From positions 22,422,412 to 22,486,411 of the forward strand of contig NC_092675.1 in NCBI RefSeq assembly GCF_964355755.1: 64,000 nucleotides of DNA, read 5' to 3'. Made by a program: the position numbers and the translations under genes. This document shows, in pieces, positions 1 through 64,000 of the stretch (within the stretch, counting starts at the first letter, position 1; every line of letters begins with the position of its first letter). Source of the stretch: Antedon mediterranea. Lineage: Eukaryota > Echinodermata > Crinoidea > Comatulida > Antedonidae. The notes below the pieces were generated by a model. That model saw only the letters and a program-made list of their open reading frames with translations, was not told where the DNA came from and did not search any database.

Positions 1-37
1 GAACACAGCACAAGAAAAACCAATCGTAATAACTTAC

Positions 38-1287
38 AGCACAAGAGTTTCGTCCTTTAGATTTTCCAGCAATCACCCCCAGAATTCCAGCAACAAGATA
101 AAACTGTAGATATTAATATGACGCTGACATCATACTGTTATAGTTCAAACTTATTATGCAGTAACAAAAGAATACGTGTAGTCAAAATGGATGAAGTGGC
201 TGAAATTTTAATTTACCATATTTCATCTTTTTGAATTAAAAATAAATGTAAATTAATACAGTCGACTCCGCCTAAGTCGAATCTAATGGGACCGGTATAA
301 AAATTCGAGTTACGCGAACTTCGACTTACAGATTTGCCAAAAAAAATGCTAGGCCTAGGCTCACTCACTAGCCGCGCTATGGCTAGGCCTAGTGGACCCT
401 GCCCTGTCGCGGCCCACGCGATGAGCCTTCTTGAATTGAGTTTGCTTAGCTAGAGCTAGGCCTAATAAATGCTAAGCCTCTTTATCGGCAATGATAAACT
501 GTATTTTCTTTTATGGTTTAAGCCCGAAACAATACAAAAACGTATAATAAATACATTTCGGTTTTTGTTCGAAATCGGTATCCATTGTTTATTGCCATCT
601 GTCTAGCACAAAATAGGTACCCACAAAACGCCGCTCAAGTTCTCAACTCTGAAACAACTCATACACTATACACTAGCGCGAGTTGTAGGACGCCACCTAT
701 ACTATACAACCTGCTTGAGAGAATCGATATGGTCCCACATTATCCCCTCTGTTGTTTGTTTATCGAATTACGTACGTTTCATCGGCTTTTTTAGCGCGTT
801 GTTGCCGCGTAATTTGTGACTTCGACTTATACGATATAAATCACTAAAGAATGTGTGTATTCGGACCGCAAAAAGACGTCGACTTAGACGAATTTCGGCT
901 TAGAAAAATTCGACTTACAAATGAAAATTACACAGTAATGTATAGGAAAGAATTGGGACTTTCCTAAAAATTCGACTTTCGCGATTTTTCGACTTACGCG
1001 AATTCGACTTTGGCGGAGTCGACTGTATCATAACATATTTAAAACCAGTTAATATTTACCCCAAGTGCACCCCAGATTGGGACAGCAATTGTGCCTTGAA
1101 GATATTGAAGAAAGATGCATGCCACACCAAAAGCAAGGGATACAACCGATAAACTAATCTGCATATAGCCAGTCACAAGTGCAGCTGTAGAGTTTAAACG
1201 TGATGGGACTTTTTCTTGCTGTTGATAGTAAATTACTGGTGCAGCCTCTGGGGAAACTTGCAGTGGTACAGTGGTTGTTGTCATCAT
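38..1287 (-). CDS. MS4A/CD20-like four-pass membrane protein, copy 1 (5' part only)
   Basis: Two coding exons are visible: 1060-1287 (start MMTTTT; a second ATG lies one codon later) and 38-103. Both are phase 0 with GT donors (GTAAAT, GTAAGT), and exon 2 has a clear CAG acceptor. Exon 1 encodes a polar N-terminus, then a first membrane segment beginning LVTGYMQISLSVVSLAFG and the start of the second (IAVPIWGALG). Exon 2 continues with FYLVAGILGVIAGKSKG. This order and the PxWGA/G...AGK pattern fit the CD20/MS4A family. An acceptor (TTTAATAG) at 1298 puts a 5'UTR intron just before the ATG, as in the other copies. The third and fourth membrane segments lie beyond the window edge. Intron 1 holds a complete pogo-like element. 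Function is not known from sequence; vertebrate relatives act in membrane signalling. Confidence 0.75.
259..1025. mobile_element. pogo/Tigger-like non-autonomous element (Tc1/mariner type)
   Basis: Terminal inverted repeats begin CAGTCGACTCCGCC at 259 and end with its complement at 1025, each flanked by TA (257-258 and 1026-1027), as expected for a Tc1/mariner TA duplication. The CAGTCGA start is typical of pogo/Tigger. The subterminal parts repeat GACTTA/GACTTCG motifs. No transposase frame is present, so this 767-bp copy is non-autonomous. It sits in intron 1 of MS4A-like copy 1. The internal ORF at 585-794 is not credible as a gene. Confidence 0.7.
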
Positions 1288-1297
1288 TAAAATGGAT

Positions 1298-2447
1298 CTA
1301 TTAAACAAAGACAAAAGCTGTTGTATAAATGGCACTTATGTGTCTCGCACCAGAATGTTACCAAAAATGAACCATCCATGTCAGTAATGCACAAAATGAC
1401 CGCGGGAGACAACCGTTGATCACTTCAATACCCCTTTTACCTCGTCTAGCAGACGGAGTTTGACGCACTGCGCGCCAACATAAAAAAAAATCAAAACACG
1501 AAAAACGAAAAGTACCGAGACAAAACAGAGACACAATGACTCTAAACGCCGGTGCTCTCTTAATTTTTTTTCTTTTTGATATTTTATTTAAACACAGACT
1601 ATTATCAATATTAATGCTCGCCTGTAAAAATCTATGTACTATGTACTGACTTAAATCAACTTTACTCTTTTATTATGTGCTATGAATTTGCTGTATTTCT
1701 TATTTCTTTCAGAGGTATGTGTTGTAGTTCTAATATACTCTAGTGGAAACAGTACTCTTCTGCACTGTAAAGTAGAAAGTCCAGTTTCACACACCACCAA
1801 AACTGTCTGCAACATTTTATATTATCTTTATTAAATAATAATATAATCATTTTTTAAAAGTGCCACACATGCGTCCATACAATTACAAATTAAAAGTTTA
1901 AACAACAACAAAAAACAAACTTTTAAATTATACAAACATAATGGAAAAGAAAACATAAACATTTGTTATATTTTGATTGGGAACTTTCGTGCTTAACATC
2001 AAATTCGATAAGCACTTTTTCCATAATTACTCAACGTTATTACAAAACTTTTTGTTTAAAACTATACTAATTATTACAACAATACATAACTAATTATGCA
2101 ACAGCAACATTAACATAAAACAGTTCAAAGTTCTGATAGATAGATAGATAGCATTTCTATATAATGTACAAGCACGGCTTGTGTACATTTTACAATGCAG
2201 CATAAATTCTCAACGAGAAAACGCATGTAATATTATATTCAAGACTTGAAATATAATTTTCTATGTAATGTTTTATGTTTTAAATCCATTTTACAATGCA
2301 GCATAAATCTAATATGAAATAGCATGCTTTCTCAGTGACATATTAAACATAATAGGCCAACAGAAATAAAATTAAATTTAAAGTATCTACACAATGCATT
2401 GCAATAAGTTTACGGTGAAGTTTGCGCAATTCTTAAACTATGTATAC
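1298..2447. other. Intergenic; short repeats only
   Basis: No gene was found upstream of the copy-1 coding start. A TAGA-type microsatellite (GATAGATAGATAGA near 2138) next to TTCTATATAATGTACAAGC looks like the 3' tail of a LINE on the minus strand. The sequence ACAATGCAGCATAAAT occurs twice, near 2190 and 2293. Otherwise AT-rich and featureless. Confidence 0.4.
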
Positions 2448-2449
2448 TA

Positions 2450-2797
2450 TTTTTTTTAAATTTATTATTTCATTTATATAGCGCTTTTCCAAATTAGTGT
2501 AAAATGATCAAAGCGCTTTACATCAGCAGACCCAACAATGAGTTACTTCTTAGGAAATAGATGTGTTTTGAGGGCTTTTTTAAATTTTAAAACCGTGGTT
2601 TGTTCCCTGATCACAGACGGGAGTTCATTCCACATCACCGGTCCAAATTTTGAGAAAGTATTATTTCCAGAGGTCCGCTTTTCGAGACAGTGATCCAATC
2701 TAGTGCGATCTATCTCGGACCTCAGGCCTCTCTTAGCACATCTATACACCCGTAAGAGATTGCTCAGATAACAGGGCGCATGTGATGATGTGCCCAT
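2450..2797 (-). pseudogene. CR1/L2-type LINE relic: reverse transcriptase C-terminus and 3' tail
   Basis: The minus-strand frame 2543-2797 encodes 84 aa with the usual C-terminal signature of CR1/L2/Rex-type non-LTR reverse transcriptases: LRS, then a KFGPVMWNELPSVIR block and FKKALKTHLF just before the stop. Past the stop, the DNA reads AAAGCGC...GCGCTATATAAATG and then an A/T-rich tail, the usual 3' end of this group. Everything 5' of the last ~80 codons is missing, as expected for a 5'-truncated insertion. It is a dead relic. Confidence 0.8.
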
Positions 2798-2870
2798 AAT
2801 GCCGATGATGTCATATCACTACCTTATCTGGGCACATCACACTTGTTTGATAGTGTAGACAGAGCTTAAT
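2780..2870. mobile_element. MITE fragment, CTACACTATCAAAC family
   Basis: Contains GATGTGCCCA...GGGCACATCACA and ends ...TTGTTTGATAGTGTAGAC. This matches one end of the palindromic elements at 43257-43410 and 57559-57696. It abuts the 5' truncation point of the LINE relic and lacks its own left terminus. Confidence 0.6.
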
Positions 2871-4747
2871 TTAATGTAATTTGGTGTATAGATAATACAT
2901 TATAAGAAACGAGTCGTACAGGATTTATTAAAACATCATGGACGCTTCGGCTCAGGTTTTGACCAACCCCTAGCCGAAACCTCTCAATCAAATATCGAAC
3001 TACCACCAGGTGAGATTTTCATATAATGTTTATGGTATATATTTTTAATTGATGTTTAAAAGAAGTTTGAACTAAACAATCATGATTATAATGTATATAA
3101 TTACTTATTAAGAATGTCAAATGTTTAGGCCTATAGGCCTACTGTCATGTTTAAAAACATGATTCGCAGCTTCTCATGAGCCGATCACAATACTAGCTAC
3201 TACTAGGCCTCCTACCTAGATATAACATAGTCGATAGGTCCTAAATAAATTAAGGCTATGGCTACATAGAAGGCATAATAATAACATTGTCATCGATACA
3301 TACAGTAAGCATAAGGCCTAATCTGATTGCTAGAATGTTAAAATGGTGAAAGAAAAACCACCAACCAATATGTCTAATCAACGCCTTTCCACAATAATGG
3401 CAATGGACATCTTCTATCTTTGATCGAGGATTATAAAACGATATGTATTGAAGCGTAACATATTTTTTTTTTATAATGCTATTTCAATGTCACACATCAT
3501 TCAATTTGCTTAAACTTGGATCGAAAAAAGGAGTAATTTCTAATTTAAAAATTTAACAATAGTTGATCAATAACTTAACATAAAATGATATAACACTAGG
3601 CCTATGATATTCATTTCTATTGTTACATTTCAGAAAGTTCAAATTGTGTTACACAGTCAGTGGATCAAACAGTAATAATTCAATGCTAAATTTAACCACT
3701 ATAGGCCTATTACCCTTAAATCATAGATTCTTTGTGGGTCATGATATAAATGATTTTTCGTATTTATAATGTATTTTAGCATTAGTACCCGTCTTTGGCG
3801 GTTGGGTAGAGGTTGATATGTACAGATTTCAATGTTTTAAATCCATTGATACGATATTATATAACATGGCAATCTAACAAAAGAACACTTAGCTCGCCTT
3901 GCCAAGATAGAAACTCGTGACAGTCAAACAGATAATCCCTTTGATCTCTGGAGTTATAGAATCCTGTTGTTAGATTGCCTTGACAAACATACTGTACGTC
4001 TGTGACCTCCATGGTCTATGCATGTAATGTATATAATCCATGGTCGATGTCTGGATAAATGCTTATGTTAGTAGGCCTATGTCATGTATGCTGTCACTAA
4101 AATGCAGTTTTCTTTCAAAAACAAATGCAGAACATTCGACACATACTTAGGCCTTTTTATTATATTTAAATTGTATTTACCGTCAGTAATCTGAAGTACG
4201 ATAGGCAAGTCCATTGAAATTTGAACGGCACGGCAAAACTTAATTGCTGATTACCATACAGTAGGCCTACCAACGAAGGTTTCCTACAGTTACTTTGATA
4301 CAAAAAGCATCAACACAAAAATAAGAATGACAATTCGACACTTTTATATTAATACTGTATTGATGTATAGGCCTATTGACAATACAAATGTTATTGATGT
4401 ACAAACGTATTTATGGTGTTTGGTGCTTTGAATTTTGAACATAAAATGTCACCTATTTAAAAAAAAAATGATTACCTCCACATTGTATTTTTCGCGCCGC
4501 GTCTTTTATTTAGGCAGTTATGCCGACTTTTTCAACTAAGCAAATTTCAGCTTATACGTGCTGCGCAGAGAGGGATTTGGAAATTCAAAACATGAATATG
4601 CAGTGCATATAAGCTGGCACTTTCGATTCGCGCGAACAAATTCGCCTAGCGGAAAATAGGCAGTTATACTCCAGAGGACGGAATTACATTACAAAACAAA
4701 TGTAATCAAACCTAATGTTTAAATCTTTGTTATTGTTATAAACTTAC
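2871..4747. other. Intergenic; no gene seen
   Basis: AT-rich sequence with several TAGGCCTA palindromes. I searched it for a minus-strand Gln/Gly-rich tail exon that would complete MS4A-like copy 2 and found none. Near 4500-4670 a short segment has GGCAGTTAT direct repeats, possibly the edge of a small element. Confidence 0.35.
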
Positions 4748-6713
4748 CAGTTTGTACCGCATATGTTGCATACTCTGCAGTCTGAATAAAGAATATGATA
4801 ATTTTTAACTACCACACTGGTGGGATTAATCTGAGAGAGAACACAAATATTTGGATTCATTTCGTTTGTGGAGAAAAGCATGTCTTATTTGTTGTAATGA
4901 AACATTTTAGCAAAGTGACCAGTGAATGGCTTTATTAATCTTTTATTTCAATACCGTAATTACTGGTCTAAAAAAAGAAGACCGTAAATTGGGCTTAATA
5001 AATTGTTTAGGAAACATGTTTATATTTTGTGTAGCAAAACGTTTTTTACAATTTTGTATATGTTACAAAAATGCAACTTTAGATCAGTTATCATTTTACA
5101 CTAATTTTTGTACGGTATTATTTGAAACTATTTTTGGCTATGTGGAGTCGAATCTCCTTCAAGAATTTTATTTTTAGTGGATTAAATTTTCCTTCGGGGA
5201 TAATTATAATTACACCTCTATCTAAAGCAGGCAAGATATGAAAAAAAGTATATCTTTAGAATAACTCACATTTATGGAAGTTCTACAGCAACAATTTACT
5301 CCAGAGCACTTGAACGTCGATAAAATGATTGCAACTACAAATTCTATAACTCCAATTACCGTACAGATATTGTTCACAATCTCAGTATCCTCGTGATTAT
5401 ACAAAAAAAAAACCATTGCAAATACTCTGCAGTATTCTCTATTCATTTTGGTTAATTGAAATGCAACAATTGCGGTGCTAATGTAATATGTACCCATGTT
5501 TAATGTACTGACACTGAACGTTATTTATCAGTAATATCAAGCAGAATATCTGCTTTTCTTTCATGGCCGCATGTGGACTCACTTCGGAGGAATTTTGCAG
5601 CCGCTCCATCGAGGCAAATCCTGGCCCGAGTTAAACAGTATACTTCCCCCTGAATCCCCTTTATAGCTAAGGTTTGCTAAAGAAGGAGTTCTACTGGAGT
5701 CACATGCATTCAACTTAAAAACAGTTCTGGAGATCATTATTATGGACCTGTTTGAATACATATAATACTGATTGGTCAAATAAGTAATAACAATAATAAT
5801 AACAAATACAATAACCAGTAATAACAACAGCTATCGGTAAACCGAATGTTCTATATTTGACATAAATGTACTGAAGTCAAATAAAAAAAAAACAGTGTGA
5901 TTTGAATTTTACAAAGTTGGAACTAATTACTCACTTCAAGCAAAAAGAAATTCACATTAAAGTCGAAAGTACCAACAATAGTATGAAGTGCTGCTACATG
6001 AGCTGCAAGTATTGACAATCATCACAAGACAACCAATAATCTGAAAATATGATATAAATTCACCTAAAGCCTGTTTTATAATCCAATGTTTTGTAGAAAT
6101 AAAAATCGCGCTACCCTTCTTTCTACGACGACAGAATCGACTCAGCTAGCTACAATCGTATTTCAGCTGAGCTTTTCGATTCGCATGAGTGGTTATTTCC
6201 TGAGCTCTTATTGGTTGCGAAATTGTTCGCTATGCAAAACATAGAAACTTCAAATTATGTTAATAATGTCACCCGATTCTGCAGCTGTCAATTGACAGAT
6301 TCTAACTGACTACCGCAAGTCAGCTGGAAAGATGTAGGCCTATTGTGGTACGTTAGGCCTAAATAATTAAAACTAGAACCATCATAGGCTATCTAATATA
6401 CCACAATCATACTTACTTAATTTAAATGAACAAAAATAGTCCTGTATAAGTGTTGTGTCATTTTAGCAAGGAGTGTTAGAACGACGTTGCTTTGTTATGT
6501 CATTTTGTCCTACCATGTGTCAAAAAATAAGAGTAGCGATTGGCAATACCAAGCACATGCATTTTTTTTCAGCACAAATAAGTATATCAAATGTTAAATA
6601 AATTTCACATAACATAAGAAAAGCAATAATGTATTCTCACAGCACATTTGTGTCCTTTAGTGTGTCCAGCTATCACTCCCAGAATTCCAGAACCAAGATA
6701 AAACTGTTTAAAA

Positions 6714-6813
6714 AACAAGGCCAACAGCCATTAAGTCGCGTGCTACAATGCATAGTGATACCGGACCGACAGACCGACCGACAGACCGAGACCGACCGAC
6801 ATAGTGAACTATA
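6714..6813 (+). mobile_element. HINE-like interspersed repeat, copy A (lacks the 3' hairpin)
   Basis: Reads AACAAGGCCAACAGCC, then AAGTCGCGTGCT, CATAGTGATACCG, a GACC/GACA core and CATAGTGAACTATA. The terminal hairpin found in copies B, C and D is absent. It lies in intron 1 of MS4A-like copy 2, just upstream of exon 2. Confidence 0.65.
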
Positions 6814-6981
6814 CTGATCGAAATTACTGAACATGTTTAAAAATGTTGAAATGTTTAAAAACATTTAATTTTTTTTAATTTACACGTGCGTAGCCTGTCA
6901 CTTTTGACGTGTTCGTATAACGTAATTTCTAGTTGAAAAGTAAGTCAAGAAATTAAACTGATATCAAGATAAGGTCAGAAA

Positions 6982-7094
6982 GCGATAACATGCATAGTAA
7001 TACCGGACCGACAGACAGACAGACCGACAGACAGACCGACCGACAGACCGACCGACATAGTGAACTATAGAGTCGCGTCCACGCGACTAAAAAC
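6982..7094 (+). mobile_element. HINE-like interspersed repeat, copy B (with terminal hairpin)
   Basis: GCATAGTAATACCGG is followed by a GACA/GACC microsatellite, CATAGTGAACTATA, and a perfect hairpin AGTCGCGTCCACGCGACT followed by AAAAA. The 5' block (AACAAGGCCAACAGCC) is missing. Same intron as copy A. Confidence 0.65.
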
Positions 7095-7608
7095 AATGGT
7101 GTAATGAAAACAAAATACCAAGCGGGTCCCATTAACTTTTTTTTTGAATGGATGATTCATTTTCAAAGTAAGGTAAAGACACACCTTTGCAATGATTAGC
7201 TGCATTATGATCCAAAAATTACCGGGGTAATCATTATTATTTACAGCGCTTAGAAGTTTCACAACATTAGGGGCTTCTATCAGACTATTATTATTGTTAT
7301 TATTATCATGAAATAATTTACCGTAAGCCCACCCCAAATTGGAATAGCAAAGTATCCTTGAAGATGATATTCACGACCGATGCATGCCACACCAAAAGTA
7401 ACGGATAAAACCGATAAACTAATTTGAATATAGCCAGTTACTAATGCAGCTTTAGTGTTTAACCTTGTTGGGGCTCCTTCTGCAGCAGTTGGCTGTTGAT
7501 AGTAAATTACTGATGTACTACCATCTGGTGGAACTTGCTGTGGCGCAGTGGTTGTCATTATCGTTGATTCTAAAAAACGGAGGAATTATTTTGGTCAACC
7601 AACCGGGA

Positions 7609-8077
7609 CAGGTGATAATCTTACCAAAAAAATATCGAACGGGGGGCGGGGAGCTAATACACTACCGTACGGTAAACTTGCCGAAGAAGAAGATCGCGCC
7701 CACTTTTGCTGCTGACATTGTTAATAGTCGATTAACAGTCAATTTTAAACATAAAAAATGCTTTTTTTTTGGAAAGATTATGTTGATGTCATTAAATAAT
7801 ATATTATGTCCGACAACTTGCCCTACAACTGGATAAATTTTCAAGGGCTCAATTGCTTAAAAAATCCCTCCCCCCTGGACGTGGCTCTGTGAGAAATCGA
7901 AATAAATTCGAAAAACATGTTTATTTTTAATTGATATATTTTTATTATATTTATTTTAATATTAAATATATATATTATGTTATTAAGTAGGCCTATAATT
8001 TGCACAAGTTTTGTTTGTGTTTATTGATTTATTGTAAAGGAGAATTTAGCCACAGAAATATACAAATATTTTATCAT
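7609..8077. other. Upstream flank of MS4A copy 2; no gene seen
   Basis: A G-rich stretch (near 7640) is followed by AT-rich sequence with A and T runs. Open frames here have no family features. The region may contain old element ends but nothing can be named. Confidence 0.3.
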
Positions 8078-9116
8078 GCGCAGCACCGTATGTAAGAAAA
8101 TTGCAGTTTGAAACACTGTCTGTATAATAGCAAGACAATGTAGATTGCCTTGATCTTAGTCATTCACTTTTGGAATTGGATTAACAAAAATATTTACCCG
8201 AGAAAAAATCTGTAATTTAAATCCAAAAAAATTGTAAAATTGGCTGTTTGCCAATAGATTTTTGTTTGAAATTAACCGTTTATTTTGTCTTTTTATAAAT
8301 AAAAGGGGTTTTTTTTCATTTCATTTTTTTTTTACACGGATGTGATTTTATTTAAACTACAAAATGGCCTATTCATTGAAATGAAGTTTTAATCTAATAT
8401 GTATAGTGGTTATTTTATCACATGATCCTTTTGTAAAATTTCAAATTAAGTTCTGATTTATTTTCATTCTCCACGAATAATGTCAACTCTAGCCATGGAT
8501 GGAATAAGATCATTCAAAATCGAATAACCATGGAATAACATTCTTAATTTCCTACTACTACTGTAAATAAGTGACAATTGTACAGTTTAGGTCCGATGGC
8601 AAAACTGGACCATGTAATAAAAACAAATCAAAATCATGTTACTTTTCTGGTCAATGTTTTGTATTTTTAATATGTATCGTTTAGAGGCAAAATAAAAGAA
8701 TTTTTAGGCCTAATTACGTGCATTCAAGTTATAATTCTCGAATTTGAAGCATACCATAAAAGACTGTTTGTCATTATCAGATTTCGTCATCTTTACCGTT
8801 TAAAATTTTATTTTCAGTAAATTTAAAATATCAAAATTTCCTATTATACCACTAGTTCCGACAGCAATATTATTATGCTTATAATAAACAAGGAGTTTGT
8901 TTGCTGTACCTTAATTTGTTTTCAATTGTGTCATAGGGACTAGAGAGCCGGAAAGTTGGTTCCTACACACCAACTAACATTAGCAAAAACTGTGCCCATT
9001 AATCCAACCTTTCCTGGCATCTTTCAAAAGAATAATGAAAGGATCCTTCAGAAATAAAAGTTCAATCTATCAAGTAACTTTTACGAATGTGTTGTTGGTA
9101 TTAGGCATATTTTATA
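8078..9116. repeat. 1039-bp direct repeat, copy 1
   Basis: Starts GCGCAGCACCGTATGTAAG and ends GGCATATTTTATA. It matches 18155-19193 along its whole length with no length difference; the only mismatch I noticed is CCGGAAAG versus CCGGCAAG near the 3' part. No terminal inverted repeat, coding frame or obvious target duplication was found. Its right edge touches the left edge of the large inverted repeat (9117). Confidence 0.85.
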
Positions 9117-10198
9117 TATTTGCGGGCTCCTAGATGATCAGCATGCTGTTTTGGTTCACCCTCTTTCAAAATAAAACAATTAAATAAATAGGCCTATATC
9201 ATCATTAATGGCTCGGCATATTGGTCATGTGGTAATAGATTTGACAATAGATTTGTGGTTACCATGTTGCTAGATAAAAGTCCAAATCCATTCTTACCGA
9301 TATACCATGAAAACAAGACATAGGCCTGAGGCTAATCCTCTCACAATAATTAGTTATTATAAACTTTGTCATTAGGCCTATTATTAATATTTTCATTTCA
9401 TAAGCATCCATCTATATGATGATGCACTATAATAATGTATCGTACCGGTACTTTATGAACAGTGATTGGAACCTCGAATAACTTTTTATTTTCTGTAGGC
9501 ACGTTGAATAAAAAAAACAGTAAAACAACAACGAACACATGATATTTAGATATAAACTTTTCACAATTCAAATAGAACACAGACTTAGGTCTGCATCATC
9601 TAAGTGGACTAATTGTTTTGACTGAATTCATACATGATTTAAGGTGATATGAACGTGAAACATTGCAGTATTAAAGATAGCTCGAACAGACAATGATGGA
9701 TGGAAAATAAACAATATTAACAAAGTAATATATTTAATTAAAGCAATGTCAAGTTAGTTGTATAATTATATGATTGATAACGGAGAAGGCAAACTAGGTA
9801 TTAAAAGAATAACCGATTACGTTAGATAATAAAGATTGATCCAATAATTGTTATCATGGTTTCCTTGAAGACCGCGTTCGCCCCAGGCCAACACATTCAT
9901 GAAATAATGATAGATCAATGGTATCATCTTTATCAGCACATTTTAGAATTTATACGCGCGCGTTCAAACACTAATTATTGTTATGCGCGTACATAATGTA
10001 CATAATGTCCAATCAAATGACAGGAATTTATTTAGGTGTTATATAATACATACTAGAGAGTTTACGAAACACGACGGAGAGGGACGACGACGGATTACCA
10101 GTGCGCGCTGATGCGTGAAAAGCTGGTTGTCGTCCACTTTAAAAAGTTCGTTTACGATACGCGATGGGACGACGACGTCGCGTCACGCTCGGCTTGAT

Positions 10199-10392
10199 AT
10201 GTTTGTAAACAATCATCATGGCTTCGTACAAGATGCATTAAATATCGCACTTTATGAAGATATAATTGACCCTGAGGAATATTTGCTTTTATATAATCTT
10301 AATAAAACAAATAATTTAAATGTTCAGTACAATGATTACAATAAATTTAATCTGGAATCTTACAATGACGACGAATGTAATGCGTTTTTCAG
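10199..10392 (+). pseudogene. PIF/Harbinger-like transposase, first coding exon
   Basis: Starting at ATG 10199, the exon encodes 64 codons plus two bases and ends at a strong donor (CAG|GTAAGT). The peptide has the pattern EEYLLLYNLNKTNNL, then a YNKFNLES and a DDECNAFFR block. This resembles the N-terminus of HARBI1-type transposases, where a D/E-x-LLLYDLN stretch precedes DDECKAEFRF and the DDE nuclease domain. No following exon with the DDE catalytic residues was found in the insert, so this is a truncated copy or an orphan exon. The match rests on memory of the family pattern. Confidence 0.55.
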
Positions 10393-10452
10393 GTAAGTCC
10401 GGGGATAAGTCACCCACAAGCCAATCATTCATCATATTACTAAGGAGTGTTG

Positions 10453-12511
10453 ACAAAGTGCGAGGCAGCGAGGCACGCGAGGCAAGCGAGGCATGCGCGG
10501 CATGCGCGGCATGCCAAATATTTGTGCGAGGCATCATTTTATCATTTCCAAAAGTGCGAGGCATGCGAGGCATATAGTTTACAATTTCAAAAAGGTGCGA
10601 GGCATATCTTAACGTGCTATTATGCTATATTATAGGCCTAATAATCAATCGATACAAGCGTATCTAAATAGATTCGTGTATACACTCATCATGTTGTTTA
10701 TTTTTATGTAACGATTGTTTTTTCATTCAAGTCATATCGTGTCAAATTTTACTTTTACAAAAGTGCCCAAACTACGGTTCAAAAATCTTAACGACAGTCT
10801 TCAACTTTCGATAAACAATAGTTGTTATAGCGACACACTCATCAAATGACTGCAATGTTTGTTGGCATTTCGAGCGTGTTCACTCACATGTCTCTCGAAC
10901 ATAGCAGAGTGAAAATAATATTTTGTCACACCCCTGCGCCTAGATCCGGTAGACCCGAGAGATGGAAATTCCCTCTTTACTATTTAGCAGGTAGCGGAAT
11001 GATTCAGCCCTCAGCTCAGAGGATTGTGGTGCATTCCCCTTCTATAGCACGTGGTTTCAGCAGCAACGCACAGACTTCTCTCTGAGCGGCGTGCCAAAGA
11101 CATTTTTGACATTCCATTCTCTAGGAACAACACGTGTACCTCTCTCGCAAATAAGGTGAACAGCGATTGCCAGGACAAGTTCAATAACTGGCGGTGAATA
11201 AAAGGTAACTGATATGGCGATCCAATAACATGCCGCAAAGAAAAAAATTGCGACAGAATTCTGGAGCGAGTGTGAAAAAAGACTTACGTCCGACAATTGT
11301 AATACTAGGCCTAAAATTAAACTTTAGCTAATATGCTTAGCCCTAACCTAGATAAGAGGCCTATGTAGAAAATAATTTAATCAATTTTGATATAATAATA
11401 ATTGGTGTAATATTTAATAATGATACACTATTCCTGTTTTAGTAAGCTAGGTATATTACGAACGATTTTTATTTATTGTTGTCCATGTACGTACTAATAA
11501 ACCTGGCGCTAGTTTCCTTCGCTTGTATTTTTACTCCAAATTTGATAACTAACTTTATCGTGTGAATACCAAACCTTAGAAGTATACCTCATGAGTACTT
11601 TAATGAAAGAATCACATAAAAAGTAACAAATAAATCCTTAAATTAATGATTTTACATGCGTGTTTCTCGAACACTGTTCGCGAATTTCACTTATTCAATG
11701 TTCAATATTTTTGTTTCTATGGAGCGCCAACAGAGCAACGATAATAGAGGACTAAAACTCAGTGGAATGCGTCAATTTCTCATGCATTTATTGGTGAAAA
11801 ACACGTTTTATTTCAATATATTTGTTAATTTGTCAATAAAAATGCTGTAATATGTTACTGCTGATACTGTTCTGTTTTCAAAGAATAATAATCGATCCTA
11901 AATCAACATCACTACCTAGTCTAGACCTAGGACATCCTACTAAGGATATTATGATGAATTTTTCTATTTTATTCTTTAAAAGGTTAACGAAACCGTGTAC
12001 ATTATCAACAGTAATATTTTTCCTTACTGACAGTGACAAAATCTATTGAAATTGTACTTGATTTTCACCAAATAATGCGTTAAATATAAATGGATTCCAC
12101 AGAGTTTTTAGCCCTCTAATTAATTTTGCTCTTTTGGCGTTCCATAGAAACCAAAATATTGAACATTGAGTGTGTGAAATGCGAGAAAAACAACGTCTGT
12201 AAAATCACCAATTTAATGGATTTATTGTTACTTTTATGTGATTTTTCTTCATTAAAGTAGGCCTACTAATTCTAAGCTGTGGTATTCAGGATAAAGTTGG
12301 TTAAAATACAAGGCAGGTGCAAAAGGAAACTAGCCTAGCGGGCCTAGGCCTAGGCTACTTCAATTTCGGTGATTTCCTGCCTTGCAATTTTGAGAAATGA
12401 TAAAATGATGCCTCGCATTTTTTGATGATGGTAAAACGATGCCTCGCATAAATTTCTGACTTGCCTCGCATGCCTTCCCTGCCTCGCGTGCCTCGCTGCC
12501 TCGCACTTTGT
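10453..12511. mobile_element. TIR element with GCGAGGCA subterminal repeats
   Basis: The left end reads ACAAAGTGCGAGGCAGCGAG followed by GCACGCGAGGCA. The right end (12480-12511) is its reverse complement, ending ...CTCGCACTTTGT. Inside the left terminus GCGAGGCA/GCATGCGCGGCATGC motifs repeat to about 10600, and the right terminus has matching TGCCTCGC repeats from about 12400. This layout resembles foldback-type DNA transposons. No transposase frame was found between the ends and no target duplication could be fixed. Confidence 0.6.
11495..12345. repeat. Long imperfect inverted repeat (hairpin) inside the insert
   Basis: Arms of about 300 bp at roughly 11497-11790 and 12080-12340 are mutual reverse complements with mismatches. 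Matching landmarks are TTTCTATGGAGCGCCAACAG with CTTTTGGCGTTCCATAGAAA, and CACATAAAAAGTAACAAATA with TATTGTTACTTTTATGTG. It could be a separate MITE nested in the TIR element, or part of that element's arms. Confidence 0.65.
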
Positions 12512-12724
12512 TACTACCCATTACTCATTAAAAATTAGTAAGATAATGTCATCACTAATTGTGTATATACTATATAATTATTGCTTGGTTATAAAGAACG
12601 AGCTGCAATGAATCTTGTGGAATTAATTATGATGAATTGTAGAAGCAAGTGAATCTTTACATCAAAGAAAAATACGTTAAAATGTATTATTAAACACACT
12701 AATTAAACAGCCATATGTTTAATA

Positions 12725-13155
12725 GTGGAGGCAGTGTGTTGTAGTTCATTGTTACCTCTATACGCTGTTTCTAATACTAGGACCATAATACAACACGCTT
12801 TTTATATCAATGTGAAACTGTCCAAACTCTCTCTATCCAATGAATTGCATTCTGATTTGATTTGAATCACCCAACATTATTTGTTTTAGTGGTCTCTAAC
12901 CGTAAAATTAATTATGAACCTTAATTGTATTATATTATTATTCCTTCTCCTTTCCTTTTTGTAAGTAATCATGTTGTTTATTTTCTTTGTTACTTGTTAA
13001 TTCTATCAACTATGTTTTGACGTATTAATAAAGAATTGAATTTAATTGAATTAATGAAGGTAATGTGTTGTAGTTCATTGCTACGTGTGACGTTGTTTCT
13101 AATAAAGATCATGAAGTCGACAAGCTACTATCAATGAAAAACTGTTTCATACATT
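12725..13155. repeat. Paired ~100-bp repeats flanking a LINE-like 3' tail
   Basis: GTGTTGTAGTTCATTG...GTTTCTAATA...ATCAATG..AAACTGT occurs at about 12734-12830 and again at 13065-13153. Between them lies an AT-rich segment ending AATAAAGAATTGAATTTAATTGAA, which looks like a LINE 3' tail. The whole block is present in inverted form in the right arm (about 52495-52925). Confidence 0.45.
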
Positions 13156-16100
13156 TTCCCCCGAAATTTATAATAATAAACCTTAATAATTTGAATCTTG
13201 AAAATGATCTACATCTTTTGTTATCTTTTTTTGTGCCATCGTGGTTTCTCTCCTCTTTAATACAGTTTGTTTCCTTCTTCTTCACTTTTTTGACCACATA
13301 ACACAATTTTTTTTACTAGCAAAAAAAAAAATAAATAAAGATTCCTTATGCATATAGATGGATTAATTCTACATAAATATTAGTATTTTCCCTCTATATT
13401 TTTTGTTAAGCTATGTTCATCATGGTAATAGTCATAGTTATCTTTTTTCTCCAATCATGTCATGTTTCGTTTCTCATAAAACATGTGCTTGAAAATGACA
13501 TTAAACGTTATATTACAAAGTGTCAGTGTCCTTTTCGAGTTTGTGTGTTTAAACACAATTCCATAACCTTATCCAGAACCTTTGTCTTAGACAAGAATTA
13601 TAGGAGAATAATCATGATCTTCTTGAAGAGTTAGAAGTACCAAAGCACACTTTTATTGTTCCTACGATAGGACCCCCTTTCTACACATTGTGTTTATTTC
13701 TTCTTCATTACTATTATCGTGTTTTTACTATTCCAATATTAATCACTTAACTATATGCTGGATTGTTGAATTCCATTTATATTGTTGTATGTGCATAGGC
13801 CCAGGGAAGAACAACAGTGAGTTGGTCTGTTCCTCTGGTTAAAATTGGAGCAAAAAATACATGCTTTTGAACAACGCATTCTCAGTCGGTTCTCGCACGG
13901 TACTATATCACATAATTATAGGTAGACTAATTATTTCGTTGTACTTCGTTGAAATATTTAAAACCTAATTTTGAGATATATATATATACCTTCTGATTCC
14001 CAGAGGTTTCACTCATTAAGCAAAGGTCTACTGAATTAGTAGTTGTAGTACTAGAAGCGGAAGAGCATGTGAGAAATAGTCTCATTGATCTAAACTTTGT
14101 AATTCGGAACTACCCTAATAATAATATAAACCGTTGTTGCCAGTCGCGTAACAAGGGCCCAGTTGGTACGAAGATAAGAATTGTCACGCTTGCTACTTTA
14201 ACGAAATACATAAGTCTCCACCACCTTAGCCCACGCATGGTGGGAGTCAACAAATGTTTAAAAATAGAGCTCACTATTTCTCAGGACCAGTCAGGTACCA
14301 TGGTTGGGGCTGGTTGGGGCTGATTAAGAACATTAAACAAAAAATAGAGCTGCTATTTTAACAAATTGAAATAATAGTCTATTTCGAAGAAGTGCCAAGC
14401 AAAAACATTATTAATCAAACCGGTTAGCATTAAATTAGACGTACGTTAAGCAAAAATTATTGACAAATTAAACTTTAGAGAATTTTTTCAGCAAATCTGG
14501 CCTTCGGTTCGCGGGTATACTACTGTCATTGGTGATGAAGGTACAGTGAATGTAATTGCTAGATCTAATTAGATTAAAGAAAGTATACGTAATATTTGCT
14601 TGTCTCAGTTCTAATGTACATCGTATTGCTAGGAACGTAGAAGGTGAAAATAGAGGAAACATGACAATTAGCAGGAAATGTGAGGAATGACGAGAATAAT
14701 ATTACATTTACTCACATCATACATTTAACCTGGGTTTACTATTTCACAATATATCCAAGTAATGAAGTTTGCATTGAATTTTACAGTAAAATGACAACCT
14801 TACATTGTGAATTCGTCATATGTTTATTAATACATTAGAGGCGAATTTAGGATTTTTCTTGAAAAGATGTCTGTTTATTAGAAGTAAATGTATCTCAGCT
14901 GTTACAAGAACAATATTAATACAGGGCCTACTTGAGCCGTGTTTATTATCCACAATAACATGTCCAAAATACATCAATAATCCAATACGACATTACAGTG
15001 ATTTAAATAGCAAAACATTTTTCATATAGTTTTATTAAAGGCCCACAAAGTAGGCCTATCGCTATTCTGTTACTACAATTACACGTAAATATCATCAAGT
15101 AAAGTTAGACTGACATAAAGCCTACATAATCATTTCTTTCAAAGCATTATGACTATTTTGTTAAATACTTTAATACATCGTTTTTATTTTGTTGAAAATG
15201 GGACCTACTTCGTATTTTAAACAAACATGAAAAAAGCAGTCGAATCTTCGCAGTTCAAAACGCTACCGAAGTCGTAGGCCTATTCATAAGGGGTGGAATA
15301 AGATCAATAACTACAATAAAATACCATTTTAAATTGTATGGATATATATACGATACATAAAAATAAATTATTTTAACTCACCAGAATATGAAATCTATAT
15401 GCAACAAGATGAGGAAATAACAGGTCTCGTATGTTATGTAGACTATATAGACGTCTTGAGAAACGTTAAGAATTCACTCTGAGCGCGTGATGATATTATA
15501 CTTGCAGTTATTAAAATAATAATTACCACGATGCTAGCTTAACAGTGTTATGTTCACAATTATAATGCACGCTAACATTATTATTACGGGATTTCCTTTG
15601 CAAAATTCTACCCATACGCACAGAAACAGCTCAATCCCAAACGTGTCTTACCGCTTAGAGAATAGTAAGATATCCAGCCGCATCTATACATGTGCGATCG
15701 ACTTGACTCAGATGATTTAGAACTGCTGAGCTGCAGAGATGAGCTTTTAATCAAACGCCACCTTAACGTAATTATCTTCTGTGTTTGTCTATTTTAGCTT
15801 GTAGGTTTGAATTCATAGAAATGATCCGCCCGTTTAATGAATCAGCCAATGAGAGTTCAGAATAAGCAAATAAGCTATATCTGTTGTTTCATTTTTTTGT
15901 GTTGAATTACTCCGCCATAACATGGATACAGATAATTGTATACATTGCCAGAATTATGATTTCAAATTTATCATAAGTCAAAATAGTAAGAGTAATCTTT
16001 GAATATTTTCTTCAAACTTCTATCATTAAATTACTGGCATTCATTAATAACCATTCTGTTAATAAATTGTTTTAATATAATTCATGCATCATATTAATGT

Positions 16101-16954
16101 AGAATTCTGATCAAACAAAAAATAACTTTTGACTTTCAAAATCAAATTATATAATTATAAAGTAAATCAATTGGGTAACTGGAAATAGTAGTCCCTAACC
16201 ATACACAATATAAACTTAAACAATAACAATAAAAATTGGTGATTTTATGAATAAACACAATTAAATTCGGTGGTGTATAAATTGGGAAGAAAACATCAAG
16301 AAGAGCAAGATTCTGACTGTCGTCTCAAATCATGGAGAAATAAGTATCAACTGATTCCTAGAAAGAACTTGGAAACGTTATTTTATCTGTTAGGAATACA
16401 AAAATTATCGCAACTCTATTATATAGAAAATAACGGGTAAAAAACTGATACCAATAGTAATGATAAATGTAAAACAAATTTAGAAATAGAATTTTTAGTA
16501 AAAATTACATTATCGAAAAACACTGTTAATTCTGCGGTAATATTCTAGAAATCATATAATAATAATATAGTCAATTACGGTGTAACGATAAAATAATTAA
16601 TATTTAATGTCCAAAATTCATATACACAAACAATTTTTCAAGTCACTATTAGTATAGTTAATTATGATAATCGTACGCTACACTACAGCAAAAACGAATT
16701 ATGTTAATTGTTCGTTTGTTCACCAATTTTTTTATTTACAAGTAACCTTCTGTACCGTGGTGGGGCACCTAAAATAAATTGTTCATCCATTACTAAACAA
16801 AAAAACATGCCATTTTCGCTTAGCCAACATTATAGCTATAGTTATTACATTTTCAATATCCTGTATGTCATGAATTTCTCACCACTCGGAAGTCCAGATG
16901 GTACGCATGCATACACCTGGGAGGAATAAACTTTTTTCCCCGACTGAAAAAGGT

Positions 16955-17255
16955 CTACGCTTGCGTTTTTTAAGCCTCTAGGCCTGATGTTTCCAAAGTA
17001 TAAAATGCAATTTTTTGAAGACCTGCAGCTCTAGTTTTAAACATTTTCTTAGCTCAGCCCCAACAATAAAGCTGGTCATATTTCGAAGAACAAGAAGTAC
17101 GTATTTTCCGGGACCTAACATCTCTATTTTTCAAACATTTCTTAGCTCAGTCACAACCCATGATAGGGACTTATATATTTTTTTTCATGTTTTGAAGTAT
17201 AATAAGTCCAATTTCCGGGACCTTCAACTCTATTTTTCTAAATTTTCTTTGAACT
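16955..17255. repeat. Degenerate tandem repeat, ~105-bp period
   Basis: Units with ACCT..AACTCTATTTTTC.AACATTTTCTTAGCTCAG and a TTCCGGGACCT junction recur at about 17017, 17112 and 17219, the last truncated. The divergence between units suggests an old tandem duplication. No coding potential. Confidence 0.5.
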
Positions 17256-17384
17256 TTTATTTTTTAAATTGAAAAATATGGATTGAAACAGTCATCGCGC
17301 ATCGTTTTTTTGCACGCAGTATTTTATTTAGGCCCTATGCATTATAAAAAATGGAAAAAATGGTTACCCTAAATCTGATTAAAA

Positions 17385-17695
17385 AGACCTCAAATGACGC
17401 TAGAACGCGTTGCTTCCGGCCCTTGGCGGCCCCTGGCCCTCAGCCTAGTGATGCTCGCTTCGCTCGCATAGCCCCCCTCGTCGGGGAATGCAGCCACCTG
17501 GCGCCACCCCTGCTGAGTTGGCCTCATCACGAAAGCGTTAAGTTCTGGTGTCCATCGTTCAACTAGCCCAAGCCACAACAGAGAGTCTTACATCAGTCTT
17601 TAGAACGTCAAATAACGCAAATTTGACCGGGGGCCCTTGGCGGCCCCCTGGCCCCCAGCCATTGTTGCTCGCTTCGCTCGCACGCCCCCCCCCCC
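17385..17695. repeat. GC-rich two-unit repeat with GCTCGCTTCGCTCGC palindromes
   Basis: Two blocks share CAAATGACGC/CAAATAACGC, then CCCTTGGCGGCCCC, TGGCCC..CAGCC, and GCTCGCTTCGCTCGC, at about 17390-17475 and 17605-17690. The second ends in a long C run. The composition contrasts sharply with the AT-rich surroundings. Short frames on both strands are by-products of GC richness. Confidence 0.55.
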
Positions 17696-18154
17696 CCCCA
17701 TTATAAATGCTGCATACGGGCCTGGTTTCAGACAGGACGCTATTTCTTCTCACTACCGTTCTCAAATTTAACGCTACGGTGAGTCTCAAATTTCTGCGCA
17801 TGCGTGGATCACATTTCGGTTCAAATTACCGTACTGAACTACTTCCGTACTACAACGAATAAGGCCTAATACAGATTAACGTACAGCAATAGTATTTTAG
17901 GATAGATAATTCATTACACAGTCTTTATAAACAAGGAAAACAGCAAAGTGACCCATATGATTTTACCTGTAGTAATAACATTTGAGATAAAACGAATGTC
18001 ATCATATCATTCTCCTCTAATTCACGCCTTGAATACATGATTAAAAGAACGCGACATATTGACGATAATTATTATACAACCGATTCAGATTATGCGCAAC
18101 AGACAATTAACCTATAGTTTACTGTCTATGTATTGAAGCACCAGTATTGCGCAC

Positions 18155-19193
18155 GCGCAGCACCGTATGTAAGAAAATTGCAGTTTGAAACACTGTCTGT
18201 ATAATAGCAAGACAATGTAGATTGCCTTGATCTTAGTCATTCACTTTTGGAATTGGATTAACAAAAATATTTACCCGAGAAAAAATCTGTAATTTAAATC
18301 CAAAAAAATTGTAAAATTGGCTGTTTGCCAATAGATTTTTGTTTGAAATTAACCGTTTATTTTGTCTTTTTATAAATAAAAGGGGTTTTTTTTCATTTCA
18401 TTTTTTTTTTACACGGATGTGATTTTATTTAAACTACAAAATGGCCTATTCATTGAAATGAAGTTTTAATCTAATATGTATAGTGGTTATTTTATCACAT
18501 GATCCTTTTGTAAAATTTCAAATTAAGTTCTGATTTATTTTCATTCTCCACGAATAATGTCAACTCTAGCCATGGATGGAATAAGATCATTCAAAATCGA
18601 ATAACCATGGAATAACATTCTTAATTTCCTACTACTACTGTAAATAAGTGACAATTGTACAGTTTAGGTCCGATGGCAAAACTGGACCATGTAATAAAAA
18701 CAAATCAAAATCATGTTACTTTTCTGGTCAATGTTTTGTATTTTTAATATGTATCGTTTAGAGGCAAAATAAAAGAATTTTTAGGCCTAATTACGTGCAT
18801 TCAAGTTATAATTCTCGAATTTGAAGCATACCATAAAAGACTGTTTGTCATTATCAGATTTCGTCATCTTTACCGTTTAAAATTTTATTTTCAGTAAATT
18901 TAAAATATCAAAATTTCCTATTATACCACTAGTTCCGACAGCAATATTATTATGCTTATAATAAACAAGGAGTTTGTTTGCTGTACCTTAATTTGTTTTC
19001 AATTGTGTCATAGGGACTAGAGAGCCGGCAAGTTGGTTCCTACACACCAACTAACATTAGCAAAAACTGTGCCCATTAATCCAACCTTTCCTGGCATCTT
19101 TCAAAAGAATAATGAAAGGATCCTTCAGAAATAAAAGTTCAATCTATCAAGTAACTTTTACGAATGTGTTGTTGGTATTAGGCATATTTTATA
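18155..19193. repeat. 1039-bp direct repeat, copy 2
   Basis: Same orientation, same length and nearly identical to 8078-9116. The flanks differ from copy 1 on both sides (left ..TTGCGCAC, right CTACTACTACTG). The near identity suggests a recent event. Confidence 0.85.
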
Positions 19194-19970
19194 CTACTAC
19201 TACTGTAAATTATATTCTTAAAAATGGTTACTTTGACTTGAAGTTGACGGCTTGAATAAAGCTTTAAAGAAAGTTTACGGGTGGAAACCTCACAACATAG
19301 ACCATACATATTTAACATGAGCTTTCTAACTCAAGTTATTAGACTGGTAGTAACTACGAATTAAAACTTATATTATAAAAAAGCTAAGATTTGAACCAGG
19401 ACTAAAGGATTGAAAACCGACCAACTTTCTGTTCTATACAAACATATTATATTTAACTATAAAAATCACCCCAATATAGGTGAATCAAATTACAACTAAC
19501 CATTACAACTCCCTGAACTAACCAACTCAGGAAATGTGTAACAATTTATAACTGTACTCCATGATTTACACTGAAATTATATATTATTTACAATAATAAA
19601 CAAAATGGGGTCATTTAATTAAAAATGATAAGGCAAAAATCCTTTGCTTTGATTGGACATAGGGAAGATATACCCTACACGAATACATTTCCATTATATT
19701 CAAATTCAATTTTTAAATGTAACATTTGAGAAAAGTTTATAGGCAAATTTCTATTTTTTTTAAATGACCGATTAAATTAAACATTTTGATTTTTTTGGAT
19801 TAAAATATAGTTATACTACATGTACTAACATAAATTTGACTATTATATTGTTTTTAACACCTTTAATGTGTCTTTGGAAGAATACAATATGGTTATTGAA
19901 CAGGACTGTCGCCCATTTATGAATGAGATAATCCACATTCAACTTTACATTTAACCATATGCATAGTGTT
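19194..19970. other. 3' flank of MS4A-like copy 3; no gene seen
   Basis: AT-rich. Around 19385-19430 AAGATTTGAACCAGGACTAAAGG resembles the B-box region of a tRNA-derived SINE on the minus strand, but it is too degenerate to call. The 3'UTR of copy 3 probably lies just below 19971. Confidence 0.3.
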
Positions 19971-22527
19971 TTACACTGGAGGTTCTTTTTCTGGATGTTC
20001 ACTATAATCAGGCAGTTGAGCTTGCGTTATATAGTGGCCGCTGTTTTGCTGTGGTTGACCTATAACTTGATGACCCATGACCTGTTGATGACCCATGACC
20101 TGTTGTCCCATGCCTGGTTGTTGACCCATGAACTGTGGTTGACCAATGACCTGTGGTTGACCAATGACCTGTGGTTGACCATAATACTGCTGCACCATAG
20201 GATATCCTTGAACACCAACTTGACCTGCAGTAAATTTGTTGGTTTAATGTTTACGTATTCATGGCACCTTTCCCTCAAATTGAAAAAGTAATGTATATGT
20301 TTATGTAAATTAGGTCCACATAAATAACATACATAATTCAATACAAATGACAAATTTTGCATAGATAATTCCATTTCTGTTTTGTAATATTCATTAATTT
20401 ACTTTTCTTGGGCTATTCATAAAAATGTGACTTCATAAAACATTTAGGATTGAACTGTAATTAATGCATAGCTAAAAACTAGATAGCCAGGTTTCTTTAG
20501 GTCACCATTTCACTACTAATTTTTAAGAGCATAATCAATGATTGAAAGGACTCAAATCGAGAAAAATTGTAGAAACTGAAATAACAAAATATAGAAACTG
20601 TAAAATAATTGCTCACCATCTACCAGCAGAGATATGCGAACAAGACTTTAGTCACCATGTGGATTAGGCAGTTTCATGTAAAATAGACCTACTATATTTA
20701 AATACTTATTTACCATAAAATACAAAGAATATGAAATTACCAGATTGTACCACATAGGTAGCATATTGAGTCTGAAAACAGAGCAAAAATATGTGCACTT
20801 TTATAAATTATCTCATGTAATTCACACAGTTTGTTTATTAAAAAAACATTAACATTTAAACTGTTGTGATCTGATACACAATAGCAGGTTTATCATACAT
20901 ATATTGCTTCATGGTACTGTATATCAAATCCAGTATAGGCCTATCTGTCATACCGTAAAACCTTTTTAAGTACTTTTTAGGTGGGCTACTTTTCAAGATG
21001 AGCTTCTTTTCAAGATTACTTTTGAAAACTAAAGACTAAATTTTACATATTTGTGAACAAAATACCAAGATATTTGGCATTAAATAACCTTTGATATTCA
21101 AATAGTCTAAGTCGAAAAGAAGTCCATAATACCTTGAAAAGAAGCTCAGTGGATTAAGAGATGGTCTTATTTTCGAAAGAGGTTTTACAGTATACTGTAC
21201 GAGTATAATACTGTATGAGTATAATACTGTATGAGTATAATACTGTATGAGTATAATACTGTATGAGTATAATACTGTATGAGTATAATACTGTACGAGT
21301 ATAATACTGTACGAGTATAATACTGTACGAGTATAATACTGTACGAGTATAATACTGTACGAGTATAATACTGTACGAGTATAATACTGTACGAGTATAA
21401 TACTGTACGAGTATAATACTGTACGAGTATAATACTGTACGAGTATAATACTGTACGAGTATAATACTGTACGAGTATAATACTGTACGAGTATAATACT
21501 GTACGAGTATAATACTGTACGAGTATAATACTGTACGAGTATAATACTGTATGAGTATAATACTGTATGAGTATAATACTGTATGAGTATAATACTGTAC
21601 ATAAACAATGATATAAATATTTTGAGCAAAATAAGAAACTCACATTTGTTGGTGTTCCACAGCAACATGTTGCACCAGAGCACATGTAGACTGACGAAAT
21701 TATTGCAACCACAAGTTCTATGCCTCCAATTATCGTACAAAGAATGTCAACAGCCCTACCACCTCCCTATGTATGTAAATAATGTTGCAAACATTAGTGC
21801 ATATTCTATACTTTTTGTCAGCAAGCATGTAGTAATTTTCCAATTACATGATATGATAGATTTGCATAAATTGTCTAGTATTACTCACATAATAGTAGTA
21901 GGCAGCACTGCTAATACTACCAATAATAACATGAACTCCTGCTGTAACAGCTGCCATTATTGACATCACAAGACAACCAACAATCTGTAAATATATGTTA
22001 CAATTTATTTGTAAGACTAAACCTTTTACCAGTATTCATACGAATAATAAATTAATACATTAAATTCAATCACAGTAACTTACAGCACAAGAGTTTTGTC
22101 CTTTAGAATGTCCAGCAATTATTCCCAGAATTCCAGCAACAAGATAAAACTGTTAGGGGAAAAAATGGCATGAACCTAATCAAAATTAGATGTAGTAACA
22201 ACATACAACATTTTACAAATTTTAATATTAGTTTTCAATATAAAATATTCAAATAAGCAGTTATACTGGTTAGGTATCATAACAAAAATATGTAATAATC
22301 ATTACCCCAAGTGCACCCCATATTGGTACAGCAATATATCCTTGAGTAAATCCAAGAAAAATACACCCTACACCAAAAGCAAGCGATAAAACAGATAAAC
22401 TAATTTGGATATAGCCAGTCACTAGTGCAGCTTTAGTGTTTAAACTTGAAACTTTTCCTGGCTGTTGATAGTAAATTACTGGTCCAGCCTCTGGGGCAAC
22501 TTGCAGTGGCACAGTAGTTGTCGTCAT
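19971..22527 (-). CDS. MS4A/CD20-like four-pass membrane protein, copy 3 (complete, 263 aa)
   Basis: Six coding exons: 22306-22527, 22084-22149, 21889-21984, 21644-21766, 20741-20771 and 19971-20224. Total 792 bp, in frame. The first four are multiples of three; exon 5 ends after one base of a Gly codon. Each membrane segment sits on or near an exon: TM1 at about residues 34-60, TM2 at 63-95, TM3 in exon 3 (starting IVGCLVMSIMAAVTAG), TM4 in exon 4 (ILCTIIGGIELVVAII), then a Cys-rich turn (CSGATCCCGTPTN). The last exon is a Gln/Gly/Pro tail of VIGQPQ / VMGHQQ units ending in an LPDYSEHP motif and a short acidic-basic end. The layout fits the CD20/MS4A fold with cytosolic ends. An acceptor (TTTTCTAG) at 22551 shows a 5'UTR intron. 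Intron 4 holds a MITE and a 16-bp minisatellite. Partners and function are unknown. Confidence 0.8.
20950..21194. mobile_element. MITE with ACCGTAAAACC termini
   Basis: The left end ACCGTAAAACCTTTTTAAG pairs with CGAAAGAGGTTTTACAGTA at the right end. Internal copies of AAGATGAGCTTCTTTTCAAG and CTTGAAAAGAAGCTCAG are also inverted. It lies in intron 4 of MS4A-like copy 3, immediately before the 16-bp minisatellite, whose unit resembles the MITE end (ACAGTATACTGTA). Confidence 0.6.
21195..21600. repeat. 16-bp minisatellite, 25 units
   Basis: The unit is CTGTACGAGTATAATA. Going left to right, one C-type unit (CTGTACG) is followed by five T-type units (CTGTATG), sixteen C-type and three T-type, then a partial. 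Long minus-strand frames across it (periodic YSYSIILVQYYTRTVL) only reflect the 16-bp period and are not genes. Confidence 0.9.
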
Positions 22528-22550
22528 TGTACAGTATTTGCTAATAAAAT

Positions 22551-24711
22551 CTAGAAAAGAAAACAATCTGCATTAGCAATACCAGATCCAAACAGTGTTT
22601 AATTCAACACAAATGTAACAAAATGACCGCTCTGATAAATTTTATAAAATATTATTCGTATTAGTCATATGGCAAAGTCACAAGTGTTCTTAGTACTCTA
22701 CCCTACAGTATTACTACTAGTATTCCTAGTACTAGAGTAGCTAGACTACTACTACTACTTCTACTAGGCCTATATTATATAGTAGTAATAGTAAACTAGC
22801 CTAGCTAGTTGGGCTAGTATAACTATCTATATGGTCTAGTGTTTAGTTACTTGGTTAATAATACATAAAAAATAGGCCTAGTAATTACTTTTTTTTTACA
22901 AACTTTTTTTACTACTTTCTAGGTAGCCTAACCCTAAAGTACTAGCTAGGCCTAGAGCTACTACTACTAGGCCTAGGCTAGATAGTAGTAGGTAGCCGGC
23001 CTAGGCCCACGAATGATTAAATCCCGGCGGACCCGGTTGATCAGCAAGGCCTCCTAGGCTAGAGCCTACTAGTAGATAGAGGCTAGTAGGCCTAGGCTAG
23101 CTTCTAGCTACCTAACCTACTACGGACATCCCTTACTACAGAGGTAGGCTACCTACTTACTATACCTACTAGAGGGTGGCCTAGATAGCTAGGAATATTC
23201 ACTAGCTAGGGCCTAGTATATTAATAATTATTACGTATTGTTTGATACTTTATAAACACTTCCTTGTTTGCTCTTTCTTTACTCTATAATTAACTATTAA
23301 TTATTGCGTCGTCAATAAACAAAACCAACCAAGTGTATCAAACCAAAATGTATGACGTCACAATTTCCAACTTTTTGTTGTTAATGCGTTGCTCAAGGAT
23401 TTGTATGGAGGGCAATATCCGTCAAAATAAACAAATCAAAACAGTACTTCTTACTTGTGTTGTAAGCAACTTTTATAGTTAGCATATTATAAATAAGTGA
23501 GAATAATTACCATAGATTTTTTCTCCATGCTCTATAAAATAATATGCCAGTTGGTTGTGATTTTTTTTATTTGTTGTGTTTTTTTAGAATGATCATCCCC
23601 ATCCATCACACTTTTGCATCCAGTGGTTAGTACGGTAGTAGTAGCAGGAATAACAGAAGGTGATTGATAATGTAAGAAGTTAATAATCCAAATAAATCAT
23701 GCATTGAGGATTTTTATTCTTTAAGAATCTAAAATAAACAATACAAAATATGGCAATACAAATTAGATTTTAAAATGAACTATACTTGGTATATAAATAT
23801 GGACACATAATTCCTATTAGATAGAAATATAAATTCCTTTATAATTTGTGCAAGCTTTTGCTTGATAGTGAAGTTTAAAATAAACAAGGTGCTAATACAC
23901 TACACTTTAATGAAAATGCATGTGTTGCTACTTGTATTAGAAATATTGCTTACTTATACTTATTCTTGAGAGTTTTAAAATTATTATTATTATTATTTAT
24001 TGCCAAAAACCAGTTACAAACAAACAAAACACAGAAACTAAGGGAGTAGGCAGGAACCTAAAAGTGAACCTAATCACTATAACAAGAGTTCAGGTTCCGT
24101 ACTCCCAAAGTAACAACAATGATATAAAATAAACTATATAAAATGCAGTATTATGGTCAACATAATTTGTTTATGGAAAGAAGAAAAAAAGTTAATGATG
24201 ATTACGAGTTTGTAGAGAGATCAAAATCATGCTATGCCTATTCAAGGATGCTTTCATCTGAACTATACGGCTGATAAATATAAGTTTTAGAAATATTACT
24301 GTATTTGGAAGAACCAACAAAGATACAAGGTAGTAGTAAATACTTCTAACCACCAAGCTACATTGCAACTACAAACTTGTATAACATTTCACACAATACT
24401 GACTGCAGCATAACTAAGCAGATACATTTTACTATAAAAATACTAAATAATTAAATAGCATGAATGCTGTTGAATCTTGAATATTATAGGCCTACTAATG
24501 ACAAATAATCATGGTTCCAAGTAAACATTTCTTTGAATAACCAGGTTAGAATGCCATTTACTAACGTGTCAATACAATTCTTTCTTAGACATTCTATACT
24601 AATTGTCTATGAAACTAGCAACAGTTACTTGATTTTATATATTTTTGCTTTGAATGTATTGAAGAGGTCTTCTGCCTATTTATAAATGGATCACCCACAT
24701 TACTCAAGCAA
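22551..24711. other. Intergenic between MS4A-like copies 3 and 4; CTAG-rich block
   Basis: From about 22690 to 23225 the DNA is packed with CTAG, TAGGCCTA and TACTACTAC motifs, the densest such block in the window, lying upstream of copy 3. Its 5' non-coding exon and promoter may be here. Around 23975-24130 a TTA run precedes AAAACCAGTTACAAAC, which could be the tail of a LINE on the minus strand. Nothing codes convincingly. Confidence 0.4.
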
Positions 24712-27700
24712 TTATAGATGTTTTACAAGAGGTTCTTTCACTGGATGTTCACTATAAGCAGGCAGTTGTACTTGAGCTTGGTCCATATACTGGCTGTTTT
24801 GCTGTTGCAGGTGAGCTTGAGCTTGCCCCATATACTGGCTGTTTTGCTGTGGCAGTTGTTCTCCAGCTTGCCCCATATACTGGCTGTTTTGCTGTGGCAG
24901 TTGTTCTCCAGCTTGCCCCATATACTGGCTGTTTTGCTGTTGCAGGTGAGCTTGAGCTTGCCCCATATACTGGCCTTTTTGCTGTGACAGTTGTGCTTGA
25001 GCTTGGCCCGTATACTGGCTGTTTTGCTGTGGAAGTTGTGCTTGAGCTTGCCCCATATACTGGCTGTTTTGCTGTGGCAGTTGCGCTTGAGCTTGCCCCA
25101 TATACTGGCTGTTTTGCTGTGGTTGAAACATGATATGTTGTTGACCCATGACCTGTTGTTGACCCATGACCTGTTGTTGACCCATAAACTGTGGTTGACC
25201 AAAATACTGCACCATAGGGAATCCATGACCACCAACTTGTCCTGTAGTGAATCAGGATTTAAAGTGTATTAGATCCTAATTGACTACAATCAGACATACT
25301 CAGTTAAGCTTTTACCATAAGGCCAATTTACACAGACAAGTGGTAACGTTAGGTGGAAACAGCGTGATTGTCCCACATAGAAATTGTGTTTATCATGGGC
25401 AGGTTTCCGCTCAACTGCTCATCCACGTGGAAGGGCCTCTAGTATATACATTGAAAGAGATTTGAAAATGCATCCTTGTAAAATTCGTTAAAAATGCATT
25501 AAATACTGTAAATCTGTTGAAAATTGTGTGTCTATTCTAAAACTGAAAATCTTGCTTAATAAGCCACAAATAGAGAGAAGCTCATAACCCATTAATTTTT
25601 TGAAAAAGAAAAAACAATTGTGATACATAAATAATATCTTACCAGATTGTACCACATAGGATGTATATTGAGTCTGGAAAATAAAGCAAAATAACAATAT
25701 TATTAAAGACACCTTCCCTACAATTTGGGACGTTTTGTAGAAATAATACATATATATTACTTTAAAAACATTAAACCGGGTCATTCCTTGTCTAAAATGT
25801 ACGTTTTATGGTAAATTATGATAAAAAGTGAGAAACAATGCACTACCTAAGTAGCTCGCGGCGACCGACCTCTCGTGGACGGTCTTTAGGCCTTTAGTTT
25901 TGTAGGCCTAGCTGGTAAACATCAGTAACGTACGAACATCGTACGCTAGCTATATAGGTAGCCTGATGTTGTATAGTTGCTGCATTAATTGTCTTTCTAT
26001 TTTTGCCAGACTCCGTTGATACAAATTGGGGAAAACCCGGTATTTTCGCTGAAAAGTTAGGAGTCTTCCATTTGTTTTGGCCTCACGATCGATCGAAAAG
26101 TGGGTGAATTACAGAAGAAAAACAGAAATGCGCAATGCATTTTGGGATTTATAGCGGGCCGCTATAATAATTAGAATCGACTTATTTTTCACATTTTTAA
26201 CCATTTAAAGACGAAAAAAGTTATCGCAATAGGACCATATAGTATTATTTTTACATAAAATATAGTTTATGATCTTAAAATAGATCTAAAAAACGTAGGG
26301 AAGGTGTCTTTAATCAAAATAAATAAAACAATTCTATAGGCCTACCAATACTGTCTATGTTCAAATATCAACTATACTATTCCATAATAAATCAACAATT
26401 AACATGAGTTATTTGTTAATCTGGGAAGTAAAATATATTGGGCCAATTTTTATACTGTATATTTATTATCACACACTAGCAAATCTAAAATCATACAATT
26501 AAAACTGTTATTGGCCATTATTCACCAAGAGCACGTATGAATAGGCCTATTTTCATCATAGCACTAATGGAAAAAAACAAAATTCCACTGTTTAGGTAGT
26601 TTTCCTATTGTACCACAACTCACACATAGAGATGAGCATAATAATATAGGTCTGGATTGTAAACGCCAACTCAGACAGCATTGTACGACGAAACGTCTTG
26701 ACTTGTCGGTGCTGTCTGCTTTGAATCCAGACAGGACGAGTCGTCTTAAAATAGCGTCGGACATAGATTTTAGGTCGTTGAGGCAACTCATCGGGCATCC
26801 TCGTACAACACTGTCTGAGTTGGCCTTTAGTCTCCCTACTATAGCAATAATAGAAACTCACATTTGTTGGTGTTCCACAGCAACATGTTGCACCAGAGCA
26901 CATGTAGACCGATGAAATGATTGCAACCACAAGTTCTATGCCTCCAATTATCGTACAAATAATGTTCACAACATTATGACCAGTACCCTACATTACAAAT
27001 AACACATTTCAACTGCACATTGTGACATTTTGATTAAATTTTTAAAAAAAAGAAATATTGTAATTATACAACTTTATTGATAATATAATTTAATAATAAT
27101 TGAGCGAAAATGAATTTGAAACTATAGGCCACAGAACAAAAGAGTTAACCAAACATTTGTCAGTGTTAGATGGTCCATCATAAAGGTTTGTGGTAACTCT
27201 ATAAATGTGGGAATTAACTCACAAAATAATAGTAGTCGTCAGATGCATATACATTGCTAATACTACCAATAATAACATGGACTCCTGCTGTAACAGCTGC
27301 CATTATTGACATCACAAGACAACCAATAATCTGTAAATATGTTACAATGTATTTATTGCACTGTATAGTATTACTGTACTTTATTTAAAGCCTTTATTTA
27401 TTTGTTGACACTTTTGAATCAGTGGCACTGACAATATGCAGTGCAAGAAACTAATCAGAACATATTGAAAATTTAAAAACATGAATAACTAAAACTATAA
27501 CCAAGTTTTTAAAAAAATAACTTCTAGAAACTACAGTTTACAAGCAACAATTCAATATTATAAATTGATTATTGGGAGTACTTTATAAGGATCGTTTCTC
27601 CCATGCAGAATTTAAATATTTTTTACAAAATTTATCAAATGAGTTTTTAGAAAGAGGGACAGACTCTCCTCCTAATATAAAATTTAATTTGTTTGTCATC

Positions 27701-29108
27701 ATTTGCATTTACAAGTAATGTCCATAAGTCATAATCATTACACAGGGTCAAGTCATTTTCTAGGTTTCTTAATTCTTCTTTTCTAATGTTTTCAAAAGCG
27801 TTACAGTTCAAAACATAATGTTTAATACCTTCAAATTCACCATTGTTACATAGTGTGCAAACACCTGTGGCTTCACTTGACCACTTACATGTTTTACAAT
27901 CAAGTTGTTTGATCTAGCCTTAAACTTTAAGCTGGCACCATACAAATTTGTTTTGTCAAGAAGATATTTTTCTAATTTTGGTTCAGGTTTTGATTTAGAA
28001 TAAACGTTTAAGGAAGTTTTTGTAGTAAATATTTTGACCACTCTGATTTATATGATTCTGTTCAATATTCTTAAACTGAAAATGATGTGAAAGACAGATT
28101 ATTAACATTAAATATATTATCATTATGAGTTTACATAATTTGTACATTTGTCAAATGCATTAACACAACTACGTAAAAATAAGTTACAATCAGTTTGTAC
28201 CATACAATCTAAGACAATTTTTGGCCACTAGTGTCCATTTCTATAAATCGATTAAACAGCTTTGTTTTAGATATTTCATGTAGTTGAGACAAAGGGGCCC
28301 AACCAAGATCACCATAAAGGGCTTCACAGGGTGTATACCGTGGAGCCTTTAGTAAATAATGTGCCATTTGTAGTTGATGTCTTCATTATCTTTCCTTATT
28401 ATCTTTGCCAAATCTAATGAAAATCTAAGCTCTTATCAGAAGATTGTGATTTTTTAGCAGAAAACAAGATGAAATAAATTATGGTAGACTAGCATTTAAT
28501 TTTACAGTAATTTAAAATGTTTTTTTAAAACAAGGAATAAACAAATGTAAGCCCATTGTGATTTCAATCTTAACAATAAGAATTTTATACATATAAAGTC
28601 CCCAATATAAATAGTAACTTACAACACAAGCATTTCGCCCTTTAGAATGTCCAGCAACCACTCCCAGTATTCCAGCAACAAGATAAAACTGTTGGAAAAA
28701 TGTGACATAAACCTATAAAATTGATGCAATTTAACATACAAAATTCACTTTGAAGTTACTAAAAATAAAATAACAATTTACAGTTATTAGAAATTAATCT
28801 TTCAAATTATGAAATCTCTAGCAAAACACTTTTAAATACCATATAATATTAGATAATAAATAAGCAACTATATTTACCCCAAGTGCACCCCAGATTGGGA
28901 CAGCAATGTTGCCCTGTAAATATCCAAATTCGAGGCATGCTACACCAAAAGCAAGAGATAAAACCGATAAACTAATCTGCATATAGCCAGTCACAAGTGC
29001 AGCTGTAGTGTTTAAACTTGATGGGACTTGGCTTCTTCCCGGTTGACAGAGAAAGACTGGTGCAGCCTCTGGAGCAACTTGCAGTGGAACAGCTGCTGTC
29101 GACGTCAT
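24712..29108 (-). CDS. MS4A/CD20-like four-pass membrane protein, copy 4 (complete, 363 aa)
   Basis: Six coding exons: 28878-29108, 28623-28688, 27223-27330, 26862-26987, 25643-25673 and 24712-25241. Total 1092 bp, in frame, with the same boundaries and phases as copy 3. TM1 is in exon 1 (MQISLSVLSLAFGVACLEFG), TM2 spans exons 1-2 (PIWGALG / FYLVAGILGVVAG), TM3 is in exon 3, and TM4 with the CSGATCCCGTPTN turn in exon 4. Exon 5 is the short YVVQSG linker. The last exon encodes a Gln-rich tail: a few GQQQVM units, eight 15-residue repeats (consensus PQQNSQYMGQAQAQL), then LPAYSEHPVKEPLVKHL. An acceptor (CTCCTTAG) at 29126 marks the 5'UTR intron. The tail is about twice as long as in copy 3. 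Introns 2 and 4 hold a LINE fragment and two DNA-element relics. Confidence 0.8.
24763..25122 (-). repeat. Coding minisatellite: eight 45-bp units in the copy-4 tail
   Basis: The 45-bp unit encodes QQNSQYMGQAQAQL plus a Pro, Ser or Gln. Units differ at a few positions (AQAQL, AGEQL, AQAHL, one DQAQVQL), and the AGEQL variants are neighbours, which suggests unit-by-unit duplication. The array stays in frame. Overlapping plus-strand frames are shadows. Confidence 0.9.
25702..26314. mobile_element. TTAA-flanked TIR element, ~0.6 kb
   Basis: Left end ATTAAAGACACCTTCCCTAC and right end GTAGGGAAGGTGTCTTTAAT are perfect complements. A TTAA at each edge fits the target duplication of piggyBac or Kolobok elements. 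There is no transposase frame. It lies in the intron between exons 4 and 5 of MS4A-like copy 4. Confidence 0.65.
26661..26828. mobile_element. Short MITE with GCCAACTCAGACAG termini
   Basis: The left end AAACGCCAACTCAGACAG pairs with CTGTCTGAGTTGGCCTTT at the right end, and ATTGTACGAC with TCGTACAACA just inside. Length 168 bp. It ends 34 bp from the donor of exon 4 of MS4A-like copy 4. Open frames across it are not genes. Confidence 0.7.
27640..28375 (-). pseudogene. LINE fragment: reverse transcriptase C-terminal region
   Basis: Read on the minus strand, the segment near 28350-28210 encodes a P-C-E-A-L-Y-G-D-L-G-W-x-P-L stretch and NRFIEM, typical of the end of a non-LTR reverse transcriptase. 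After a frame change, 27930-27645 encodes a zinc-knuckle-like CKTC...CTLC...HYVLNC pattern followed by a basic end RRRVCPSF and a stop. Frameshifts and stops make it inactive. It lies in intron 2 of MS4A-like copy 4. Confidence 0.7.
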
Positions 29109-29125
29109 TTTAGTTGTTTGAAATA

Positions 29126-29508
29126 CTAAGGAGAGAGGAAAGCATACTATTTTAATATAATAATGCCAGAGTTCTCAATAGGCAGATGCCCTAACTCATA
29201 GCTTGCATAGGCTCTACTCTTGCACTAGACCATACCTGCTGCTATTCGGCCCTTTGATTGAAGACACTGCCTGCAATCTGTGTATCACAATCTGAAATAG
29301 GCAGTGCGTAGGTCTCGCTATGATGTTATGCTAATAAGGTTCAAAACCCATTAGTACAATAACTTTTCTCAATATTTCCTATAGTGCCAGCGGGATGTTT
29401 TTTGTTTTCAGGATCCTCAAAGCGTAGGAGTAGATAGATGTAGCCACTGTGTAAAGCTCTTCTACTGGCACTTCACAAAATAGTTGAGGATTTCAAACGG
29501 GTGCAGGT
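29126..29508. other. Upstream flank of MS4A-like copy 4
   Basis: The sequence should include the copy-4 5'UTR intron and perhaps its promoter. GTGCCAGCGGG near 29386 and CTACTGGCACTT near 29463 are weakly inverted and may mark an old small element. No gene seen. Confidence 0.3.
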
Positions 29509-30326
29509 CAAGTCGGCCCTAAACCGTTTCGGCCAAAGTCAAGTCGGCCCCACGTCAAGTCGGCCCCACGTCAAGTCGGCCCCAAGTCAACTCGGCCCCA
29601 CGTCAACTCGGCCAAAAACTAATCGGTCAACTCGGCCACAATAAAGTATGGAACGCAAAAAGTGGTTAATATTATTATGATTCTTACTATCCACGCTTTA
29701 AAAAAAATGAATAAAAAAAAATATATAATTAAATAATATCATATAAAAAAATGAACTCATTGCCGATATGAATATAAGTACCCGCGTGTTACAAAAACAC
29801 GTGCAGGTACCGCATTTTAGTAAATCGAAGACGGAGGCCTACGTTCCACCATTTGGCCATAGAAAAAATGATCGTACATCGTTTTTGTCCATGATTTGCG
29901 TTTAAAAAAAAGGGAATCCCCCGGTCAGTGAAAACACGTAGCAGTTGTAGATATCGAAAAAGCTGCCAAAGGCGCAGGGAGGCGCAGCTACGAATTGTTT
30001 TCAATTGTGCAATTAGAAATTTTATTAAACGTATTAATAAAGGAAAGTTGGTGAAATCATTCCTATTTTTTTTGCTAAATATATTATTGTCTAAATATTC
30101 ATTAAAAGTCAGAATTATTTATAGTTAAAAAATTGTTTAGAAATATTATTTTATCAATCCCCTTCATTTGCACTTTTTGCGTTCCATACTTTAACGGGGC
30201 CGAGTTGACCGATTATTTTTTGGCCGCGTTGACTTGAAGCCGAGTTGACTTGAAGCCGAGTTGACTTGAGGCCGAGTTGACTTGAGGCCGACTTGACTTT
30301 GGCCGAGACGGTTTAGGGCCGACTTG
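29509..30326. mobile_element. Foldback-like element with CAAGTCGGCC terminal arrays
   Basis: The left arm starts CAAGTCGGCCCTAAACCGTT, continues with five or more TCAAGTCGGCCCC / TCAACTCGGCC units and ends near ATGGAACGCAAAAAGTG. The right arm (about 30165-30326) is the reverse complement, from CACTTTTTGCGTTCCATAC to GGGCCGACTTG. Arms are about 150 bp with internal 13-18-bp repeats, around an AT-rich core of ~500 bp. No transposase was seen and no target duplication could be fixed. Short ORFs at 29789-30128 lie in the core and show no family features. Confidence 0.7.
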
Positions 30327-32239
30327 GATCGAAACCATAGTGGCCTGCCTACTACGGAGATCCCCTACTACTACCTAGCCTAAGGCTAGGTTGGTAAGCT
30401 TAGCCGGCCAACTCTTCTGCTGCTGGTCTTTCTTAATCTTATCTTAAGTTTTACTAGCTGTCACAAGATATAATAATATATATAATATTATATATATTAT
30501 TATAAATAACATTAAATCTATCTAAAGGTTACGATAGTATATATTTTACGAAAAATATGCATGTTTTTTTAAATCACAATACTACCTTTTGTTTTAAGTA
30601 AAAGGACTTTGTCTCCGGTACTGAGGTACTTACTTCCTTGTCATTTTTATTGTTGATTTAGGTATGACGTAATGTGCTGCTGATTGGTATGGAAGGCAAA
30701 TACCGTTAAAATACAAGTCAAATGTAAATGAATGGTTTTACACTTTTGGTTTTAATCATTACAAATGTAGGTGAATTTATTAACCTGATGGATTGTTGTG
30801 CCCTCTCTCCAATAATAATATAGGCTGTGTATACCATATGAATTGTGGTACCGCCCGCACCTTCCTCCCCATAATAATCTCGAAAGATGTACTACTAGTA
30901 CTGAGAGGTGGTTTAAATGAAGTAGTCCTAATTAAAGTTTGAATTAAAAATGTTCAAACCCTTGTAAAGTAATACACCATTCCAAAAAAGAAAATCAATG
31001 AATAAAAGTGATGTCTCTAGATGAATGGCCAGTGTCCCCTTGCACTTTAAACACACCTCTACAAAATAATTAACATTTTTCAACATAGTAACTTTAAAAA
31101 TCTGGTAATTTTAGATTTTTTTTCCTCATATCAAATAAGAACAATTTTACAACCCAAAACAAAAAATTTATATTAAGATCCTTTATTGACAAACAATGTG
31201 TAAACACATTTGAATCATTTATAATGCAATCTATTATTTTACAAAGAAAATCGGGTATTTTTAAAGTAAGTTCCATCATACGCGACTGTTTTGTTTTTGC
31301 TTTCAATTATGCAATTAATTAGTTTACTAAAGTAAAATGTGAATATTTCTTAAACTTGAAAATTCTTTGAGCAATACTGTATTTCTGAAAATTGCTCCTA
31401 ACATTCTGTTAGTAAATATCATGTTCAAAACAGTCAGTTCTTTTTCATATGAATGTAAATGGCACTGCAAAATCCTTCTTCATACCTGCAATGAGATAAA
31501 AAGAATTGATAATTAATGAAGACAAAAAATACTTCAGCATTTATTGAAGAAATAAAAATTATAAATTGTTACACCTTATCATGATATTTTGTTATGTTTA
31601 TCCAAAAAATGAAGAAAATTGAATTTAGAGGGAGATGACACAAAATACTGGGAGACTCCTGTGATTATCAGGGAGTTTAGATGTCTAGGATACATCATAT
31701 AGTAGGTGTGTGAAAACAATTGAGACAGACCACTACAATAAATTCATTGGACAGGAGCCAAGACAATGATATGCTTTTGATTAAAATTTTATTATATATC
31801 TGGCAAACACACTGTATAGAAATATATATGAATGAATTTCCAGACGGATTAATAAAGATAATTTAAATAAAGGAGGCCTAGCTACCCAACCCAGTAGATA
31901 TTCTACTTGTTGTTGGCTATATAATATAACAGATATCGCCTTTTATATCGGTAAAATATAAGATTTGACATCCACTCGGGAATGATATTTTGCTCTTGGG
32001 AAATATATTCCCTCAAGCAAAATATCATTCCCGAGGGGATGTCAAATCTTATATTTCACCTCTAAGCAGGCAATATCTGTATAATATTAGCACCCTCTAT
32101 AGTTTGGGGATTTTTTACTACTGTATCAGAAATTGAGCATTTGGCTTGGCACACTATGATGATTTTGGTGCATCTCTGTGGCAGTGGTATACAATACAAT
32201 ATGTACAAAATTGACTTACATATTATTTGATGATTTAAA
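30327..32239. other. Intergenic between MS4A-like copy 4 and ATP5F1D
   Basis: Includes an AT palindrome near 30470-30500 and a hairpin MITE listed separately. Otherwise AT-rich with no coding evidence. Confidence 0.35.
31926..32084. mobile_element. Hairpin MITE, ~160 bp
   Basis: Nearly perfect palindrome: ATATAAGATTTGACATCC and GGAATGATATTTTGCT on the left pair with AGCAAAATATCATTCC and GGATGTCAAATCTTATAT on the right. Short termini AACAGATATCGCC / GGCAATATCTGT bracket it. It lies about 155 bp downstream of the ATP5F1D stop, so it may be in that gene's 3'UTR. Confidence 0.7.
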
Positions 32240-34408
32240 TTAACTTCTAACAGCTTGGTCCATTGCTTCATGGACCTCTACTGCTATTTGTGCTTCTGCT
32301 TTTTCCACGTCAGTTGATGCTGAACCTAACTCTTGCTGGGCTTTTGTTAGGCCTTCCTTTACAGCCTAGTAAACAACCACAATAACATTGCAACAACAAT
32401 TTACATATACTGTATTCAATACGATGTTCAGAAACAGAGATAGGAATAGGAGAGACATTTATACATGCACATGAATGTTTCTGCCTTTTGTGAAGTCAGT
32501 GATGGGACATCAGATCACATAATTTGGTCATCAACAAAGTCTAGATAGCGACCCAAGTATAGAGGCCATGATTTCAAACCTGCGTATCCGATTGGCCGAT
32601 GGGCTACCACATATCTTTGTCTCTCTGTTTGAGCTATGATTATATTAGAGTTTACTCTTTAGTTAACCAGGAATCTGTGTACTGTTTACAACATATCAGA
32701 GGGCAGTTTACCTGAGGGTCTAGTTCTTCTAATGGAACAGCTACTTCAGCCAGTACTTGGACTGAGGAGTCTGCATGAATTGTTACTGATCCACTGCTAA
32801 CTGCAATACAAATTAAAGAAGGAAATAGTATGCCAAGCCCCAGATAAATATAAAATTGGGTGTTGGTTTGAGGAAAGAGCCCAGTCATGCTCTGCAAAAT
32901 GTTTGGGATTTGCACAGTGATATTCATGTCAAATCTCTGTGCAGTATCACTAAATGAAATCAACTGAAATAGATTTATTGTATACGATAATGTATATTGC
33001 TTACCAAAATATTTAGTAATGTCACCATTTTCTTCATGAACTGAGAGAAGACCTGGTTTTAAAACTGCAAGAGCTGGAACATGCTGAGCTAAGATCCCAA
33101 AGCTGCCTGTTGCTGAGGGTACATCAACTTGTTTCACATTTTCTGCCTTATAGAAAATCTGCAGTATATAAACAGAATGAGTTTTATAGTAAAACAAAAT
33201 GGTTATTTCCCAATGCATTTTCTATTAAAAAAGGCATTATAGTATGGATGTCGACGACAATGATCATATCTGTCACAGTGGAAAAAATGTTCAAATACTT
33301 GAAGGCTGTCAGCCCAGGGTTACCATTTACTCCATGGTGTTACCAATTGATGAGTTTATACAAATCCAAATTGACAGAAAAAAAAGGTTTCCAACTTAGT
33401 ACAATTACAGTAAACTGCAATAGCTCAGCGAATAATAAAGCTAACATGATGATTTAAAGACTGATATTGTATCTCTGTTAATACACATTCCAATATGGAA
33501 TATTAAAAGTCATAAACATTATAGTACAGCATATTAATTATTGATTTTTACTGTATTTAAAATACTACAGGCATTGACCATTATATAAAATACCAAACTG
33601 AACTATCGCCGGTGCTGCTCGTTTCAATCTTCTATTATTTATTAGCTAGTTTATAATTATTAGTATTACTATTAGAAGTTCTATTTTTATATTTTAGGGA
33701 TAATGATGTATATTCAAAAGTTAATAAATGTAACGGTTTGTAGGCCTAGTAATGTAGCCTATATACTATATAGGCCTAGGCCTACTCTTAATTAGTCTTA
33801 AAGAAACAACAATTATGAAAATCTGACTTGTATTGTAGGCTAGAGTAGTACTAAGCCTGGCTAGTTAGGCCTAGTACTAGAGTAGCCTATAAATATGCCT
33901 AGCTAGGTAGGCCCTACACTACTACTTATACTAGCCTACCTCTAGGCTAGGCCTAATAATAATTAATTAAAACATGGAGGTTACTCCATGATTAAAATTA
34001 AGATAGGCCTATTTCAAATGGGACTTTTCGGCCAAAAAGTAGGCCAAACATCCTGGACCAAAACTTCCCGGGATGAAACGTTCTTAATTTGATAGGCTTA
34101 ACTACAAAACAAACGGTACCGACTGTAGTTATTTAGGGAGGACTAGGCTAGACCTCCTCGCCTCGTTCGGAAACCCGGCATCCTCGCCTCGCTCGGCAAC
34201 CCGGCCTCCACCCGCTCTAGGCCTAGGCCCTAGATAGTAAGTAAGGGCCTACCTTTGAAGGACAGCCGAATGTAAAAGCCATTTGCCCGGCAGGTATAGC
34301 AGTTTCAGTAGCCTCCTGTGCATATCTTCTTATTATTTGATGACGTGAAGCATTGGTAAATTGCCTAACAATACACGAAACCCGGCTGAAATTGCAAAGA
34401 AAAGCCAT
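32240..34408 (-). CDS. ATP5F1D: ATP synthase subunit delta, mitochondrial (174 aa)
   Basis: Four exons: 34253-34408, 33005-33158, 32712-32800 and 32240-32365; 525 bp in frame, all with GT/AG sites. This subunit belongs to the F1 central stalk, where with gamma and epsilon it couples rotation to ATP synthesis in the mitochondrial matrix. The N-terminus is Arg-rich without acidic residues up to about residue 30 (mitochondrial presequence). It is followed by MAFTFGCPSK, the beta-sandwich with VDVPSATGSFGILAQHVPAL and LKPGLLSVHEENG, then SSGSVTIHADSSVQVLAEVA, and the C-terminal helical hairpin (KEGLTKAQQELGS, EKAEAQIAVEVHEAM). Length is close to the usual ~168 aa. Intron 3 has a tRNA-like B-box segment near 32540-32610 that may be a SINE. 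Confidence 0.93.
33725..34252. repeat. CTAG/AGGCCT-rich block in ATP5F1D intron 1
   Basis: Dense TAGGCCTA, CTAG and GCCTAG motifs at 33745-33975 and again at 34200-34245, plus two CTCCTCGCCTCG.TCGG.AACCCGGC units near 34157-34204. Same texture as the block at 22690-23225. Confidence 0.5.
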
Positions 34409-34537
34409 TTTTTTGGAACTTTTTTTATCTCACGCCGTACCGCCGATCGCTGACAATAAAAATGGCTGCTCGACTTTGGAAACACGCCCTCTATCATAAT
34501 ACATATGGAACGCCGACGATAAACATAATTATTATTC

Positions 34538-34783
34538 CCGTATATTCGAATAAACTCCCCCTACTATACTATTGTTCACACTGAGAGGAGATGTTTTCCG
34601 AGGTCGTCAATCAATTAATTCAACTACAAGTAGAATACAATATTATTGTGTATATAGCCTATGCATGTTTATTCGAGGAAGTAAATAAAGGTCCCGGTGC
34701 GTTTATTCCAAAGATGTTTTATGGGGGAGTTTATTCGAGGGGGAATTTATTCAAAGCAGGGCGTTTAATCGAATAAATTACGG
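34538..34783. mobile_element. MITE with CCGTA..TTCGAATAAAC termini
   Basis: The left end CCGTATATTCGAATAAACTC pairs with GTTTAATCGAATAAATTACGG at the right end. GTTTATTCGAGG-type motifs repeat inside. It is upstream of ATP5F1D. The internal frame 34591-34776 is not a gene. Confidence 0.55.
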
Positions 34784-36660
34784 TTTTATCAGGAAAGATG
34801 TTTGAATATTTTAAAGTAGGCCTAGTCTTCCGATGTTCACTAGTCAACAGATTCAATGCAAGACTGCTTAATAGCCTTGGACTAGTAGTCTAGAACCCAA
34901 ATAAAATGCTTTTCTTGAAATTAGCAACCAATTAATGAAAGTATCAGACAGTATCACAAGTTATAGTCATCGAAAAAAAAAAGAGATGAAATAATCAAAT
35001 TAACTTAATCACGGTCCATATTATTACTTTTTAAATCAAATTAAACGTTGTCAATTGCGTATCAAAAGTCAATTCTAAACCGCCCAGTAATATACTGAAA
35101 TTAATTAATCTGAAACGACAAAAATGAGGAAATCTGAGACTGAGAACCAACCCCTAAGATTCGAACTAAACCTTTTGCTTGATGCTGATGTCCTAACCAA
35201 TTAGATCAGCACTGTATTAATTCACAAACCGGGATATCCAAAGAGATACTGTACTTACAAACACCAGAGGCACAGAACATTAACGGGATATACTGAAAAT
35301 CGATTGATTAATTAACTGATTATGAAACGATAAAGATGGGGAAATCTTTGAAAATGAGAAATCTTAGAGACCACTCTTTAAGAAGAGAAAATTGTAAATG
35401 GTTAGAAGACCGAAAGTAGATCGTATTCTGACAAGAAACGCACTATTGATAAGAAGGTTGTAGGTCTAAATCAGTAAACAAATAATTATGGAAAGGCACA
35501 GCTTTGTTACCGCACCACAAATAGCAGAGGTTTCTCTATTTTATTCAAACCAACCTTTATGTTAAAAACATCAAGTGAAAATTTAGAGATAGTGACGGTA
35601 AAATTATTATGCTTAGTGTACAATATTTTAACTAAAACACTTAATTTAGTTAATTTTTCTGTGTGTCTCAAATACCATATGAACGGTGATGTAAAAGAAA
35701 GCAAATCATTATTATGTCACTTTCTTAATCCTCAGATCGGATTCGCGATCGAGAAAACGTACTCCGACACATTACAATGTAGAGAGACTCAAATTCTTCG
35801 TTCCTGTACATTACCCTTATATATTTTTCCACGATCATAAAAACAATATATGTTTAGCCATTCTCAATTTATTTATAGAATTAGTTCTTTATAATCTTCT
35901 GTTTAATTAGAGCTATTGATAAGCCGCTTTTCCATAGAAATTCTAAAGTAACCTATCTTTATCTACTTTCTGTGAGTTTGTGCAGCGTAATTGTGTCTAT
36001 GTTTTGCAATATCAGCTTATTTATCAAACAATAGTTTAGGTTTGTTATTAATTGCTTTTCTTATGACTTTACATAACTATGACAAACAACAGAAAGACTT
36101 ACGACGACCTTTGATCATGGGGCCTCTACCGCTTTGATCAAAATGTACAATCTCTTTTACAGATATCACGCAGCTCTATAATGTTCCTAAGAACAACCGG
36201 TTTTAATAGATGCGATATGATGTATAAATTTCCAAGAGCCAATCACCACGTACACTACAATTAATATTTGAAAAACCGCTTCATTTATAGGTAGGGCCTA
36301 TTTGTATTTAGCTGTTTTCTTCTATTTTCCTATTAGATATAAACTAGAAAATGTTTTCATGCATTTTAAACACATATTGAATTGAAGACCAGCAGTGCAC
36401 AAAGATATGCATGATAAAAAAAACATTATGTAATAGTCTAATAGATTAACGGAACTTTGAGATTTTCTGGACCAAATACAATAAAATGATATACAAATTG
36501 AATGTTCTAATAATATTCTCAAAAACTTAAAACGTCGTACGTTCGTTGCTGATAATAACATGGTTTCTAATATATTGTTTGTTCGATTGACATCAGTACT
36601 TTATCATAGCCTGTCAGATCGTTTTATACCATTGATCCTTTGTTCGTTAGATAACAAAGT
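34784..36660. other. Intergenic; tRNA-like SINE remnants
   Basis: On the minus strand, 35215-35140 shows an A-box-like CTAATTGGTTAGGAC and a B-box-like TAGTTCGAATCTT, followed by a body (TTTCCTCATTTTTGTCGTTTC) repeated in part near 35320-35360. This fits a degenerate tRNA-derived SINE, perhaps a dimer. The remaining sequence up to the DED gene is AT-rich with no gene seen. Confidence 0.4.
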
Positions 36661-36679
36661 TTAAAATAAAATTGTCAGG

Positions 36680-36762
36680 TGATTGGTTGTGACTCGGATA
36701 AGCATATGATCTTCTATTGGTTATTTAGTGTTGAGACGCCCCTTTCCTGAGTTCCTATAAGG
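36680..36762 (+). promoter_or_regulatory. Candidate promoter of the DED gene
   Basis: Two inverted CCAAT boxes (ATTGG at 36682 and 36716) and a TATA-like CTATAAGG at about 36754 lie some 85-160 bp before the ATG at 36842. Spacing is plausible for a short 5'UTR. Assigned by motif only. Confidence 0.35.
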
Positions 36763-36841
36763 AAGTTACTAACATTACAGAACAAGAAAATCAGTTTTAT
36801 CCATATTTCACCAGGAAGCCCGAATTGCACTCACAGCCGTA

Positions 36842-37588
36842 ATGGGTGACATGTTTAAAGACTTTCTTTACGAATTCAGTAATGCTTTTCCTGGAAATAA
36901 ACAACTGGAATTGAGGTTTCTTCTACAAGACTATTTACCGTTAGGTGAATTAAGTCGAGAAAACCCGGGAATGAGATTATTTAATGAATTAAAAAACGGA
37001 GGTCATATCTTCAACGATAATGTTAACATATTGTCAGAAATTGCAAACCTGACAAACAATGTCTCTGCAAAAGACAGTGTCAAAAATTACCAAAAAAAAT
37101 CAGGTATACAAAATAAGAGTGGTGCCGCAAGTTTGTCTTCGTATCGTCAAAAACTTTACAAAGCAATTATCAATATCACGGAACATGACACTGGAAACTT
37201 AATCGCGTTCTACGATTTGGATCATCATCGCTTTGGCAATAAATGGGCTGTAGTATTTCATTTGGAGAAAGAAAAAAAGTTAGACAACAAACAACCGGAA
37301 TTGAAGACGTTTGCCACAAAGTTGAATGAAAGGGCTAAACGTATATTGTTGGGCCCAGAAACTGATGATGGAAGTGGATCCCAACAATGTGCCGGTGGAA
37401 GAGCCCATAGGTCTTCAACAAAAACATCAACAAAAACAACAGCACATCAAAAACAAGTTGCTACTGGTAGAAGAGCTGGAGCAAAGAGAAGACCTGCAAA
37501 AAACACGGCAGATGACTCTAATTTTCTCAAAATGGTAGTAGGCGCAGGGATTGGTATCGTCAATACCGTGGTACGATTTCTTGAATAG
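36842..37588 (+). CDS. Single-exon death-effector-domain-like protein (248 aa)
   Basis: The frame is open from the ATG at 36842 to the stop at 37586. Residues ~1-85 match the death effector domain pattern: an amphipathic first helix (FKDFLYEFSNAF), then QLELRFLLQDYLPLGELSRE, LFNELKNGG and a last helix NVNILSEIANLTNNV, close to the FADD/caspase-8 order (EL+FL ... LE ... LF..L ... LL.EL). DEDs mediate homotypic assembly in apoptosis and inflammasome-like signalling. Residues ~86-190 have no family I recognise. Residues ~195-230 are rich in Lys, Arg, Thr and Ala with an AGAKRRPAK cluster that could be a nuclear signal, and the end (MVVGAGIGIVNTVVRFLE) is hydrophobic and could be a membrane anchor or amphipathic helix. 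No caspase or death domain follows. DEDD, which pairs a DED with basic signals, is the nearest known type, but homology is not shown. Confidence 0.65.
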   Translation: MGDMFKDFLYEFSNAFPGNKQLELRFLLQDYLPLGELSRENPGMRLFNELKNGGHIFNDNVNILSEIANLTNNVSAKDSVKNYQKKSGIQNKSGAASLSSYRQKLYKAIINITEHDTGNLIAFYDLDHHRFGNKWAVVFHLEKEKKLDNKQPELKTFATKLNERAKRILLGPETDDGSGSQQCAGGRAHRSSTKTSTKTTAHQKQVATGRRAGAKRRPAKNTADDSNFLKMVVGAGIGIVNTVVRFLE

Positions 37589-37609
37589 TGTGCTTACACA
37601 CATAAAACA

Positions 37610-37615
37610 AATAAA
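37610..37615 (+). promoter_or_regulatory. Poly(A) signal of the DED gene
   Basis: AATAAA lies 21 bp past the stop codon. It is the first canonical signal downstream. Confidence 0.45.
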
Positions 37616-38175
37616 AACATACAATGCTTTGTTTAAAAAAATTCTCTAATATGCTTTATACAAACTGATATTAGGTTGATTGAGATTTTTCAGAAATACT
37701 AATTCATAATACTAACTCTATTTTGCCAATTATACATGGACAGATATAAAGTTCAATACCTTAACAAGATGCTAAACACCTATGGTCAAAATAGAAAAAT
37801 ATAAAAAAATAATAAAATACAATCTGAAATCATCAATACCAATATCTACAAGAAATTTACAAACTTTTCAAACATTGAAACAGTAATTTAAAAATAAACA
37901 ATAACTTTTGAAATAATTAGGTATTTTTAGGGAAGATTGAGCTTACTCTTAAACGAACCTATATAGGCCTAGATTAAAATTGAGTAAAATGTGAAACCCA
38001 AGATTCAAATGAGGATGAAAAGTAGATTAATACGGTATTCAATTAAACTACGAAATAAACTATAAATAATAAAATAGACATGAAAATGTCAGAAATTACC
38101 AGAGTTTGTGATAAGCAAGAATGAAATCGTTGATTGTAAATGTTCATCTTAATTTTAGTAGAAAATGAATTATGG

Positions 38176-38360
38176 ATTTTTAGTCGCGTGGGCGCGACTC
38201 AATAGTTCACTATGTCGGTCGGTCGGTCTGTCGATCTGTCTGTCGGTCCGGTATCACTATGCGTTTTATCGCTTTTCTGTACTTTTTGAACTGTTTTGAT
38301 GTACATTATTTTTTTAAATTTTTTTCTGAGAGCACGCGACTTATGGCTGTTGGCCTTGTT
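38176..38360 (-). mobile_element. HINE-like interspersed repeat, copy C (longest)
   Basis: In minus orientation: AACAAGGCCAACAGCC, ATAAGTCGCGTGCT, a ~60-bp segment unique among the copies, GCATAGTGATACCGG, a GACA/GACC core, GTGAACTATTG and the hairpin AGTCGCGCCCACGCGACT followed by AAAAA. It has every block of the family. It lies ~100 bp upstream of the first visible ZYG11-like exon. Confidence 0.7.
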
Positions 38361-38459
38361 TTTTAACAAACCAATTGGAAACCTACGGTAAAAGTTAGCT
38401 TTACGGTTTCGTTTATTCGGATTGTTTTGTTGACAAATAAATTTAAATTGTATTTTTAG

Positions 38460-41400
38460 TGCTTGTCTGCGCAATCTAACTAAAGGCAATCTAGGAGAGG
38501 GTGTTGATCTATCCATTTTGAAATCAATGATTGAACTTATTTTGGAAGCAATGAGCAACTTCTCAAGAGATGGAGAGGTAATGTAAAATGTATACAATAA
38601 TAACATGCATACTAATATACATAATATAATAGATACCTAATTACACTAATAGTTAAAATAATATTGGTTATCAGTAAAACTCATGTATACATGAGTGACT
38701 TCATCTTACAAAATATAGCAGTTTGGTAGTGTAGGTACAGAGTTTTTTTTATTATTGTAATAAGCCTAAACTATGATTAATGTGGTAGCCTACAGTAATT
38801 TTTTTACCGCATACCTTTTGTATTTTGTTATTATATTAGCTGTACTCTTGTTTTACTTTAGCTTCAGGCGAATGCAATTCGAACGATACGAAATGAGCGA
38901 ATAATCCAGGAAGTGGTAAGTAGGCCTAAACAAATCTATTTGTAATATTCTCTCTCTCTCAAAAATGGTGATAATCAAAAAACAGTATAAGTGTGGCATA
39001 ACAGCTTGTTCAATTAACTTTTAGCACAATTATTCACACTCAAAATGTTTCCTTCTTAGGCCTACTATGTCAGAAACTGATTTGTTTTTCTTACGGTTAA
39101 AAGGATATTTTTTTTTTTGGCTTGTAGGATTTTGATTATTTCCAGGCTTGTAGAATGGTGATAAAAACTCTGTTTGTATTTGAAGACCAGCCAATGATTC
39201 TCAGGAGAATATCACTCTGCGCAACCTTAATTAACAAGATGCCAATTAAACAAGTATCTGAACTTTGTACAAAGAAGAATGTTCAGGTATCAATAATAAT
39301 AAAATAATAATATGATGAAAATAATGACAATAATAATACTAATCATAATAATGGTAATAGTAACAGTAACTAAACAATAATACGAGTGCAGTGTTGGAAT
39401 AATTATAATTCAGGACATTCTGGAAGTCTATCGTGTGAACAAACAAATTTACAAAACATGCCAACATCCCCTTTTGCTAGAGCATTTCAAAATTACTGGA
39501 AAAAAATTAGAAAAACAATTGTCCAACCATTATTTTATTAACAGGCACCACATAGCAACTGTTAATGGACTGGACTTTCACCTGACTTGGCCATTGAACT
39601 ACAGTAGGGCCTACTGTTTTTCGGAACTGGATGACAGTGTCATTAAAGGGGACAAATGAGTTATATAACACATGACAAATATAAGATATCATTTGGGCTT
39701 TTTTGTTATCTATGTTTTTATTTTATTTACGTGTGTTTGATTTGATTCTTTCAACCATGATAAAACACGCTATGTATGTTTTCTCATAAGAAATTACTTC
39801 AGATTCTAAAGCAGAAATCAGATAATATTGATATAGTGGATTCTACACTAATCGTCATCATTAATCTGTCTAATGAGTCATCGTCAGTATGCGAGATATT
39901 TGTCAACGAAGGTGGACTTGAACTTTTTATCGAAATATTACAGGTTAGAACAGTTTAAAAGTTGTATTCTATAAATGGCAGCAAACAGGTTTCAATTCGA
40001 CACTGGAACCATTATAGTTATTTGTCCTAGTACTCGCATTTTTAACAAGAATATATTTATTCCATTAATCAGATGAGCTAGAAACAATTATAAACAACAA
40101 TATTATCTTTCAGTCCTTTCCGAATGCATCGATACGTCGTTACGTTCTGAACCTGTTTGTAAGTATGCTACTATTTAACAAGGCCAACAGCCATAAGTCG
40201 CGTGCTAAAACGCATAGTGATACTTGACCGACAGACAGACAGACCGACAGAACGACCGACATAGTGAACTATAGAGTCGCGTCCACGCGGCTAAAAACCG
40301 ATTCTCAGTGACAAATTTACTGCTCCAGTTATCTTATCAGTCATTTTGACGTAAAAGAGGGGATAATGTTAATACTACACGCGAAGCATTATGTACAAAT
40401 AGCTTGCCTTTAGAATGTTTTGGAATTTTTTTTCAGTTTTCCGGTTTAAAAGAGTGGTTTATATTCATTAGGTATAATGACACAATGAAAAAACATTTTT
40501 TTTCCATAGAGGTATATTGCAAAAGTGGAGCATCTACGCCATGTCTTACTACGCGAAGACATAATTGAACATTGCAGGTTAGCTCAATTTTTACTAACTT
40601 ATTAGATTATATTTTATTTTATTTTTATTTTATTTAATTTGACTCAATCAAAACCAACAGCGATAAATACCGCCACTAACAGGTTTGAAACATAAAACAA
40701 TACATAAAAAACGGTTTGCCCCAATTTTAATACTTCAAGCAGTAACATTCCGTTTCGTTTTTTTTAATGCCTTCAAGAGCAATTCGCTAGAATTTAGGTA
40801 TGATTGGCGAATCAAAAATACTTTTGATATGAATGATTCTATAAATAATATAATATGATATAAAATATGATTTTTTTTAGGAGGTTACTACTTGATAGTG
40901 AATTTAAAGTCAGTTACGCTGCAGCGGGAACTCTATCTCATCTAGCTCTAGAACGTAATTGGGGGTCTTGCAAACAACGTATTGACATCCTCAGTTCCTT
41001 GGTGAGTCGTTCCTTCATTTATTGTTTATTTTCCTGTCCTACTCAAAATATCATTTATCACCGTTTTTGTTATTGCCAAAAGCAGTGTAAACCCTTACCT
41101 TTTACAATTTGCAAAAAATTGAAACTAATGCCATTTTTTTCTCTGTAAAGGCCCATTCACACTAGGACGATAATGATTGACGATAAATAGACAAACTATG
41201 CATTTTTTATACATAAAACAAAAGAAATACAAACACTTTTCATTCTAGAACTATAAAATAACTATCTGTGCTTCCTTTGATGAAAATTATATTTTCACAC
41301 GTCCAATCAAATGACGTCATGATTTGAAAGAGCAAAAATATCGTGACAAATACAACGATTTTATTGTTTTTATTTATCATGACGTCATTTGATTGGAATT

Positions 41401-42106
41401 TTAACAATATTATTTTTATCAAAGACAGCATAAATGATTATCCTATAGTTCTAGAACGAAAACATTTCTAATTTCTTTTGTTTTATGTAAAACAAATGCA
41501 TGCTTATATATTTATCGTCGATCGTTTTCGTCCTAGTATAAATGGGCCTTAACTCGTCTTTATAACGTAGTGGAAAGAACAAGAACAAAAGACAACAATC
41601 CAGCATATTTATAATTTCCTTTATAGCATTCTAAGGTACTTTCCTGGAAAAATCCAGGAAGGGTAATACGCTACCGGACATTTAGTTCGTTGTTTCCATT
41701 GCTTGAACTATGTGATAAACCAGGAGTACAGCTATGGGTAGTGTGGACACTGCACTATGTTTGCACAGAAAATCCAAGTAAGCAAAATCTGTGTGTTTGA
41801 GGAATAAAGACAATTCATTTAGTGATACTAGCAAAACATATTTCAATGTATAGGCCTATATATGTATTTAAACATTTAGTACATGATGACATCGAGAGCA
41901 TTGTTTAATTAATAACTGTGGAATAATGTTTCTGCGAACCCTTTACATTTTAAGGCTTAAAACTACACAAAGAAGCATCAGACAACTGCTCTATGCTGCA
42001 GGAGGAAGGTGGGGTTGACATACTTCTACATTTACTCAGTTCACCTGAAGTTCACCCTGATGTTAATGCTTTGGCCCATAAAGTTCTACAAATACTACTT
42101 GACTAA
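38460..42106 (+). CDS. ZYG11-family protein, C-terminal armadillo-like half (nine exons)
   Basis: Exons 38460-38577, 38862-38915, 39128-39286, 39791-39943, 40114-40158, 40510-40577, 40881-41001, 41627-41777 and 41955-42106 join in frame (about 340 codons) with GT/AG sites at each junction. The peptide is a run of ARM/HEAT-type helices: ACLRNLTKGNLGEG, LQANAIRTIRNERIIQEV, STLIVIINLSNES...FVNEGGLELFIEIL, SYAAAGTLSHLALE, then IRYRTFSSLFPLLELC and PGVQLWVVWTLHYVCTENP. The last pattern is a hallmark of ZYG11A/ZYG11B/ZER1, substrate receptors of CUL2 ubiquitin ligases that read N-terminal glycine degrons. The N-terminal VHL box and leucine-rich repeats were not found between 37.6 and 38.46 kb. The first visible exon starts mid-codon, so upstream exons must be missing, misplaced or lost. 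Two elements sit in its introns. Confidence 0.8.
40177..40297 (+). mobile_element. HINE-like interspersed repeat, copy D
   Basis: Complete layout in 121 bp: AACAAGGCCAACAGCC, ATAAGTCGCGTGCTAAAA, CGCATAGTGATAC, a GACA/GACC core, CATAGTGAACTATA and the hairpin AGTCGCGTCCACGCGGCT (one mismatch) then AAAAA. It starts 18 bp past a ZYG11-like exon donor. Confidence 0.7.
41148..41550. mobile_element. Palindromic MITE, 403 bp, in a ZYG11-like intron
   Basis: Left AAGGCCCATTCACACTAGGA pairs with TCCTAGTATAAATGGGCCTT on the right. Inner pairs include GATTGACGATA / TATCGTCGATC, TTCTAGAACTATA / TATAGTTCTAGAA and CCAATCAAATGACGTCAT / ATGACGTCATTTGATTGG, so almost the whole element folds on itself. Confidence 0.75.
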
Positions 42107-43167
42107 TCCTTCAACAGCCTCGAAGAGCCGCATAGATTATCAATGAGTCTAGTTCATCAGCTAATAGAGCTTGACAGAGAGTTGCGCTCATACTCTAGTC
42201 GAGTTTGAATTTATTTTTTTGAGTTAAATTTTGATTTCGTTTTACCAACCAAATCCAGACAGAAATGTCCGTTGTTCCAATAAATTTATAATACATGTAT
42301 TTAAAATTTTTATTAGAAATACAAAAATAAAATTAATCTTTAAAATGTCTACAGTACTAATATTGCTCGGTATTTTTGGTTAAAAATATCGTATTTTGAA
42401 ACTGGTCGTCCCTTCATTATAAAGTAGTGATGAAGAAGATAGAAAAGGCTTGTACGATGTTTGTGCATTGTATTTTTTAAAACTGTATAGTTTGAGTAAA
42501 GCGGTACTGATTTATCTTAGTGTTACTAGTGGTTGTTGAAAATACAAGTTACTGCTGCGCTGATTTTATTTGTTATTTTATGTATGTATCATGAAGTTTT
42601 TGTTATTTTGTTTAAAAATACTAATACAGTGTAGTAATCATACTTTTTCTTATCATTAGAAATCTATTAAACACCTTTGGAAGCATTAAACAACTATTGA
42701 AACGTTAATATTTGAAAATCATTTTTTTACTATAGAAGTCACAGAAAAACAATTGAGTTATATATTATACTAAACACAACACAACAATTATGTATGACTG
42801 TAGGATATTAGTACATGTAGATACCGTCAGAAGTCAATACCAAATGTAATTTTATTTGATTACTTTAATAACGCCTACAGAGGGCAGCAGTTACATGTAA
42901 ACAGAGTACAGTAATTATTGCAAGTTTACTGTACAGTATAGTGTTCAGAATGTCAAATATTTTAAATAGTAATATCCTGTAATACATAGATATTAAATAT
43001 TTTATTTTGATTTTTATATCATATTATAGTTTTTCTTTCTCAGTCCTGTGTGTTCGCATCTATTCAGGTTTTCTTTAAATTCATTTAATTAGACATTTTT
43101 AAAACAGTGCTAACACAACTCATTTAAACCACAATTCAAATCCGTATTCATATCTTTGAAGCTTTTG
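42107..43167. other. Convergent intergenic region between ZYG11-like and UQCRH
   Basis: The 3' ends of the two genes face each other. AATAAA at 42279-42284 is a likely poly(A) signal for the ZYG11-like gene, about 170 bp past its stop. The rest is AT-rich with no gene seen. Confidence 0.45.
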
Positions 43168-45492
43168 TTATTTCAAGTGTGAAAATATCTTCTGTGAAAC
43201 CTGAAAAAAAAAATGTAAAAGTTACATATTTCAATTAAGATGCTTATTCAAATAAAGCTCTGCCTACACTATCAAACTAGTTTGACTAAAAAGGTGTGAT
43301 GTGCCCAAATATGGTAGTAATATTTCCAGATGGTACTGTAGTGATATGACATATCAATATTTGAGCACATAACATTTTTTGTCACAAAAAGTTTGATAGG
43401 GCAGATAGAGATTTAGGCTCTTAAGACAGTTCTTAATGGAATGGGTGCTTAATAAAAGGTCTTTATATAACTATTCCAGGAGGGGGTGTAAATTATAATG
43501 TAATACAGTGTGCATATTCGAACGGTTATTACTCTGGCAGGAGCGATTATTCATTCATTCAAAGCCCTTATTTGGATGGGGTGCATACGAATGACTATTT
43601 ACTTAAATAGGGGACTTGTAAAAAAATTCAAATGGAGTAATTCAAACAAGATGTATATTCAAATGGTAGCTTGTTAGGCTGTGTTTATACAACACCCTAA
43701 ATTTGAACACGTCTTTAATTTTTAGCGTGTTGCACGGGCCGAGGTCAACCCCACAAAAACCTTGCAGTTATACATGAAATCGTAATACCGTGTTATACCG
43801 TAGTTCATAAAGGATAATTTCGTTTAAAATTTAGTTTATTCAATTATTGATTTTTTAAATCTGCTTTTGAAATTAGAAAAAAACTGTTTAAAATTAGGAT
43901 AAAACTATGCTACATTTTGCCAAATTATGCCAACATTTGATTAGCGTTAAGGTTAAGTGCTAAATAGGTTAAAATATTCAAAAAAATCACAATTATCTAC
44001 TAGATTTGGTCAACATTTTCACAGCACATACTTTTATTTAACGAGAGGTCAAAACAATACCCCGAGGACACTTCCAACACGCCAACAGCAACCGGGAATC
44101 CACAAAATTTTAGGATTCAGCCAAGTAGCCTTTTTTGCAATTAAAATCTCATTACACGGAATCTCTTCGATGTTATACAACACACTTCTCGTAGGCGTGT
44201 TGAATATGCGTGTAATAGCGTGTTGTATAAACGCGCCCTTAGAGTGAGTAACCTTTTAGTACTTACACAATGGTCTACACAATGAAGGAAGTCAAACAAT
44301 TCTTGAGTACAGGTCTCCTCTGTTTGACTTCTACTTTCAACTCTAGCATTACACACATCCAGCTCAGCTTTCATCGCTTCACAATCTGATAATTTTTGAC
44401 AATCTTCTCTAATAGCATCACTAGGGTCCTTAATACAAGAAAATCATGTTAGTATCAAGTATAAGCCCAGTGACTGGTATAACCCCACTCCTTTTTGATA
44501 ATTAAATAGTTAATTTGAACACTGGTTTACTTTTAGCTTAAACCCACAGTATTTTTCACAACAGTTAATTATTAATTAAATCTACGACGGTGGACTTAAC
44601 AACATCTAGTATTACCACTGTAAAAAACTCAAATTTTCTGATATTTTTGGCAACGCCATGAGCAATGACTGTTGGAATGGCTCTATATAAATCGAATGAT
44701 TGATTAATTGATAGGCATGTCATCATTGTATTGTTTTACTACAGTACCGAACAAGTTTCCCATCTCTCACAGATTTTGCTTTTATAAGAGAGTTGATGGA
44801 AGTACTATATATTTACAAACTTTATTTAGTGGAATTCCACTTCATAAAGTTTAGCTGAATAAAAAAAATTTCATTTCAGACAGGGTATATTCATTCATTT
44901 CTGTTATGTCCTGTTAAATTTGGTTTTTAACTCACAATAAGGTCCTCTTCTTCCTCCTCTTCTTCATCCTAAAAAAGAAATTTCCAGTTTAAATGTATTT
45001 ATTACTATTAGTATAAATATAATGAATGAACTGGAAAAAAACCAGGACAGTCATTAAAGATAGTAAAAGTTAGACTAACAGTGAGTAGCCTTATAATATA
45101 GTTTTGGGCTTCCTACACACACAGTATTAACTATTATCATCATGTTGTTTTGTGCAGTCAGAATCATTTTGCACTACTCTACTGTAATAGTATAATAAGG
45201 TATCCAGGCCTATTAGCTTACTTGTAGTACAAACTAAACTGTATTTGACTGGACCCTGCCTAGCTACTGTGTAGCCTAAACATAGACTGCACTCTGTCGC
45301 ACCTAGGCCTTGATAGGCTATATTCCGGGTTATTCTAGGCCAGTACAGGCATGCATGTGCTTCGCGATTTCCATTTGATCAATTTAGGCCTAGGCTAGGC
45401 TATTATAGCTTAAATCAGGTTTAAACAAAATCGATTACTGTACTTACTTCGGGTGGATCACCTTCGAGTCTTCTTTCATCATCCCCTCCCAT
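43168..45492 (-). CDS. UQCRH: Cytochrome b-c1 complex subunit 6, hinge protein (90 aa)
   Basis: Four exons: 45448-45492, 44936-44968, 44267-44428 and 43168-43200 (273 bp in frame). The hinge protein sits on the intermembrane-space face of respiratory complex III and helps cytochrome c bind to cytochrome c1. Exon 1 reads MGGDDERRLEGDPPE; exon 2 is almost wholly acidic (seven consecutive Glu), as expected of the acidic N-terminus; exon 3 carries the conserved cysteines in REDCQKLSDC, LDVCNARVESR, EETCTQELFDFLHCVDHC, which form disulphide-linked helices; exon 4 gives VSQKIFSHLK and the stop, matching the KLFxxLK end of the family. Length is one residue below the human protein. Intron 3 holds two palindromic elements. 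Confidence 0.95.
43257..43410. mobile_element. MITE, CTACACTATCAAAC family, copy in UQCRH intron 3
   Basis: CCTACACTATCAAACTAGTT and GTGATGTGCCCAAATATGG on the left pair with AATATTTGAGCACAT and TCACAAAAAGTTTGATAGGG on the right. Same family as 57559-57696 and the fragment at 2780-2870. Confidence 0.65.
43680..44242. mobile_element. Possible TIR element with TGTTTATACAACAC termini
   Basis: GTGTTTATACAACACCCT near 43682 pairs with GCGTGTTGTATAAACGCGCCC near 44218-44239. AGCGTGTTG and AACACG motifs recur just inside. Also in UQCRH intron 3, ending about 25 bp before exon 3. No transposase. Confidence 0.45.
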
Positions 45493-48400
45493 TTTATATA
45501 TAGCTTAAAGTTGGAATAAATATGAAAATTGTCTTTAAAAATCTAGTCTTGGCTTTCAACAAGCACGCAAGAACAGACAGCAGAGAAACAAGAAGTATGA
45601 AAAGCAAACGTCGCAAAATAATACGATTAAAATGTTTCTGTTTACGTAGCGCCACCAGTGGGCATTCAGCTAACGACTTCGTAGGCTATACATACTGTAC
45701 ATACTTACTCTGGCCGAGCCGAGTAGTATGGTCCAATGGTCGCTTCGTACTTGAATGTGCCAATATCTGTGTTTATGAGAAGGTCTAACAGTGATAATTA
45801 CGGCCACTATTGCACCTAATTGTGGAGCACACCCTCAATTTATACTAGGATTTATTTGTTACTTTGTATGTGATTGTGTTTTTAATTCAAGGTGTGATAT
45901 CCACGATTATTTTTGTTGTTGAATTTTATGGCATTTTAATTTCACTCTGACCAAAAATTGGATCTTAGAAAAATATATTTACCTGAAAAACTTAAAAATG
46001 TTTGTTCAAATTGTCACCTTCACCGAACGTAAATCAACCGTCTGTTAGAACATTAACAAATCTTCCCTAAGCAGTACGGTGTATAAATAGAGCAGTTGCT
46101 TCAAATCATTGACTTAGGCCTACAAGATAATAATAAAGTATAACAATTAAACAATTGAAGACCTTTACAAAAGTTCGGGCACACAGCAAAAAAGTTAACT
46201 AACAAGAAAAAACGTAGCAAGTGAGTACTATTAGTTAGTTTATCGAAATTTAAATTTTTTATACAAGAAAATTCAAATACGTAGGCCTTCTTTTTCCAGA
46301 TCTCATACAGCATCATTGATCACAGAGGAAAGCGTGTAATTTCACTCTTCTCTAATTGATTATAAACTTTCTTCCAATACAAGTCACTTCATCTATCATT
46401 AATTAAGAGTGTTGAATTTACAAGATAACAGAGGGGCATTCATTTGATTCATTATTATTCTGAATTGCAAAGATGAAAATAATATATTGTTGAAATTAGC
46501 ATTTATATAAGAACGTTGCTCTATTTGATGATAACCAAGTAATTTATGACCGTATTAATAATAGAAGGATAGGCCCGTTTTGTGTCAGACTACATAGGCC
46601 TTACCTACTGGAACGACGTGATGATTATTATTCTTTTTAAGACTGGATCGTATATCTAAGTTACTGAAGAATTTTGTAAGAATACAGACAGACATAGGCC
46701 TACATACATCGAACCAAACGTGACATTTTAAATAAGAGACAGTGGTTGTTGTTGTTGTGGTGGTGTGCACTTTAATTCTTGAATGTTGATTCATTTAACC
46801 ATTTATATATTATAAATCAATAGTAGAAATAATAATAATAATCCATAATATTCAAGCCTATTATTAATCTATATAATATTATTATATCCACACTGGATGC
46901 GCCATATGTGGGCGTTTTTAGCTGTGTTCATATTTGTGTTGCGTTGATATTTTATTTATAAACAACTGAAATTAAAATATGGCTACATTGTTATTACGAT
47001 GGAATTGTATCCAATATGTTGGGTTGCAGAATTGAGTGAAGGATGTTTGAAACGTAGAGAATACGACAGTATTCACCTTTTCCCTTAGGAGAGTATTTTT
47101 CACACGACATTCGTGGCCAAGTCTGCTTTATAATATAAAGTCGTCAGTGCGTGAACCGTGTAGGATCATATAAAACCAATATTAAATTATCATTATAATA
47201 AGCGAATTAGCTTTAATTAGATTATAGAGCGAAGACCCACCGAAGAAGTCGTATACGTCTGAGAGAGCACGTGACCTTAACGCGATTAGCGCTATAAAAT
47301 GCTTCAAACATCAGCTAAATATAATGGACTATACCATTCATTTCTTAGGTAATGTTTGTATTGCGTTATATCATGGAGTAATAGTGCTTCATTTCCGAAA
47401 ATGTTTATAGAAAAGTCATTAAAATTTGAAAACATTATATTTGGAGGGAAAATGTTCGTATAATGGAGGTCTCAGCTGACGAAGTGTCCGCAAAGAGAGG
47501 TTCAACAATTGTATGTTTTTTTATTTAGTAAAAGTAAATAAGTTGTCGCAATATTCATGCTCATGTAGGTCTGATAATAGTTCTGTTAAAAACTTATACC
47601 ATTCCTAATAGGCCTATCATCAAAGGCACAGTACCAACATTCGACAGGTACCAATATTAATTAATAATTACAGTCACGTAAAATGAAATACTAATGATTA
47701 ATTATCATTTATTAATTAATTATATTAATTAGCATAGCGGTGTGAAGATACACAACAGGCGGCTGGATTTGAGTTGAATGTGTACATGAATACGAAATCA
47801 AGTACAGTAATAGATTATGCCGTGCGTAAATTACTCTCATTCTCTCTCATGGGACCTTCAGCTAATATAATTTGGTTTACAATTTCACGATGAAGTTGAT
47901 TAAATTTCATACAACATGTCCATTCTCTTGTTGACAGCTGCCGGTTACCAATACATTTATTAAGAAGGGAAAATGCCCTAAAACCAACCCTTTTAAGATT
48001 TTTCGAAATCGGAATACTTATTTAATGAGAATATTATTTAAATTGTCTATTTCAAAGAACAATATAAGTTTGTTTTCAACTTTCACCAACAACACAAGTT
48101 TGAAACTTGAAAAATTGAAGAACAAGGCCATATACTGCAAATGACTGCAGTCGCGTGCTCAAGTTAGTGTTTACCGACAAACCGACCAACCAACCAAACA
48201 ACCGACCGACCGACATAGTTAGCGTTGTCAAAATACGCACAGTCTTTCTTAAATTCTAACAAAAAAATGTTTCTTCTCTCTGCATACCAGCATCTGTCTC
48301 TAGTAGGCCTACAATGTTTTGTTTTTGTTTTGTTGACTGACACACGCAGAACATCTGAAATAATTTCTTCTTTATAAAAACATGTTAATACACCTTTTTG

Positions 48401-48955
48401 GCAAATTAAGATTCGATATCCATATTCATAATTATTTTTAGAAAATCATTTTTGCTTAAATTACAGAAAAAATATTTTATATATATATAATTTTTGAACT
48501 TTTTCCACTTCTGTTTGGCTGTTTTACTTTATCGTTTTTAATTAGCTTTTCTTATTTTGTTTGTATCTCCTTTGAGATCCAGCCACATACCGTGAACATT
48601 TTCAGTAACGTTTGCCTTTGAATATTACAGTTTTCAAAAATATTATAATTATTCGATTTTAACCTAATCTCAATTACCTCGATTGACAATTTATTTTGAA
48701 AAGAGGATATAAAACTAGAAAGAATATACAATTCTTTAAATAATAATATTCTTCCTATAATAATGAAAGAATTTTCTTTCTTAATTTGTAACACATAAAA
48801 ATCGTATAAGAGAGGAATTAAATGAAAATCATTACCAGAGACTCTATAAATAATCTATAAATAATAATTGGAATTATAGTCCCTGCCTGATGGAATAAAA
48901 TTGCACGGTTCATTATCTAAAGCCATCTGTTAATTTAGTCGTGAATACGTAGGTA
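45493..48955. other. Intergenic between UQCRH and the right arm; no clear gene
   Basis: The UQCRH promoter should lie just above 45492 but shows no clear TATA or initiator. At 47463-47512 an ATG frame MEVSADEVSAKRGSTI runs into a possible donor (GTATGT); it could be a first exon on the plus strand but nothing else supports it. Other frames are short and AT-driven. Confidence 0.35.
48121..48224 (+). mobile_element. HINE-like interspersed repeat, copy F (degenerate)
   Basis: AACAAGGCCATATACTG, CAGTCGCGTGCTCAAG, a GACC/AACC-type core ending GACCGACCGACATAGTT. The 3' hairpin is missing and the core has drifted, so this is the oldest-looking copy. Confidence 0.5.
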
Positions 48956-51900
48956 ACGATTATCATAATTAACTAATAGTGACTTGAAAAATTGTTTGTG
49001 TATATGAATTTTGGACATTAAATATTAATTATTTTATCGTTACACCGTAATTGACTATATTATTATTATATGATTTCTAGAATATTACCGCAGAATTAAC
49101 AGTGTTTTTCGATAATGTAATTTTTACTAAAAATTCTATTTCTAAATTTGTTTTACATTTATCATTACTATTGGTATCAGTTTTTTACCCGTTATTTTCT
49201 ATATAATAGAGTTGCGATAATTTTTGTATTCCTAACAGATAAAATAACGTTTCCAAGTTCTTTCTAGGAATCAGTTGATACTTATTTCTCCATGATTTGA
49301 GACGACAGTCAGAATCTTGCTCTTCTTGATGTTTTCTTCCCAATTTATACACCACCGAATTTAATTGTGTTTATTCATAAAATCACCAATTAAATTGTTA
49401 TTGTTTAAGTTTATATTGTGTATGGTTAGGGACTACTATTTCCGGTTACCCAATTGATTTACTTTATAATTATATAATTTGATTTTGAAAGTCAAAAGTT
49501 ATTTTTTGTTTGATCAGAATTCTACATTAATATGATGCATGAATTATATTAAAACAATTTATTAACAGAATGGTTATTAATGAATGCCAGTAATTTAATG
49601 ATAGAAGTTTGAAGAAAATATTCAAAGATTACTCTTACTATTTTGACTTATGATAAATTTGAAATCATAATTCTGGCAATGTATACAATTATCTGTATCC
49701 ATGCTATGGCGGAGTAATTCAACACAAAAAAATGAAACAACAGATATAGCTTATTTGCTTATTCTGAACTCTCATTGGCTGATTCATTAAACGGGCGGAT
49801 CATTTCTATGAATTCAAACCTACAAGCTAAAATAGACAAACACAGAAGATAATTACGTTAAGGTGGCGTTTGATTAAAAGCTCATCTCTGCAGCTCAGCA
49901 GTTCTAAATCATCTGAGTCAAGTCGATCGCACATGTATAGATGCGGCTGGATATCTTACTATTCTCTAAGCGGTAAGACACGTTTGGGATTGAGCTGTTT
50001 CTGTGCGTATGGGTAGAATTTTGCAAAGGAAATCCCGTAATAATAATGTTAGCGTGCATTATAATTGTGAACATAACACTGTTAAGCTAGCATCGTGGTA
50101 ATTATTATTTTAATAACTGCAAGTATAATATCATCACGCGCTCAGAGTGAATTCTTAACGTTTCTCAAGACGTCTATATAGTCTACATAACATACGAGAC
50201 CTGTTATTTCCTCATCTTGTTGCATATAGATTTCATATTCTGGTGAGTTAAAATAATTTATTTTTATGTATCGTATATATATCCATACAATTTAAAATGG
50301 TATTTTATTGTAGTTATTGATCTTATTCCACCCCTTATGAATAGGCCTACGACTTAGGTAGCGTTTTGAACTGCGAAGATTCGACTGCTTTTTTCATGTT
50401 TGTTTAAAATACGAAGTAGGCCCCATTTTCAACAAAATAAAAACGATGTATTAAAGTATTTAACAAAATAGTCATAATGCTTTGAAAGAAATGATTATGT
50501 AGGCTTTATGTCAGTCTAACTTTACTTGATGATATTTACGTGTAATTGTAGTTTAACAGAATAACGATAGGCCTACTTTGTGGGCCTATAATAAAACTAT
50601 ATGAAAAATGTTTTGCTATTTAAATCACTGTAATGTCGTATTGGATTATTGATGTATTTTGGACATGTTATTGTGGATAATAAACACGGCTCAAGTAGGC
50701 CCTGTATTAATATTGTTCTTGTAACAGCTGAGATACATTTACTTCTAATAAACAGAAATCTTTTCAAGAAAAATCCTAAATTCGCCTCTAATGTATTAAT
50801 AAACATATGACGAATTCACAATGTAAGGTTGTCATTTTACTGTAAAATTCAATGCAAACTTCATTACGTAGATATATTGTGAAATAGTAAACCCAGGTTA
50901 AATGTATGATGTGAGTAAATGTAATATTATTCTCGTCATTCCTCACATTTCCTGCTAATTGTCATGTTTCCTCTATTTTCACCTTCTACGTTCCTAGCAA
51001 TACGATGTACATTAGAACTGAGACAAGCAAATATTACGTATACTTTCTTTAATCTAATTAGATCTAGCAATTACATTCACTGTACCTTCATCATCAATGA
51101 CAGTAGTATACCCGCGAACCGAAGGCCAGATTTGCTGAAAAAATTCTCTAAAGTTTAATTTGTCAATAATTTTTGCTTAACGTACGTCTAATTTAATGCT
51201 AACCGGTTTGATTAATAATGTTTTTGCTTGGCACTTCTTCGAAATAGACTATTATTTCAATTTGTTAAAATAGCAGCTCTATTTTTTGTTTAATGTTCTT
51301 AATCAGCCCCAACCAGCCCCAACCATGGTACCTGACTGGTCCTGAGAAATAGTGAGCTCTATTTTTAAACATTTGTTGACTCCCACCATGCGTGGGCTAA
51401 GGTGGTGGAGACTTATGTATTTCGTTAAAGTAGCAAGCGTGACAATTCTTATCTTTGTACCAACTGGGCCCTTGTTACGCGACTGGCAACAACGGTTTAT
51501 ATCATTATTAGGGTAGTTCCGAATTACAAAGTTTAGATCAATGAGACTATTTCTCACATGCTCTTCCGCTTCTAGTACTACAACTACTAATTCAGTAGAC
51601 CTTTGCTTAATGAGTGAAACCTCTGGGAATCAGAAGGTGTATATATATATATATCTCAAAATTAGGTTTTAAATATTTCAACGAAGTACAACGAAATAAT
51701 TAGTCTACCTATATGTGATATAGTACCGTGCGAGAACCGACTGAGAATGCGTTGTTAAAAGCATGTATTTTTGGCTCCAATTTTAACCAGAGGAACAGAC
51801 CAACTCACTGTTGTTCTTCCCTGGTTCCTATGCACATACAACAATATAAATGGAATTCAACAATCCAGCATATAGTTATGTGATTAATATTAGAATAGTA

Positions 51901-54472
51901 AAAACACGATAATAGTAATGAAGAAGAAATAAACACAATGTGTAGAAAGGGGGTCCTATCGTAGGAACAATACAAGTGTGCTTTGGTACTTCTAACTCTT
52001 CAAGAAGATCATGATTATTCTCCTATAATCCTTGTCTAAGACAAAGGTTCTGGATAAGGTTATGGAATTGTGTTTAAACACACAAACTCGAAAAGGACAC
52101 TGATACTTTGTAATATAACGTTTAATGTCATTTTCAAGCACATGTTTTATGAGAAACGAAACATGACATGATTGGAAAAAAAGATAACTATGACTATTAC
52201 CATGATGAACATAGCTTAACAAAAAATATAGAGGGAAAATACTAATATTTATGTAGAATTAATCCATCTATATGCATAAGGAATCTTTATTTTTTTTTTT
52301 TTTTTGCTGGTTAAAAAAAATTGTATTATGTGGTCAAAAAAGTGAAGAAGAAGGAAACAAACTGTATTAAAGAGGAGAGAAACCACGATGGCACAAAAAA
52401 AGATAACAAAAGATGTAGATCATTTTCAAGATTCAAATTATTAAGGTTTATTATTATAAATTTCGGGGGAAAATGTATGAAACAGTTTTTCATTGATAGT
52501 AGCTTGTCGACTTCATGATCTTTATTAGAAACAACGTCACACGTAGCAATGAACTACAACACATTACCTTCATTAATTCAATTAAATTCAATTCTTTATT
52601 AATACGTCAAAACATAGTTGATAGAATTAACAAGTAACAAAGAAAATAAACAACATGATTACTTACAAAAAGGAAAGGAGAAGGAATAATAATATAATAC
52701 AATTAAGGTTCATAATTAATTTTACGGTTAGAGATCACTAAAACAAATAATGTTGGGTGATTCAAATCAAATCAGAATGCAATTCATTGGATAGAGAGAG
52801 TTTGGACAGTTTCACATTGATATAAAAAGCGTGTTGTATTATGGTCCTTAATAGAAACAGCGTATAGAGGTAACAATGAACTACAACACACTGCCTCCAC
52901 TATTAAACATATGGCTGTTTAATTAGTGTGTTTAATAATACATTTTAACGTATTTTTCTTTGATGTAAAGATTCACTTGCTTCTACAATTCATCATAATT
53001 AATTTCACAAGATTCATTGCAGCTCGTTCTTTATAACCAAGCAATAATTATATAGTATATACACAATTAGTGATGACATTATCTTACTAATCTTTAATGA
53101 ACAAGTTGTAATACTAGAGCAATTCTATCTGCTGTAAATGAGTCACTCAAGACATTGTTTCAATTTGTACGATTGGCCTTTCATTCTCTATTGAATAGAA
53201 CACTTGTGGAAATACGCTTGCAGCGCAGACAAATATTCATCTATCATTATGTAGTGAGAAGATGAGGGTGAAGATGTTATATCATTGCTCCATTGTAATA
53301 CTATTGATCTATATTAATCTGTTGGCCTGGGGCTAGCGCTTTCTTCAAGGAAACTAGAATTGCGAATTCGTCAGCGACGACCCGGATAAACACGACACGT
53401 GACGAACGCGTACAAAAGCCATCAGTGTTAAAACACGCGCGCTTACATTTCTCTTCGTAATGTTTGTATAATAATATGTATTATGTCATGTCTTATTAAT
53501 CTGCTGACCTGGGCCTAGCGTTGACTTCGATTAAATGAAGTTTGACCTGGACAATGCATCAGTGACGAACAAATGCGATAGGTGACGGACGCGCATAACA
53601 ATAATTAGTGTTTGAACGCGCGCGTATAAATTCTAAAATGTGCTGATAAAGATGATACCAATGATCTATCATTATTTCATGAATGTGTTGGCCTGGGGCG
53701 AACGCGGTCTTCAAGGAAACCATGATAACAATTATTGGATCAATCTTTATTATCTAACGTAATCGGTTATTCTTTTAATACCTAGTTTGCCTTCTCCGTT
53801 ATCAATCATATAATTATACAACTAACTTGACATTGCTTTAATTAAATATATTACTTTGTTAATATTGTTTATTTTCCATCCATCATTGTCTGTTCGAGCT
53901 ATCTTTAATACTGCAATGTTTCACGTTCATATCACCTTAAATCATGTATGAATTCAGTCAAAACAATTAGTCCACTTAGATGATGCAGGCCTAAGTCTGT
54001 GTTCTATTTGAATTGTGAAAAGTTTATATCTAAATATCATTTGTTCGTTGTTGTTTTACTGTTTTTTTATTCAACGTGCCTACAGAAAATAAAAAGTTAT
54101 TCGAGGTTCCAATCACTGTTCATAAAGTACCGGATACATTATTGTAGTGCATCATCATATAGATGGATGCTTATGAAATGAAAATATTAATAATAGGCCT
54201 AATGACAAAGTTTATAATAACTAATTATTGTGAGAGGATTAGCCTCAGGCCTGTCTTATTTTCATGGTATATCGATAAGAATGCATTTGGACTTTTATCG
54301 AGCACTAGGTTTGATAGACAAACATGGTAACCACAAATCTATTGTCCAATCTATTACCACATGACCAATATGCCGAGCCATTAATGATGATATAGGCCTA
54401 TTTATTTAATTGTTTTATTTTGAAAGAGGGTGAACCAAAACAGCATGCTGATCATCTAGGAGCCCGCAAATA
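48956..54472 (-). repeat. Large inverted duplication, right arm
   Basis: Reverse complement of 9117-16674 without the 9991-12524 insert. The arms enclose about 32 kb (16675-48955) holding the ATP5F1D, DED, ZYG11-like, UQCRH and two MS4A-like genes. Its small ORFs (50597-50806, 50964-51158, 51303-51557, 52321-52518, 53999-54181) are copies of those in the left arm, with a few residue changes and one different C-terminus (53999-54181), which argues against selection on them. Confidence 0.85.
53320..53720. repeat. Three degenerate ~180-bp units in the right arm
   Basis: TGTTGGCCTGGGGC..GCG..TTC followed by CGACG/GACGAA and a GTGTT.AA.CGCGCGC segment recurs at about 53320, 53500 and 53686, the last being the part shared with the left arm. 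The first two units fall in the part of the right arm (53101-53588) that has no match in the left arm. Confidence 0.55.
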
Positions 54473-54718
54473 AACGCAAGATATAACAAACATATACAAA
54501 CACAAACAAAATAATTACTGTGAAAAATACAGACAAAAAAACATTCACCATTTCAATTTGATTATGGTTATACAAAAAAATCTATTGCACAGAAAAAAAA
54601 AACAATTTACAAAAATATATAAACAGGATTTGTTTGTAGTATATATATATTGATGAGCATTGTATTAATTAATAAGTTGATTGAATAATTACCTTTACAT
54701 TATTTGTGTTTTTTAAAG

Positions 54719-55581
54719 GTCTTACAATGTTCTGCTATCAGTGTTCGTCTGTGCATGCGCACAGATGTGTGGATTCACCTCCCAGCCCAGCAAGAGTGGC
54801 GTCCTCCTGTAAGTACATACATACAAAATATTTATAACATATATTATTTTATTTTTATAATCGATAACATAATGATATCACGACAACACAAACAATTATC
54901 AATTATGGTGGGATCAGAAGAAGAGTTACACCTGTAGACATACTGTATGTAAATGAACTAAACAATGGTAATGAGGCCTAGCATTGTAATAACCGCAGTT
55001 CATTAGAGTTAAGTTCATGATTATAGAAACGATACTAGATAGATACTTCGTTTTGGGTGTACCTGAATGAATTGTTGTTCCTCCTTTTCACTTTTTCTTC
55101 ACAACGCATTTTGTGCTTTATAGATTAAATATTGTTTTTCCCAGGGTTGTCAAAATATGTTTTTCCCAGGGTTGTCAAAATATTGTTTTTCCCAGGGTTG
55201 TCAAAATATGTTTTTTCCAGGGTTTGTCAAAATATGTTTTTTCCAGGGTTTGTCAAAATATGGTTTTTCCAGGGTTGTCAATAACACTATTAATAGAGCA
55301 TATACTGGCTATAACTCGATAAAAATGAAGAGTGTTTGTGTTAATGTTGAAATACACGTTTAATTTCAAATGTCATTTAATTGTAAGCATTGAAATAAAA
55401 GTTTACATATAACCTATTAACGAAAGAATTTACTTACTCACAACATGTCATATCAAATAAAATGAAGTAGATTAAATACATTACTAATATCTTGTTTGAA
55501 GGCACGGAGGCATTTGAGAAAGGCATGCTTCTGATGACAATGTGTAAGAGTATCTTTGATGTTGCTTCTTTGTTATTGCGG
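54719..55581 (+). CDS. Ly6/quiver-like small cysteine-rich protein, two internal exons (partial)
   Basis: Exon a, 54719-54808, follows a T-rich acceptor (TTTTAAAG) and ends at donor CCT|GTAAGT. Exon b, 55502-55581, follows GTTTGAAG and ends CGG|GTAGGC. In the only frame open through both they splice phase 1 into a peptide with FCYQCSS, HRCVDSP, a Cys at the exon junction, then GMLLMTMCK. CYxCSS...C.D...C...C.K is the opening of Ly6/uPAR and quiver/sleepless three-finger domains, which are usually secreted or GPI-anchored and bind receptors or channels. The signal-peptide exon and the exon with the remaining cysteines were not found. It starts 247 bp outside the right arm. The call rests on the cysteine spacing and the clean splice. 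Confidence 0.5.
55130..55281. repeat. 26-bp minisatellite, six units
   Basis: The unit is about TATGTTTTTCCCAGGGTTGT plus CAAAA, with TATTG/TATG and CCCAGGG/CCAGGGT variants. It lies in the intron of the Ly6-like gene. Frames across it are not genes. Confidence 0.85.
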
Positions 55582-55664
55582 GTAGGCCTACTCGATAAAG
55601 CAATATTTTATCGATCAAGTTAAAAATTGTTTATTTAACAGATCTTTTTCGTTAAATGTTATAA

Positions 55665-56215
55665 GTTCTTGTCTCTTGACTACACATTACTATACATTGA
55701 CTCTTTTTCAACGCGTTTGAAAACGCTTTTCGGCAAGCTAGCCGTTTCTTGTCTTCTGACTAACTACACCCTTTCTCCAACTATTACACATAGGCCTGCC
55801 TACATTGAATCTTTTTCAAACGCGTTTCCAACGTTTTTCGGCAAGCTAGCTGTTTCTTGTCTTCTGACTAACTACACACTTTCTCCTACTATTACACATA
55901 CATTGACTCTTTTTTAAACGCGTCTAAACGCTTTTCGGCAAGCTAGCCGTTTTTTGTCTTCTGACTAACTACACACTTTCTCCCATAATTACACATACAT
56001 TGACTCTTTTTCAAACGCGTTTAATTCCAACGCTTTCTGACAAGCTAGCTGTTTCTTGTCTCCTGACTAACTATACACTTTCTCTCACTATTACACATAC
56101 ATTTTTAAACGCCTTTTCGTTTCTTATCTCCTGACTACATACTTTCTTACGCTATACACTATAGTCCTACATTGACTCTTTTTCAAACGCGATATCAACG
56201 CTTTTCGGCAAGTTA
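55665..56215. repeat. Degenerate ~100-bp tandem repeat, about five to six units
   Basis: Each unit reads ATTGACTCTTTTTCAAACGC, CGCTTTTCGGCAAGCTAGC, GTTTCTTGTCTTCTGACTAA, CTACACACTTTCTC, TATTACACATA. One unit near 56100 is shortened. The last stops at GGCAAGTTAG. Confidence 0.8.
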
Positions 56216-56285
56216 GTTTGGTTGAATGGTTATTGCTTCAGCTTCCCAACAACTCGAACCCCATCTATGTGGTACCGTGTCTTTT
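56205..56285 (+). repeat. Possible tRNA-derived SINE fragment
   Basis: GGTTGAATGGTTATTGCTTC resembles an A box and AACAACTCGAACCCCATC a B box, about 20 bp apart. The cloverleaf cannot be completed, so this is not a functional tRNA. Confidence 0.3.
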
Positions 56286-56980
56286 ATTTATAGTGAGAGT
56301 GATTATTTAGAGGGTTAGGTTTAGTTAATATTTATGTATTAAACATAATATAAAAGTCCAATCGTGTGTCATGGAATGGTATGTTACCGTCCATAGACAT
56401 GAAACATTTCCGCAGTTCATTTGCCTCTCATAAAGGAATATGCTCACAATCATAGAAGAGGCCTATCTTGCAAAATACACGTTATACGTCTTTTTAAATA
56501 ATTTGTATATGACTCGATACCTTCAGTTATAGATTATCTTCAATCTACATAACGATTTACGTTTTAAGGTCCACTTGTTAAATAAATAAATATAATTATG
56601 TACGAGTTAGTGTATCTTACACGTGGTTACTCAAGAGTGCGGTAATTAAGTTGACATAGTTAATCACACTCGGGTCGAGTTGACTAATCGTAGATTAGAG
56701 CATTACATGTACATACTGCCACGAGGTTTGATTTATTTCACTAATTATTAATCCTATTTTTCAATTAGTATCCACATTCAGATTAGCTGGAGGATCATGA
56801 TTTAATTTACTTGACAGTATAAGTCTATAATGATTATTTTTACAGCTTTCTAATACTGTCTTGGTAGACGGAAAACGTTTACGCCAATTGGTAACATCGA
56901 CGTTGTAGGCACAATCAAACATCACCAGATAAAATTAGTCTGAATCGATTAAACCCTCAAATTGAGTAACGTTTTTACTC

Positions 56981-57073
56981 TATAGTTCACTATGTCGGTC
57001 GGTCTGTCGGTCTGTCTGTCGGTCCGGTATCACTATGCGTTTTAGCACGCGACTTATGGCTGTTGGCCTTGTT
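56981..57073 (-). mobile_element. HINE-like interspersed repeat, copy E
   Basis: In minus orientation: AACAAGGCCAACAGCC, ATAAGTCGCGTGCTAAAA, CGCATAGTGATACCGG, a GACA/GACC core and CATAGTGAACTATAG; the 3' hairpin is reduced to the trailing AAAA. Confidence 0.65.
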
Positions 57074-57558
57074 TCAATAACAAGGGTATTTTTGTTTTGT
57101 TTTCTGAATTCCAACGCCATTCACATCGGTAAAAAATCACGTCATGGAACTTACCGAGTTATACTGCTCGTACAGTATGCAATATTCTAAAATATATAAT
57201 TGAATCAATTTTGTTACTGCCATAACATTGATCTACAAAATAAAAATGTTATAATGCTGGGGAATAATTTCCATAAAAGAAAGATTTATGAGGGCGTTCT
57301 TCAGAGTCAGTCAAGTAATAATTACAAAAACTATTTGTATTTACAATATAGGTCTAAAGTTATAGATTATACATAATAGCATGTAATTTATATCAGAGAA
57401 TACTAGGTTAAATTGATTTTATACCAAATTATAACTCGGACTTCAGTCACAGAGTACTGGAATAATGTTCATATTAAATTACGGTACTTAATTAGAAACA
57501 GTTCTATTTACTAAAAAAAAGAGTTTGCGTCTTTGATGGTTAGTTAGCTTAAATTCTG

Positions 57559-57696
57559 TCTACACTATCAAACAAGTTTGATGTGATGTACCCAAATATG
57601 TAGTGATATTCCTAAATATGGTAGTGATATGACATCATCATGTTTATATATGGGCACATCACATATTTTTGTCACATAAAGTTTGATAGTGTAGAC
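57559..57696. mobile_element. MITE, CTACACTATCAAAC family, best-preserved copy
   Basis: GTCTACACTATCAAACAAGT and TGATGTGATGTACCCA pair with TGGGCACATCACATA and AGTTTGATAGTGTAGAC. About 138 bp; it lacks coding capacity. Confidence 0.7.
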
Positions 57697-57710
57697 AATG
57701 CTTTACAGCT

Positions 57711-60191
57711 CGCAAAATTAGTTTTAAATAATTTTTTTTAATGTATATCATATCGTTGACAAGCTATTCAAATGTATTCCTTTTTAAAAATGTATTTTGA
57801 TTTTCGGATACAGATACTGCCAATTTATTTATTATTATTTTACTATTATTACCAGCCATAGGCCTATAATAATGAAGTGCAAACTACAAAAAATACTAAA
57901 AGGTAAATACAGTACACCAGCAGTAAGACTTCATCTACTGCAGATTTCCTTATTCGTTTCAGTTAGCAGAGAACGCATTAACTGTCTCTAAGGCGAAGGC
58001 TTCTTTTCACGAATCATTAATAATACAATTATTGAATTATCTATTCGCTAAGTCCATTCTAATGTAATTATACTGAAGAGGTTCTGTCTCATTCCCTTGA
58101 AAAATTCATCTGTTCGGCGGACGAGTTGATAACCAAATCGAATAAACCGCATAATATGCTTTTATTGAATTTACTCACGTGAATTTAATTTGCAAAATGA
58201 ATAAAAATATTTCCGTGATTGTATGTGTACAGGGCGTATATGTTTTGCTATATTTAGACGTCTGCTGCTTACGTACCTTTTAAGTAATTGTTGAATGTAT
58301 AGGCATACGCCTAAGCTAGACGCATGCGTTTAAAGTTATTAAGTACGAAACAGGTTTTGGTTTTTGGTCACTAACCTATAACATGTTGTACAGTTGCTAT
58401 CTAGCATCAATTGATACTTTACGTTTGTCTTAGACAGTGTATTCATAATGATTAAACTTATAAAACAAACACGGAGAACAAAATAAACGTATAGGCAAAG
58501 AACTGAACAAGAATATTACAATGTTGATATACAAACGTTGATTCACGAGATATACAACCCTGTCCTATTGGTATATAAGTACTCTAGGCGTTTATTTCAG
58601 TTCGGATGATGATGAGAATAGTTTCTCGAAACATGTCAAGACATTTTAAGGCAGTTTGCCTGTTTATCAAATGCCTCACAATCGTTATTTTAACTCGAAA
58701 GATAGGCATATTAAATGAGGGGGCCTAACTGAGAGCTATTGGGTTTGGCATAATATCTACAATCTACCCTGTCAATGCTTGTGCTTACCATTATGAGCCA
58801 ATAAAGAAGAGTGAGAGAGTGGCCACAATTACACTTTCCCAAAAACCCACTTACTCTATTATATACCGGTACGGTACTATTGCAGATTTTAGATATCACC
58901 TATCACCAGTCCCAGTTACACTCCTTCACTTCCTTTCATTGAATCTAGCCGCGAGTGTGAATTAGGTTGTAAGTAATGGTATGTTTTATTGTTATGTATG
59001 CAAATTTATCCGGTAACCATGCATTCAGCCAAACAGCTGACTTGAAAAAAAAATGACATAACGCTCTGAAAAAGTGGCAATGTATCAAGACAATAAATAG
59101 TTAACAATGGTAGAAGGAAGGTTGTAGTCAGCAGACAAGAAACCGCAGGTGCTGTTCATTGTCGTCAGACTTGACACTGTGCATGAAATTCACATGTACA
59201 GTTAAGTTGAAGCGGAATGAACTCAAACATTGCTATGCATTTATTCTTAAAGTTAGTGCAATATAGGCCTAGATTTAGTACTCTATATCCAAGCAGGAAA
59301 CAAAGTTATATGATTGGTTAATTCTCTTAAAAGTTCTTTGTTCTAAATGGACTTTTATTTTGTTTAAAAACTGCAAAACATAGATTCAATTGGGGAATCA
59401 GTAAGCTCATTCATATATTATTGCGGTGAACATCATCAATTTCCCAACTTTATTTACGAATTAATTCCTAATAATCAAATACAATTTCTCATCCATTGTG
59501 GCCGATATGTTTCATTGAATAACTTTCCCACGGGTGCCATAAATAATTACTTTTCGATTGATATTGAAAATGAATCCAGGAAAGATAATGAAATTACATA
59601 ATTTTTATCCTTGGATTTCATTTATTCATTTTTCAACACTCATCGAGCGGCGCACTTATTTCTCCGATTGGTTGCAGTTATTAAGAAAAGAATTATGTGA
59701 ATTAAGCTTTAATTTGGTGGAAGATTATACTAGTTTTCTAGATTTTACGTCCGTCGGTGTATACAACCATATCATATTGTGTGTGAATTATAACAATAAT
59801 TTTACTAAACTATAAGAATATATATGACTACATCATGAATTCATTACAATTGATTATTGATTCGTTGCAAAAGATATACGCAATAGAACATTAGGTAATC
59901 ATAGTTAATATTTTCATTCCAATCACATCCAGAGCTCAGACTAGTGGATGGACATCTAGGCCTTACCGTAGGCCTATAGAGGATGACTGGTGTTGCTTTT
60001 GGCAATGAGAAACCTTGCACTCATGTTTGCTTGATACATAAGAACAATAATTGGTAGATAATCATTTTAACCAACAAACTATTTAATTAGTACCATTATA
60101 AATTTAGTAGCACCAATGAATCCTTACACAAATAATTTTTGGTATTGATAGATTCTCTAAAAAGAATATTCTGTTGAATGAGAATATACCA
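57711..60191. other. Intergenic; no gene recognised
   Basis: AT-rich. Frames at 57797-57991, 58711-58899 and 59558-59815 lack family features, good splice context or coding bias. Any third exon of the Ly6-like gene could lie here, but no exon with the missing cysteines was found. Confidence 0.3.
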
Positions 60192-61035
60192 TTCATCGTG
60201 ATATTTCTGATCACGCATAAGGTGAATTTCGTCTGGTATCAAAGTGTCTAGGTTCAACAATGCATCTGGTCTCATACTTCCACAGTTCATCGTGATATTT
60301 CTGATCACGCATAAGGTGAATTTCGTCTGGTATCAAAGTGTCTAGGTTCAACAATGCATCTGGTCTCATACTTCCACAGTTCATCGTGATATTTCTGATC
60401 ACGCATAAGGTGAATTTCGTCTGGTATCAAAGTGTCTAGGTTCAACAATGCATCTGGTCTTATACTTCGACAGTTCATCGTGATATTTCTGATCACGCAT
60501 AAGGTGAATTTCGTCTGGTATCAAAGTGTCTAGGTTCAACAATGCATCTGGTCTCATACTTCCACAGTTCATCGTGATATTTCTGATCACGCATAAGGTG
60601 AATTTCGTCTGGTATCAAAGTGTCTAGGTTCAACAATGCATCTGGTCTTATACTTTGACAGTTCATCGTGATATTTCTGATCACGCATAAGGTGAATTTC
60701 GTCTGGTATCAAAGTGTCTAGGTTCAACAATGCATCTGGTCTCATACTTCCACAGTTCATCGTGATATTTCTGATCACGCATAAGGTGAATTTCGTCTGG
60801 TATCAAAGTGTCTAGGTTCAACAATGCATCTGGTCTCATACTTCCACAGTTCATCATGATATTTCTGATCACGCATAAGGTGAATTTCGTCTGGTATCAA
60901 AGTGTCTAGGTTCAACAATGCATCTGGTCTCATACTTCCACAGTTCATAGTGATATTTCTGATCACGCATTAGGTGAATTTCCTCTGGTGTTAAAGTTTC
61001 TAAGTTTGAACAATGCCTCTGGTCTCATACTTGCA
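60192..61035. repeat. 94-bp satellite array, nine units
   Basis: Units start TTCATCGTGATATTTCTGAT at 60192, 60286, 60380, 60474, 60568, 60662, 60756, 60850 and 60944. They are almost identical except at the junction: CTTCCACAG in most, CTTCGACAG or CTTTGACAG after the third and fifth. The last unit is degenerate. The period is not a multiple of three, so the repeated 63-aa minus-strand frames are not genes. Confidence 0.92.
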
Positions 61036-64000
61036 TTGATCTCTATTCCTCCTTAATGATGGATGCTGCAAAAGTAAATTAAAATGGTATAATCCTACTC
61101 GTAGTTTTACAGAAATGCGTTTCTACGGAGCATGGCCTACCGGTACTGCTTCTGCCTAAAACTAAAATCAAGATTCTGAGTAATTTAAAGCCTTAAGTCT
61201 AGACTCGAGTTTGCCTCTGTTTGGAATAAGTTTGTGCTGACTGGAATCTTTTCATCTGAGGATCACGCGGCTTACTGACTTATATTTTAGGTGGTATAAC
61301 ATATTTTGATATATAAATTGACGGAAATGCTGTGTAGTACTTTCATCATTTTAACTAAATGATCAAAAAATCATTATTTAATCAAGTATATAGGTTTTGT
61401 GTTGTGGGCCACTTACCTTGCACTCAAATAGTATAATATTTAGAGTTAAATACATATCAGTTTACTAACATAACCACAATATGTTCAGATTAATCGTAAA
61501 AAGAAATGTTGATGTATTTTTCCTCAAGCTACGTATTTCAAACTATTCTATATCATATTGCGACCGAAGCGGGATATGTATAGCGGTAAAATACTCACTT
61601 GAAATTTGATACAAAATAGGCAGAAATAACAACAAAACAAGAAAACTATCTGGTCTACGTTTATGAGATAATACAACCTATATAAAATAGTGTTCTGTTC
61701 TAATTATTTCACGTTTAATCATCTACTTACAAGGCGGATGTTAAGTAACTAGGGCTGTTTTAACGTCAAATAGGAGAGCAGTGTTTAGATAAATGCTAAT
61801 CTGTATATAATTTGAAATCGGCACAGTTTATGTCATCCATGCTTTCGATGGGATTGAATGCTTCTAAGTGTAGCCTTTAATAAACCTAAAGATCATGTGT
61901 GTATAGTATTTCATTGTTCCATGTACATGTCGTAAACTGACAAATAAGCTTCTATTCCTTATTTGCTATACATTTACTGCAACAATTTTATGAGATCAAC
62001 TATATTCATTTAAAAAAAAATTATAATTTAAACATAATATGAAATAAATAATATTTAAACAGATATAATGCCCGATCAGTGAGATGGAGTTCAAACGATA
62101 TCATCCACAACAATCAGCAATAACCATGATGGTACTCTAAATAATGACCGAGTGTTTAATATAAATATCAAAGTGATATACATAAACACCTAATGTTCAT
62201 AATGTTTAAAAGGCGTTTAATCGAAAAATATGCTTTAAAAAAGAAAACGTATTCAATAAAGTTACAATTACTTTATATAACATTTCCAGGCTCTTTTTTG
62301 AAAATTTATCTTTAAATGATGGAATCTCATTCCTGTTCGATTTTCCTTCCGTTTTTGAATCAGTGCACTAGTTTGGGATGATTAAAATGAAATAGGCCTA
62401 AAATTAACTCATCATATTTAAACTGTATAATAATTATATTTTTTTTCCAATATTGTGTAGATGCAAATCTTTCTTGTGGATGAAGTGTGTGTTTAGTAAC
62501 AACTAAAATAATGCAATTCGGTTTAAAAAAATCCATGTCTTATAAAACCACATCAGAATGCTAATGTTTAACTGGAGGGTCTTGGATGAAGATTAGGCTC
62601 AACAATACACAATGTTGTGTCACTCGTTTCTTAGGCCTAATGCAAAATTTAAGTTCGGATTATCTGATACCTCTAAAAAAAAGACGAAGACGACGAATGT
62701 TAAATCCTGAGCTTTTTCTGACGCCCTTTGTCCGATTATCTCCAAAATATTCGGTAATACAGCATCTTATATGTATCACACTGTATTATGCAAGGTTAAT
62801 GATAATAGGCGATACATGTGAAACATGTGCTGCTGTACATAAACGGAATCGAAACCTGTTTACAGTAGGCCATGTGCAGGGGACATCGACAAATCGGGTG
62901 ATGTGCCTAGGTTTCATTAACGAACCATAAAATCCCAAAATGATACACAACACAATATACGAAAACACAAAGGAATAACATAACAAACAATAAGCACATA
63001 AAGCACTTACATTTTTTGAGTCATCATGGCCTTGTGTCACGTGCAAAGTTATTTCAAACGAATTACATTAATATAACTGTAATCATAATCAGTCATAGAA
63101 GAAATTTAAAGTCCAATAATCTCCCATGAGCTTTCAAATGAAAATGAATAAAACTGTTTAAAATATATTTTAGGCGACTTGAAAAATGATTTATGAAAAT
63201 TGCATAAGAGTATTACTCCGTCTTCTTTTGATTCATAATTCGATTGGGAATGGTGTATAACCAAATTAATTTATTGAATAAGTATCTCAGCAATTTCTTT
63301 GTATTTTTCCGAATATTGCAAAAATGCAATCAAACTCAGACATTAGTCGAGATGATTTATGGATAAAACATAGCAATTTGAACGATTAATGTGTGGATAT
63401 CCTTTTATGTATTATTGACTAACAATAAATAGAGCAAATCACAGAAATTGATTTTTTTTTCTTTCAAAAAATCCCATTAAATTAAGATTTAAAAGTTGTT
63501 TGATTTCAATTTTGTATTATGACTTCCTCAAGCCGATTTCAACTGTAAATAAAATACAATGTATGCATAATATAGATAGGTCATACGCTTAACCTAACTT
63601 TAATATAATACAGACATCACATGTGATACATATGTGACACTGTGTATCACATTATGCCATTGGATATCCAGTACAACGAATCTGGTGTTGAATACTGTAA
63701 ACTGTCAATAAAAATGATATAAAAAGCACGAAAAAAAATTTGATATCACTAAATAAAAGTGATATTAAAATTGTTGGTGAAAATTTAAAAGTGGAATGTC
63801 AATATAGGCCGGTCTATTGCGCACATAAGGTCAGCAGACTGACACGGTGAAAGTCTGCTCCAACACCCTATAGACCACTACCACCTTATATGTAAATTCC
63901 ATAAAAATTAAGACAATTCTCATGTTCCATTTATTATTGAAGGTGTCTATACTCATCAATTTGCCGATTATAGTTAACTGGCCAATCAGAGAAATACAAA
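61036..64000. other. Terminal non-coding stretch; no gene seen
   Basis: AT-rich. The plus frame 62586-62930 and the overlapping minus frame 62786-63046 show no recognisable family. The latter has a possible donor (AAT|GTAAGTG) only on its 5' side, with stops in all frames after the nearest acceptor. Confidence 0.3.

Follow-up and report, generated by a model that had tools for sequence, protein, structure and literature searches.

Positions 8075–16671 of the stretch of DNA analysed here (the window, 64,000 nucleotides long; contig C6, 22422412–22486411, of a 354-Mb assembly in 18 contigs) are best read, with a probability of about 0.6, as a two-piece templated insertion. Its first piece would be a direct copy of a sequence that we call R and its second an inverted copy of a longer arm, the originals being the other copy of each, R2 and arm 2. 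Both of these donors are still in place, R2 for R1 and arm 2 for arm 1, and the homology at the junctions is small, amounting to 0 bp where R1 meets the arm and 3 bp (CGT) where the arm meets a truncated transposon, element B. The features of the locus are listed in Table 1.

Table 1. Features of the locus, with coordinates given as positions of the window.
Feature	Position	Strand	Basis or content
R1, 1,042-bp direct repeat copy abutting arm 1, probably derived	8075–9116	+	99.8% to R2
Arm 1, outer block	9117–9990	+	Reverse complement of 53589–54472
Repeat block nested in arm 1	9991–12524	+	Repeat fragment, then element C, then element A
Arm 1, inner block	12525–16671	+	Reverse complement of ~48956–53100; the common CGT at 16672–16674 can be assigned to either side
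Element B, high-copy, truncated	16672–17724	+	Right end intact at 17724, left end lost where the arm joins
Inter-arm region, ~32 kb	16675–48955		Element B, R2, two tandem gene paralogs, two further coding features
Dispersed repeat fragment, 135 bp	17725–17859	+	26 matches listed; longer on both sides in 3 copies examined
292 bp, single-copy, left of R2	17860–18151		Genome search
R2, R copy in the ancestral place	18152–19193	+	C5 colinearity across the right boundary
Arm 2, inner block, probable donor	48956–53100	-	Alignment to arm 1
488 bp, kept only in arm 2	53101–53588	-	One genome match
Arm 2, outer block, probable donor	53589–54472	-	Alignment to arm 1

The arms are a two-copy inverted duplication

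The arms were first described in a sequence-only reading of the window, which took 9117–16674 and 48956–54472 to be mutual reverse complements, and these limits proved to be the ends of the alignment. When the window was compared with itself by BLASTN, the arms aligned on the minus strand in two blocks: block a, 9117–9990 against 54472–53589, with 96.4% identity including indels over 891 columns, and block b, 12525–16681 against 53100–48949, with 98.7% identity including indels over 4,167 columns. The E-values for the arm homology are 0, which excludes chance. Base-by-base alignment gave 9 substitutions and 4 indels in block a and 31 substitutions and 10 indels in block b. Both blocks together hold 43 mismatches and 14 indels, but three of the mismatches (16675–16677) are past the point where homology really ends. 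Without them the count is 40 substitutions in ~5,000 aligned bases, or 0.8%; the divergence of a few percent suggested earlier was too high. Between the two blocks, and unnoticed in the sequence-only reading, the continuity of the arms is broken, by 2,534 bp of repeats in arm 1 versus 488 bp in arm 2.

The copy number of the arms was examined by searching the 354-Mb assembly, where matches were returned on at least 11 contigs (C1–C11; the lengths shown were 22–41 Mb). A 2-kb core of block b matched in full only at the two arms, with repeat fragments of less than 90 bp elsewhere, and queries spanning either end of arm 2 matched at arm 1 only. Since neither the core nor the arm 2 ends have another full match, the arms are a two-copy segmental duplication and not a dispersed transposon. 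Sequence reading 20 kb outwards on each side of the window revealed no further arm copy. Segmental duplications are sequences of at least 1 kb with at least 90% identity and low copy number, and here 4.15 kb are duplicated at 98.8% and 0.9 kb at 96.3–96.4%, indels included. A foldback-type transposon, or one with the arms as its terminal inverted repeats, was also considered and was rejected, there being no other copies and the outer flanks of the arms being unlike.

The longest stop-to-stop frame within the arms is 108 codons, and the arm frames tested against Pfam gave no match. Searches of Pfam, PDB and Rfam with the arm open reading frames, a hand-joined exon product and the window returned nothing useful. 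The arms hold no recognisable gene, and the duplicated 5.5-kb stretch is mostly non-coding animal DNA. The locus is an ordinary segmental duplication of a known kind, not a new genetic element.

R1 is joined bluntly to arm 1

A second duplication, absent from the sequence-only reading, adjoins the first. R1 and R2 differ by 2 mismatches in 1042, and no other full-length R was found in the 354-Mb genome; inside R, ~200 bp belong to a dispersed repeat, and C5 holds a diverged relative. R1 passes directly into arm 1, at exactly 9116/9117. Beyond the equivalent point, R2 and arm 2 continue into sequences that are unlike each other and unlike the junction, indicating that the R1/arm 1 join is blunt, with 0 bp of homology. 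The left junction of R1, at 8074/8075, is ambiguous by 3 bases.

At the other end, arm 1 stops inside a broken transposon, which the sequence-only reading also missed. The join to element B falls at the CGT common to arm 2 and B, and all five of the other B copies examined extend to the left of the cut point. As a separate observation, the B copy at C1:14282575–14286636 has a second, inverted part of B ~0.7 kb off (453 bp, 95%), as if the element had long inverted ends.

Which copies are original

C5 carries a paralogous stretch (C5:11132700–11126026, minus) that is colinear with 18489–22696 of the window, thus covering most of R2, its right flank and the neighbouring gene. It contains nothing of the arm. 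Because this colinearity crosses the boundary between R2 and its right flank, R2 still has its ancestral neighbour on the right, and arm 1 is a novel neighbour of R1. The C5 paralog ties R2 to what lies on its right and stops short of the insertion site. On the left, the single-copy 292 bp are a candidate, and probably the original, neighbour of R2; the C5 paralogy starts only at R position 338.

The interruption of the arms provides the second indication of direction. In arm 1 it consists of a short dispersed repeat fragment (9991–10053), a truncated element C (10054–10444) and an element A (10445 to ~12519), which is a high-copy element of ~2.1 kb with terminal inverted repeats. Relatives of A at 96–99% occur at dozens of places in the genome, and an 8-bp target duplication can be seen at two of its other copies. 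Elsewhere, three copies of C extend past the position at which A starts here; this continuation of C is absent to the right of A, probably as the result of a deletion after nesting. The 488 bp found at this position in arm 2 have a single match in the genome; set against the truncated transposons of arm 1, this single-copy sequence makes arm 2 the uninterrupted version. Taken together, the C5 colinearity and the completeness of arm 2 indicate that 8075–16671 is likely to be the derived copy, with R2 and arm 2 probably its donors. Dispersed repeats lying across the arm 2 junctions, or across the left edge of either R copy, were also sought as a means of polarising the copies, and none was found.

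A proposed order of events

A two-piece templated insertion could have arisen as follows. A break or a stalled fork would have occurred inside transposon B. Synthesis would then have copied R2, ~1.5 kb away, in direct orientation, before switching without homology to arm 2, ~30 kb further, and copying the arm in reverse. The product would have been rejoined to B at the 3-bp CGT match, with loss of the left part of B. Later, transposons would have nested in copy 1, and a flanking deletion would have removed the counterpart of the 488 bp of arm 2. Templated insertions are discussed as products of template switching or microhomology-mediated break-induced replication, and the repair pathway here was probably template switching in error-prone break repair.

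The relative divergence of the two pieces bears on whether there was a single event. The R copies are less diverged than the arms (Fisher p = 0.017, using the slightly higher arm count of 43), and this counts against one event unless gene conversion or unequal constraint has acted. The closer likeness of R1 and R2 points to gene conversion, to constraint or to an event that came later.

Alternative explanations

A different arrangement of templates, a 'cycle', was considered, in which R was replicated a second time at the junction of a tandem duplication and everything from 9117 to 18151 (the arm, the piece of B, the 135-bp repeat and the 292 bp) was inserted between the R copies. This resembles a 1-kb target duplication or an insertion at a staggered break, and gives an ancestral order of flank to 8074, R, and flank from 19194. 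R1 and R2 do stand at the two ends of the block, precisely where the copies of a duplicated target are expected, and the R1/arm boundary is exact. However, at least three or four templates would be required, the 292 bp have no source elsewhere in the genome, and B and its right-hand neighbours resemble ordinary chromosome to the left of R2. We consider this arrangement rather unlikely.

Alternatively, there may have been two or more events, the inverted duplication of the arm coming first and the duplication or gene conversion of R later. This would account for the greater similarity of the R copies, but if R had been duplicated separately, the exact coincidence of the end of R1 with the start of arm 1 would be due to chance, and such a history seems improbable.

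The duplication could also be an artefact of assembly, either a join of two haplotypes, as the sequence-only reading had allowed for, or a chimeric contig. A divergence of 0.8% is within the allelic range. On the other hand, a haplotig join is expected to repeat long collinear sequence, and here only ~5 kb are in common, in inverted orientation, with four different flanks and a single 32-kb spacer, making an artefact unlikely. The window has zero N, the flanks beyond both arms are distinct, the nested transposons differ between the arms, and the nesting and truncation of elements look like the ordinary history of a chromosome. We therefore give an artefact very little weight. The other possibility raised in that reading, a real inverted segmental duplication, is supported by the presence of two copies only, by the differing outer flanks, by the substitutions and the nested block that distinguish the arms, and by the lack of N.

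Finally, an LTR retrotransposon at 8075–19193, with R as its LTRs and the second arm as another copy of its internal part, would fit 1-kb direct repeats of 99.8% identity around a 9-kb interior, but can be dismissed, given that the ends are CA...TA and not TG...CA, that there is no target duplication (TTTAT before, CTACT after), that the interior has no recognisable primer-binding or polyprotein sequence and no open reading frame of at least 150 codons, and that the 354 Mb contain no other full copy of R or of the arm core.

Comparison with known rearrangements

Templated insertions, including 'bridges' and 'cycles' of them, have been described in cancer genomes (PMC7025897), and in those terms we infer that the locus is a 'bridge' of templated insertions. 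As in those cases, segments from distinct places are strung together with 0–3 bp of microhomology, each gains a copy, and one of them is inverted. Unlike the cancer cases, this one is in the germline, in the reference assembly of an animal, and both donors lie less than 50 kb away; the mechanism here is read from the anatomy of the locus. A two-piece templated insertion would make the locus a readable germline case of a multi-piece event, with both donors and all junctions preserved within 50 kb.

In humans, inverted repeats of 1.6–24 kb bracketing 5.1–226 kb mediate inversions, often recurrently (PMC3961182). The arms described here, at ~5 kb with ~99% identity and a 32-kb spacer, are within these ranges. 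They differ from the human repeats in that 2.5 kb of intervening sequence splits one of them and in that inverted alleles were not observed here. The arms could plausibly promote inversion of the 32-kb spacer, and are thus candidates for inverting a small gene block. That they recombine often, that the gene block segregates in both orientations in populations and that gene conversion keeps R1 and R2 alike would be a highly speculative extension. Neither a templated insertion nor the candidacy for inversion would be surprising to a genome biologist.

Contents of the spacer and of the rest of the window

The arms were earlier said to bracket most of the genes in the window. The ~32 kb between them does hold genes, but gene copies are also present to the left of arm 1. 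Paralogous genes form a tandem array on the minus strand, at 1–1287, 5260–7556, 19971–22572 and 24712–29099. They have hydrophobic exons and end in a repetitive, Q-rich tail, and to the eye are similar to MS4A/CD20-like four-span membrane proteins, but a hand-joined exon product gave no match in Pfam and no meaningful one in PDB. C5 carries a further paralog, and part of another is present ~10 kb to the left of the window. The spacer also contains an ATP synthase delta/epsilon exon (32652–33218, minus) and an open reading frame of 248 codons (36842–37588, +), which has a basic tail and a match to the death effector domain that falls below the Pfam cut-off (E = 1.8e-6). Both features agree with an animal source.

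Several smaller repeats were seen. Two may be small transposons: an imperfect palindrome of ~176 bp (83.5%) at 31916–32091, and a 156-bp inverted repeat pair (89%) at 29509–29664 and 30171–30326. A tandem array with a 16-bp period and units ~97% alike lies in or near an array gene, at 21192–21600, and another at 60192–61032 has a 94-bp period and about nine units that are 96–97% alike.
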